The translations under genes were made by a program, and so were the position numbers. A DNA stretch of 64,000 nt from Asterochloris sp. CNOR1 (taxonomy: Eukaryota; Chlorophyta; Trebouxiophyceae; Trebouxiales; Trebouxiaceae). The stretch spans positions 3,038,001 to 3,102,000 of the forward strand of contig OZ017752.1 in the NCBI GenBank assembly GCA_963969365.1. The letters run 5' to 3'. Each line of letters starts with the position of its first letter. The first letter of the stretch is position 1. The notes under the pieces were generated by a model that searched no databases, was not told where the DNA came from, and worked only from the letters and a program-made list of their open reading frames with translations. Below, in pieces: positions 1 through 64,000 of this stretch.

Positions 1-1256
1 GCAGTGAGTGCAGCAGCACAGAAAAAAGCGGGGCTCCCAGAGCAAAGGGCAAATCCAACAGTGCATGCGCTCTGTGATGCCCTTCTTGAATGTCCTGCTT
101 CTGCCTGCCCCTGCAGCCCACAAAGAAGAAGGAATACAGCAACCCTGAGGATGCTGGTACCCAGCACAAGACGCCTGGCAAGACGTCGCACACCCCCGAG
201 AAGCAGGAGGAGAGCAAGGACGATGAGTCAGGCAAGGATGGAGACGACAAGGAGGAAGGCGGCGACGAGGGAGAGCAGGAGGAGGAAGAGGAGAAGAAGC
301 CTGAGATTGAGGCGAGGCCCCCGTGTCTGCATGACAGCACCGATGCAGTTGCGTCTGTCTGGACTTGAGCAAGCAGCCTGCAGTGATAGCCATGCTCTGG
401 GGTTCTGCCCCACGCTGCTGCATCATTCAGGCTCAGGGAGGAAGCCATTTGTGGGGCCAGGAGGCTTGGGAGGTGCCATCTGTGATGCCTGGCAGCAACA
501 ACTGCTGATTGAAAGGGCTGCTGTGCTGCACTGCATTTGATCTGACAGGAAGCCTCTGCCTGCTGATTGCAGCAGGCAGTGTGCAGGAATGCAGCAGGCA
601 GTGTGCAGGAATGCTGTCCATGATAGCCCCGAGGTGCAGAATTTGGCAGCCTGTGTGAAATTGAGCAATATTGCCATCCAGCTGTCTTGCCCAGGGCACA
701 GCTTGGTCACAGCTTGGGCACTTCTGGCCTTGGCAGCTGTGTGAAACAACTGGCCTCTCAACTGTTGCTGGTGCCTCTGAGGAGGAAGCCGGCTGCCTCA
801 GCCTGCCAGGCTTTCTTTGCACTGCAGCCAGATCCCTGACCCCTGCTATCTGCTTTGCAGGTGAAGTCTGCGCCTTATGATCACCGTTTTCCTTCCACCA
901 ACCAGGCCAGGCACTGCTACACCCGCTACAACGAGTTTCACAAGTGTGCAGCAGAGAAGTCTGAGGACGAGTGCCACTTCTACCAGAAGGCCTACCGCTC
1001 TGTCTGCCCCAACGACTGGGTGAGCGTGCCCGTGTTGTCTTGTGCATACCATGTTGAGAATTGTGTGTGTGGGCACATCAGCACATCTGCAGCAACTCAT
1101 AGCTTGACTCTGGTCAGAGCATGTGGGTGCGCATTGTTAAGCCTGGACTTGTGCAAGAAGAGCCTGTTGGCAGCTGCACTGACATGACATCTGCCGCTGC
1201 AGATTGAGAGGTGGAACGAGCAGCGCGATGCAGGCACATGGCCCGGCCGATACTGA
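1..1256 (+). CDS. COX6B: Cytochrome c oxidase subunit 6b (5' partial)
   Basis: Small nuclear-encoded subunit of mitochondrial complex IV, on the intermembrane-space side. Exons: an upstream exon apparently ending at base 3 (GTGAGT donor at 4), then 117-311, 861-1019 and 1203-1256 (TGA). The body shows the family CHCH pattern: RFPSTNQARHC, then Cys/His residues through FHKCAAEKSEDEC, then RSVCPNDW, and the end WNEQRDAGTWPGRY. Before it lies a Lys/Glu/Asp-rich stretch (exon 117-311) like the acidic extension of plant COX6b-1 proteins, so this is the plant-type long form. The intron 312-860 appears to use a GC donor (GAG/GCGAGG): joining KPEIE directly to VKSAPYD gives the same spacing as remembered plant homologues, whereas the nearest GT donor adds ARPP. 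The start codon lies outside the window. The family call is sure; the GC donor is likely. Confidence 0.93.
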
Positions 1257-2381
1257 TCAGGTGATACTGATCAGACTGTGCCCTGCAGTTGCTGTGGACG
1301 CCTCATGAATTGCTTTGCACAACTGTTCACGTTGTCTGGGGGATAGATAAAATCAGGGCGTCTCAAGAAGAGGGTCCACCACAAGTCTGTGGTGGTCAGG
1401 CACTCAAAAGAAAAGGACTGGAGGTCGGGGACACACTAACTTTGCACGTCAGACTGGTGAACGGCGGCCGTTGAAGTCCCTGCTTGGGCTCTTTGTTTGC
1501 GACCTGGGTTGGGGATTGAGCGGGTCTGCTGGGGAGTCTGACAGTGATGTGGCGTTCAAGAGGTCCTCCTTGTCCGGCGCAAGTTTGTTTGAGAGCTTTG
1601 GGGGTGCCCTGCAAGCCAGCACTCAGCAGACTAGCCGCGCAGGGCTGACCTGGGAACCAGGCTGACACAATTGAACTGTCCAAGCACAGAGCATGGGGCC
1701 CCTGCTCACACACTGGGCTGCCAGGGCAATGGCCAGACAGAAAGGGCTGCCCTCATCCGGACTTGAAAGTGGCTGACATGTGGTGGGGGAGGCAACACAA
1801 ATGTTGTTTGGCAAGTAGGATGCCACAGCAGGCAGCTTGCAATACTACAGACCAGCATCTATTTGCATGACCAAACTCTACAGGCTGCAACGCCTGCTAC
1901 AGACTGCTCAAAGAGGCTGACAGTAGGTCTACAGCAGGAGCATGCACCACTGTACCCCTGGCTCAATTGATGACTGACTTGACAGAGCTGTACGCCTGCC
2001 AGCCCACAGTACGCGCAAAGGGGCTGACAGCAGGGCCCTTCACAGTGGAGGCGCACCAGGAGCATGCACTGCCAGCTCCCTGACTCACTGGGAGGACTCC
2101 ACTTTGTAGGCCACCATGCCTGCCACTTCAGAAACTCACAGAGAGGCTGCAAGTAGAGCTCTTCTGTACCGTGGAGGCACAGCAGGAGCATGCACGCAGG
2201 CTCCCTGGCTCACTTAGAGGGCTTAATTCCATATGCCACCGCGCCTACCACTTGCAAGGAAGGGCACAGGCCGAGCTTTTATAAGGGAGGCACACCAGGT
2301 GCATGCAGTGCCAGCTCCCAGCTGGATGTTTGCTGTCAGCGCTGCACCCTCGTGCCTGTCAGGTAGGGCGTGCTCCCTGGC
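1257..2381. repeat. Intergenic spacer with degenerate copies of the transporter's last exon end
   Basis: No gene is seen here. A 14-base direct repeat (GATACTGATCAG type) sits at the COX6B stop, about 1247-1275. From about 1960 to 2345 there are three or more degenerate units holding a copy of the terminal part of the neighbouring transporter gene, including its stop region: about 2079-2145, about 2204-2262 and, weaker, about 1966. The true exon is at 2382-2432. Each unit also carries a GGAGGCRCACCAGGAGCATGCA-like block (about 2045, 2173, 2285). Confidence 0.7.
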
Positions 2382-4935
2382 TCACTTGGAGGACTCGACT
2401 CCATAGGCCACCATGCCTGCCACTGCCAGGGCCATGCCAGCCAGCTGCCTCTGGCTGACGGTGTCCCCAAGGAAGGCCCAGCCGCCGACTAGCACCAGTA
2501 TGGTCTTGCTGTGCCCCAGAACCTGCATGCGAGCACAAATCCACTCAGCCGATCTGCCAGCCTGTCGCTTGAGCAGCGTTGGCTACTGCTGCATGCCGGC
2601 ACAGTCCACTCAGCTGTCGCCCTGCCAGCTGCTTGAGCCAGGATGGTTTTGCTGTGCCCCACCTGCATGCCAACTCACTGAAGTCCTCAGGCATAGTTGG
2701 TGCAGCTCAGGGCCCATGTCACTCAGATTTGACCTAGACCGTGTCCCTCTTAGGGAATCAGGGGTTCTACCAGCACCCGGGAACCCGTTGTGGCACAGAC
2801 CAATCAATTTTGGGCCACTCTCTTGCTTGAGACAACGCTCAGCAGAGATCCGGATCTGTGCTGGATTTGGCTTGAAGTGCTGGGCTGTGCCAGCCCCGTC
2901 CATGGCACCATGAAAGCACAGCTTGATTGGCAGTCACCAGGGTCATGGTGGAGGCCTCGAGTGCTTCAGGTGCAGCCATCAGCTAGGTGAGGCCTCACAT
3001 TGCACTGGCAGGCCTTCCCACAGCAGAGCAAGTGGCTGGAGCTGTCAGAGTGCTCAAGGCCCAGCAATCAGCTAGGCAGGGCCTCACATCTCACTGGCAG
3101 CCTTGACGGTGCCAGAGCCACACAGAAAGGGCCGCCTGCCTGCCCACCTGGAAAGAGACGGCTGAGAAGCGACCCAGGCACATGAACTGGGACACATTGA
3201 CGAAGACGGCGCAGCCGCAGCTGATGGACAGGATGGTCAGGGCCGGCACGTTGACCTCGTAGTTGAACACCCAGAGGCCGCTGACCAGGCGGTCGATGAA
3301 GGGGCCTAGGAGCAGAAGGGTCCATCCCTGCAACCAGAGCAGTAACTCTGCTGACTAAGCTGAGCCGGTGTGACCTCGCCAGCCTTAACGCTCCCAGGCC
3401 AACTTACGGTGTCTGCGCCCTCACTACAAGGAAGATGAGCAACAACTTGTCCGCAGGGCAGTTCTAGACAAAGCTGTGCCACCACAGTTGTGGCCAGGCA
3501 CTGACCGCCATGTAAACTCTCAAGGACAGCGTGACATATGAGACTGCTTGGGTGGAATGCAACCACGCATGCTGTCGATAGCCTTGGGGCACAGGGCAGC
3601 AGGCAGCAGTACCTGTGCGGGCGCTGTGTTGGACAGCAGCTCGTGGGACGAGAGCTTGTGTTTCTGCTGCATGGTGCGGCACAGGATCTGCTGCATGCCT
3701 GACGACACGACCGACATGCCGGCCACCAGCAGGCCCCCTGTGTTGCTGCTGACATGGGTGTCCGTGACAGTGCTGCAGCAGGAGACAGCGCTGGTCAGGG
3801 GTGCAGCAGAGCAACAGGCATTTGTCAAGGGAGCATGGGCCATAGGGGCAGCCCGAATCCAGCCGCTCAGCACAGCGTCATGCGGAACCACAGGCGCCGG
3901 CAGCTGCGCAGGTGGCCGCAGCACGCCCTCTACGCGTGTGCGGCGGCGGGGCAGAGCTGCTGTCTGTTGCACGGATCCAGGCATGCCGGCAGTGCACTTG
4001 ATTTTGCCCCTTGAGAGGCCTGGAAAAGAGCAGCCTGCATTCATCGCAGAGGTCCAGGGATGACAAGCGGCTCTCTTGCTTCCCTGAAACTCACACAATG
4101 GCGACTCCAGTGATGACCACCATGACAGCTGCGATGACGCCTCGCGTAAACACCCGCCCCAGCCACACTTTCTCCACAACGCAAACGAAAGGGATGATCA
4201 GCAGCTTTGCTATCTGCAGGGGAACAATCAGTGCCTGTTGCTGTCAACAATGTTTCACAGTGCAAGATCTGTCAAGGCTGATCAAGGGTGCGTTGGCAAG
4301 GCATGCCAGGCGTGTCCAGGCCAGCCTGGGCTGTGTGTGAGTTCACCTGGTAGAAGCCAACGGGATTCAACATGAGGGAGAGGTTCAGAGAAACAATGGA
4401 CAGATTAGCGGTGGCAGTGAATAAAAGGAGGTCTGCAGCACCAGCAAGAGCGAGTCTGAGTGGCACTTGTGTGCAGCAAGTCAAGCCAAGAAGGGCTGCA
4501 GACGCAGGGTGGTGGCTACAGAGCAGATTTGTCTCAAGAATGACATTCCTGCAGACATCATGCGAGCCTACCCTGCATTGGCAGAGCGACGCGCTTCACG
4601 CCGCCCAGGCTCTGAGTCACCCAGATGCTGAGGGAGCAGACAAGGTAGTGGAAGGCGCACAGCGTGGTGGCTGCAGATACGACAAGAACACTGTTGACAT
4701 AACAGCTACTGTCGCGACTTCGCATGCTTGGTCCAAGGGCCTCAGTGCCCAGCCAAGGCAGCACACCAGGGGCAATAGCGCCCAGGGGCTCACCATAGCG
4801 AAAGGCATAGCCTGTGGTGCTCATAAGGATCTTGTTTACAAAGATGATGAACACAGAGCTGGACACGTTGCCAAGCCAGGCAACGCCATCAAGCAGGAGC
4901 TTCTGCTCTGGCCGCTGGCGCTCCTTCATGTGCAT
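2382..4935 (-). CDS. Nucleotide-sugar transporter (TPT/DMT superfamily)
   Basis: Seven exons: 4935-4794, 4670-4572, 4432-4347, 4213-4095, 3772-3613, 3327-3148 and 2522-2382 (TGA), all phases matching, giving 308 residues, the usual length. The protein is a hydrophobic Golgi/ER-type antiporter of the triose-phosphate-translocator fold. Landmarks are NKILMSTTGYAFRYATTL in the first TM pair, ANLSIVSLNLSLMLNPVGFYQ, IAKLLIIPFVCVVE, SSGMQQILCRTMQ near residue 190, and the C-terminal VLGHSKTILVLVGGW. These are closest in memory to the plant UDP-xylose / UDP-uronic acid / UDP-rhamnose-galactose transporter clade; the exact sugar cannot be read. The first in-frame ATG after an upstream TGA was taken as start. 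The gene is divergent from RPN5 across about 440 bp. Introns beside the last two exons contain degenerate exon-edge copies. Confidence 0.9.
2523..3147. repeat. Intron of the transporter with duplicated exon-7 edge
   Basis: The acceptor side of exon 7 plus upstream intron (about 2505-2578) is partly repeated at about 2590-2680; compare the TTGCTGTGCCCC...CCTGCATGC blocks at 2507-2530 and 2650-2672. A second pair (about 2940-3005 and 3045-3110) shares CAATCAGCTAGG...GGCCTCACAT...CACTGGCAG, with several differences. Confidence 0.6.
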
Positions 4936-5373
4936 GCTGCCTGGCTGCTGTGCTGCCGGGGCACCAGATGAATGGTTCTTGGACCTTGAGGGGCGCCGCA
5001 GTGGCGCGCTTGATCCCAGTCCTTCCAGAATGGGGCTACCTCAGCCAGCAGGGTAGGTGCTGCAGGCCTCCCATGCACAGGGCAGGGGCTACCTGATCAA
5101 TCTGCAACCGACTGTGGCTATTGAGAGTGGCTCCTGATCACTTCACAGAGAGCTATCAGAGGCAGATCGCCCAGCTGTGGGCTGCAATTTGCAAGTCGGT
5201 TTGAAATTAGTGGGGTGCCTTTGACATGCATAAACCCCGACTAAACTCAAAAGCTCTAACTTTTGCCCCTCGCAGAGCTTAATCCGCCGAGACCAACCTG
5301 GTGGTGACACCTTAGGGCCCCTGCAAAGTTCGGCTCCCAGTCCTTGAGCAGTCATCACACCAGCCCCATCAGC
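4936..5373. promoter_or_regulatory. Divergent promoter region between transporter and RPN5
   Basis: About 440 bp separate the two start codons. By position it must hold both promoters and 5' UTRs. No TATA box or named motif is convincing. Confidence 0.4.
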
Positions 5374-8300
5374 ATGGGGGACCTGGGAGAGTTCACAGTA
5401 GCCAACATTGCAATGGAGGAGGACAAGCGTGAGGAGAAGAAAGGCACAGTGGACAGGACCAAGCTGGAGGCTGACATTCAGGCCAATGAAGCGCTGGCTA
5501 AGGAGGTGGGCATATAGATGGGAGACCAAGGTCCCCATCATGCAGCTCTGCATCAGTGGGATGGCAGGCATCCAGCAGGTTCTGTCCTTAGCAGACCCAG
5601 ATGTTGCACTGGTCGATCTGCGACGCTCACCCATCTGAAGCATGGCCGCTTATAGAGGGAAGACCCCTGGGCCTGCACATGCGTTGATTGATTTGCTCAA
5701 TGCTGCAGCCTCCCCATGCAAACATCAACCCTGGGTGGGCATGCAGGGCAAGCTTTCAGAGGCGCTGGAGGGGCTGCTGGGTCTGGAGAAGCAGCAGCGC
5801 CTGGCAGAAGACATCACAGGCACCAAGATGGCCTGCACAGCCATCCTGACAATCCTGCGCGAGGCTGGCGACTGGAAGGGCCTGAATGAACACATCCTTC
5901 TGCTGGCCAAGCGCAGGTCGCAGCTGAAACAGGTCAGTCCTCCAGGACCAGCAGGCAGCCCGGCGAACAGCAGACCCTGGCAGAAGACTGCAGCGCCCCT
6001 GCAGCCCAGGCAGACTATAGGCAGCGCTGCGCCCTGCCTGTGTGCTCACAAGGCTCAAGCCGTCTGCTGCCTGCTGTGGTGGGGCCTCATTGATGGCTGC
6101 CGCCTGCAGGCTTGTGCAGGCATCTGTGACCCAATGGCGGCTCTGCAGCAGTCCATGGCCGCTGCTGTCCATACGCTGTGCCCTTGTTTGCTGGCCAGAC
6201 CGTGGGCAGTATGGGGTATCAACAGCCCTCCTGCATCACCTGCCATTGCAGGCCTCGCTGATTAATGTGGCCTGATTCAAGCATTTGAGCAATTTGGCCC
6301 ATTGTGCACACCATCTGGTGTTGCTGCTGCCTGCAGGCTGTGCAGGCGTTTGTGCGCCAGGCAATGAGCTATGTGGACCAGACCCCCGAGCAGGAGACCA
6401 AGGTCGAGCTCATTCGCACACTGCAGTCCGTCACAGAGGGCAAGGTGAGCTCTCATGGGTGCTGGCCCCTTTTCCACGCTAAAGAGAAGCAAATCTATGC
6501 ATGCTGGGGTAGCATAACAAGCTGAACACTGCCTGCAGAAGGCGTTATGTCCGCATGACCTTGTATTCTGAAAAGCTCACGATGCTTTCTGGGAGCTGCA
6601 CCACATCAGCACTGAGGCGGCAGCCTTTCTTTTAATGGTCCTCTCGCTGCAGCACTGCATGCTTGGCATCTCAAGGATGTTGTTGAGGCTTCACATCTCT
6701 TTTGCTGCATCTGCATGGGCTTTGCAGAGGTGCAGGGCACAAGCATGAAGCATCCTGCTGGCTGGTGTGCAGATCTTTGTGGAGATTGAGAGGGCGCGGC
6801 TCACCCGCAAGCTGGCGCGGCTGAAAGAGGCCGAGGGCAACATCACCGAGGCAGCCGATGTGCTACAGGAGGTGGCAGTGGTGAGCAGCAGGCATCGGGA
6901 GAAGAAAAGGGGTCCTGAATGGACATGACACCTGTCTTGAATCTGCTGCCTGCAAGTGCTTGGATCCAGGCATCGCATCTGCCTGTCACATTTCAAATCC
7001 TCATTCTTGCGGGGGGTTCAACCCCAATGCCGCCTGAACCATGCCTCACAACTCCAATGGCTGATGCGCTTACACAAGTCCCTGCGCACTGCATCCCCAT
7101 GCCTGGCGTGCTGCAGGAGACATACGGCGCCATGGCCAAGACGGAGAAGATCGCATTCATCCTGGAGCAGGTCCGCCTCTGCCTCGACCGTGGAGACTAC
7201 GTCAGGTCAGGCCGCCACAGTATATGGCATCTTGCGAGTGTCAGCGTGCTCCTGATCCACCCCAGCATTGGCGAACCTTCTGTTGCCTCATGCTGTGGGT
7301 AGGTGGACCTGTACAGCTCCCAATGCCTGAGCAGGCCTGGAGGGCCACAGGCCACAGTCTCTTTGGTGCTGGCCATTCAACAGCTTCCAAGCTGGCTTCC
7401 ACAGCTATTGACGGGCTGCCCTGGGACTGATACCAGGTGGCTGCGTTTAGGGCTTGGGGTTTAGGGTTTATGCTGGCCAAAGCGTAGCCCTTCAGGCTGG
7501 CTGCCACAGCTCTCAACGGGCTCCCTTAGGACTGGAGGACAAGGCTGCGTGGCGTGCAGGGCCATGATCCTGGCCAAGAAGGTCAGCCCCCGGGCGTTCA
7601 AGGTGGTCCCCAACAAGAAGGGGGAGGCTGCCGGCGAGATTGGCATTGAGGGCACCACCATTGAGGCGCCCGAGGAGGTGGGCCAGCTTCGTTCCGGGGC
7701 CGAATGGATTGTCAAAAGTGCCAGGGCCGAATGGATTGTCAAAAGTGCTGCAACTGAAGGAATTTACATGCACTTGGGCTTCAGGGCTTTCTTCCTGCGG
7801 CACAACCCCAGCTCCAGCTCAGCCAGCTGTCACCTTTGCGCAGCGTTTGATGCCAAGCTGTGGGTGTGTGCTGCTGGGCAGTGTCAGGCTTCTCTGTGAA
7901 GCACAAGACCATAAGCGCAGAGTTCAGTGTTTGCCTCCAGTCCTGACAGGGTCAGAGACCACTGCATGCTGCAAGGCACCCCTTCTAGAGCAGTTGGAGT
8001 CTCTGCAGGTCTACATTGTGATGCTACAAGCAGTGCTGTAGATAGGGCGACGCATGTGTGTGAGATAAAGCAGGTTCACTCTGAACGGAGCTAAAGCTGC
8101 CGTACTACAACAAGGTCATCTGCAACCCCTTCTGTAAATCAGCAGTAAGGTCAGCACGATGGCCCTGTGTGCTGCAGGGCACCCCCACCCTGGAGGAGCT
8201 GAAGCTGCAGTATTACCACCTGCTCATACGCTACCACATCAATGCCAACAACTACATCGACGCCTGCCGCTGCTACCGGGCCGTGTACGAGTCAGACAGC

Positions 8301-10217
8301 ATCAAGGATGACAAGGAGAAGTGGGTGCCGGTGAGTTTTGAGCCTGGAGAAGTCGCGGTGTTGAAACAATGGTCGCTGCCACCTGCGAGGCTGCAGAAGA
8401 GGTCTGATGGTTTTTGGTGTCAACGATGAAACAGCGGAAGGACGACTGGCCTGCTGCCTGTGGGTGTTGCAGAAGAGCTGCTGGAGGGTGGTCTCACTGA
8501 AGAGGCGGCTGATGGCCAAGCAATCTGCTGCAGCTGCTAGAGAGGGTCTCACTGAAGTGGCAGCTGAAGGAAAAGCGACCTGCTGCCTGCAGGGTTTGCC
8601 ATGGGGAGGTTCAGTCCTGTCACCTGAAGTGGCAGCTACAGGCGTGTCTCTCTGCTACCCTGCAGGTGCTGCAGAAGATCTGCTGGTACGTGGTCCTGGC
8701 AGCAGCCAGCAGCGATCAGGTGACCCTGCTGCAGATGACGGCGGCTGACAAGAAGCTGGACCAGCTGCCAGCCTACAAGGAGCTGCTGCAGACCTTCATC
8801 ACCAAGGAGGTCAGCCCTCTGTCTTGCTGCCCCTGTGCCGCCAATAGACAGTTACACTATCATCTTCTGTGGCCTGTCAAACAGCTCTGCTGATGCTGTT
8901 GGTACTGCTGGATGGGGCTTTCAAGAAAAGCAAGGGTTGACACGGCAGGGGGGACTACAAGTCAGACCCTGGGCACATTGACTGTTGACCCTAGCTCCAA
9001 ACTCTGGAATTCAGATGCCCACTCTGATTGGGGCCTGAGGACACAGGAGCCCTGGTTGCAGGCACTGTGCTCCTATAGCGCACCCTCTCTCACAACCCCT
9101 GTGCTGTGCCTGGCAGGTGGTCTACTGGGATGCCCTGAAGAAGGCGCAGCAGGGGGAGCTGTCATCGCAGACAGAGGTGTTCGGCGGGGAGCAGGGGCAG
9201 CACCGCCTGAAGGACTTCAAGTATGGGCCTGCACCTTGGCAGCAGCTGCATACAGCGTCGTAACCACAGGCTTCACACTGGCTGGGGCGTCATACATGCT
9301 CATGCTCATGCTGACTCCAGCAGCACCGAGATGTCTTGCACATGACCATAAGTGGCTCTCATGGCGGAGGCAAATGACTTGGTAGTAACAAATGTGTGCC
9401 CACCTCAGCCAAACGCTGTGTGCCCAGCTCAGCCTAACGCTCCTCTATGGTGGTCAAGCCAGGCATGACTGTTGTGTTCAGCTCATCTGTGCTGTGGAGC
9501 TTATGTGCCAGGCTGCAATGAGCCTGTGTGGCTCGTTTCATGCCTGTGAGCTGCTAGCCACTATGTCTGACAACATCATCATGCTGAACACCGTCTCATG
9601 TTTGTGTATTGATTGGGCTGCAGATTGCGTGTGGTTGAGCACAATATCCTGGTAATCAGTCAGTACTACAGCCGCATCACCATGCAACGACTGTCGCAAC
9701 TGCTGTGCTTGAACGCTGAAGAGGTGAGCCAGAGCACACTCAAACTTGCTGTTGCCAGCATGCCCAGCCTGCTGTGCATTAGTTCGCACTGCTGCTGCTT
9801 GGCAGCAAGCATGCCTTCAGGCGGTGCCCCAGGTCAGGCACCTGCTTTTGCCCAGGGCTGCAGCCTGAGGTGGGTTTGCTTTGCCTGCTGCAGACTGAGA
9901 AGCACTTGTCGGAGATGGTGGTGGGGGGTCAGCTTTATGCAAAGATCGACCGGCCAGCAGGCACAGTGCGCTTTGCCAAGCACCCTGAGCCAGAGCAGCT
10001 GCTCAACAGCTGGTCAAACAACATCACCAAGCTGCTGAATGTAGTCAACCGCAGGTGCGCCACCCCACAGTGCTTGCCCCTCTGCCTTGTTTGAGTTGCG
10101 TCACTTTTCTCTCCTAACATTGCAGACAGCGGGTCACAGTCCTTTCCTGTCTGCAGCTGCCAGCAAATACAGAAGGAGTCCATGGTACATAAAGTGCCGA
10201 TTGGCACCACTGCATAG
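5374..10217 (+). CDS. RPN5: 26S proteasome regulatory lid subunit RPN5 (PSMD12)
   Basis: PCI-domain scaffold subunit of the 19S lid. Twelve exons with consistent phases: 5374-5505, 5747-5932, 6337-6444, 6773-6880, 7117-7205, 7560-7677, 8178-8330, 8666-8809, 9117-9220, 9624-9723, 9894-10054 and 10157-10217 (TAG), about 487 residues. This is slightly longer than the human (456) protein because of an insert ([11 protein letters not shown] region, exon 6). Helical repeats occupy the N-terminal two thirds. The PCI/winged-helix part reads [19 protein letters not shown], then [11 protein letters not shown] and [15 protein letters not shown], closely matching the family. The last exon ends in QKESMVHKV, a conserved tail. 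Start ATG at 5374 heads an open exon beginning MGDLGEFTV; a second ATG (5413) is possible. The gene converges with SPT2, with stops only 101 bp apart. Confidence 0.96.
7370..7559. repeat. Intronic duplication and telomere-like tract in RPN5
   Basis: Two related blocks of about 50 bp (about 7380-7430 and 7490-7540, both CTGGCTNCCACAGCT...GGGCT) flank a short tract at about 7444-7471 containing two TTTAGGG units, the plant/chlorophyte telomere repeat. The second block leads into the acceptor of exon 6. Confidence 0.6.
7697..7749. repeat. Tandem 27-bp repeat, two copies
   Basis: Two nearly identical 27-base units (7697-7723 and 7724-7749) in the RPN5 intron after exon 6. Confidence 0.9.
8380..8665. 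repeat. Copies of the RPN5 exon-8 acceptor edge in its own upstream intron
   Basis: The start of exon 8 (8666: GTGCTGCAGAAGATCTGCTGG...) is mirrored at about 8464-8497 (GTGTTGCAGAAGAGCTGCTGG...GTGGTCTCACTGAAG), and more weakly at about 8390 and 8525-8600. Each copy is preceded by CCTGCTGCCTG-like intron sequence. Confidence 0.75.
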
Positions 10218-10243
10218 CTTCAGGAATACATGTCTTATTTCAT

Positions 10244-10259
10244 TGTAAGGAAGGTGTAA
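10244..10259 (+). terminator. Possible TGTAA polyadenylation signals for RPN5
   Basis: Two TGTAA pentamers (10244 and 10255), the usual chlorophyte poly(A) signal, lie 27-38 bases after the RPN5 stop. Most other genes here show no clear equivalent, so this is tentative. Confidence 0.4.
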
Positions 10260-10318
10260 TGAGTCTCTCTGTGTCATATGGGTGCACATCATTGCAAATG
10301 CTGCGTATGATAAAATAA

Positions 10319-13300
10319 TTAATGCTGCTGTTTGAGGCGTTTGGCCTTGGCTTGCTGCCTCTCCATCTCCAGGCGTTCCTCTTCGAGGTCAGCCTGGCGA
10401 GCCAGCTTTGCACTGCGCCGCTCCTCGGCCTGCACACATGATTGCGTGCTGGGCCTTGTAAGCGGGGACGTCAGACAAGTGAGGGTCGAGCTGCTCAGCA
10501 GAGGGATGCATTGTATGCGGAGCAGGCACATGTTGTCACACAGCGCCAATGCAGGATGAGCATGAAGGAGCAAGGCAACAGCTGCATGCAATGCAAAGCT
10601 GACACACAGTATTCTTGCTCATGGAGGTCACCTGCATGTCTGCAAACGAGGCCTCCATGGAGCGATCGTCCATCTCAGTGTCGCGGAACCTGCATGGCCT
10701 AACATCATGACTTCAGCTCAAATTACCCAACTGATACCACGCCTGCCGGCCTAGAGATGGCCTGAACAGGCGGCTTGACCAGTGAAGGCAGCTACCCTTG
10801 CCTTTGGGACACAAAGTTGTTGAAGCTCACCGTGAGGGGTTGTACCCTGTCATGCTCCTCAGCATACTCCGCCAGTCCTGGGCATTGTCATCGTCAATGA
10901 AATCATCGTCGTCCTCCTCCTCATCATCCTGCTCCTCGGGAGAGGGGCGCTGCCGCTTCACACCAGACCGCTGCTGAAGTGGTGGCCTTGAGCTGGGGCG
11001 CTGCTGGGCTGCAAGTGGCGCGCCTTTGCGGTGCTGGGCGTCTGACCTGTGCAGATCGTGCTGCCCATCAAAGCGCTGCCTGCAGAGGGTGTGTGACTCA
11101 TGTAACACATGGCTGGGGCGGGAGAAAAGGTTGACTAGGTTGTGTTATAAAAGAGCTGCCTGCAGATGATGAGCAAGATCTCTGATACACGGCTAGGGCT
11201 GGAGGAATGGTCGTGCAGATCGTAGTGTCACTGGCCGCAAGAGCACTGCCTGCAGAGTGTGTGCAGATCCTCAGGTGCACGACTCGGGCAGGAGGAAGGG
11301 TTGTCCTGGTGGTGCTACCACTGCCTCTCAGTGCTACCTGCACGCAGCAAGCGGTGGAGTCCACTCTGCAGGGGGAGGAGGAGATGTCCAGGTCGTGCTG
11401 CCTGTAGCAACCTGAATGCTGCCTGCAGAGGTGCACATTGCTCTGTGCAGTCAGAAGCAGGGCAAAGGCAGGGGTGAGTGATGGCTGTGGGTGCCTGCCA
11501 CTGCGCGTGGAATTGCTGCTCGACTGCAGCTTGACTGGCAAAGGGTGGATGCAGACAGGTACTCAGCAAATGTGACAGCGTGCTGGCAGGCCCAAGAGCT
11601 GGGGGCTGCACACTGACTGCTGGCAAGAAGCGATCTCAGACACACCCACCCCTCCTCAAATGCCTTGCACTGCAAGATACCTGTCTGTCACCGATCCTTG
11701 GTGGGCCTTGATAGTTTCGGCACCCCCCTGAGCAGGCTGCGTCTTGGGGATGGCGCCCTTGGGGGGGATGGCACCTGGCGGCCCCTTCCACTTAGGCGGC
11801 CCTGCAGGCACTGTCAGCCACTTACGCAGGTGTCGATTCATTTGCTGGCTTGTCGGCAGCCTGGCGCCATACATTGGCTTCGAGGCTATGGAGATGCTGA
11901 TACGTTGGCTAAGGAGATGGTTTTGGCTGAAGAGCCTGCCTGCACGCTGCTGGCTGTGCTCCTTGCCTGTGTGCACTGTTGTCTGGTATAAGTTGCAGGT
12001 CTTGAGAGGCACCTCCCACAATGCAGCATTGCGGAAAAGCTCTGCAGTCACAACCTCCACTGCTAAGGGGCCCCTGCTGCAGCCAACACTGTCCCCAGCA
12101 CTGCATGAACCATCACCATGCAGCACTTGCCTGAGCAGGCTAAGACGCCAGCAGAGCAGCTGCTGCACTTGCAGCGTTGCTGCAGGTAGGTCAGCCCCAC
12201 TGCAGCACAACAAAACCCAGGGGTGCTGTGACAGCAGCTGTCTGCCTCACTGGTGCCCATGCTTGTGAGGTATGTACGGCAGTGTGGGCAGAGGAAGTGC
12301 TTTCCACGACACAAGCGACCAGTCCCTGTGAACGCAGACAGTCAGAGACTGAACCTGTATTATTCACCAAAACCCTGCTGTCACGTGTTGACCTAGTGCA
12401 CAGGACTCACTTGGCTGCGTTTTGTGGGTCCTCTTGAAGGCCTCCAGTGCAGCCTGCATGCCCTGGTCTGCTATCTGGCGTGCACTGGGCCCCATCGCCT
12501 GCACAACAGACGCACACAGTAGCCACGTGTGCATGCAGGTAATCTGCTGCTGCCTGCTGCCTCTGCCCGCATGTGTGGTGGCAGTAATTGCTTGGCAACA
12601 GGCTTTGCACCACGTGCTGTGGTGCTGGCACCGCATTGCACAAGCAGATGACCAGCCCACGCCCCACCGAGCTTGAGTCTGATCTCTAGTTGCACTACAT
12701 TCTGTCACCAAGGCTTTGCTGCAGCAGCAGCTTGCGCAGGGGTTGCTGCACAGGGCAACAGCCAGCCAGGTGCTGGATCAGCAGGCAGAGCAGCCACTCT
12801 GCGTCTGTGCTGTACCTGAGGGGAGACAGCATCCTTCCGTGCGAGCGCAGCCTTCTTGCTTTTGCTTGGAGCCCGCGCATGGGAGGTGTCGCCCGCGCCG
12901 CCCAGCAGGCTGCCGCTGGTCCTGCGGCGGCGCGGCTTGCCAGCCAAGGGGATCGCCTTGGCGGCCGACTCAAAGGCAGCGGCGTAGTCCGGCTCGGGCG
13001 TAGGTGCAGCGTTCTTCAGGGGAGGGGTGGAGGGGCGGCGGGTGGGGGATGGGGCCCCTCCGGGCGCAGGCGCAGCCGCCGGCCGCTTCAGAGGCGCCTG
13101 CTGCTGCTGCTGAGCTGCTCGCTGTGCCTGCTGCGGCAGGAACAGCTGTGGAGCAACAGGAGACGCAGGCTGGGCCCCTGCAGCGGAGCCATTGGTTCTG
13201 TGGGCCCGGTGTTGCCCCTGCCCGTTGGCTGCGGGTGCCTGCTGCGGGCCCTGCGGGCGCCGTTGCTGTGGTGCAGCAGGAGCCCCTGCAGAGGCCGGCC

Positions 13301-14127
13301 TGCCTGCAGCGGTGTCAGGCTCGGTGCTGGGTGGCTGCTGCCCAACTGCCGCAGACCCAGTTGCTGCTGGTGCCTGCTGCTGGGGTCGCCCAGTGGCGGG
13401 CGCCTGAGCCGACCCGCCTGCATGATGCAGATGGGTCATTTTTAGTGCCACCCCGCAAACCAGATTTTGCTGGGCTTTGCCTGATTGCTGGCACCTCTGT
13501 GTGCAGCTCTTGAAAGCTGTATCTGGCCCCATTCTGCATGCAGGTCTGGCTTGAGTGCACATGTCAGTGCAACAGCCAGTGCAGCTCCCCAGTTTTCTCA
13601 GTTGAGCTCCTCGGCTGAACGCTCACCTGCTGCTTTGGCCTTGCTGCTGCCTGCGGGCGCCTCGAAGTCGAAGTCGCGGTTCTGCTTGAGCTTTTGCCGC
13701 CGGAGCTCCTCTGGGGACAGCGCGGGCGCTGGAGCAGGCTTGAGAAGCTTGGCTGCCTTGTGAGTGCTGCCCTGCAGGCCAACTGCTGGCGGGGGGCCGG
13801 ACTCAGGTCGCCGCGCTGCCCAGTCAGGGGCTGCGGCCAGGCGCCGTGTGGACAAGGGTCCTCCAAAAAAGCTGCAGGGCAGGGCGGTGCAGCAGCTGAT
13901 AGACTGAAGTATGCATATGCTGCATGTTGCCAGCTGGAGGAGGGTGTGCTTCAAGGGTGCTGGATGCACAGAGGCCTTGAGGCAGAACCTCTTGTGCAGT
14001 TTGTGATCTGTCAAGTGCACACATGTGCGGCTGCAAAAGAATGGGATTGTGCAATCTGTCTGGAGCTAAATGATGAAAGTCACCTCCCGTTTGAGACAGC
14101 AGAATCTACCCCAGACTGCTCTCGCAT
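10319..14127 (-). CDS. SPT2: SPT2-family chromatin protein (histone H3-H4 chaperone)
   Basis: Nuclear histone chaperone linked to transcription elongation. Exons: 14127-14084 (tentative), 13871-13627, 13417-12816, 12498-12411, 11801-11681, 11079-10831, 10689-10632 and 10429-10319 (TAA); phases agree throughout, about 505 residues. The conserved C-terminal SPT2 domain is clear: EEEDDDDFIDDD, then DWRSMLRSMTGYNPSRFRDTEMDDRSMEASF (exons at 11079 and 10689), then a charged helix, AEERRSAKLARQADLEEE. The middle (exon 13417-12816) is low complexity, rich in Pro, Ala and Gln, as usual for the family. The SPEELRRQKLKQNRDFDFE segment near the N-terminus is also family-like. The 5' exon rests only on ATG, donor and phase. 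The gene is divergent from the ankyrin gene and convergent with RPN5. Long plus-strand open frames opposite the GC-rich exon are shadows. Confidence 0.9.
11040..11430. repeat. Tandem exon-edge copies in an SPT2 intron
   Basis: Starting inside the exon edge at 11079, four or more degenerate units repeat a pattern: CAGATCGTGCTG..., then a short gap, then GCNCTGCCTGCAGA, then about 25 bases ending in GGGCNGGAGGA. They lie at about 11050-11120, 11150-11205, 11207-11300, 11320-11360 and 11385-11435. The acceptor motif CTGCAG is retained in most copies. Confidence 0.75.
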
Positions 14128-14397
14128 CCGTTCCAGGCCCACAGGTCTCTTACAATCTGAAATGCAGCGGAGATCTCCCCTACCCGAACACCATCAAAGC
14201 CAAGAGCATGTATTAGAAGCAATGCCAGAAGCTGCAGGCACTGTATCAGGGCATGCAAGAAAGCAAGGAGAGCCCAGGGACGGGAGAGTGCAGAGATCAC
14301 AGGTACTTTTGGGAATTCTGCAATGTCAGAGCAGCATGCGTTCGAAGTGGCTTCCATGGATGTTGGCTGATTCCACAGCAGCTTGATTGTTGCAGTC
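14128..14397. promoter_or_regulatory. Divergent promoter region between SPT2 and the ankyrin gene
   Basis: About 270 bp between the two predicted start codons; both promoters must lie here or in 5' UTRs. No specific motif was recognised. Confidence 0.35.
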
Positions 14398-15567
14398 ATG
14401 CCTCGCTCTGGTGCAGCCATGTTCGACAAATCCACCCGTAATACTGTCAACGAGCAAGGTAAGCACCCCAGCAGTCCTATAGGATGATGCTGTTGTCAGG
14501 CATGATCTGAAGCACTGCCCTGTCATGCACAACATTAGACTGTACCTGCAGTGCTCGGAAAGACGGAGAAGGCCGCCATGAATAGTCAGTTGAAAAGTGT
14601 GAAGGAGCTGTACATCTCCTTGCTGGCAGACGAGGACACAGGTGCTTGATTTGCTCATGGCCTGTCCCCATCTAAGGTGTAACTCTGCTTGCGCATGACT
14701 CTGCAGATGAGGACTGGGAGGATTATGTCCCAGTGGCCGCGGCGGCTGCAGGAGGAGGACACCTGCAGATTTTACAGTGGCTCTGGGAGCAGAATCTCAA
14801 ATTCTTTGAGGACAACAGCGCATTTATTTCTGCTGCAAAAGCAGGACACCTGCACATTCTGCAGAGGCTTCAACAACAGCCCTCTCTTGAGGGCTTGAAG
14901 AGTTTCGTCGAACTTGAAACACATTGGTGTTTGTATCTCACTTGGGAGATCTCTGTCTGCAGATGGTGAGTACTTTTGTTTGTGATGCTGGGATCGACGC
15001 CTTCGACCAGGCTGCGGGCAACGGTCGCTTGCACATCATACAGTGGCTCAGGGAGCAAGACCTGCTGTGCATGTGGTCTTTTAAGGCTTACCAGCGGGCT
15101 GCAAGCAATGGCCACTTGCACATCATACAGTGGCTCAGGGAGCAAGTTCCGCCATGCCCCTGGGGACCGCCGCCATATCAGGCGAACAACATTTTCTCTG
15201 CAGCTGCGGAGTCTGGTCAGCTTCACATCATGAGGTGGCTCTATGAGAATGGCCTTCCTTGGAAGCAGCAGTATGGCACTCAGTACATGCGGGCTGCAGC
15301 TGAGAAGGGTGACCTCAAGGCACTTGAATGGGCCCAGAGTCAGCATCCTCCGTTTGTCATGATGAGACTGTGTGTGACGCAAACGCATATCTCGGTGTTC
15401 TGAAGTGGCTACGCACACGAGATCCTCCTTGTCCTTGGACCCATGATGACCGACTCCATGCACGGAGAGCCATCTTCATTCAGGACTTTCTGACTCTTCG
15501 CGGGCTGCCAGGAGAAGTGGATGTCATTATCACTGACAATGTCTGTGAAATTGAAGCACTTGAATAG
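14398..15567 (+). CDS. Ankyrin-repeat protein (frame break near 3' end)
   Basis: Exons 14398-14458, 14552-14641 and 14707 to about 14926, then about 14962-15567. At least six ankyrin-like repeats of the form AAxxGHLxIIQWLxEQ are visible, with a conserved Trp after the second helix (ILQWLWEQ, IIQWLREQ twice, IMRWLYEN, LGVLKWLRTR). This W-L type is common in protists and algal families; the partner is unknown. The exon 3/4 junction is uncertain: the obvious GTGTTT donor and CTGCAG acceptor do not keep phase, while a weak GTCGAA donor would. Around 15340-15375 the repeat pattern changes frame by one base, so either a frameshift is present or a short intron was missed. The last 60 residues (PCPWTHDDRLHARRAIF...) continue the repeat in the new frame. 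The gene may be active or recently broken. Confidence 0.7.
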
Positions 15568-16031
15568 ATACAACTGTGATCTGCCTTGTTTTGTTTGCAT
15601 GCATATCAGATGTTGTGTCACAGGGTCCCTCGCCGTCCCCCTGTGCAGGCAACAGGTAGTGAGGGAGCTGCACTTGACGGTAAAGTCAGCATCATCTGTA
15701 GAGCTGCTTACTGCAGGAGGCTGAACCATGCCAAGATGGCAGCAGTTTCAGCATGTCACATGTCCGGCGTTTTACATGAAACTCAGCATGTCATGAACGG
15801 GGGGTTCCGCCCTTGCAGCAACAACAGAATCATGAGTGCTGATGATGGGTGCAGGGAATGTTGGGCACACTAAATTGACCTATGTGTGTCAGAATCAACA
15901 GGCAGGCCGCCTGACGCTATTGCCACCATTGTTTGCTGATATGCATCTTGCTCCCTTCCACCTCCCAACACCCTAGCTCATGACAGCCACATTTTCGACT
16001 CTGCTGTCTGCTGCACAAGCCTGACGATCTG
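15568..16031. other. Convergent intergenic spacer
   Basis: Between two convergent genes. I see no gene or notable repeat. Confidence 0.5.
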
Positions 16032-19000
16032 TTATGGCCATGTGGTGTGTGCGCTGTACTGGTGGCTGGGCCCCTCTTCAGCATCAAACAGAGTCTTGAG
16101 GGCCTTGCCCAGGGAGGCTTGTTTGTCCTCCTGCTCCTCTGAGTCGTCCCGCATCCTTTTGCTGGCAGTCTTGTAAAGCGCCTGCAAGAGGATCAGGCTT
16201 GTTGAAGTATCTTGAGAGCAGGCATGGGAGCAGGGCAGCACAGGATCTTGTGTTGCTTCTCGAATTTTTGGGACATGAGCTCATATAACAGCAGCGTGAC
16301 CACAGTGGAACTGACCTGTCCTGGCGTCGCTGTTGCTGTCTGGGAGGGAGCCAGATCCATTTCGGCGCCTACGGTGGTGGTGTCCTGCAATGCAGCCTCA
16401 GCTGCGCAAAGGCATGGCATGCAGCAAATAAACACAGACAGACTCATGGCAGACGGGAGTCAGGTGAAAATGCGAGGAACTGCTGCTGCCTGGGAACAGG
16501 GGCTGAGCTGCACAAGAAGGCTGCATGCTGCTCCACTGTTTCAAATGTTGCTGTGCTGGCTGCTTCAGCAGGCTGAATGTGGGAACAGGCTGGCTGCAAG
16601 ACAAGATGCAGCACAGCAATGCTACATGTACATGCAGAAGCAATTTGCGGAGGACACAAGAGGGCTGTCGCTGAAATGTCTCCCAGCAGCTGATAAGTTC
16701 TGCCAGGGCTGGTTCGTGCTGACCCTTCCTGTATGAGCAGGGCCGCCCATATGTCCTTCTATTCTGTCACACATATATAGGGGACTGCCTGCCTCACCAG
16801 GTACAGACTGCTTCCAAGAGATCCTGAGCTGGTGCTGTGACCTGCCCTGTATGAGCCGCATTGTTCCTGCTGCATGGGGCCTGCAAACAAAAGACTAGGT
16901 CTTGCAGCATGATAGCTAAGCAGTACACTTTGACATGCATAAACACATATATGCAGGATGCATGGTCGCCCACAGGCCGCGCCCTTTGCTGCTGTGTGCA
17001 ATCTGCGCAGACATCGGCAGCAGGATGGACGAACACAACCGATCAGTTTGCTTGGTAACACACGCAGAATGCATGTCTGCCTGAGGTGGCACAGCGGAAT
17101 GCAGCAGGTCCTGTCAGCCTGACAGACAGATGTTTATTTGGTGAACTAAAGGCTCTTCTTCCCTCTCCTTTCCACAGGATGCGAGTGTGGTCAACCCTCT
17201 CTGCCCACAGCAGTCACCTGTGGCTGACAGTGCCTGATAGCTGGGCGCCGGAAGCACAGCCCATGCTGCCACACCAGGGTTTCCAGAAGGGTTGCCCAGG
17301 GGGTCTGGCCGGGGAATCTGAGGTCTGTGAGCCTGCAGGCATGCAGACATCCTAATGAGCATTTGCCACGTATGACTCGCTTTAGATGCGCAACGTCAAT
17401 GTGGCTCTCATTGGGGCCAGACCTGCTGCAGGCAGCCTGCAGGACACTTGAGGAGACTGTAGGGCTGCACCCCCAGCAGCTCTGCACTGGACGTGCTCGT
17501 ATTGCAAGGCCATGCTCCATATTGCAAGGCTGCCTAGTGGGATAGTACCGCAGATCTGCACAGCTTTTCGTACAGATGGCATTTGAGCAGCTTGGCTGCT
17601 GGGGTGTGAAGTCATGACCCACCTTGAGGTTCCATGGCTCCTCGCTCTGACTGGCTTCCTGCAGTCTGTCTTCCATGATGGTGTAGCCCATGCAGTGCCC
17701 ATTCCTGCCCTCACACATGCTCAGCTCTGCAGTCGCGTCCCAGCGTGCATCTCTGTACATTTGCAGCTGGGCCTGCACCCAGCAGCAGTATCTGGGGTTA
17801 CAGGCAAGCAGGCTGCATCACCTGTGCGACTGCAACTGCACACGCTGCCTAAAGTCCATGAGACCAGAGCAGAAGCTGTGCAGACAGGACCAGCAAAACT
17901 GCCGATGAGAGCAGGATGGTCCCCATGCAGAAAGTTAGAGAGGGCTGCAAGTTCATCATGGCAGTGTGATTCAGGTCTGTGTGCAGATGAGGTTCGCTGC
18001 CCAGGGCAGCCCTCATTGCTCAGAAGCTCGGCAAACACTCACAGCATTCAAGTTGAACCAAAAGGCAGCACCCCTCACCCAGCACACTGCATCGCTCAGA
18101 AGCTTAGCTCACACCTGCAGATTACTAGGGATGCCGCTCTGGCTGCCTGGCTCACAGCTGCTCTGCTCCTCCAGGCCCGCAAGAATGGCAGCCAGGTGGT
18201 CAGTCTCGCAATGCAGGGCAGCACTTTCGAGGTCAAGTTCCTGGCCCCCCTCTGGCATCAGGGACAGCCTGTTAAAGTCTGGGCCACCAGCTCGGCTGCG
18301 GTCCTGCAGCAGTGCCAGCCGGGAAGCTCAGCAGATGATGTTGAGTGCATCAAAGCGGCAGATCTTGAGGCAGACGGACAGCAGGCATGGCAGCGTGCGC
18401 CCCGTCCACTACCCTGGGCCACAACACAGAGCCGTGAGGAGTGGCTGCTGTCCAGGCAAGCTGCATCACGCAACGTCACTGGATTGTAAGGTCATCCCAC
18501 AGCTGTGGCTATGCTCAGGAAGCTGCAGTGTGTGGCTTGCGACTTTGCGCGACAGCAACCACAGGTGGGCTGCAGGCCAACGGCAAAGCTGCACAAAGCC
18601 AGAGACGCATGCCATGCTTCTGCACCTGGTCTTTCATCTTAACCTCACCCTGCTCATGTCGTATGGTATACATTGCTGAGCCGTGCGGCATTTGTCCTTC
18701 ACCCTGACGGTGGGCCTCTGCAGCAACCCAAGCACACCATCAGGTATGCAGTGGCAGACTGCAGGGTGCCATTCACACCAGAACTTCCAGTGCAATTTCG
18801 AAGAAGCAAGCCACCAGCTCCTGTTGCTTTGAAGCACCTCTGCCAACGCCTTGAGCTGATGACAATTGCGAGAAGGTAACAAGGATCCAGATGCTGAGGG
18901 GAAGCAGAGCCGAAGGCCTAGGCACGATTGAAGACCCTGAACCTGAACCCTGGATTCCATCTGCCATTGTGAGTGGGGCCTAGCAGGGTTGCCGATCATG

Positions 19001-20257
19001 ATTGGGCAGCAGCATGCTTGCAAAAGGGCATCAATCTGATACAGCACCAGAAGGCAAACTCAGCGACCTCGCAAAGCACCAACAGGGCCAGCAGCACAGG
19101 TGCCCCCACACGTGCACACACTTGTTGAAGCAGCCTCGGCTATTGCTTGAGCCTGGACCCTCGCTCAGCAGGGCCAGCAGGGCTGGAGAGCAGTACCACT
19201 GGTACAAGAACAGCATGGCAAAGGAAATCCTCTGGATAAACGTGACCCAATTGCTCTCAAATCAGTGCGGGACCCTTGTGGTTGCATCCCTTGCAGAAGC
19301 AAACAACGGCTGCATGATAGTGATTGGCAGCACCCATCACTTGAGAGGGACAGCAGCACAGGGGATAGGGTTAATGGGGCATGACATGCATCTCTCACCG
19401 GCACGCGCCGAGGACTGCCGTCCTCACAGCCAGGCTCAGCGAAAGCACATAGGGTGGCGTTTGAGAAGCCGTATATCTCCACAGAATTGCTGTTGTTCAT
19501 GCTGCCCACTAATGCCACCTGCAGGACAAAGTTGATTGAGGCTTTGCAGGGGCAGAGCTTGCTTTCATGACCTCACCTTGTGGTCTCCGCCCTCAGCCCT
19601 AGGTGGCGCCAGGGCTGGCTTTGGAGCTGCAGGGAGGTGCTGTGTCGACTTCAAGGCCTGCAGGTGCGCAGCAAACTTGTGCCACACGGCTGCATCGCAC
19701 TACTGCAGGCACCCTCAACCAGCAGCAGACAGTATTTTGCAGGCAGGCATGTAACCAGCAGGCACCTTGAGGTTAGGGGAAGAGGGCCCTGGATTCCTGG
19801 CGTGCTGCATAGTGGCTGGCCACTTGTGCTCACTTTCAAGTGGTGGCAGACATACCAATCACCTGCTCTTTGCGTTGCAGAAAGGGCCACCCACCTGATT
19901 GAGAGGAGGTTTGCTGCCCGCAGGCCGGAAGTGCTGCAGCTCGCCTTCCAGACCCTGCAGCAGCACGCTTGTGCCTGTATTGTCTGGCTGGAAGGGGGTG
20001 CCTATGGCGCTTGGAGCCCCCATCAGCTCCAGGGCTGCCATGAACTGCACACATGAACAAGGTGACTTGGCTTGGGAGTCATCATGACCAGTTGCTCAGT
20101 CTTGATTCTTTGTCTGACCCACCATCTGGCACCGTGGGCAGTGATCGTTGTCCCCCAGGCTGGCTACCTGACATCGAGAGCAGCCCTCAGCTGGACCGAG
20201 GGACTGCACAATGCGGTCGTTGTGGTCCACATGCAGCGCAAGGGGGCTCGCTTTCAT
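16032..20257 (-). CDS. Unrecognised multi-exon protein gene
   Basis: I do not recognise the family. Supported exons, all bounded by CTGCAG-type acceptors and GT donors: 20257-20168 (starts MKASPLALHVDHNDRIVQ), 20044-19895 (FMAALELMGAPSAIG), 19657-19577 (ALKSTQHLPAAPKP), 19518-19399 (VALVGSMNNSNSVEIYGF, like a WD/beta strand), 18303-18156 (DRSRAGGPDFNRLSLMPEGG), 17772-17623 (AQLQMYRDARWDATAELSM), 17332-17218 (RPDPLGNPSGN, Pro-rich), 16384-16316 and 16181-16032 (ALYKTASKRMRDD..., acidic, ends TAA). The first four exons join in phase 0, as do the last two. Links across 17.3-19.4 kb are not solved; more exons are likely there (for example about 19300, 19200-19260, 18780-18890, 17830-17960). It could also be two genes. 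The C-terminus is charged, suggesting a disordered, possibly nuclear tail (inference). Confidence 0.5.
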
Positions 20258-20444
20258 GCTTTTGCATGATTTCGGAGTGGCTGCAGCTCTTCGTCAGCAA
20301 AGCTCAGCAGAGTTAAAAGTTGGCATGAAAATAATTCCACTGACTGCAGTCTGTGCATGAAATCTTGCCTGTTCAAGTCTGATGACAGTGTGGCACAATG
20401 TCGTGTGCCACAAGGCACCAACAAAACTGTTCAGCGCCCACTGT

Positions 20445-22186
20445 TCAAGTCAAAGCGTGTCTCAAAGCGGCAATGCAGTCCGGGCTGGTGCGGCAGCAGC
20501 CGCCTATAACTTTAGCACCACATGTATGCCAGCCGGCAGCCGCCTCAGCAAATGCAGCAGCATCAGACCCTGTGCCGCCGATCCACTGCTTTTTGGCTGG
20601 GTCATACTGTTCTCCAGCATTGGGGTAGCAGACCTGCAGCTTGCTGACGCCGCTGGCAGCCAGCCAGCTGCCGAGGCATTGCATGAGGGTCCCACAAAGC
20701 TGCGGTGGGGTGCAGTTTACCCCGACCGCCTCCACCTGTTCCACCCCCAGCGCCGGCTGGAAGCACTGCTCAAGCGTCTCCCCGTGCACGCAGTTTCTTT
20801 CATTGCTGCAGCTGACTGCAATCCAGGCGGGCAGACTTGGAGCCTCCCCTGAGGCCAGCAGGTCACAGATTGCAGCCACCTCCTTTGCACAGGGCAGTGT
20901 CTCAAAGGCCAACACATCAATGCCTGGCTCTGCTGCCAACACCTGCAGGCGCTCTGCATGGAAGGCCCGCAGGGCCCCATGGCTGACGGTGTCGGAGTAG
21001 CTGCCGCTGTACTCGGAGCCATCTGCCAGCATGGCACCATAGCAGCCCAGGCTGGCCGCCACCAAGGGCTTGGTGTGTGGCCCTGCAGGCACAGGCTGTG
21101 GGCTGCTGGACACAAGCAGGGGCGTGCTGCAGTTGGACGTGGCTGTCAAAATGCTGATGTTTGAGATGCTGCTTGTGCAGCCTGCCTGCAGGGGGCTGCT
21201 GCTGCTCCTTGAAAAAGTGTCAGCCAAGGCTGTGTTTCAAAGCCTGCTTGTAATAATAGTGCCACAAACAGTAGTAGCAGTCACAGGTATGCACACATAC
21301 ATTGTCCTTTCTGAAGGCTGCTGCATGCAGCACGGCATGTGCACATGCCTGCAAGGGCTGCACAAGCCCGACATGGCCCTCTCAGGGGGACCGTAGTCAC
21401 CTTTGTGGGAGGCAGCCTGCGCTTGCTGGCGCTCGGCCCAGAACTCGTCGCGAGTCTCCACTGCCAGGCGCACACTTCTCCTCATCAGCTCCTCTGCCTC
21501 CACAGTGCTGAAGCCAGCCTTCACAAAGCCAGGCACCGATGCCTGATAGCTGCAGTACAAAGGGGCCTCCAGGTCAGCCTGCATGGAAGGCCTAAAGAGA
21601 CCGCAGATAGCTGCAATCATCTGACCAGCACAGCACCCCATATTGCCTGGCTTTTCTTTGCAGCAGGCAGCGCTGTGCTGTGGCCTCTGAATCTGGCCGC
21701 AGCTGAGGCAGCAGCAGCATGCCTCTGTATGGACCAGCGGGTTCTTTTGCAAGCCAGCCGGGCATCCTTCCCTCTGGGTGCTGACTGCAGGCAGGCCAGT
21801 GAAGCGCGCTGCTCCAGAAGGCTGTGGTCATGCACCTCACCTGCAGGTAGTGATGATGTCTGCCCCGGCCTCCAGGTAGGACCTGTGCACCTGCAGCACA
21901 AGCCAAGCGAGTGGCCGTTGAAAACGGCAGCGCAGATGTCTTGGGGGCAAAGGCCTGGGCACACGCGCCAGCTCCTTCTTATGCGGTGTGTGGCCAGTGC
22001 AGGGGATGCATGCAGGACGCCGAATTTCCCAGCGCGCGCCTGCTTGATGGCCTGCGGGCTGCTGTGCAGGGCCTTGGCACTCCACAGATGGTCGCTGCTC
22101 ATGTCCATGCCATGCACCCTCTCCAATTCAGTTGCCATGGCGCCATCAAGGATCAGAGCATTCCTGCCTTGAAGAGCAGCCTTCAT
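20445..22186 (-). CDS. HMT: Homocysteine S-methyltransferase
   Basis: Transfers a methyl group (S-methylmethionine or S-adenosylmethionine) to homocysteine to give methionine; Zn-dependent, cytosolic. Exons 22186-22040, 21890-21841, 21549-21401 and 21082-20445 (TGA), 327 residues, the normal length. Family motifs in order: LILDGAMATELER, DHLWSAKAL, VHRSYLEAGADIITTCSYQAS, FETLPCAKEV, GVNCTPP (first Zn Cys) and IGGCCRTSP (Cys pair). All three Zn-binding cysteines are present, so it should be active. The first intron must start with GC (CAG/GCGCGC): AIKQ joined to VHRSYLEAG matches the family without insertion. The ATG at 22186 directly follows a CAG, so a leader exon upstream cannot be excluded. 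The gene is divergent from the coiled-coil kinase gene. Confidence 0.95.
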
Positions 22187-22577
22187 CTGCACATACCAGC
22201 GGAAACAGGATTGAGGCAAATGGCATGCATGAGCTCTGATCTGGGTCATGCAGGTATGATCCACCCTATCCTGTCGCTGACAATGATCAGGCTTGTCTGC
22301 CAGCAGCAAGACAGCAGTTGTCACCTGTGCAATTGTGTCTGAACCAGGCTCATGACTCAGATCACATTCATGAAATCGGATGAACCAAAGTGTGGGGGGC
22401 TTTGCTTTTGCTGCTGTTCTGAGATTGCATACGTGCCGCACCCACAGCAATCAATGCAGCAAGCAATGCTTCGGAAGTTCGTCGCAGCCTAGCCCGTTGT
22501 GAAGACTGCCTGAAGCTTGCAGAATGCCAGGCCTGAGCATGGTCACTGGCCTGCCAAAGTGCCTGCTTAGGGCGACC
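22187..22577. promoter_or_regulatory. Divergent promoter region between HMT and the kinase gene
   Basis: About 390 bp between predicted start codons. No recognised motif. Confidence 0.35.
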
Positions 22578-25500
22578 ATGGAGGCTTCCGGTGCAGCTGT
22601 GGGTGCAGCAGCTGCCACCATGTCCAGGAGCCTGTTGAACAAGGGGGTGCGCTTGAGAGTGACCATGTGCTGCTCTTGAAGCCTGATGTAACACACCCTC
22701 ACATGCTCATGTGTGCCATGCAGGACGACTGGCGCATTGAGACGGTGCTGGTGGAACTCCACACACTGGAGTGAGCAGCTGCCTCGATAGCCACAGCAAG
22801 CTCTTCCTCAAGCAGCACTCATCCTTCCTGCTCACAGCGCATAGCATGCTGGGTGCTGAGTGCCACCATAAGCACGCTGCTGCATCCCATCCCATCCCAT
22901 CAGTGCTTGATGTGCTGCTGCATTGCCAACCGTTTAATACCTGTGCTTGAGTGACTCAAGATGGTTCCCAACATGCTGCAGGCCGCACCGGAACCTGGAA
23001 GCGGCCCTCCAGGCAGCCCAGGAGTCCGTGGCAACCCTGCAGCTGGAAAAACTTGTTGCGATGGACTATGTCAAGCACTTTATGGACCGCTACCAAGAAT
23101 TGGAGGAGGTCAACAGGGCACTGGACACATTCAAGTGAGTGTGAGACTGTGCCTCAGGAGAGCCACACAGGCGCATGCTCTTTGGTACACTCTCTGGCGT
23201 ACAACTGGAAAGACCCGCTGCTCAAGCTGGAGGAGGTTCTGGGGCCCTTAGCTGTGTTAGTTTCAGGATCTGCTGTGCAGGGATGAGGTGCTTGTCAGGT
23301 TGGCAGGTGGGTTGGGAGCGCATTGTGCTGCTGCAAGCACTCAGGAGGTTTGGGGGCTGCGACGGTATGGATTGCCACATGATGTACCAACATGCATTTG
23401 AGAGAGGTTTTGAGCTTCCCGTGAGCAGATGTGCTCACAGAAGGCTAGAGGCTGGCATCAGGGTAAAGGGTTCAGGCTAATGCAGCCAGCGCCACTTGAC
23501 GAGGCTAAATAGCATCTTGAATGTAGAGGGAGGGTCAGGGCCTGAATGCAAGGTGCTGGCGCATGTGCTGTGGCTGATGCCTTGGCATTTGACATTGTGG
23601 TGCACCCCCACCAGTCCACTGCCCACTCCTGATGGCGTGGCCATGCTTGGCAGCTGAGCTGCACATCACCCATGCCAGCTACGCACAAGTCATCTAGTTG
23701 TTGCTTGTGGTCTCTCCTTGTCCTTGCTCATAGATGTTACATGCTTAGTGTCTTAGGATCTACACAGCCAGCACAGACGTTGCGGGCTGACACACCGCCT
23801 TAGTGCATAAACAAAATTGGGACGATACAGAGATGATCAGTATGGCCTTCACGCAGAGATGACGTGCACACATACCGCCTACGCCTGTTTGCTGGGTGTT
23901 CATTGGCTACTGACAGCAGCAGGACCAGTGCTTAGCCACCTGCTGGTGGGGGTTGTCCAAAGCTGGCTGTTGCAGCCACTTGATCTGCCATATTTGTATG
24001 TCTGCAGTCCATTCGCTGGGCTTCAGCTGCAACGAGACTTGGAACAAAGTCGACAGACCCTGCGGCGGGTGTTGGAGGACCTGAGTGCTGCACATCAGGA
24101 GATGACCAATCTGTGAGTTGCTGCAGTGCTTTGATTCACTTTCTGCTGGCAACTTCATGTGTTGTCATGTTGTGCTTGTCTTGGAAAGAGGCTACTCAGC
24201 AGCAGCCTGTGCATCATTTTGTTCTGTGTGCCGGCCTGCTGTAAGCCCCTGCAGTGCTTGTGGCGAGGCAGGCTGGCCACGCTGCTTTCGGCATGTCCCT
24301 GCAATGGCTCTGGCTGGGTATGGCGGCTCATAGGCAGCCTGCACGTCATCCTCTGCGAGCATTTCTTGGCATTTCCAAGTCAACAGCGCCATGCATGCCA
24401 GCTTGTAACAGGGCACCTGTGTGTGAGAGATAGACCTCCCTATGATGGGCTGGCAGGCGTTGATGATGCTCACTGAAGCCACATGGCAACCTGTCCTCCT
24501 TGTGTTCAAGTAGCTGATACGGAGCGCTTCATCCTGATCACCTCAGCGGATATGTTGCACCTAAGCTCAAGGCAGCACTGCAGCCACAGTCTTGTTACAG
24601 TTGAACAGAGCCTAGCACTCTGCTTGCCTCACTCCAGGTGTGTCTCTTTTGGACTGCAGGCAGCTGGAGCTGCGATCCCTGACAGCCACGAGCTCCGACC
24701 AGGCAGTCCACATTGGGCTCCTGGAGAGGCAGCTGCAGATTGCCCAGCAGCAGCAGCAAGACCTCAGCAAGGTGCTGGCAGAGTTGAAGGCCTGCATTGC
24801 CAGCCAGGCTGCCCACATCAGGATTCTGGAGCAGCAGGACAGGGTGGGCACCCGAGTGCTGGCATGCCTCAAGGCCGCCAGCGCCGGTACGGCAGACGAC
24901 ATTGAGCTGCTGCGGGAACAGCTGCAGGCTACTCAGCTGCAGCTGCATGGGACAGAGGAGCAGCTGCAGATGGCCAACAAGTTCATCAAGTACCTGCAGC
25001 GGCAGGGCCAGGAGCAGGCGATAGAGGTTATCAGCATGCTGGAGGAGGTCTGCCGAGTGAACGCCAGAGCGCAGGCAGACCTCAGGGCCAACAGCGTCCA
25101 CAAGGAAGCTCACATTGAGCTACTGACCAAACAGCTGCACGCGGCTCAGCTGCAGCTGCAGGGGACAGGGCAGACGGTAGCTAACCTCCAGCAGCAGCTG
25201 CAGGCTGCCAATGGGGCAAGTGAGAAGCAGCAGCAGGAGGGTCAGAAGCGTGTGGCTGACCTGGAGGCCAGGCTGCAAGCATCATGCGAGGCTGCCAAGG
25301 TACCTTTCGAGCAGCGGGCACACCTGGATCGAGAAGGAGCACACCTGGATCCAGAAGGAGCGGGCAGCTACCCAGCAGGTGCAGCAAGCGCAGGACGCTG
25401 CTGTCCAGCTGGAGAGGGAGGTGCAGCAGCTGCGGGGCCAGCTTGCAGCCCACAAGGGCAACCAGCATGAGGCCAACCAGCTGCGGGGGCAGCTTGCAGC

Positions 25501-28500
25501 ACTCCACGGCAAACAGCGTGAGGCCCACGAGCTGCGGGGGCAGCTGGAGGATGCCAAGGCCACCATTGTGCGCCTGACCCAGGAGATGCACGAGGGGTGA
25601 GCGCCCCCTGAGAGCGCTGGAACCGCCACTGTATGAGAGCGCAACCGCTTCATCTGCATTATCTGTCTTGTGCATACATTTCTGGATGGCTGAGCAGCAT
25701 TCCCCGCTCAGGCCCATCGCTCTGCCACTGCATGCTCGACGTCGCCATCCTGGGGCTGCCACAGGTGTCATTGCTGCTGTCGTCACTGCCGCCATCACTG
25801 CTGCCACCACATGCTGCCGGTAGGGCAAGCAAGCCATGTGGGGGTCACCCCTCAGGTCGCTGTGCTGGCACAATGCTGCCCAAAGATGCTGCAGTGGGGG
25901 AGGTGGGGGGACGGGCTGGCTGAAGTGCTCTCGAGCCCAGCTCCTCCACACCCACCGCCCTGGAGCGTACCCTGTGCTGACAAGCTGCTGGCAATGCTGC
26001 TGCAGGCAGGTGGAGGCACGCAGAGCCTCTGAGGATGCCGAGACCAGCGCAGCCCGCGCCCAGACAGAGATGGCCGCCCTGAGGAAGCAGATCCATGCCT
26101 TGGAGCAGGAGGTCAAAGAGGCCAAGGAACAACAAGCTGCAGACATCTCAGAGAGAATGCAAGTTGCTCAGGCAGCAGCAGCCAAAAGGTGAGCTGGGGA
26201 GCAATCCTTTCTGTTTTCAGGAGCAAGTGCTTTTAGCTTCAGGCCCTCTGAGGTGGTTTCATCTCTCGCCTTCTGCCTGTCCACCACAACAGCAGCTGTC
26301 TAGTTGAAAGAGAGGTTGGGCCTCTTGTGCGTAACAAACCCAGGGGTTTACTTAGGGAGGAAGACAATAAAAAGATTGTGGGAAGCCTCTGCGTGCCTGT
26401 GCTGACATTAAACAGAGCTTGTGTGGGCTGCGCACTGCTCCCCTGCCCAACAGCGTTCCACTCTGGGCAAGAAAAAATTTGCAGGCTGCTCCTGCTCTCA
26501 TGCCACAGCAGGAAGGCGGCAGCTGATCGGTGTCTGGCCAGGAGAGAGGTGTTATGTCTCTGTGTTTCATCTACCCCTTAGGAAGCAGCTACACTGCACC
26601 CAGAGAAGGATGCAGCTGCGTTTCACCTTTGGGGCTGCCAGCCTTCACCAGCAGGAAGATCACAGCCTATTACTGCTTTGGCAGGGGCGCATCAATGTGT
26701 CTGTGTGTGTGTGTCTCCCGTATCTGTCTCTCTTTTTCTCTTCCCCAAACACTGCCATGTGACCTGTGCAGGGAGCAGGAGGTAGCCAGCGCCCCTCGTG
26801 CCCAAGGCTCTGCACCAACAATGAGTGCATACACTGATGACAGCACCAGATTCGTGCCAGCTCTGAAGAGCGTGCCCGCAGCTGCTCAGGCTGTTGCAGG
26901 AGCCTCAATCAAGTGGTCAGAGCCAGCAGAAACCTCTGGTCTGTGCAATTGCTGGAGTGTATCAGCAGCATGCGTGGTGCTGGCATGCCAATGATTGCGC
27001 AAAGGTAGACGATGAGGTTTGCCAGCGCCAGGGCATCGTTGACCCGCACACACACCAGCAGGCAGCATGGTGAGAGACTAGGTCCTCCAGACTGCAGCGC
27101 AGAGTCAGCAGCACTCTCAAACGTGTGTACTGTGAGTGAAGGGGACCAGAAAGAAGGTGAGCTTGTGGGTCCTCCAGGGCCATGGCATTGCAGGTCTAGT
27201 CATCCACCTGCAGGTCTGCCATCAAGGGTGCTCCGTCTGATGTCCACCAGTGGGGCAGCAGCCTGGTGGGCTGACTTAGGTCAAGGCTGAGCTTGGTAAA
27301 GCCACCTCTGCAGAGGGGTCAGGGGTCAGGACGGGCGTCAGACTGCACATTGGGGCATTTCAGCACCAAACAGCTCAGGGTTGTCACCTGCAGCCTGGCT
27401 TGCAGGAGAGCTGACGGTGGCTGTCACACCAGACCCAGCGCAGCACCAACTGCCTGGCCAGAGGCAGCCTCCAGAGCTGCTTGTGGCGGCATGCCATAGC
27501 TTAAGCGGCCGCAATGTCAACCTGTGATTTGCGTGGGTAGTGGCTGCTCCCCCAGAATGCGCATCAGTTGCAGCTTTGCTCAAAGTGTTAACTCCTGCTG
27601 CTCACTCTCTGCCCCACTACCCTGCAGGCCCAGTGTGGAAGTGGAGACCCGCCACTCATCAAAGTCCCGAGCAGAGCGTGCAACTTTTGAGTGCCAGGGC
27701 CACACGCGGACTGCTGCCAAGTGCCAGCCCAAGGACAACCTCAAGGTGAAGGAACATATCGCCCCCCCCCTCCCCCCCACTTCCCCCCCCCCCCAGCCAT
27801 CCTGACACTAAGTGCCGCCTTCAGATGGCACACAGGTAGGGGTTTCAGTGCGCTGCCTGCACTCTGCTGCGCAGTGCTGCGCAGCAGCCACCAGCGGTGC
27901 AGTTGCCTGCTTTTGAAGTGGTGCCTTAGCGGATGGGTACGTTGCGCTGCTTGCTTTCCCTGCAAAACGCTATGCAGGAGCCACCAGCGCTTCAGTACCC
28001 TGCATGGTGACACAAAGCTGAGTGAAATGTATCCAGCCACTCACTCTGTAATGTGAAGGGTTGCGCATCAAGTCGTTGCTGGCACAGTGCATGGACGCCT
28101 GCTGCAATGCTGCCTACAGGATCCAGTTGAAGGCCTGCATGACACGGTCGTGTCTGGGGCAGAGTCCACCCAGAAGTCTGCGCATGAGTTCTCCGCCGAC
28201 AGCAAGGCACTACTTGGCAGCAAGCTGGAGGCATCCAGCTCACGGTCAAGCAGCCCCTCCGTGGCAGTCACAGCCGGCCACGTTGGCACCCTGTTTGAGG
28301 CCCCTGCACCAGGCGGGTTTCTGTTGGCTCAGCAGGCCTCAGCTGATGCGCCTGGCCCAGCAGCAGCTGGCAGCAATGCAGCAGCGCCCACGACCAGCCA
28401 AAAGCGTGAGCGTATGCTGCCTCGTTTCGGCACTGTTCAGCGTTTTGGGCATCCCTGACCATCAAGTGCATGTGGCAGCAGGCTGTGGCTGCTGGATGTC

Positions 28501-31500
28501 TGAACTGAGCAGCGTTCTCGATCTGCCAAGCTTGCTGCTTAGTTTTTTGAAAGGCTTCAACACTGGCCGCCGCCGTTGCTTGCGCCTATATCTGCAAAAA
28601 AGTGCAGTGCCACCCTGCTCTCTCCCTGGTGCAGGCGCAGGACCCAGTGCAGACAGACTGCCAGCGTCCCCTGCAAAGGCCAAGACAGAACCCTGCTGTG
28701 AGGCGGCACACCCTGCCAAGCTTCCCGCAGTCAAGCCCAGGGCTGAGGCCACAGATGCACAGCGCAGCGTTCCTCTGCTGCCGCAGCCATCTACCCCAAC
28801 CCTGGCGGAGGAGGGTCGCGCTCAGGCAAGTGCCCAGACCAGGCTCACAAGCCTCTTCTTTCTCTTCTGCTGCCTCACAGCTGCAAAGTGTCTTGAGTTC
28901 AACCCTGGAGTCCAGCATGGAGCATGGAACCCCGCGTAGCGCCACGCGCTTTTTCGCTCGGCTTGACAATGAAGTCTGGCCATTGTTCTGTGGCGTCAGC
29001 AGCACTGTCCTGCTTCTCAGACAGCAGGCAGGCTGTCTTCCTGCTTGAGGTGCAGCACTTACATTGTGCAGGGTCAAAGCAGAGGACTAGAAATGCTCGT
29101 GTTGGTAGATCAGATCCACTTCCAGACAAATCTTGTTACTTTGTGTGCAGGCGCCTCTGCAGGAAGAGCACCCTGCAAGTGAGTCTCACACATGGCAGGC
29201 ACCATCAAGTTCCATGGGTCCTGGCAAACATGGCAAGAAGGCCAGGCACGCCAAGGTGAGCATGCAAACTGCCTGTGCAGCCCTTCACTTGACTTGCATT
29301 GCAGCACATCATATCAGGTCTCCATTCAGGTGCAGCAGTGGCCCGACGGCACTGTTTCTGTTTCCGCCTGCTGCAGGAAGCAATGCTTGCGACCTGGTGA
29401 TTGATGCGCAATGCTTTTCTCATGCTAATGCCATGCCAACACCCTTTCAACAGGTTGCTGCTGGGTGCCAGCCCAGTCCCCCCAGCCGTGGGGGAATTTG
29501 GTGGGGATGAGGTTTCTTTCTGAGGCCATACTTGCTGACTGCAGGAGGTATCAAAGGCTTCTGGTGCGGGGGCCGCCCCGCAGAGCGTGACCAGCTCATC
29601 TGGTGTCAGTGCCCCCTTGCAGAGCGTGGCCAGCTCTCTCCAGCGCTCACCTTTTGAGCCTTCTGCAGAGGCAAAGAGGGTAAGGCAATGTTCTGAGCCT
29701 TTGCAGTGTGTGCATCAACTGCCTGCGCAGGCGCTCATGCTCAGGAATAACCCGCTGGTCCTATGCTCTTGCAGGGCAGAAAGGCCAGCGGCACGCCTAC
29801 TGGGCTGCCAGAGGGTGTTGTCTGTGCCAGCACAGCTGAAGAGGCCAAGTATGCCGAGAAGGTAAGGATCAATTGCTGCCTGTCCGTGCACCCAAAGCAG
29901 TTGGGGTATCGGCCAGAAGCAGCAATTGGCCATCAGCAGCACTGCAGTTGCTTAAGAGCATGCTGATAGGGGCGTCTTACTAACCACTGCTTTGAACGAG
30001 GCGTCTCAAAAACAAACAACAGGCCTCTGCAATTCTGCGCCCCCTCACAAAACACTTGAGTGCATGTTCACATCAGCAGCCAACTGGTCCCCAGGGGCTG
30101 CCTGCTGTGCACAAGCTCTGCAGAGTCATGCACACTGACAGCCCACTGTTGCCACTGCAGTTGGACGAACTAATGAACAGCAGAGAGGGCAAGTGGCTTC
30201 TGCAGCAGGGCATCACCCCCATTTCCTGGCTTGGCGGCGGCGGCTGCGCACAAGTCTACAAGTGAGTGCCCTGTACCACACTGCACTGTTGAGCAAGCTT
30301 ATAGCATGTCTGTCTTAGCTACGGAGCCTTGCGAAGCCTTAGGCTGGCCTGCTTGCCTCAGCTCTGCCCTCCTCCCACTGAATCAGCTGCGTGGGTCTGG
30401 TGCATCATAAGAAGAGCCCCTTGTGCGCTGCAGGTGCCGCAGTGCAGAATACCCAGACTTTGTTGCCGTCAAGATGTACAACCGGGCTGGTGGCTCTGTC
30501 AGCAACCTGGAGGTGGCTGTGCACGAGATCGCGACCTACAACAGCCTGGGCCATGTGGAGGGCACAGCCCACATGCTGGACCACCGCTTGGATGAAGCTG
30601 CAGGCATGGCCTGTATGGTGCAGAAGTGAGCAGGGTGTGCATGACGGCTGTCTGGACAAGTCAATGGGTGTGGTCTGCTGGGCCAGAGCAGCGCTGCGAC
30701 CAGGGCGCATGATACTGGATGGCAGGGAGCAGCGTTGTGAAGAGGGCTTGTGATGCTGGAGGAATGGGAGCAGTTTGTGGGTCAGTGTGCCCTTTGCAGG
30801 CTGCTGCATGCTGCAGCTGCTATGCTGGCAGCCGCAAGAAGCACAGCCTGCTTGGGAGCAGGGTGTGCATGACGGCTGCTTGGACGTGTGGTCTGCATGG
30901 GCCAGAGCAGTGTTGTGGCCAGGATTTGTGATGCTGGAGGGGAGGGAGCAGCGCGTGGGGCAGATCGCTGTTTGCAGGCTGCTGCATGTGGCGGCTGCTA
31001 TGCTAGCAGCCGCAGCAAGCATAGCCTGTGTGGTGCAGGTGTGATCAGGGGTGCACCAAGTGGGGCATGCACAGCACCACAGGGCTCTGGGCTGCCTGCT
31101 AAGTAAAGGCGGCTGCTTGCAAAGCCTGCACATATGGTCTGCATGGTGTAGACTATGAGAACATATAATAGGGAGTTGCACAGTAATACATTGCTGGTGG
31201 TCTATCTGCTGGACATGGGCTGTTGCAAGGACAAGGTCATATCTGCTGCCCTGTCGCTGGGGCAGGGACCAGGTGCTGCTGGGCATGGCGCCCTGCCTTT
31301 TGCATCGCCCTGTGTCACTTAATTGGTTTTGCTGCAGACTGGTCAAGCAGCGCATCTAGGTGCGGCAGAAGTCTGGCCACATGTTGACTGTACCTCAGCA
31401 TACCTTGCCGCTGGTGCAGGCTGGCCAAGGGCCAAACCCTCTCATCATACAAGTATGATGATGAGACAGCAGGCCCTTGGTTGGGCAGTCAGGTGCTGAC

Positions 31501-33658
31501 TAAGATGCCGGGAAAGGGCGGCAAGGCGCCCAAGATGGACGCCATCGTGATGGACACTGCCGTGACAGTTGCCCTGCAGCTGGCTCAGGTGGGCCCTTTA
31601 CCTGCCTGCCCAGCACTGTTGCAAGCCGTTACCCTGCAGCTGGCCCAGGTCAGCCCTTTACCTGACTGTCTGGCACTGCTGCAACCGCTGCCCTGCAGCT
31701 GGCCCATGTTAGCCCTTGTCTCTGACTGTGCAGTGCTTGTGTTGCCCGCCTGCCATGTGTCAGCAGCCAAGGGGTTCACCCAGGGGCGCGTCGAGGCAGC
31801 TGCGACTGCTGCTCTGCAGCTGGTTAGGGTGTGCCCTGCGTGCAGCCCTGCTTGCTCTCCTCGTGTGATAGTGTGAGCAGCTGAGAGATGACTGCCAGCA
31901 GTGCAATCGGGGCTCCTGCAGCTGTGTCAGGTGCAACCTCTGTCTGGCTCATCAGGCTGACATAGTGACTGCTCTCCCACAGATGGGCAGGCAGCGGGCC
32001 CACAAGACTAAGGTAGCAGGGGCTTCCTGCAGCACAGCTGCTGTGCATGGAAGTTGGTCCGGCACTTGCGCTGGTCTGTCCATAAACATCCACAAGTTGG
32101 TCTGATGGTCCTGCTCCATGCAGCGCTTTGCTGGCTGCTTGAGGCACCCTTACCTGCCCCTGCAGCTGTTGGCCCGCTTCCACAAGCAGCACTTCATCTG
32201 GGGCGATGCCAAGCTGGCCAACCTCCTGGTGGATGGCCGCGGCCCAAACGCAAAGGTCATGGCAGTGGACATTGGGAGTGGACGCTTCTCCAGTGCACCA
32301 AGTGAGCACTCAGTCAGCCTTTGAAGGCTATCGAGTGAAGCTCTGATGATTGCTATCTTGAGATGCAGTCCAGGCAGTGCCTTGGTGACCTGAAAAGGGT
32401 TTGAGCACACAGCCAGGCTTGGGGTCTGTTGCGACCACGCTGAGTCAAAGCGGTGATGGCTGCTATTGACATTCAGTCCAGGCAGCTGTGCAGACACAGG
32501 AGCTGACTTTATGGGATAGGGTACCTGCAGCTCAACAGTCGTGGATATTTTGAGTGCTTGCATGTATACAAGCCCTTACCACCAGCAAATGGCACTTCTG
32601 CTGCTCTGCATGCACCCTGTCAGCCCAGCACGAGCCATGAAGCGCGGGTGCAGGGCTGCAGACGCCCCACTGCCAGCAGGATGGACTGCCACTTCCGCAT
32701 GGCAGGGCTGCGGACCCAGCCTGCACCTGTCGCCAGCATGAGCCAGGCCTGCTCTTTTGCATGCCTGCAGCCGCCAACAGCATGTTCCACCAGGACTGCT
32801 TGGCAGCCCTGCAGCCATTTCTGCCACCATCAAACCTCACTTCTGCTCCTCTGCTTGGCTGCAGGTGCCAAGAGCAAAAGTGCCCGCCACTGCTCAGTCT
32901 GCAGGGTTGTGGGTCCCAGCCCCCGCCTGCCACTGGTATGAACTACTACTGCTTGCTTCATGCCTGCAGATGCCGCCGGGGGCACCATCGCCATTGGCAC
33001 GCTGGAGTACAGCGCGCCAGAGGTGCTGGCAGACAACGCAGAGGTCGACTGGATGAGCGCAGAAGTCTGGACCCTGGGTGTCATCATTCTGGAGCTGGTC
33101 AGCCCCATCTGGCGCGAAATGATGGACAACGTCAAAGTCGACCCCAAGACAAAGATGCCTCTGCCCGAGTCAGTGCAGCGTGTCTGCGAGAAATGGGTGA
33201 GCGCTGCTTGTCATGTTTGCAGAGTGCAGGGTGCCTTGGACTCTGTGGAGACAGCCTAGTCAGTGCACTACCCTGATGATCATGTGCAGACTGCCCATGT
33301 GCATGTGTCAGAGCTGACATCGGTCAGAGATTTGCAGAGTGCAGAGGGGCAGTCCCCATTGCACATGCTGGTGCAGCTTGGCCTGGCAAATGCAGCACAT
33401 GTACATCATTGCATGGCAGACATACATGCAGAAATCAGCTGCAGGGGCTCGGGTCCCACTGACGTGCATGCTGGTGGCCTGCAGATGGGCTCAGTTGCCG
33501 GTAGCAAGTTGACAACATGGCGGGATTAGGCTGAGATAGCGTGCCCCTCACGCGAAGTGGCTATCTATAACCTTGTGAAGCTGCTCAAGGACTGCTTCAC
33601 CTTGCCAGGGAAGCGTCCAAGTATGACAGACGTGATTGATCGCCTGGAGATGATCTGA
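22578..33658 (+). CDS. Long coiled-coil protein fused to a divergent protein kinase domain
   Basis: Exons: 22578-22646, 22724-22770, 22982-23134, 24008-24112, 24660-25299, 25355-25596, 26006-26188, 26772-26938, 27628-27745, 28120-28405, 28635-28825, 28881-28973, 29151-29255, 29545-29679, 29775-29861, 30161-30261, 30434-30625, 31420-31588, 32166-32301, 32970-33196 and 33530-33658 (TGA), about 1190 residues. Phases agree except between 26938 and 27628, where an exon is probably missing. Residues about 30-560 are heptad-rich coiled coil (Gln/Leu/Glu); about 600-880 is Ser/Pro-rich and disordered; the last 310 are a kinase. Kinase landmarks: Gly loop WLGGGGCAQVYK, VAVKMY (Lys), catalytic loop IWGDAKLANLLV (Asp and Asn kept, HRD His/Arg missing), Mg site VDIGSG, SAPEVL, and GKRPSM near the end. 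It is probably active but atypical (non-RD). Intron 25300-25354 is only 55 bases. Whether it is one gene or two is not proven, but the link 29861 to 30161 is in phase. Confidence 0.8.
27757..27800. repeat. Poly-C tract in kinase-gene intron
   Basis: A run of almost pure C (about 27762-27797) just after the exon ending at 27745; a simple-sequence tract near the donor. Confidence 0.9.
30600..31060. repeat. Exon-edge repeats after kinase exon 30434-30625
   Basis: The exon end and its donor (CCTGTATGGTGCAG AAGTGAGCAGGG) recur in the intron at about 31027-31055 (CCTGTGTGGTGCAG GTGTGATCAGGG). A larger unit of about 150-200 bp repeats: GGTGTGCATGACGGCTG, then GTGGTCTG, then GGGCCAGAGCAG, then GGGAGCAGCG, at about 30636-30735 and 30860-30957. 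Confidence 0.7.
31570..31830. repeat. Copies of the end of kinase exon 31420-31588 in the next intron
   Basis: The exon's 3' end (GCCCTGCAGCTGGCTCAG, then a GTGGGCCC donor) is followed by further copies at about 31630-31650, 31689-31708 and 31810-31828, each preceded by an AGCACTGTTGCAA or ACTGCTGC-like spacer. Spacing is about 60 bp, then about 120 bp. Confidence 0.8.
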
Positions 33659-34362
33659 CAAGTCTGCAAATGATCTTTGTATCATTGTGCAGTGAGTCCT
33701 CAATGTCTGTCACAGTTGAGAAACTTGGAAGCGCTGACTCACATGGATTTGCTTGAGTCATGGCCAACATAATGTCAAGTCCTGTTTGTTGCCAAACACC
33801 TTGCCTATGGTGTCCCTGAGCCTGGCTCAATGGTACAGCGTCACACCTGCGGGCTGCTGCTGAAAGCCTGATACTGCAAGTCCGCTGCTTGGCTGTGCTG
33901 CTGAGTACCGGCTGAGCTTGTGGACAAGCAGGGCAGTGTCTTCTGTGGTCGCTGCAGCTAAGGTCAGCTGGCAGTGGACGCCACGTGGTGAGTGCTTTGA
34001 GCAGAAGCGCCAGACACAAATGAGGGGGCATGCCCACTCGAGACAGAGTCTGTGTGACAGCCCCTCTGTCCCAGGTCAGGTGAGACACGGCAAAAGACTG
34101 CGCCAGCGCACCAGCGCCGACCTCAGGCACAGGCACAACAGCAGGCCTCAGTCCTGAGCTCATGAAGCACATGCTCACATTGCCCTGTTGGCAGGAGGGT
34201 CATGAACGTGCTCTGTGCCTGCTGCCATCTTCAGCTGCACTGCATCATGATGCAGAGGGAGATGCCGTGGCTGGCACGTCACACTCTGCATGTCAGTGAG
34301 GCTTGGGCTTTTCCCTCCAGCATGAGGCAATCCTACCTGACAATACTGAGCTTGTGAGCAGT
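33659..34362. other. Intergenic spacer
   Basis: About 700 bp between the kinase-gene stop and the start of the LRR gene. No gene, RNA or clear repeat seen; minus-strand open frames here lack splice support. Confidence 0.5.
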
Positions 34363-35659
34363 ATGCGCAACAAGAGGCGCACAGATCGGGGCAGCCCGTC
34401 AGATCAGGGTGTGCTGGCACCCCCAGTGGGATCCCTCCCTCTGCTGTGCGAAGTGCGCCCTTCAGACACTGATCAGGTAGCTCGTCCTACCTGCAGATGT
34501 GGTCAGGGTGCTGCGCACCACAGGATCAGTCATGCCAGTCTATGTCTGTGCTGTTGCAGACTCTCGGCCTTCCCACAGACGTCTTCCAGGCTGTGGTTGC
34601 TGAGGCAGCGCAGCAGCATGGTACTGCATCAAGCCTGAGGCTCATTAGCCGCAGCTTGGCATATGGATGTGGAGCAGCATTGGAGACAGGTAAGACAGAG
34701 CGCCAAGCAATGAAGTCTCCCTCCTTCCCGTGTGTACCCCGTGCTGCTCTGCATACCCCCAAGCCCCAGGAACCCGGCTGCTGTGTCCTCAACCTGTAGG
34801 CACCCTCTACCTCAAACGATCAAAGCTTGATGGCCTACCCAGAGACTTTCACCGCTGGCTGTGGCAAGTGGGCATCCTCCAGCGCGCCTTCCCCAACAGC
34901 ACCCTTAAGCTGGACAGCGCGGTCTACACTGATGAAGCGGCACACATCCATCACCTGCTCACCTGCACGGAGCTCAGGGGTCTCACTTTCTGGGCCGCCT
35001 CTGATTCGTCTTACAGACGTCAAGGGCCGTTCTGGCAAGCAATCGCCGCTCTGGGCAGGCTACATGGCGGCCGCCTGCAACTCTGGGAGTCGCAACTCGC
35101 CTCCCCAATGCTGGTGGCAGAGCCTTCGCTAGCCGCCCACATCTCCGGGGCGGCACTGTCAAGGAGAGCAGACGCCGGCAGCAGCGTGGCGGACCAGGTC
35201 AGCAGGCTGAGCAGCCTCACCAAGCTGGTGCTGCACTACCGCCCAGTGCTGGGGGAAGCAGGCACGCTAGACGCCCTGCGACAGCTGTCAGCACTGCAGT
35301 CTCTGCGCTGCGTTGGCGACATCTTGCAGACGCTGCTGGTCAGTTCAGTGCCCAGCAGCTGGTCACTGCTGACAAGGTTGGAGACCACAAGGCAAGACTT
35401 GGGACCGAATTGGTCCCGTGTGGAGCAGCAGTGCGCCCAGCTGGACGCGCTGTCCCTGGACAAATCCCTCCCACTGTGCCTCATGGCCCTGACCAGCCTC
35501 ACTTGTCATGACTGGCTGCCCCAAGACACAGACAGCTTTGAGTGCCCTCAGCTGGGCCACTTCCATATGCAGCAACAGTCTTCCTTCGATCTCGGACTGC
35601 TGCCTAGCACACTTACAAGCCTCTCCTGTGGACAGCTCAAGGCCCACAACCAAGCATAG
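34363..35659 (+). CDS. Leucine-rich-repeat protein with F-box-like N-terminus
   Basis: Exons 34363-34476, 34560-34689 and 34800-35659 (TAG); phases agree, 367 residues. After a short polar N-terminus comes LGLPTDVFQAVVAEAAQQHG...LRLISRSLAYG (residues about 39-75), which resembles a weak F-box helix set. The rest has irregular leucine-rich repeats: LTKLVLHYRPV, LSALQSLRCVGDI, LTRLETTRQDL, LDALSLDKSLPLC, LTSLTCHDWL, LTSLSCGQLK. Such proteins often act as substrate adaptors of SCF ubiquitin ligases; that role is only inferred. Start ATG was chosen as the first Met in the frame that enters the phase-0 splice; earlier in-frame codons exist but no ATG. It lies just upstream of a decayed F-box/LRR gene in the same direction, so the two may derive from one family. 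Confidence 0.7.
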
Positions 35660-37230
35660 CACCTGAGAGGCCGGCAGTCCCTGGTGCACATCTATTTCAC
35701 GAGCCAGTTGCAGGGACTTTCCAGCATTCGAGACCTTGTGCAGGCCAATGAGCACCCTGTTTTGACCACTTCTGTGACTTGTTAAAACCACCACTGACCT
35801 AGAAGCCTACATCCCGCCAGATGTGAAAGGCCAACATTTTATCATCTTGGTGCATGGTTTACGCACCTGCAGCGGGTGCATATTCACTTGTATGGCTGGC
35901 TTGCAGAGGGGGAGCCTTTGATATCAGCGGCTTGGCTACCAGCACATTGCAGGCTTGTTGTCACTCACAACCTCCTGAAGGGCCTGGTTCGGGTTGTGCA
36001 CGGTCCCCCTGGCTGCTTGTTACTTCCCCTGTCCTCACGCCCTGAAGACAAATGAGTTGACACCATGCAAAGAGAGGCGCACGCCATCACTGGTAGCATG
36101 CAACTTGGCAGCTGCAGCATGAACAGGCACAGCGCTGGCCAGCTCCAATTGGGGCTTCCTGAGGTTACTCTTCAAAGGGCCAAATCCCATGACCATGCCC
36201 TTGAGGCAAATGCCAAGTTTGTCTGCGAAGGAGTATTACAGCATGACATGACCCTCCTTGTCCACAACCACCCTGGACGCTGCAATCGTGCACCCCATCA
36301 GACATTGACTGGGCCAGCAGAGCCTTCAGGTCCTGCTGCCAAGGCCTGCACTCAGCAGCTGTCGAGGTGGTAGCGTGATTCTGCTGCGATGTGTCTAGCT
36401 CATCCAATAGACTTGCTGTGCTTGCAGGTCCTGCGAGACCTTTGTGAGGTCACCACTGAGGCAGGGATTGGCACTGCCGGCTTTGTAGATGGGCGGCGCC
36501 AGTCAGCTTGCTGTTTCGAGCCGAGCAGCCTAGCTCATAGCCCATTGGTAGCTGACACCAACACTGGGCTCGTCAGGTGCACCCCTTCTCTGTGCATGTC
36601 GCTTTCTGGTCAAGCTCTGGGCCATGGTATGGTATGGCGCTGGGTTGTTGAGTGCTGCACAGGCTGTGCTCTCTGCGGCCATCTAAGTCAATGTCACTCG
36701 TTGCCTCATGTCAGGTGCCTGTCAGCGAAGGCAGCCAGTCACCACAGCACAGCCACCATTTCACACTGTGATGACGATGCCGCTTCATCCTTTATTATAA
36801 TTATTTTTGTCGTACAGCAGGCCACAGCTGGGGGCCTAACGACTGTATCATCGATGGTTCACGGGTGGTGCACTTGTAAGATCATGCCAAGCATCCAGCT
36901 TGAGCGCCAAGGGCCGATAACGAGGTCAGTCAACTCATCCACACCAGATGGCGCGCTCGAACCTATAATGACCTGACCACATGCCACTTCATTGACACAG
37001 GACCACCGACCTGTGCCTCGGCAGCATCGGCATCTGGACAGAGAACAGGTATGCACGCCCCTGCAGCTTCTGGCATAGCTCATGAAGATCACAAGCCCCG
37101 GCACACCTTTGCCCTGCTTCTGAGCTTGGTGCTGCATCTGGGGTCCTGCCTGCAGGCTGATCAGTACCCACTTCCAGGGAGCAAGCTGGCAGCCTTGACG
37201 TTCCTCACAGAGGGCTGAAACTCCTTGGCT
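35660..37230. other. Long intergenic spacer
   Basis: About 1.6 kb. No exon set with phase and similarity could be built; open frames such as that near 36389-36976 show no domain. A small AT-rich patch lies at about 36791-36812. I see nothing more. Confidence 0.4.
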
Positions 37231-38473
37231 ATGCTGGTGGGTGCTTTGGCTTCCCTGACAGCATGGCTGTTGACAGAAGGTCTTGCTCTCAATCTGGACA
37301 GCAACAGCAGCCTGCAGGCTGGGGCCCCCTTCTGGGCAAAGCTCCCAAAGGAACTGTTGGTCTCTGTCTTCAACGCCCTTGACCACCCCCGCAATCTGCT
37401 GGCATGCGCCTGTGTGTGCAAGGCGTGGAGGAGTGGCACAGCAAAGGCTGCTCCGCCTGTGTTGGACTTGTGGTGTGAAGACCTTCGTTTCCTGATCCAG
37501 CTGAACCATGTTCAGATGGCAGCTGTCAGGGATATACGCATGTGCTTCCGCTCCCAGCACCCTGGAGATGCCACTGCCAGCGTCATGCTCCTCGCCTTCA
37601 TCTGTGGTCGCCTATCAGTCCTGCAACGGCTGAAGCTAGATTGGGGATAGTACAAAGAGAAGGAAGACATCACAGAGGTGGGTTGCACTGCATGGCTGAT
37701 GCCTGATATTGGTCTGCAAGACTGATCCAGGCATGCGCTTTGCTTTTGCAGGATTGGGAGTTGACTTAGCAGAAGCCCGACTATGAGATGTTCTGTGCCA
37801 TACTTCCCAGCTCACTCCATGCGCTGGTCTTCGGTGGTGGCAGAGTATCGCTTCCAGACCTGAGACATTTGACAGCCCTGACTGAGCTGCGTCTCGACCT
37901 GGCATTTCTCACTCCTACAGGGGCCAGCTGCCATACCTACCTGCTTTGCAAGTGCTTTCACTTGTTTGCGCCAGTTTCGAGCCGCGCCCGTCGGATTGGG
38001 GCCAACCTGCTCTGCAGGGAGAGCATCCAGGTCCAAAAGATCTTGGCCTCGCGTATGCGTCGCCACTCCTTGCTGAAGTCCGCTGTGCTGTGGGCTATGC
38101 AATGTATGCCCCGCATGATCAGCTTGCCACCCTGGCTCCTTTGGTCGATCTCAAGACCGTTGCGCTGGACTTTGTTGATGACCCCTGGGGCCGTGCAGAG
38201 GATCTGCTGCGCCCCGATGCCCTGCTCTCACTGCCACCTAGCGTCACTAAGCTTGTACTATGTAGGTTCGAGAAACGTGTGCCTGCTGTTGCACTACCTG
38301 AGAACATTGCTATTGTGTTGTGTGTGTATGTCCATGAAGAGTCGCTGCTTGGCTTCCGGACTGATTCAGTAAAAGACCTCTTCCCTCATGCTGTGCACAT
38401 GGACGCTCAGCAGACCCTTTCTGTAGGTGACAAAGCGGCCTGGCAATCTATTATAGTGGCGGCCTGGTGGTAG
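37231..38473 (+). pseudogene. Decayed F-box/LRR gene
   Basis: A clear F-box (FWAKLPKELLVSVFNALDHPRNLLACACVCKAW in pieces, about 37330-37430) is followed by LRR-like sequence (LSVLQRLKLDWG; LTALTELRLDL; PALQVLSLVC; PLVDLKTVALDF; SVTKLVLCRF). The reading frame holds two in-frame TAGs, one at 37648 and one just after the acceptor near 37752, and a change of frame near 37920. Coding similarity continues across each, ending at TAG 38471-38473. The donor after DITE (37674) and the TTTTGCAG acceptor (37752) still look normal. TAG serves as a proper stop in RPN5 and the LRR gene, so code reassignment is unlikely. Either this is a recent pseudogene, or the 139-residue F-box fragment (37231-37650) alone is expressed. 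Confidence 0.65.
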
Positions 38474-38680
38474 AGTGGCAGCAGCGTGGCGGCGCGATCT
38501 TCAGCTGGGTGGCTGCGGCTTCTCAGCAACACCCACAGATTGCAAGCTGTCATGGTGTCTGCAGCCTGCTTCAAAGCGCCAACATGCCGCAACGGTCCTG
38601 TCGCAGACAACATGCAATAATTTTGCAACATGCATGCATGCTATGACACCCCTTCGCAGTTCTTGTAGCATCCTGGGGTT

Positions 38681-41251
38681 CTACAGTCCTGGCTCTGATC
38701 TTGCGGCTGGGATTGCTGCTGTGTTTGCACTGAGGGCCTGAGGCAGCAGAGTAACGCCATAGCTGGCCTTTGAAGCCAGAGGCACCCACGGCCTGGGGTT
38801 GGCGGATGCTGGAGGCTGAACACTGGAAAGAGGCACCTGGGGCAGCATCACCACAGGGGCAACTGGCATAGGCGTGGCCTCCTTTCCACTCATCGTCTTG
38901 AAGAAAGCCTGCGACATGGCAGGGGAAAGGGTCAGAGCATGGTTGATCTGGACACCTCAAGGCCACAGCGCTCACCATTGGGTTGGTGAAAAACTCATTT
39001 TTGTCTTTACGAATGCTCTCAGCGGCAATGTGTTTGTCCCATGTCTCTTGCCGCAGCTGCTTGCCTACAGCGCTCTGCAGAAGGCGACTGGCCGCTGGCT
39101 GGACGGTGCGGAGCCACTGGTCCCCATATGACTGAATTCTCAAGCTGGCGTTCCGCACAAACACCTGCCGCAGGTGGTCGATGGCGCGTAAGGGCGCCAA
39201 CAAAGGATGTGCAGGGTGGCGATGCATGCCAGCTTGGCGCAGGAGCACTGTCAAGCCTGGGATGATGCGGTCCAGCACATCCTCCTTGGCCTGCAGAACA
39301 CAAGTGGATCAGTCCCCCCTCCCCCAATCTTGGTGATTTGCGTGAGAAGCACTGGCACTGTGATGACCTTACCTGGAAATCAGCCTGGCCCAGACGATGA
39401 TTCTCTGTCCAGTCTCGTCCCCACCAGCCAGCCTGTGGGCTGTGTCCGGGTCAAAAATGCAATACAGGTCTGTGGTGTCGGACTCATGCCTGCAAGGCAA
39501 AACACTGGTCAGCTGGGGACAAATCTGTTCAGAATGCACACAATGGGCTGCGTTGCATACCTTACCGCCATCTTGATCTCCGCTTTGTTGATGCCCACGC
39601 TCTTAGCCGCCTCCACACCATGCTTCTTGAATTTGTGGCTGACTTCCCCTTTCGCTGAGTACCCATCAAGCCTGCCACAGGGCACACCTGCGGTGTAACG
39701 CCACAGATGTCACCGACAGCCATGTCCAAATGCTGCAGCATCGACACACTGGCTCACCAGCGAGATCAAAAGCCTGCCGAAGGTGTACGTTGAGGGTCTT
39801 CCCACTCATGTGCTGATTCCCCTGCATGCTAGGGGCGGCAACAATGAACTTGGCCAAATCCTCAAGTTTGATGCCCCTGTGGAAGGTGACGACAGCCAGG
39901 TCGGCAAGCGCTGCCTGAGGACAGATGCGATGGTCTCGGTACCTGTGTCAGAGGAGGCATAACTGAGAACAGACTGCAGCACACTGACCAACTGCGTCTG
40001 GCAGCATGAATGCGCATACCTGTCGACACCAGGAATGCCCACCTGCCCAGGCTTCACCGTCTTTCCCTGCATGCTATCAAAGAGGATTGCCACAGAGGGC
40101 AATGGGCCCACGTTGTCCTGCGTCCTCAGTGCCAGGCAGCTCCAGGGAAGCTTGCGCAGGTCATCAGAGCGGCCCAGTGTGGCGGGCATGAACGTCATTG
40201 CCATCCTCAACAAATAGGCCCACTGCCACTGCTTCTGCTGGAAAGCTGCTTGCAGGGACTGGCAAAGCTGCCCTGCGCTCAGTGCGGCATCCACCTGCAG
40301 ATGCAAGCAACAAGCTGGGGTCAGACACGCCATCATTCCGTCTGCACAACATGCTCTGACCAGGTCAATACCCACCTGAGCTGCCACTTGCGCATTGAGG
40401 TTCTCAGCCTGCATCTCCCTGCCGCGTGCACGGAGCAAGTCCCTAACTGCCTGGATCTCCAGGGGTGCGGGTACATCTGAGGTGATGCGGCCCTGTGAGT
40501 ACTGCTCTCTGCGGACTTCCTTGAGGTGGCATAGATAATCACTGCATGCTAGGCCAAAGTTAGGGAGGGCAGGATCTTGAGTGCAGCTCAGGCACAGCAG
40601 TGGATTGGCCTCTCACCCTACACTGCTGAACGAGTAGCGAGCACCATTCTGTTGCACTGCCTCATCTACAAGCCACATCGAGAACTCAAGAATCTTGGCC
40701 TGAGACATGAGGTCGACATCAGAGAACCGGAGCGCCTCCTGCTCACCGTATCTCTGCAGGACCACGTGTGTGTGAGTGACATGGCCTTGAAAGCCTCAAG
40801 GGCGCCATACAAACAGGAGTAGAGGCCATATAGCGCCTACCTTCCAGAGCTTGGCAGCTAATTTTTCAGCCTGGACGGTGTTCTGTGGCTTAGCCGCACC
40901 ATGACGGGCATTGATGAGCTGGGTGAGCTGTAGGATACGAGCTTCCTCATCAGGAGTGTTAGGCATGGCTGCTGCCAAGGCAACTGCTGCGTCTGAGATT
41001 GGTGCTCCATTCTGCTGGCCCAAAGTCTCTAAACTGTGCACACCAGGGGCAGAGGCTGGCACTGGCTGGAGATCATCCACCTGTCCAGACAGGTGTCTGC
41101 AGGCTTGATCAATGGCCGCTCTGAGGGAAGGGGGGCTGTTTGGGAAGCAGCTGGCACGCAGATGTGCAATGTAGTCCTCAGCCAGCCCCAGGCTGATGAC
41201 ATGGTTGATGTAGCTGCTGTACTTAACAGATGGTACCTGGTAGTGCTGCAT
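38681..41251 (-). CDS. Intron-rich tyrosine-recombinase-like (Crypton-like) gene
   Basis: Exons 41251-40841, 40753-40617, 40541-40376, 40294-40020, 39942-39758, 39687-39561, 39489-39373, 39290-38976 and 38908-38681 (TAG), about 650 residues. The first seven join in phase; the next junction (39373 to 39290) does not, so that edge is wrong or the frame is damaged. The core resembles eukaryotic tyrosine recombinases of Crypton / Ndc10-like type: MAMTFMPATLGRSDDLRKLPW (the Arg box), SMQGKTVKPGQ, RYRDHRICPQAALADLAV, then HMSGKTLNVHLRQAFDLAG (His-x-x-Arg-like) and a KSVGINKAEIKMA helix. The C-terminal WLRTVQPAASRLL region and Pro-rich tail are less clear; a GCR1_C-like DNA-binding domain is possible. 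No reverse transcriptase is seen beside it. No terminal repeats were found. It could be a Crypton copy or a captured host gene. Confidence 0.6.
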
Positions 41252-41309
41252 GAAGGTCGATCTAGGCACTTTTGGCGCGCTAGGGTTTTTGGACCTAGCA
41301 ATAAGGTCG

Positions 41310-42207
41310 GGAGGATGAACCTATGCCAGCATCAGGTGCAGCAGCCACCAGCTGCGCGTACAGACTGGGCGATACCTATTGCCCCAGCTCAAGCGAGAGG
41401 ACCGGACATGCCGAATCTGTGGGTCACCGAATGAGGTTGAGGATGAAAGCCATATCCTGCTACACTGCCCAGGACATGCAGACCTCCGGTCTGCTCACAG
41501 CCACCTATTTGCGGAGCAGCAGCAGTTGTTGGCAACGCTGTTTAAACAACCACCAAGCCGAGTGGCCACGTACATCAGGGCAGCACTGCTCCAGCACGCA
41601 AATGTGCTGGGCATCACTGGGGGCACATCTGGGCCTAGATGAGGAACGGACACCCTGGGTGACCCCTCTCTGTGCCGTGGTGTATCCCCAGTTCACCAGC
41701 TGCTGATTAGAGCCCCGATTTTATAGCAATGGGCTAGTCTCATCACATGATTGTCTTCCCCTAAGGTCCCCATGCTGAGTTGTTGCTTGGGGTGTGCCGC
41801 CTTGGAGCCTGGTGCCCTGCGAGGGGAAGACTGCTGGCCACAGTCATACCCAAGCATAACTCTCTCAGGACTGCGAAGTCTACGAGCTGAGAGGGCGTGG
41901 CAAGCCAATCAGAGGGGCTGGGCCCCCCCCTGCGCCATACAGGATCCAGGGTGTTCGCATTCTGGGCAGCAACCTCAGCTAGCAGTCCAACGTGGTGATG
42001 AAGCCCAGCACAGTGCCAAAGCCTGCCATGAGCGCCGGCTCCCTCTTTACCAGCCAAGTACAGTGACCTGCTTGATATGACTGTACTGCTTCTTTTTGTA
42101 CCCCTACACCTTCAGCAAAGTCCATTGGTAGGATGAAATGATCATAGTCCTATGCCCGTGCATTGAGAATACGGACTTTGAATCTAAATCAATCAATTAA
42201 TCAAACC
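41310..42207 (+). mobile_element. 5'-truncated LINE (non-LTR retrotransposon) 3' end
   Basis: A frame from about 41352 to the TGA at 41640-41642 encodes LRVQTGRYLLPQLKRED, then the zinc-knuckle-like RTCRICGSPNEVEDESHILLHC (C-x2-C...H...C), the segment that follows the reverse transcriptase in many LINEs. The frame is not closed upstream by an ATG. About 560 bp of 3' UTR follow, ending in an (AATC)n-like tail (AATCTAAATCAATCAATTAATCAA, about 42178-42203), a typical LINE end. All of the endonuclease and nearly all of the reverse transcriptase are missing, as expected of 5' truncation at insertion. The left border is placed only approximately; no target-site duplication was confirmed. Confidence 0.65.
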
Positions 42208-42407
42208 TACCAGAAGACAACCCCTGCTGTACGACGAAATTATTATAAAGACTACAGTCATACTGTAAAGCTTAGCAGCAGAGGTCTCCAATCACTACTC
42301 ACAGTAAGCCGGGAGCCCTTTGTCTGCATTGAAATTATCTCCATGTGCCTTCTCGCTGGCTTCTGAGCGCACAGCTGCACCTGTGTACAGAGTCTTGTGC
42401 TGTGGAG

Positions 42408-45400
42408 ATGGCGACCGACATAGAGCTGGCCAGGGACAGTCTTCTTGGGCTGCAAGAGGAGAGGTTGAGGAATGGTGCACTGATCATGCTCTATGGCACA
42501 GAGCATGATGTTCATCTGCAGAGGCTGGTCCTGGGACTTCGCGGCAGTACTGCACTCGCTACAGCAGTCAGGGACTTTGTGTCTGAGCGAAAAGCAGGTG
42601 TCTAGCTTTTTCCCTGAATGCTAGCCCTTAAGCTAACATGTGGAGAGAGCGCATGCCCAAAGGGTTCATGCAGTGACAGGCAGCGTGCTGAGTAGGAGGC
42701 GCTTCACAAGTCTTGCACCAAAACATTGTTGTTGTGCACTTATTCCGCATTAGCAGGCAAGATGCTTCGTCTGGAGCCTTTTGAGGTAGCTATGTGTCTG
42801 CCCTGAGGTCTGGCCCCATGGTGGACTGCACTTCACCTGATGGGCTTGTCCGTGCCGGCAGAGCTCAGGGCAATGGGTCGCCTGCTGACTGGGCAAACGC
42901 CTGGGAGGTGAGCCTGCCATATTGGGTTGGTCAAGGGGGCCTGCTCCGTTTCCACTTCAATGGGCCTGAGCAGACGTCAGATTCAATGCCTGCAGGTCCT
43001 GCAGGGGCAGGGACCTCAGCGTTTTCCTTGGAAAACGGTGGGTTCAGCTGTTGAGTCAGCATTGGTTGGCATGCATCATTGTCTGAGGTGGGCAACCTGC
43101 CCCAAGTGTGTCTGCCGAGCTGCTGCTGGCATTGCGCTAGCTGCCATGTTGGATAAGCTGTTCTCTGCTTTGAGTGCCAGGTGCATGCTGCAGATCTACA
43201 GTCCCTCCTGGATGACACAGACACACCCTCACCACACAGCCAATAGCGGTCAGTGAAGCAATGGAAGTTGAGTAGACACTGAACTGTGCCAGAATGATCT
43301 GTCTGAACCATCCTAATAAAGCTTCTGTATGCTTTACAAGAACACCTGTACATGTTCCTGCCAAGGAATGAGACTTGTAGAGAAGTATTGCTCTTTTTAC
43401 AGTGTCACATGGCCTGGGATAACAGGGTGTCACATGGCCTGGAATAACAGGACATGTTGCGGGGTGTCACATAGCATGGGATATAATGACCTAAGTCAAG
43501 CATTCCGCAAATTCAGCATGGCTGTGACTATGGAGGCGGATCTGTTGTCCTGCTCACTATCTGACACCTGTGCAGCTCCCTCAGGTATGTGCACATCCAT
43601 GTGGTCATCTCTAGTATCTTGTATTTTTGCTCCACTCACTTGTCCAAGCCGATTGCTTGCTACCTGTAGAAGCACAGGACTCCAACAGAAGAGTGCTGCA
43701 CCTTATCCAGCAGGGCGCCTACTCAGCAGCCCTGCAGGAGGATTGCTGTGTGGGCTGCCTGCAGTCAGCGGCGGACCAGGCCATCAAGGGTGCACAGGCG
43801 TTCTTTGCTGCTCTGGACAGTGGCAGCGTCACAGCCAATCATGCTGCGGCAGAGGCTCAGCTGCAGACAGCAGTGGCAGCACTGCTGCTGTTTGTGCAGG
43901 CTAACGTCACGGGGTAAGCTGGCCACACACTTGGGCTGCATGTATGTGACTGGCTCCTGTCCTGCCAGAGCACCAAGCCTTGTGACACATTCGCAACTGT
44001 TGCACACACGAACCACAGCATTCTTGCCACACCCACACACCAGCAGCATCCCTGCCCTGAGCCGGCCTCAGCCCTGGCCGACCAGTCCCTGAGTCCTGCT
44101 GCCCATCCTGCAGTCCTGCAGTCGAGGTGCCTGAGAGCCCGGCGGTACTGGCTGGCGTAGCGCAACCCACCTCAGAAGCTCAGCAACCCGGCCTTGGCCG
44201 GGCAGCTGCTAGTGCAGGTGGGCCGCTGTTCCACGCAACTGCTGTCCAGCTGCAGTGCAAGCTTGCTGTCTGCAGACAAAGTTGTTGCCACTCCAGCAAG
44301 CAGCATGCCCACATGATGCAAGCCACGTGCCCTGTGAGACTCCTCAGCAGCTGCTGTTGCGTCCCTAGCTCTGGCCGCTAGTTGCTGCCCTCAAGCCGAG
44401 TGGCACAGCCAGAAACGTTCTGTCTCCATTCATGTGCTGTCCCTCCTCGCTCATCAATCTCAACGCTGAAAGCTGCTTCTGCGCCCTGCAGATGATCGGT
44501 GGGCTGTTGCGCAGCTGAGTGTGGATGGGGAGGACCCCGTGGGGCTGGTCCAGCTGCCGCAGTACCTGCTGCTGGCACGCTGCCTGCTGCTCAAACCCCT
44601 GGGTGAGGCCTGCACAAGCCAATCACATCTCCGCGCCTGCACCATGATACTCGAGCAAGTCTCCATCAGTAGACTGCTGTTCGTGCTGCTGCACGATGCC
44701 TGTTCTGGACCAGATCATGTTCCCAAGGCCAGGCAATGTGTCAGCTAAACAGGCCCCCTGACAGCGCTTTTCCTGGAATGAATGGTTTGATATGCTGAGC
44801 TCAGCAGGCCCATTCCCAGGAATGCTATGTTTGATATGCTGGCCTCAGTAGGCCCCTGGGCAGCGCATGACTTGCTCATTTTGCTGAGCTCTGCCGCCCA
44901 CTGAGGCAGCTCATGAGCTGTAATGCTTAGCTTGGTGCCTTGAGCTCAGGAGGCCTCCTATGCAGCACACCTCCCCTCCAGAAGAGTGGGCACAGTGGTG
45001 GCGTCCTTCATGAACAGGGCTGCCTGGAATGTAGGGTTTTTCAACGTGTTGAGCACAAGCAGCAAGCAGAGCAGAGTGAATACAAAGTTGCTCACTCTGA
45101 CGTCTGAGGGTGCCCTGGTGCAGGCTACGACATGCAGCTGCACAGACAGGAAGGTGCTGTCATGCCAGCGGTCGCAGGGCTGCACAGTTGGCTGTGGTGG
45201 GCCGCGCGGGCGCTGCTGCTAAACCAGCGCCTCCTGGGGGGCAGGGCTGCGAGCCTGAAGGCCGCTGTGCAGGACTGCATGCAGCAGGTGGGCTGTGGCA
45301 GCCCTGCATGGGGTTGTTTTGAGGGACTGGCCCTGCTGATTCTGGCTGCGATAGCGCAACCACGGGTCCTCGAGTTGCAGAGCCTCTGAGCTAACAGGGT

Positions 45401-48400
45401 CCCTGTGGCGTGTGGCAGCCACAGGAGGACTTCTGCTCCTCGACTGCATCCCGCAGCTTGCAAGCAAGTAGAGAAGCGCTTGCTACTGAGGCCTTGCAGG
45501 GCACGGAAGTTCAGACAATATGCTGTCACAGGAGCCCACAGCTTGGCGCTATGCAAATCAACACGTTTTAGAGATTGTGCCCCTGTCTGCCTCCACAGGT
45601 GTTAGACCACACCGGCAGCATCCAGGACAGGCGGCTGGCAGCCGCTGCTCATCTGGAGGCTGCCCTTGTGGCCCACACCTACAGGGAGCCCCAGGCAGCC
45701 GCAGACAGCCTCACTGCGGCAAGCTCCGCCCTTGGAGTTGATATCCAAGTGCAAGGTGAGGGATTGGCCCCTCAACACAGCAAGCTCTGCGCTACTAGTA
45801 TGTCTTCATGTAAAAGGTGAGGGAGCGACGGCTCAACATGGCAAGCTGTGCCCTTTGGAGTTGATATCCAAGTGGAAGGTGAGAGGCCAGCCCCCCAGTG
45901 AGAGTGGTTTTCAGATAGAGGGGCCTTCTTGAGGGCTTCTGTGTATGGGCCAAGTTGTCAAAGTCTGCTACAACAGGGCCATCCCTGTATCTCTTGAACG
46001 CAGATTGGACCACATCATGGTGGGCAACACCCCTACATGGGCCGATGAGCTGAGCCTTCAGCTCTGCCTGCTGGCTGACTCCTCGAGTGTCTTACCTTAT
46101 GACACAATCACGCTGACCGAGTCCACGCAGTTTCGCGGTGCTGTAGGCGCTCTTGGCAAGCGCACAGTGCACCAGGTGGACGCCAAGGCGCAGCTTGTTG
46201 TGCGGGCAGGCACAGAGGAACCTGCACGCGCCACAGAAGAGGACAGTGGCGACGAAGCTGCTGAGTTGGATGTCGCTGGGGAGGGAGCAGGCGGCGCAGT
46301 GCAGGTCAGATTCCCTGAGCGCTGTCTGCCCGTCTGCCACCTGGACTGCAGTACCTCGAAACTTGAGCACCTCCTCCTGTGTGGAGCCAGCGGAAGTGCG
46401 TTTCTCATTCACTTGTCCAGGCCTCTCAAGGCACCACCAGGGCAACCTGCAAGAGTGTTAAGCAGCGAGTCGTAGGACATTGCAGTCACCACTCCTTTGC
46501 AAGTCAGTTGCTGTCCTCATTGGAACTTTCCATGCCTGTTTGACCTTGGCACGGCCCAGGCAGCCCCGTGGAGCTGATGGCAGTGTGTCTTATCAGATGG
46601 CTCTGACAGCATCAGGATGACCTGCAAGGATGTCACATGTCAGGCAGCAGGTTGATGAACACCAACTGCCAAAGCTCCTGCTCAAATACATTGCTGTCCT
46701 AACTTGGACCGTTTATGCCTGCTTGACGCTGAGGTGGCCTTGCCTTACACACTTGTGGGCTCTCTGACTGCCAAGGCTTGCCCTTGGCAACAATCAGTCA
46801 GCCCGCAAGAGTGCCATGGGGGCGCGCAGGGAGTTGTGTGACATTTGCTGCTAAGCAGGGGGGCCAAGACTTCACCGCAAGTGCATTGCCATTCACATCT
46901 TGTCGCTACGTGTCTGTTTGCAGACTTGGTCGCAGCAGGGCCACCATGGTCGCACAACAGGTGCATCGCTACCTAGACCTTGCCGCCCGTACATGCTTGA
47001 ACCCCTTTTCCCATTGCCCCCTTGCCCTGCAAACCTCGGTCAATCTCTTCCTTCTGAGCCTGCCCCGAATGTGCTGCAGGGAGAGATGAAGGGGCTGACC
47101 ACCGACTCAGATGTGCTGCCGGCACCCCAGCTGGTTGGAGAGCCTGGCGTGGCCCTGCAGGGCCCTCTTGGCTCGGCCCAGCAGGCTCTGCTGCTGGCTA
47201 TGGCGGAGCAGGTCAAGCGCAGCACCTCAGCAGGTGAGGCAGGCACCTTTGCAGCAGCGCTGGATCGGCAAGTGCTGCTGCCTGACAGCGAGCTGCATCA
47301 AGGCCCGCAGCAGTGCTGGTGCTTGAGTCAGCATGCGCTGGTAGATGGTGAAAGCAGCAGCACATGTTGTCAAAAGTGCAGTGTATATCACCTCATGGCC
47401 GAGCTCATGAAAACAGTGGTGTGTGCAGCTGTCCCTCTTTCAGATGTCTGGCCTCCTCCACGTCCAGATGTGCAGGCAGACCTTCCTTGTCTGGTTCGGT
47501 GTGACCACAGCTGGTGTCTACACAGCTGGACACCAGCTGTGTTTGAGCTGTGCGGGTCAGGCAAGCAACTGATGTGCTGCAGGTATGGCAGTGGGCACCT
47601 TGCATCCTCTCAACTTGACGTGTCTCCAGGTTGTGGCGGCCGCGCAAAGCGCAGCCATTGCTTGCTGAGGCTTCTCTGACCGACACTTCCCCTCTGGCCT
47701 GCAGACGTATGGCCGCCCTGGCAGGTGTGCCACTTTGCAGGCACCCTTCTGCTGTTTACTGCTTCCCCTCTGCTGCCTGTGGACCAGCTGCAGGTCCAGG
47801 GACTTGTGCCTTCACAGACGTACTGGCGCCTTACGCTGCTTCCTCACTGCTACCTGCACAGGAGCTGCACGCCTGGCAGATGGCGCTGTTCAGCCTTCGC
47901 CCCGTTTCTGACATGCCTGCTTGAGATATGTGCTGAGCCTGGCGGACAGCGAGCAGCATGCCAACATTCGAAGGCTCCATCGCAACACATTGCTCCCCCA
48001 CTGCTGCCTGCAGACGAGCTGCAGGCCTGGCAGATGGCTTGACAGCGCCCACCTGCCTCACACCGCTTCCCCACTGCAGGCAGCGGCCTTCTCTTGCTGC
48101 CTTACTCCTGGCAGCTGCCTCACACTGCCCCCCCGCTGGTGCCTGCAGATGAGCTGCAGGCCTGGCAGATGGCCCCCTTTGCAGACGCCCTGCTGGCACA
48201 GAAGCGCTCGCGGCCCATGCTGCGCCTGGGGGCCCGCCTCCTGCGAGCGCGCCACGAGCGAGGTCGCACCCGCACGCTGGAGCGGTCCCTGGTGCAGATG
48301 CAGCAGGTCGTGGAGGCGACAGAGCAGCTGCAGCCACCTGTGGCATCCCGCATGAGGTGGGCAGTCAGCCTTCACCTTGATAGGAGTGGTGTCTTGGGTC

Positions 48401-51400
48401 TAGGTCTGCTGAGGTGCAGCACATCGTGGAGGCGACAGAGCAGCCGCAGCCACCTGTGGCATTCCCGCATGAGGTGGGCAGTTAATCTTCACCTTGATAG
48501 GAGTGGTGTCTTGGATCTAGGTCTGCTAAGCTTAAAGGTGCAGCAGGAGGCAGAAGCCACGCAGCAGTCGCAGCCGCCTGTGGCATCTTGCATGAGGTGG
48601 GCAGTCGATCTTCATTTTGATAGGAGTGGTGTCCTGGGTCTAGGTCTGCTAAGCTCCAAGGTGCAGCAGGTCGTGGAGGCAGCAGAGCAGCCGCAGCCGC
48701 CTGTGCCATCCCGCATGAGGCGGGCAGTCAATTTTCACCTTGATGGGTGGCTAAGCTTAAAGGTGCAGCAAGAGGCGGAGGCCACGCAGCAGGCGCAGCC
48801 ACCCGTGGCATCCCACATGAGGTGGGGGGCCAAAGGTGACCTCGAGAAGGGGGAGTGGTGTGCTGGGTTCAGGCCTGCTGAGCTTGATGGTGCAGCACGA
48901 GGTGGTGGCCTCAAAGCAGGCACGGCTGTCTGTATGCGCCAAATCATGGCAGTAGACTGGCGGCGTTTTGTTAGGGGTTATGATGTTGTTGTGGGTGCAA
49001 AGGTGCAGCAAGATTTCATGGGGCTACACACTACAGAGGTGCAGAAGAGTGCGTTGTGGGTACAAAGGTGCAGCAAGATGAGGCCAGCGAACGGTTGCAG
49101 CCATCTGTGACGATGCGCATGGGGTGGATGGCCTCATCCAAGCTCAGGCTGTGCAGGTGGTGTCTTGGCTTTGGGTCTGGAGCAGAATCAGGGTGGTTTG
49201 GGTCCTGCTGAAGCTGTGCTGGCTGCAGCAGCCCTGACAGCTTGCATGGTCTTCTCATACTCAGCTGGTGGCAACGCCTGTCCAGCTGACTGTGACGGCT
49301 AAGCGCAGCATCCAGCCTGGGGTTAGCCAAGTGGCAATGCAATGGCCAAAGCAATGCTGACGCTGAGCATCAAAGGCCTTTTCTGCTCTGCACGCTCACT
49401 TCCTTCCATACCTTGGCATGCTGGCGTCTTCAGGGACTGCAAGGCTCACCGCCCAGCGACAGTGCTTTTCTGCAGGTGGGGTTCACAGACAGCTTCCTGG
49501 TATCAAGCGGCTTCTCAGTACTGGACGCTCCCCTGCCAACTGCGCTTTCTGTCCACAGAGGGCCTCCCCTATGTGGCAGCCTTGAGTGCATCAAGGCTGG
49601 CTTGCAACACTTCTTGTCCTGCAGGTGGGCGTTCAGTGCAAACTTCCCGATAGGAGCAGCCCTGAGAAAGGAGTTGGGGGAGCAGCTGCTGGCAGTGGGA
49701 CTTGTGGGTGAGGCGGGGACCAGCAGCTGTTCCGCTTGCCCAGTGTACTGTGGGCTCGAGGGTTGCTGCCTCTGCTTTGGGGTCTGGGTTTGTAGGAAGG
49801 CTACCTAGCTACCCTGGTCACAAGAAATCAACGCCTGTTTGCTTCTGCAGGTGGGCTCCTCCTCCAATCTGGCTGGAGCCTGGCTGGGTCATGGCCTTCT
49901 CTAGGAACTGCAGGGCTCAACTTGGTTCTTGATAGTTGGAAAGCAGGCACAGGGTGCAAAGCACGTGTTGCCTGTGCTACATGCAAAGCAGCTGCTAGTG
50001 CTGTGCGAGCAAAGCGCGCAAGAAGGGCACAAGAAAGGCAGGCAAGTGCCGGGAAGTATGCTGGGTTGATGCAATCACACCTTGGTTGTGGCGCATGCTG
50101 GGCGGCTGACTGGTCACTGCTGGTGAGTGACGCTGGGGCTCGCCAGCAATGGTTTCAGCGATGGTGGCGGGCATGTGACATGTGCAACGACTGCTGGAGT
50201 CTGCCAGGCGGAGAAGGGACCGTCTTCTGCATCTCTGTTTTTGAAGCTGCCCTGAGCGCCCGCCCAAGAGAGAGCTGCCTCAGTGCAGGCACTGCAAGCC
50301 CAACCTGGGCCGGAGCGCTGTGGATGCTGCCATGTGCCCTGGTCAGTTGTGCATGCAGGCGCCGTGACGAGCCCCATTGTTCTCAGCTAGGGCATGCACT
50401 TGCGTCAGGTCTACCTGCAATGCTGCTGCAGTGTGCCAGTTGTAGCATCCATCTGGGGGGTCCTCGTCAGCCAAGCTCCATCATTGGCTGACAAGCTCCA
50501 CCACTGTGCTGCAGGTGCTGCGATGAGCCTGTTTGAGCCCCTGGAGCTGTGGGACGCCCTTATCCTGTGCTACAGGATGCTGCAGAAAGTGCCTCAGGCC
50601 AAAGCGCTTGTCCTGACGCGCCTGCAAGTGAGCCTGCATGTGGTGGAGACATGCTTTCTGATCTACTGGCCAGCACTGGTCAGATTGCTTGACAAAGACT
50701 GATACTGTGGTAAAGCAGGAGGGTGCAGCTTGCACAGAATCCTACACGCGGTGACAAATCTGGTCCTGTACACACCTGGGCGGCACATAGTGCATTCCTT
50801 GACATGCATCGATGCTGTCTGAAGCCAGAAGCGGCAGCTTTCACAGAAGTCATGGCCATGAACACTAGTGTGGAGTTCCCAAGGACCCATTGCAATTGTG
50901 GCACATTCCTGCCTGCCTGGACATTGCCTCCTGCATCAGAGGTGGGTCCTTCGTCAGGGGAATGGGCTGCAGTTCTGCAGAGATACAGGCCTTCCCATCA
51001 GAATCTCCTGCAGTCAAGTTGCAAAGGCCCTGGGCTGCTGCTGGCAGTGCTGCCAAGTCAACAGGAGAACCCCCTAGACTCTTGAAGCTCATGCCTTGTA
51101 CATGTGCCTGCCACTGCCTCGTCCAGCATTGCGCTCTGTGAAGTGACAGCGTTCTGCGGTGCAGGTCACCCCCAACGATGCTCGCCTGTGGTGCTCCCTG
51201 GGCGACCTGACTTTGGAGGACGCTCACCTCCACACAGCCTGGGAGCGGTCGGGGCACCGCAGTGTGAGGGCACAGCGGTCCCTCGCACGCTCTGCCCACC
51301 GCCAGCAGAAGTACGCCGAGGTGAGATGCAGCGCTGGCCCTGGCTGTGGTCTGCTGGGGCAGGGATGGTGGGCTATGCTGCGGCAGCCTGAGCCGTGTGC

Positions 51401-54400
51401 CTGTGCCTGGTGTTGTCTGCTGAGCTTTGGAATGCTCCTCTTGCCATCAACTCTCTGCACCCTGAAGTTGTGCCTGTGCCTGTTGCTGTCTCTTGTGAGC
51501 AGGGGGGCCACTCTTTTCAGCAACCCAGTGCCTGCTGAGCTTTGTGCCCGTGCCTGCTGCAGTCTGCAAAGCACTGGGAGGCTGCGCTTGCCATCAACCC
51601 CCTGCACCCTGAGGGTTGGTTCGCACTGGGCTACTGCTGCATCAAAACCCAGGACTACACTCGGGCATGCCAGGTCAGTGTTCAGTTGCTTGTGAGCGCC
51701 GCTTTCTGCAGTGATGCAGGTCAATGGGGCAACACAGGCCAGCCTGTGTTTTCACCTTTTTTTTGGGCACATGCCTCCTGCCATGCATTGACACCACAGC
51801 ATGTAGGTTGCGCAGTTCAAGTCAGGCTTTGAAGCTTGTAAGAGCCCTGTATTGCCTGGCTTTGGCTTCAGTCTGATGTGCTGTGTTCCGTGGCTGTTTC
51901 CTGTGACATGCAGCAGGTGACCAGAGCAGGTCTTAATGACCTGCCAGTGCTACCTTGCTACAACGCTCACCCCCTCCCTTCTGCCTGCTAGTCCTGCATC
52001 TATGCTTCACATCAGCACAGCAGTCAAACCAGCCTCTCATACGAGCCTGCCTTGGCTGAAGACAGTTGGGGACGACCAGGTGCACCATCCACCCTGATCT
52101 TGAAGTTTGAGAAGCACAGGCGGCAGGCATTGTGTGACTACAAGAGCGCTGCTCTGTGCGTGGAAGCTGCCAGCGTCCATGTCCACCGCCTCTGGGAGGC
52201 TCAGGGGCTATGCAGCTGAGCACTGAAGCAGGTTGCCCACCCAGCAGTAGGGCCAGGCTGTCGATACGCCCAGCACCGTAGGAAAACCTGGCAGGGCCTG
52301 GATAGGCTTTCTGACTGATTCGGGCCTACGGCTTGTGCAGCCTCTGCCCCCACCACCACCTGCCCCACTAGAGCCCTGCAGGGTTCCAGGAAGGGGAGAC
52401 CTCAGGTTGGCCCAGAGTCTACACCAGAGTCTACACCTGCCCATCCAGTCTCAAACCCTGCTGCATGTGCCCTGCAGGCCTTCACGTCCTGTGCCCAGCA
52501 AGAGCCCAGCACGCCTCCGGTCATAAGAGCTGTGATTCCAGCAGCCCATCTGCGGCTGCTTGTGGCTGCACATAGTGCCCCTGTAGGCCTCCTCACGTTG
52601 CGCCCGGGAAGTGCCCGACGTCAGAGGAGCCCAAGGGTTGGCCGCGCCAATGTCTCCCACCCTGCAGTGCCTCTGCTGCAGGCGTTCACGCGCTGCGCCC
52701 AGCAGGAGCGCAGCAGGCCAAAGGTCAATATAGCTGCGGTCCCAGCAGCCCATCTGCGGCTGCTTGTCCCTGCACATGGTGCCCCTGGAGGCCTCCTCAC
52801 GCTGCGCCCAGGAAATGTCCGACATCAAAGGAGCTTAAGGGTTGACCGTGCCTATGTCTCCCACCCTGCAGTGTCTCTGCTGCAGGCATTCACGCGCTGC
52901 GCCCAGCAGGAGCCTGACAATGGAGAGGCCTGGAATAATTTGGCGGCCATCCACCTGCAGCTGCAGCGCCCAGCGGAGGCCTTCAATGCACTCAGTGAGG
53001 CGGTCAAGGTCAAACGCGACAGCTGGCAGACCTGGGGGAATTATGCTCAGGCGGCCGCACAGACCGGCCACTGGCTGCAGGCAGCCCGCGGGGTGCTACA
53101 GGTCAGCTCAGCAGGTGGCTGCCTGCAGAGAGGTGCTACAGGTCGGCCCCAGCAAGTGGCTGCCTGCAGAGGGTTGCTACAGGAGGCAGCTCAGCAGGTG
53201 GCTGCCTGCAGAGGGGTGCTGCAGGTCAGCCCAGCAGGTGGCTGCATCCAGACAGCATGCGGAGCCACAGCCTGGTTTCCTGTGTGTGGGTGTGCAGCTG
53301 TTGGCGGCCAAGCATGGGGGACTGCTGTAGATGGCCAAGCATAGGGAACTGGCTGCTCGCAGCTTGCAGGATATGCAGGTACGCTCTTAGAGTGCACAAT
53401 CCACCTTGGGCAAGGTTGCCAGTGAGAAGGGAGGGTACCCGAGTGGCCAGGGTCTGAGCCGTCTGCTCATGTGGCAGATCGCTGCAAAAACAAACCTCAA
53501 GGTTTGGGGTGCCTGCAGAACAAGAGGTGCATGCAAAGGGATAGAAGGTGGTCAGCCATCCTCACTGCCACATTGTGCAGGCACCGACTAGGACACCACA
53601 GGTGGGCAGGATCAGTGCACAGTGTGTTTGAGCTCAGGCTAAACAAAGGCTTTGCTGATTGGGTTGATGGGAAAGGAAGGCCGTCTACGTGTGCTGTGCG
53701 CAGGTGAGTGCAGGACACTGATGAAAGTGCGTCTGAGCTAAAAGAAGCCTGATGGCTGTGTGGCATGCGCACGTAAATTTACAAACAAAGCTGCCGCAAC
53801 AGACTGCAGGCCGGCTGTGGGCTGGTGGCGAGCTCTTCCTATGTCTCAACCCCTCAGCTGCCTTCATGCAATGTTTTGCAGGCAGTTCACCATTGCTTCC
53901 TGCCCTTCAGGCTGCTTGTGTGCGCCTTGGCCCCCAGCTACGTCCCTGTACTGGATGAACAGCATATGTAAGGCAAGGATGTCCCCTGACCGAGAATTTT
54001 CAACTAGGTGGCTGATGATGATACCTGATTGCTATGTAACCCTAGACCCTGATGTGCAGGCATTTGAGTCCAGCAAGGGGCAGCACCTGGAGCTGGAGGT
54101 GCTGACCCTGCTGGAGCAGCACCTTCAGAGGTGGCGCCAGGAGCTGGGCATCGACGGCAAGCAGGATGCTGGTGAGTGAAATTGCTGTTTCACAGGCATG
54201 CTGACCACCTGCACATTGGCATGCAGCATGAGAGTCAGGCCAGGCACAGCTGCAGCTGTGCAGATGCGGTCCAAACCAATGTGCACTCCCCACCACTTAG
54301 GGGGAGTCAGTGCCAAACCATTCTTGGATGCCTCTTTTCAGCAACACTCATCTGGCTGAAGTCACACTGCCCAACAGGCTGCCAAACCGGAGATTTCTGT

Positions 54401-55048
54401 GTGAAACATCATGAAAGCTTTCACTGGAGACCAGATCTGGACCTGAGGAGATGCCAGTCAGCAGCTGTGCATGGGGAGGCAGCCAGAACAGTAGCACAGG
54501 TGACGCTGTTTGGTGAGGCTGCCCTTGATGCTGCAGGGTCAGACCATGGGCTGCAGCAATTTCAGACAGCGCTTGGCAGCATCTTCAAGGCTGCCAGCGT
54601 CGCAGCTGTCACAGACTCCCGTGTGTGGGGCCTACACGCTGATTACTTCAGGTGAGTTTGCCCTGAGTTCTTGCCTGCTGGCCAGTTGTGAGAGTCACCT
54701 GCTGATCGCACTTGCCTGGCCAACTGCAGAACAACTGGATTTCACACCAGCGCCAAGGAGTCCCTGCTTAAGCAAGTACGGGCGCTGCAAGGCAGTGGGT
54801 GGCAGGCAGACCAGCAAAAGTTTGATGTGCTGGCCACAGCCACCATCGCGTTGTGCGAGCTGCAGCTGTCTGCCTTCCAGAAAGGGGAGGGGTCCCTGCG
54901 AGAGCTGTCTTCAACCCGTCTGCACTTACGGACTGTTGTTAAACAGGCTGAGGAGCACTTTGACAAGACTGACTTGCACCGCACCCTGAGGACTTTAATG
55001 GTAGAGGTGGAGCAGCAAACACAGCAGGCTAGGACTTGTCCTTCATGA
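42408..55048 (+). CDS. TTC27: Tetratricopeptide repeat protein 27 (TTC27/EMW1)
   Basis: Seventeen exons, all phases matching: 42408-42597, 43670-43913, 44114-44217, 44492-44602, 45124-45287, 45599-45755, 46147-46304, 47080-47233, 48149-48356, 49625-49707, 50515-50627, 51165-51320, 51563-51673, 52886-53101, 54060-54171, 54537-54651 and 54730-55048 (TGA), about 904 residues (human 843). Family landmarks: HSWLWWAARALL, ALGKRTVHQVDAKAQL, WAFSANFPIGAAL, LFEPLELWDALILCY, LWCSLGDLTL, AWERSGHRSVRAQRSLA, then TPR motifs HWEAALAINPLHPEGWFALG and EPDNGEAWNNLAAIHLQL. TTC27 is a conserved eukaryotic TPR protein needed for growth; yeast Emw1 is linked to cell-wall integrity. A peptide equivalent to the human ERLKIFYCC stretch is missing between exons 48356 and 49625, where a repeat array lies, so an exon may be lost or hidden there. 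Start: ATG 42408; an in-frame ATG at 42345 would add 21 residues. Confidence 0.93.
43403..43484. repeat. Tandem repeat, three units of about 25-30 bp, in TTC27 intron 1
   Basis: GTGTCACATGGCCTGGGATAACAGG recurs three times with small changes (about 43403, 43428, 43457), in an intron that otherwise shows nothing. Confidence 0.9.
44751..44945. repeat. Degenerate repeats of about 60 bp in TTC27 intron 4
   Basis: Three units sharing CAGCGC...TTGATATGCTGRSCTCAGYAGGCCC (about 44763-44815, 44820-44870, 44871-44930), diverged from one another. Confidence 0.65.
45735..45900. repeat. Copy of TTC27 exon-6 donor edge in the following intron
   Basis: The end of the exon (GTTGATATCCAAGTGCAAG, then GTGAGG; 45737-45760) is repeated at about 45861-45885 as GTTGATATCCAAGTGGAAG then GTGAGAGG, with an intermediate degenerate copy at about 45808-45850 (AAAAGGTGAGGGAGCGACGGCTCAACATGG). 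Confidence 0.85.
47755..48045. repeat. Copies of TTC27 exon-9 acceptor edge upstream of the exon
   Basis: The start of the true exon (48149: ATGAGCTGCAGGCCTGGCAGATGG) is preceded by degenerate copies at about 47778-47800, 47861-47885 and 48012-48041, each led by a CACTGCTNCCTGCA acceptor-like block. Only the last copy fits the coding phase. Confidence 0.85.
48295..49120. repeat. Tandem array of TTC27 exon-9 donor edge, five to eight units
   Basis: The last 60 bases of exon 9 plus about 60 bases of intron are repeated about every 122 bp: GTGCAGCAGG...GAGGC...CAGCCNCCTGTGGCATCC..ATGAG then GTGGGCAGTC, followed by TTCACCTTGATAGGAGTGGTGTCTTGG. Units start at about 48295 (true exon), 48413, 48538, 48661 and 48762, with weaker ones at about 48890, 49002 and 49061. 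Most copies keep an AG before GTGCAG and a GT donor after ATGAG, so each looks like a small cryptic exon, but joining them in series would break the frame. Confidence 0.9.
51425..51480. repeat. Copy of TTC27 exon-13 start inside the preceding intron
   Basis: TTGGAATGCTCCTCTTGCCATCAACTCTCTGCACCCTGAAG (in pieces) at about 51426-51468 mirrors the real exon at 51577-51615 (GGGAGGCTGCGCTTGCCATCAACCCCCTGCACCCTGAGG). Confidence 0.85.
52440..52900. repeat. Three tandem units carrying the TTC27 exon-14 acceptor edge
   Basis: About 200-bp units: CAGCAGCCCATCTGCGGCTGCTTGT...GCCTCCTCACGNTGCGCCC...CCCACCCTGCAGTG, ending in an acceptor and the exon start GCATTCACGCGCTGCGCCCAGCAGGAG. Copies of the exon start are at about 52477, 52680 and the true one at 52886. 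The last two units are nearly identical, suggesting recent duplication. Confidence 0.9.
53076..53265. repeat. Tandem copies of TTC27 exon-14 donor edge
   Basis: The exon end plus donor (GGGGTGCTACAG then GTCAGCTCAGCAGGTGGCTGC) recurs about every 30-60 bp at 53130-53165, 53170-53205 and 53212-53250. Confidence 0.85.
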
Positions 55049-55521
55049 GCATTGACTGTTGCTGTCCCACTACTTGACATGAGTCCTGTACAGAGTTCTG
55101 CAATGTGCAGAATGACAGATGTGAACAGATGCTTGATGTCATGTGCAGAGGGGAGATCCTTCTCATGGCCAACCTAAGCAGAAGGTGGTTGGACTGTGCA
55201 GAAATGACAAAAACACTCGTCCCAGGCAGCACAGCACCTGCTGAAGAACCCGGCCGCACAGGGCGGGCGCATGCTCACAGGGAAAGACATGGGTTGGGTT
55301 CCTGAAACTCTGGCGCTACAGGCTCGAAGTCTCCCTGCCACCCGCAGGCTGCCATCAGAAGGGCGGCACTCTGACCTGGCAGCCCCGCAGGCAGTGTTTG
55401 GGCCCACGGGTGGTGGCCCTGTTATGTAGGAGTGTGTCGATCATGACTGGGTACCCTAGCAAAAAGCTGGGACGCGCCTTAAGGGGCGAGCCTGTCTGGC
55501 TGGCTGTGGCCAGCGCCCAGG
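55049..55521. other. Convergent spacer between TTC27 and the phosphatase
   Basis: About 470 bp between two stop codons. No gene or RNA seen. Confidence 0.5.
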
Positions 55522-58500
55522 CTAAGCCATGTATGTGATCTGAATGCCGCGAGGCTGATTCACCATAGGGCCCAACACTTCTTTGAGCTCCTCCAGCAGT
55601 GCATGATAGCAGAAGATGTACTGCTCCTCAGTCTGCACCATGCCGGCGCGCTGCTTGCGCAGGTTGGCCACCACGCGCTTCAGGTCCACAGCCTTGACCG
55701 CCGCTGCAAGCAGGGATGACCTCAGGTTGGCGACTCATGTTAACTAAGGAGGGAGGGGCAGCCTTGACCGCCGTTTGCAAGCAGTAAAGGACTAAACCAG
55801 TATGATCAATGTCTTGCTGGACACTGCTTCTAAGGCGGAGGGGTGCTGCTGATGATTGGGTCGTGGTGTGGTTGGTCGATTGAGGCTCTGCGTGTGCATG
55901 GACGACGATGCAGGGCCACTGCATGTTCCTCTGTTGTTTTGGCAGCTGAAGGTGCAGAGAAGCACTGCTGCTGCACTCACCCAGTGAGTTTACAGGGTCA
56001 AGCTTCCGCAGGCGGCGCATGACGATGTTGATGGTCTGCAGCCACAGGCAAAGCCTTCAGACCTCCACCTGGAGTCACTCAAGGGTGATTCCACAAAGTG
56101 GCCCACATCAGAACATGGCCTGCACCGTCCATCGTCATCATTGAGCTGAGCCCACCTTGCAAGTACAACTCTGCAGTAGTCCGCAGCACTACTGGCCTCT
56201 GTTCTGCCACAAGACATGGTATGCAGGACTGGGGTCGGCAGCCAAGCGGTGAGGTGACGATGCACAGCGCAGGCAGCTGGTGGAGTCTTGACAACAGTAC
56301 ATGGAGCCACAGGGGCAGGCTGCCCAAGAATAGCACTTTCAGATGGCGAAACAGGATGTTTCAGAATCCAAGGCGAGGAGCTTGCTAGGGTGCTGGAGAA
56401 AACCCAGAATCTGACCTGCTCATCTGCCTCTATGGGCCTCTGGTGCTGAGGCAGCCAATTTTCGCTGCTGCAGCTAGGGTCAGGGGCATGGACTCACCAG
56501 GAAGACGCCCGTGCGGCCGATGCCGGCAGAGCAGTGCACCACAGGGGGCCCAGCCTGTGGGTCGTCGGTGGCATCCAGCAGGCGAGCGAGCCGCCGCAGG
56601 GGCAGGGTGGTGCGGGGGATTCCCCGATCAGGCCAGGCATGGTAGTGGTAGTGGGTGACTGTGCGGCTAGCCCCAGATTCCCTGCAGGGAGAGGCAGAGC
56701 ACTTGACAGCAGCCAGCAGCGCAATACAAGCATTTGTGCCTGGCCTGCTGCACACTTTGAAGCCGTTAGGAGTGAAAGAGATCATAAGTAGGCAGTTCAG
56801 GCTGCTGTGTACAGCGGCGCAGAGGACCTGCAGGGGAACCTTCATTGAGGCTCAGAGACTCGTTACTGGTGGCCAAACTGTACAATTCACAAGCTGCTCT
56901 GCTTTCTTCTCTGACTTCGGGGCTGCACCCTGTGCGACACGAACCGCACAGTGGACGAAGGGGCAGGTTGCTTGAGAGCAAAGCGGCGAGCCCTGGCTGA
57001 GATGCAGGGGTGTAAAGATTATGTCACATGGACACTCCCAAAATCTTGAGAGCTGCAGGCGCTGCCAATGCTTGGGGAAGGCTCAAGGAGGAGCATCCAT
57101 TTGCAACAGCTACCCAACCTCCATTTTAAAGAGCCCCTCAGCTCTGCCAGGCAGAAATGAACCTGCCTCAAAAGGAGCAAGTCGCCCAGCTCACCTATGC
57201 TTGAGCGACAGAGAGCGCTTGGTGATGTCGCCATCAATGTCCTCCTTCTCAGTCACTGTGACTGACAGCTGACCATAGGCCTCCTCGCTCTGGAGCTGGT
57301 CAGGAAAGTAGGAGTGGCACTTCTGGCGCAGTTTGCCGTCTGCAGCAGGGCCAGCGGAGGCTGCTCCGTCATGACAGAAGAATGAGAGCCGCATTCTTGT
57401 ACATGCAGGACTCATTAACATGCAATGCCTTTCAGCAGCCCCAGCCCCTGCGACAGGCACGAGGCTGGCCTGCAATGCAGCACCCAATGAGGAAGGCTAT
57501 GCGGCCATCAACAGCAGAAGGTTTTGAACTAATGGCAGCCAGCATCCCTAAAAGGAGCCTGCTTTAGCAGAACGGCAGCACAACCAGCGGCTGTGCAAAG
57601 CGCCTGAAGGGGCTTGAGCTGCAGGCAGGTGAATTGCAGGTGACGGGGCTCATGACTGAGCAGGCCTCATGAGCAGCTGAACAGGGGTCATGACTGCCCA
57701 AGACGCTCACATATGTCAGCCTCCATGCAGCAGGGCAGCATGGCGACCAATGAGGTCCCCTGCTCATGACTGTCTAGGTTGCTCATATGTGTCAGCCTCC
57801 ATGCAGCGGGTCAGCAGGGCAGCCACTCATGGTCATGCTCATGAACAGGGCTTGTGACTGTCTGGCCTGCTCACACATGTCAGCCTCCATGCAGCGGGTC
57901 AGCATGACGACCACTGAGGTCCCCTGCTCCGCCACCATCTGCCAGAAGTCGGCCGTTGTACTGGCGAGGGGGCCCTGCGTGGCAATGTACTGGTAGGGAG
58001 GCTGCTCATTCTCCCTGCAGTCAGCACACTGAACACTTTGGCGGTGGTTGTGTTTTGTGTGCTTGTCAGCAACACAAGCAGCTGCCTGCATGCGCTCTTT
58101 GCAGCCAGAAGCTCAGATCCTGGCCGGGGGCCAGCAGCTGGGCTCCACATGCAACAGCCCCTGACACCCTGCTGGATGACAAGGAGGCATCTGTAGACGA
58201 CAAGCAAGCTGCCAGGACGGCCTGAGTGCGCAGGCTGCGGCAATGCGCACTGTCCAATGTGTCTGGAGGTGTGAGTTCTCAGCAGCTGTCAGAAGATTGC
58301 AGCTGACGAGGCCTTGGTGTACAGCAGGGCAGCTGTTGTACGTGTGCCTTGCACCGGAAGGACGCTGAGCCAGCACAGAATCTGACGTATATGCTGTGCA
58401 TGACTGGTACCCAGCTGCTGCATTGCCAGTAGAAATGCTTTGCTCGATACCATGCTGAGGCCTCACCTGCTGGTGAGAATGGACGCGTTAATGTAGTCGC

Positions 58501-60723
58501 AGTCCAGGCCCTCCAGCAGAACGCGGGACTCGTCAAAGGGCAGCACGTCTGTGTAGCGGTTGCGCTTCATGATCTCCAGACTGCTCATGCTGTAGGCCAT
58601 GGATCTGTGGCTCTCCAGCGTTGCGGCACACAGGCGCTCATACTCATACGGGATGGCCCGGCCATCAATGAGCTTGTCGTTCAGCTGCAGGCAGAAGGTG
58701 CAGGGGATGGCTAAGTGCCCAAGCTTCAAAGATAGGATATCCTGCAGCATAATGGGTGCCTGACAGCCGGGCACCGATGGCAGGGGCATGGGCAGCTACA
58801 CATGTGGAGCTCCCGCACATTGCAGATCTGGCAGAGACACGGCCAGAAGCAAACCCTGCAGCAGATCACAACAGGGCAGGTCTCATGTGCATAAGCCTGC
58901 CAGCTCAGTTCTCCATGGGTCGGCCCTCAAATAAGCCTGTATGCCTGACAGCAATCAGCACAGCACTCGCCTCCAAGATCGATGGTCACCTCTCTGAGAG
59001 GCTGCCGGTTCTGGGGACTCATCCAATAGCACCCAGCAGGGCCCTCAGGGATGAAACTGAGTAGTAGCAGAGCGTCCATAGCAACAGGAGGTTTGAATCA
59101 GCGGACCAACCCAACAGACAGCAAGAATGAGTGACTCCAGACATGCAGAACATGGGGAAGGCAGCCCGCAAAAAAAAGCAGCGCTGAAAGCTCACATCTC
59201 TGAAGGCTGCCAGTGTGGCCTCATTGGCCTTGATGGGCGCCATCTTGGTGCGGCTGCCACGTCTCGTCAGGCGTGAGAAGAGGCTCCTCACAGGCGGGCG
59301 ACGCGCATCAGAGGCTGTGCCGCCGGCCGGCACTGCATTCTGCTGGCTGTCGTCAGTGGTGCCTGTGCTGGTGGACTCGAGCGCCCGCTGCTGCCGCTGG
59401 CGGGCAGACGCTGAGCCAGCCTGGCTGGGGTGCTGGCGAGCCCAGTGACCTAAGCTGTCAGAGTGGAAACTGCGCGGCGCGGCTGCTGAGCGGCTCGGCT
59501 GCTCGTCCGAGCGCTGCCGGTCTGAGCTGCCGGGGTCGCTGAGGCGAGAGGACCCTGAGGCGCGTGGGGTCTGCTCCTCTAAGCGTTGCCGGTCCTGAAC
59601 CCCGGGGTCGTTGCTGCGACGGGAGGAGCCGGAGCTGCGGGCACTAGGCGGAAGGGTGCTGGTGCTAGGGCTGCCCTGTTTGTGGGCGGCTGCGCGGGCT
59701 TGCTGCTGCCGACGAAGGCTCCTCAGGCGAGCTTCCTCGGCAAGCCACTGGGCATGCTCCTCGCCTTCTGCGTAAGCTTCTTCTGAGGGCCGCCTGGCCT
59801 GCTGCTTGCCCGCTGTGGCTGGACTTGCCTGGGATGGGCCCTGTGAGGATACCGCCTCGAAGGCAGCGCTCTGCAGAGGGCTGGGCCCTGCTTCTTCCCG
59901 CACCCCTGGCTGGGGAGGGCGTGCCAACGCGCTGGCTGCGCGGCTGAAGGAAGCGCGGGCTTGCTGCTGACTCCGGAGGCGGTCCTCCTCAGAGGCTTGC
60001 GCCCTGTTGGGGGTGCCAGGCGAGGTGCCTCTGGCAGTGCTGCGGGCCTGTGACAACAGGCAAGCGGCCTCAATCCAGCCACTACCAGCATGAGCGAGCT
60101 GCCAGAATGCTCTGCTCAAGTGGCAGGGACTGCATCCAAAAGCAAGCAGACCAGCATTGGGTGCTGCCAAAGATCTTTCAGCTGCACTCAAATATGGTGC
60201 AGGGAGGGCCCTCAGAATGGTACCTTGTGCTGAGCAGACCTGTGTGCCCACCATAACAGCATTACAGTGGCCCCAGAAATGCACTCAAAAGCTGGAGAAG
60301 CCTGGCCATCACCAGCATCGGGGACTGCTGCGCACCTGCTGGGCCTTGCGGAGGCGGGCCTGCTCCGCCAAGGACTGGGGCTCACCCCCCGGGGCAGCCG
60401 TGTCGGGGCCCTGCCCAAAGCCGAGGGCTGGCTTCTCCGGTTGGGCGTCTGCTTTTGCGTCACCTGCTGGCAGCTCTGGCTCGCGCTGAGGGCCTGCCTG
60501 CTGCAAGCAGAGAAGGTCTCCACAAAGCCAGCAATGGGGTGCAGGCAATGCCACACACGGCTGTGACAGCAGCGATGTCAAAAGCAGAGTTGCATGGTGG
60601 CTTGGGGAACAGGCAGAGCCAGCGCTGACAGGTGCAGGGTGCGCGTGCGCAGAGCTGGGAAGCACTTGCCTGCTTGACAACGGCTCCGCCTTGAACGTCC
60701 TGGGGGCTGACAAGCTCGTGGGG
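55522..60723 (-). CDS. Classical protein tyrosine phosphatase with long disordered N-terminus (5' end unresolved)
   Basis: Exons 60723-60670, 60500-60336, 60047-59196, 58684-58467, 58014-57875, 57339-57195, 56681-56498, 56035-55981 and 55703-55522 (TAG); phases agree, at least 664 residues. The C-terminal 320 residues are a tyrosine-specific PTP domain: [50 protein letters not shown], then WPDRGIP (WPD loop with acid Asp), [14 protein letters not shown] (P-loop Cys/Arg) and [11 protein letters not shown] (Q loop). All catalytic residues are present, so it should be an active cytosolic phosphatase. The N-terminus (exons to 59196) is rich in Ser, Arg, Gln and Ala with a short coiled coil, probably disordered. 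The first listed exon starts in phase with no ATG before it, so a 5' exon is missing, perhaps overlapping the ATG101 3' end. Its donor is GC (CAG/GCAAGT). Confidence 0.9.
55745..55790. repeat. Copy of the phosphatase last-exon acceptor edge in its upstream intron
   Basis: CAGCCTTGACCGCCGTTTGCAAGCAG (55760-55785, plus strand) copies the true edge at 55690-55713 (CAGCCTTGACCGCCGCTGCAAGCAG). Confidence 0.85.
57640..57915. repeat. Three to four copies of a phosphatase exon donor edge
   Basis: The exon 58014-57875 ends (plus strand) in CTCACACATGTCAGCCTCCATGCAGCGGGTCAGCA. Diverged copies lie in the next intron at about 57708-57760, 57780-57822 and, weaker, 57650-57690. Each includes a donor-like CTCA(C/T)A and the neighbouring TGACTGTCTNG spacer. 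Confidence 0.85.
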
Positions 60724-60812
60724 CTGCACAGCCGTGGGGAGGCTCCTTGACTCTCTGCCAAGCCCCCTGATGGTCTGGATCAGCCTTATAATGGTGCAGG
60801 GTCTGGGAGGCC

Positions 60813-62472
60813 TCAGCTGAGCACTGGAGGGGGGCTGCCATGCATGAGCATGCGCTTCACGCTCTCTATGGTGGAGGACAGGCCGCCCTCCCTGCGGTGC
60901 AGCAGCAGTTCCATTGCCCAACGTTGTGAGACAACCAATGGACGTGCGCCGCCTGTTGCCTGACAGCTGGGGCAGGCAGCTACAGCGAAACCCTGATCAG
61001 GTTTCCTGACAAAACCGCGTGGGACACATTTTAAGCGCACCATGCGAACTTGAGCACGGCTGATTTCCCTGATGATCTCCCCATGTTGGCATGGCAAGGC
61101 AAGCCTATAAGCTACTTGGGAGTTCCTTGCAGCTTAGCTTGGGCTAAGCAGTCTGAAACAAGAGAGAGGCAGCTCGTGGCTGGTTAGTGCATGCATCCCC
61201 ATGAGTGCTCTCACCCTGTAATGCTGATGTCAAAGGGAAATGTGACCGCTGACGGGGACACCACCGGGGGGATGTGGTCCTTGCGATCGTTGACTGTGCG
61301 CACGATCAGCGTAAGTCTATCCTCCACAGCTGTCTGCAGCTGGCTGTGGCGGCGCTGGCGAACTGCAGGGGTGCAGAGGGGGCAGTCCGGTCAACATTGA
61401 GCTGAAGCAGCCAGGAGTGAGTAAAGGCGTTGCCCCTGGAAAGTCACAGCTTGACTAAAGGGGGGCGGCCAATGGCGCACCTGGCTGCAGCGTGAAGGAG
61501 CTCTGCTCTTCTTGACTGACCAGCGATTCAACGATGGAGACGTCAATGACCCTGCAAGGCATCAAGGGGCAGCCAATGTGTCAAGCTGTGCACCAGGCGC
61601 TGCAGATTGCACATGTCAGCCAACACAGTGACCCGCCTTGCAGCCAGAGCCTGGCTGCAGCAGGCAAGCTCTATGGCCTGCGCTGCAGACAGGGACCTGG
61701 AGTCCTGCTCCCAGGTGCTGGGCACAAACGCCACAGCTCTCACCACTGCTCCCAGTACAGACGCTCCTCGGCCTGTTTCCCAAACCAGCTGGCAGCCTTC
61801 CTGCGCTTCTCGTAGAACAGCAGCGACACCTGCAGGTCGGCATGGGAGGATGCCGGTGCATCAAGGCTCCTGCATGCTGCCTGGGACATGACTCGAACGT
61901 GGTATGCAGGGCTGTGGTGCCCACCTGGCCCCTCTTCCCAGGATGTCTATCCAGCCAGGTGTAGAACTGGTTGATCTTCTCCTCCACACGCTTGTCCACC
62001 TCACGGTCACCACACTTGACCTGCAGGCGGGGCCATGACCAGTCAAGGAGTGTACACAGCCAGGGTTAGCAATGGCAGCAGGCCCCTCTGCCTTGGCCTC
62101 AGGGCAGCCACAGTGCGCATGCACCACAGTGCTCACGAAGGTTATGTTGCTGAGAATCTCGCAGTCCACCTCTTGCGGCTTGAGGGCTCCCAGAGCACGG
62201 CAGAATATGATGGTGTGCAGGATGCCTGCAGAGACAGGCATGCCTGAGCTGTGACCCTCATGATGCACGCGCATTTTGGTGCAGAGCCTGAGCTGCGGCT
62301 GGTCATTCTACCAAACTGAGACTCACAACGTAAGACCTCGCGTATCTGATGCTGCTCGGCCTCCTGTGTACAGCAGAGGCAGGCGGTTTAGGCCATGCAC
62401 TAAGCACGGAGCATGAAGCACGACTTGCAGCCTCACAATGGAAGGGAGCAGGATCTTCTCCCTGTCAGTCAT
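60813..62472 (-). CDS. ATG101: Autophagy-related protein 101
   Basis: HORMA-domain partner of ATG13 in the ATG1 kinase complex that starts autophagosome formation. Exons 62472-62437 (tentative start), 62363-62327, 62225-62137, 62020-61925, 61829-61744, 61551-61481, 61362-61215 and 60891-60813 (TGA); phases agree, 213 residues against 215 in Arabidopsis as I recall. Plant-type motifs: QIREVLRCILHTIIFCRALG, CEILSNITFVKCGDREVD, KINQFYTWLDRHP, LLFYEKRRK, the Trp finger segment RLYWEQW, NDRKDHIPPVV, SAVTFPFDISIT and SVKRMLMHGSPPPVLS. The first exon (MTDREKILLPSI) is chosen on ATG, GTGAGG donor and phase only and is unlike the usual MNCE start. The 3' end lies 89 bp from the first phosphatase exon on the same strand. 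Confidence 0.93.
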
Positions 62473-62598
62473 CTACAGCATGGCTTTCTCGCACACTTCA
62501 ACAGCCAGGCTGCCCAGAATATTTCCAAAAAAAGAGATATTGCCCCAATCATGGAATTGGAGGTTCAAAAATGGGTGTATGAGGTTCATGCTGCTAGT

Positions 62599-63941
62599 TC
62601 ACGAGAGATCATCACAGAAGTGCAGGTGCAGGACAGAGACATAGCCATCCGCGGGCAGCCCTGAGGCAGCCAGCTCCACGTCATCATCAGTCACCCCATT
62701 CTCCTCCAGCGTCTTGTTCAGATCCAGCTCTTCAAAGGCAACCTGCGCAACGAACGCCAGCTGTCAGCAAAGTTGCTGAAGGCTCCCTCAGATCCCAGCT
62801 CAAAGCAGTCTGCGTGGCATCAGCAGCTGTCTAGGCATGCTCAAGATGCGCCCTCAGGCTCCCGCATCGCAGCTGCACAAACACCTGCTCATGCGAGTGT
62901 TTGCGCAGTGCCATCCAGTTGTAGCTGCTGGCATGGCTGTTGATGTCCAGGTAGCGCTCCCGAATGTCGGCCACGGTCTCCTCGCGGGGCACCTGCGGAA
63001 GGGAAAGATTTGAGCCTCCCAGACGCTACGCGACGCTGCACAGGGCTGGGCTGGAGCGGCTGACGGCTGTGGGCCGTGGCTGGTTGGATCGGCTGACAGC
63101 AAGCTGCAGTGCAGGGCAGTCTGACAGCTTCTGCATACACTGTTGATTCTCATGGGAGATGAGCATCTGTAGCAGCTGCGCAGCTGTCCTCCACCCCTGC
63201 TGCAGGAGCTGCTACTGCAACATGCTGAAGGTGCTGCTTAGCCCACCTGCAAGGTGCTTTCGCTGTCAGTCAGCACATTCTTGATCCGAATGTTGCGCGT
63301 GCCTGAGCTGAGAGCGCCAACCCGATACTTGGCGGCATCCTGCCACCAGGGCAGTGCAAAGCTGCTGTCCCAGTCCGCGGCCGGCTGTGCTGGAGGGACA
63401 TGGAGGAAGCGTCCCTGCAGCAGCAGGTGCACTGAGTCAGGAGCCGCATGTTGCGTTCATAGCCTGCCCAGAGCCTTAGTTGAACTGTATACCTGGGGGC
63501 AGTAAGGCTGCAGCAGGTTGGTGCCCGGGTCTACATGCAGCTTGACATCGCCTGTCTTTGCATCAAACCTGCAGACAGTACACAGCAGTGTGTGCCTGCC
63601 ATCTCCCTGAGCTTGCCAGTGCAGCCCACTCAGCTCACCAGTGCGAGATGTCTGTGCCTGCTGCAGCAATCAGGGGCTGCGCCAGGGAACCTTGCTGCTC
63701 CTGCAGGCGGCAGCTCATGTGTAGTTGGCCTGGCTTGTGCTGACCACCTCCAATGCAGTCCTCACCTTTAGTAGCTCTGAGACGTCATAAACTGTGCCAA
63801 AGATGGAGACCCAGCAGTCCTGAGGAGCACAGTGCTCAGCTACCTGCAGCTGTGACCCACTGTGAGGGCATGCCTACCTGGCACATAGCTAACATGCGTG
63901 CGACTGACCTCTGCAGGGGTGTAGAATCGCCTTTTGCCCAT
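62599..63941 (-). CDS. CYB5D1: Cytochrome b5 domain-containing protein 1
   Basis: Exons 63941-63909, 63843-63766, 63700-63639, 63568-63493, 63414-63247, 62992-62885 and 62742-62599 (TGA); phases agree, 222 residues (human 228). Begins MGKRRFYTPAEV. The cytochrome b5-like part reads CWVSIFGTVYDVSELL, AGTDISHWFDAKTGDVKLHVDP (His ligands likely in ISHW and LHVDP). Then GRFLHVPPAQP, LPWWQDAAKYRVG, RNIRIKNVLTD, INSHASSYNW, LNKTLEENGV and LHLHFCDDLS, all family landmarks, the last part resembling a ubiquitin-like fold. CYB5D1 proteins are linked to cilia (radial spokes, ciliary signalling) in animals and Chlamydomonas by my recollection, so its presence suggests that the organism keeps some flagellar gene set. 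The ATG is 59 bp from the window edge, so the CDS is complete but the promoter is cut off. Confidence 0.95.
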
Positions 63942-64000
63942 GAGCAATGTTCGTTGCTAAGTTGGGCCAGATTTAGGCACACTGTGCTTTGACCTACACT

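What the first reader, a model, noticed from the sequence alone, without database searches (positions are those of the whole stretch)
1960..57915. Recurrent tandem copies of exon edges inside introns and flanks
In the transporter, RPN5, SPT2, the coiled-coil kinase, TTC27 and the phosphatase, an intron or flank carries two to eight diverged copies of the neighbouring exon's first or last 20-60 bases together with the splice site and some intron. Copies occur on both acceptor and donor sides. The real exon is kept in phase with the protein family, so the copies are extra. A locus-by-locus accident seems unlikely: a shared process, for example replication slippage or repair at CTGCAG-rich exon borders, may be adding exon edges and could be a route to intron growth or new exons. 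I know of no described system matching this exactly.
Basis: partly seen in the sequence, partly recalled or inferred. Interest (0 to 1): 0.85.

Follow-up and report, generated by a model that had tools for sequence, protein, structure and literature searches.

The report
Tandem duplications crossing exon borders
In this intron-rich nuclear gene cluster, probably from a green alga, short stretches of DNA have repeatedly been duplicated next to themselves, and many of these duplications straddle the edge of an exon so that a spare copy of the exon edge lies unused in the intron; this is a known kind of mutation, although it touches exon edges here somewhat more often than expected.

Summary
The window has nine predicted spliced genes. 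Local direct repeats far exceed controls: 33 pairs at score 46 or more, against 1 inverted and 0 in five shuffles. They form 31 arrays outside exon interiors; 15 of 31 straddle an exon border, all in the six genes named. Border-array copies are 65-95% alike, unlike assembly duplicates, and arrays do not resemble one another, unlike a mobile element.

Best reading: ordinary tandem duplications. When one crosses a border, the outermost splice site still gives the normal protein and the inner copy decays as intron. Splice dinucleotides in copies are kept as often as general divergence predicts (23 of 35; expected 22.2); introns show no general sign of birth by exon duplication. CTGCAG slippage is not supported.

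A border-biased process is therefore not excluded. A border-crossing tandem duplication is already described in potato. No genome or relative was available.

The parts
1956..2424 (-). Transporter 3' end: three copies of the last 39-49 nt of the last exon with the stop codon region and the start of the 3' flank; real CDS end at 2382
2495..2677 (-). Transporter last-exon acceptor (exon edge 2522) and one copy at 2619-2677
6096..6354 (+). RPN5 acceptor 6337; copy 6096-6133, weaker copy 6161-6216
8373..8695 (+). RPN5 acceptor 8666; three diverged copies in the intron 8331-8665
   Evidence: junction confirmed
11067..11431 (-). SPT2 acceptor 11079; copies at 11198-11317 and 11385-11431, and one 80 nt from the real site
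30597..31055 (+). Kinase donor 30625; intron arrays and border copy 31012-31055
31555..31949 (+). Kinase donor 31588; four border-spanning copies, 60-nt unit
45718..45897 (+). TTC27-like donor 45755; 2.7 units of 61 nt by TRF, one border-spanning copy 123 nt away
47571..48195 (+). TTC27-like acceptor 48149; four border-spanning copies (five), nearest 135 nt away
48296..49179 (+). TTC27-like donor 48356; largest array, 117-123 nt unit, five border-spanning copies
51383..51613 (+). TTC27-like acceptor 51563; 3.1 units of 74 nt; the AG is lost in both spanning copies
52426..52914 (+). TTC27-like acceptor 52886; copies at 52566-52709 and 52426-52506, 204-nt unit
53064..53255 (+). TTC27-like donor 53101; 4.0 units of 40 nt (83-nt double unit)
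55689..55784 (-). Phosphatase acceptor 55703; one 26-bp copy (weakest case)
   Evidence: no border-spanning copy
57660..57929 (-). Phosphatase donor 57875; two border-spanning copies, 76-nt spacing
2959..3104 (.). Example of an intron-only tandem duplication (no border), 89-nt spacing
14744..15146 (.). Array away from borders in the poorly modelled 5' part of SPT2, 87-nt spacing
24669..25168 (+). In-frame duplications (189 and 213 nt spacing) wholly inside a coiled-coil exon of the kinase gene model
25427..25545 (+). In-frame 51-nt tandem repeat inside the next coiled-coil exon

Best explanation
This is the trace of ordinary local tandem duplication with selective survival. Segments of about 20-200 bp are duplicated next to themselves in many places of this region. 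A duplication inside an exon mostly disrupts the protein and is lost. One lying in an intron, in a flank or across one exon border is tolerated, because splicing from the outermost donor or into the outermost acceptor (or the first stop codon) still gives the normal product and leaves the inner copy of the exon edge as new intron or flank, which then decays. Shown: the duplications, their positions, their divergence, and no retention of splice sites beyond general divergence. Inferred: use of the outermost site (supported by family alignment for RPN5), the mutational origin (slippage or repair of staggered breaks), and neutrality.
For: Direct repeats vastly outnumber inverted ones and shuffles. 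Arrays occur in all settings: 15 cross borders, 16 lie in non-coding DNA, 3 lie inside exons (score 38 plus TRF). All 27 self-hit pairs at E up to 1e-3 start within 465 bp of each other, so no dispersed element. Per base, the last 20 nt of exons are covered about as often as introns (0.096 against 0.064-0.106) and coverage falls to 0.02 at 60-100 nt into the exon, as survival of border-crossing units predicts (the deepest exon bin, 150-200 nt, rises to 0.35, which I put down to the coiled-coil exons). Copies keep the splice dinucleotide in 23 of 35 cases, 22.2 expected from 79.6% identity elsewhere. The same mutation type is described in potato (abstract) and reviewed (passages).
Against: Array counts show more border crossing than neutral placement predicts: 15 of 31 against 4.9, 6.5 or 8.7 (P 0.005); 15 of 21 BLAST-defined arrays against 4.3, 5.5 or 7.7 (P 0.0005) in the same calls. 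Simulated detection bias raises the expected fraction only from 0.25-0.30 to at most 0.33, and the exon part of copies is hardly more alike than the intron part (80.4% against 78.5%), so persistence bias does not clearly remove the excess. In the TTC27-like gene five of six main spacings (123, 135, 117, 147, 204; the sixth is 85, with a second pair at 123) are multiples of three, which pure neutrality does not predict; this was noticed afterwards and is not evident over all copies (11 of 23).
Confidence: 0.72

Rival explanations
1. A duplication process biased towards exon borders (or towards exons, with only the border cases surviving), for example repair of transcription- or chromatin-linked breaks at exon edges.
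For: 15 of 31 arrays cross a border; placement P 9e-6, annotation rotation P 0.002, automated arrays P 0.001-0.013 with all exons, collapsed-intron null P 0.005. Two exons (48149-48356 and 52886-53101) carry arrays at both ends.
Confidence: 0.2
2. The copies are used: alternative splice sites or repeated protein segments kept by selection.
For: 11 of 23 copies with intact sites lie a multiple of three from the real site; the arrays at 48356 and 52886 have an open frame, the exon's own by my reading, for up to 465 and 408 nt, within open frames of 355 and 341 aa.
Against: Splice dinucleotides are kept only as often as chance divergence predicts (23 of 35 against 22.2); 11 of 23 is against 7.7 by chance and copies of one array are not independent; in RPN5 and the TPR protein, use of the copies would insert residues into a conserved domain region (effect inferred).
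Confidence: 0.06
3. The introns were born by tandem duplication of exonic AGGT segments (the Hellsten type).
For: Exon-edge copies inside introns follow from that model (passages of PMC3443670). One intron, 31588-32166, which holds an array, scores above the 99th percentile.
Against: Donor and acceptor regions of the same intron are no more alike than those of different introns: mean 19.5 against 20.1, 1 of 53 at or above the 95th percentile. Copies include intron sequence of the real border.
Confidence: 0.02
4. Mobile introner-like element or assembly artefact.
For: Repeated sequence with splice sites inside introns.
Against: No similarity between arrays of different loci at E up to 1e-3; border-array copies differ by 5-35%, unlike assembly duplicates; three of the 21 TRF rows (568, 7697, 52412) are 100% alike and none of these crosses a border.
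Confidence: 0.01

Closest known systems
Potato RdRp tandem duplication crossing an intron-exon boundary (Ma et al. 2016, PMC4974935; abstract and outline seen)
   Same: A tandem duplication spans the border of an intron and the following exon, copying intron end, splice site and exon start.
   Different: In potato a new intron formed in the duplicated region; here the extra copies appear simply to lengthen an existing intron, and there are 15 cases on donor, acceptor and stop-codon sides.
[quoted passage not shown] Drosophila cases PMC2891723, passages seen)
   Same: Local tandem duplication supplies duplicated splice sites; exon sequence becomes intronic.
   Different: There the duplicated segment is exonic and makes an intron; here it contains an existing border, and the same-intron donor/acceptor test is negative.
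Internal gene duplication in eukaryotes (Gao and Lynch 2009; seen only as an entry of a reference list; not held)
   Same: By title: frequent internal duplication and intron creation.
   Different: Not compared; content not seen.

Membership tests
Local tandem duplication crossing exon-intron borders | Adjacent direct copies beyond chance | tested here: met
   53 direct, 8 inverted, 0 in five shuffles at score 38 or more
Local tandem duplication crossing exon-intron borders | Unit contains exon edge, splice site and intron | tested here: met
   35 border-spanning copies at 14 splice borders, 5 of them marginal
Local tandem duplication crossing exon-intron borders | Original product kept by use of the outermost site | tested here: inconclusive
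   Family alignment supports it for RPN5; no transcripts
Intron gain by exon tandem duplication (AGGT model) | Donor and acceptor regions of the same intron are copies of each other | tested here: not met
   1 of 53 introns at or above the 95th percentile
Introner or transposon | Related copies at different loci | tested here: not met
   All 27 self-hit pairs local, within 465 bp; one window only
Border-targeted duplication process | Border crossing above neutral expectation, also in young arrays | tested here: inconclusive
   Excess present, size depends on null; no power for young arrays

The most novel reading that the evidence does not exclude
In this lineage tandem duplication is biased towards exon borders, so that introns grow from their edges by repeated copying of the splice junction itself.
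Probability: 0.18. Interest if true: 0.7.

Novelty: new member of a known kind. Interest (0 to 1): 0.36.

Why it matters
It gives a dense natural sample of border-crossing tandem duplications: a simple way in which introns lengthen and in which spare splice sites arise without changing the protein. If the border excess held genome-wide it would point to a mutational hot spot at exon edges and bear on the question of how introns grow.

Tried and rejected
Rejected: dispersed element, general birth of these introns by exon duplication, CTGCAG slippage, selection to keep splice sites, assembly artefact (divergence). A first gene-finder run merged everything into one gene and was replaced by a stricter one, seeded with exons that I picked by hand (and two transporter exons). 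A Pfam scan of three raw frames of bases 1-10000 (-) found nothing. Searches for relatives: RPN5 and TTC27-like proteins in viral contigs, none; TTC27-like protein in prokaryote contigs, one spirochaete match at 26% identity that I did not use. A phmmer search of the 421-aa open frame 59022-60284 (-) against solved structures gave nothing. Paper searches. In the listings, some capped (for example 15 of 39 and 10 of 14,768), I saw titles and the starts of abstracts only; I noticed none on a border-biased duplication process. My first impression from the per-base profile, that there is no border excess, was corrected by the array-level tests.

Choices that affect counts: 9 of 121 predicted exons were dropped because they lay in or among copies (7) or in the doubtful 5' part of SPT2 (2); 112 remain, 78 of them called confident by coding score or by hand. 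Arrays wholly inside exons (3) were left out of the crossing fraction. Arrays were listed by hand, and some spans were extended after the border-centred search; one search repeats the test without hand editing. The P values come from different nulls on the same data and are not independent.

Full report
What was checked. The window has 55-60% G+C in 4-kb blocks and no held genome. I built gene models by an ab initio script and tested predicted proteins against Pfam and RPN5 against solved structures. That the organism is a green alga is an inference from gene style, not a test.

The observation. Local self-comparison gives 53 direct pairs at score 38 or more, 8 inverted (7 of them self-palindromes), and none in five shuffled windows. 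Grouped with the Tandem Repeats Finder rows, there are 34 arrays: 15 straddle an exon border, 16 lie in non-coding DNA, 3 lie inside exons. The 15 are in the transporter (2), RPN5 (2), SPT2 (1), kinase (2), TTC27-like gene (6) and phosphatase (2). The border-centred search shows one to five extra copies with the border inside them at each of 14 splice borders, 35 in all; five score under 36 and are marginal. The stop-codon border has three. RPN5 is the best proven case: the spliced protein aligns straight through the junction, while the intron holds diverged copies of the acceptor and the first codons of the exon.

Is the border special? Per base, exon ends are covered about as often as introns (0.096 for the last 20 nt; 0.064-0.106 in intron bins), with a decline to 0.02 at 60-100 nt into the exon. 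That profile is what survival of random duplications predicts, but it counts every intron copy and so hides the question. Counting arrays is the better test. Random viable placement in the present map expects 4.3 of 21 BLAST arrays and 4.9 of 31 arrays against 15 observed (P 3e-7 and 9e-6; with the 78 confident exons 3.6 and 4.0, P 2e-8 and 6e-7). Within each intron, with the aligned length as unit, it is 5.5 of 21 and 6.5 of 31 (P 2e-6 and 1e-4), and for the strongest 13 arrays 4.4 against 10 (P 0.0005; with ten TRF-only arrays 5.3 against 10 of 23, P 0.01). With introns collapsed and the spacing as unit, expectation is 7.7 of 21 (P 0.0005) and 8.7 of 31 (P 0.005); with odds raised 1.5-fold for longer persistence 9.4 (0.007) and 10.7 (0.05); two-fold 10.6 (0.03) and 12.3 (0.17); the 23-array set gives 0.015, 0.08 and 0.21. 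Rotating the annotation, which keeps clustering, gives P 0.002-0.005, and automated arrays without hand editing give 0.001-0.013 with all exons and 0-0.003 with confident exons. Simulated decay and detection, 5000 events in each of 12 settings, put the detected crossing fraction at 0.25-0.30 without exon constraint and at most 0.33 with it. So an excess of roughly 1.2- to 4-fold exists in this window; its size depends on the null.

What the copies do. Splice dinucleotides survive in 23 of 35 copies, 22.2 expected from 79.6% identity elsewhere; exon parts are 80.4% and intron parts 78.5% alike. Nothing here points to maintenance. Donor and acceptor regions of the same intron are not copies of each other in general: 1 of 53 is at or above the 95th percentile, namely the array-bearing kinase intron 31588-32166. 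The nine two-copy arrays that only TRF found double their unit with -2 to 3 nt of overlap (worked out by hand), which fits near-blunt duplication rather than slippage between 6-nt CTGCAG words. CTGCAG within 60 nt is 1.00 per array border against 0.67 at others, but 0.40 against 0.30 when the splice site is left out. Its higher density inside arrays (7.4 against 3.9 per kb) can follow from the copied acceptors.

Reading. Tandem duplication occurs in many places here, including coiled-coil exons where it is in frame (24669-25168, 25427-25545). Across a border it should be nearly harmless, because the outermost site still gives the normal protein, so such events persist and lengthen introns. A border-crossing duplication has been described in potato (PMC4974935, abstract), and tandem duplication is a reviewed route of intron gain (PMC3443670 passages; PMC2891723 passages). 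The kind is known; the density and the border excess are the interesting part and need a genome.

One loose end. In the TTC27-like gene five of six main spacings (123, 135, 117, 147, 204) are multiples of three; the sixth, at 53101, is 85, with a second pair at 123. Two arrays (48356, 52886) have an open frame, the exon's own by my reading, for up to 465 and 408 nt. Over all copies with intact sites it is 11 of 23, against 7.7 by chance. I treat it as unproven, but it leaves room for in-frame use of some copies.

Noticed in passing
48043-49110 and 52319-53344 (+): Long open frames (355 and 341 aa) run through the two largest TTC27-like arrays; these arrays may be or have been coding.
   Followed up: partly
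24669-25168 and 25427-25545 (+): In-frame tandem duplications inside coiled-coil exons of the kinase gene model (189, 213 and 51 nt spacing).
   Followed up: partly
34694-35659 (+): Long leucine-rich open frame next to the kinase with no Pfam hit at 0.001; possibly a separate gene.
   Followed up: no
37909-41251 (-): Nine-exon gene model with no Pfam hit at 0.001.
   Followed up: no
117-1256 (+): Three-exon model whose second half resembles cytochrome c oxidase subunit 6B by recall; not searched.
   Followed up: no
32858-43401: About 10 kb without any local tandem array at score 38 or in the TRF list, while the TTC27-like gene holds six border arrays: strong clustering by gene.
   Followed up: no
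568-614, 7697-7748, 52412-52437: Two-copy short tandem duplications that are 100% alike, likely recent, none crossing a border.
   Followed up: partly
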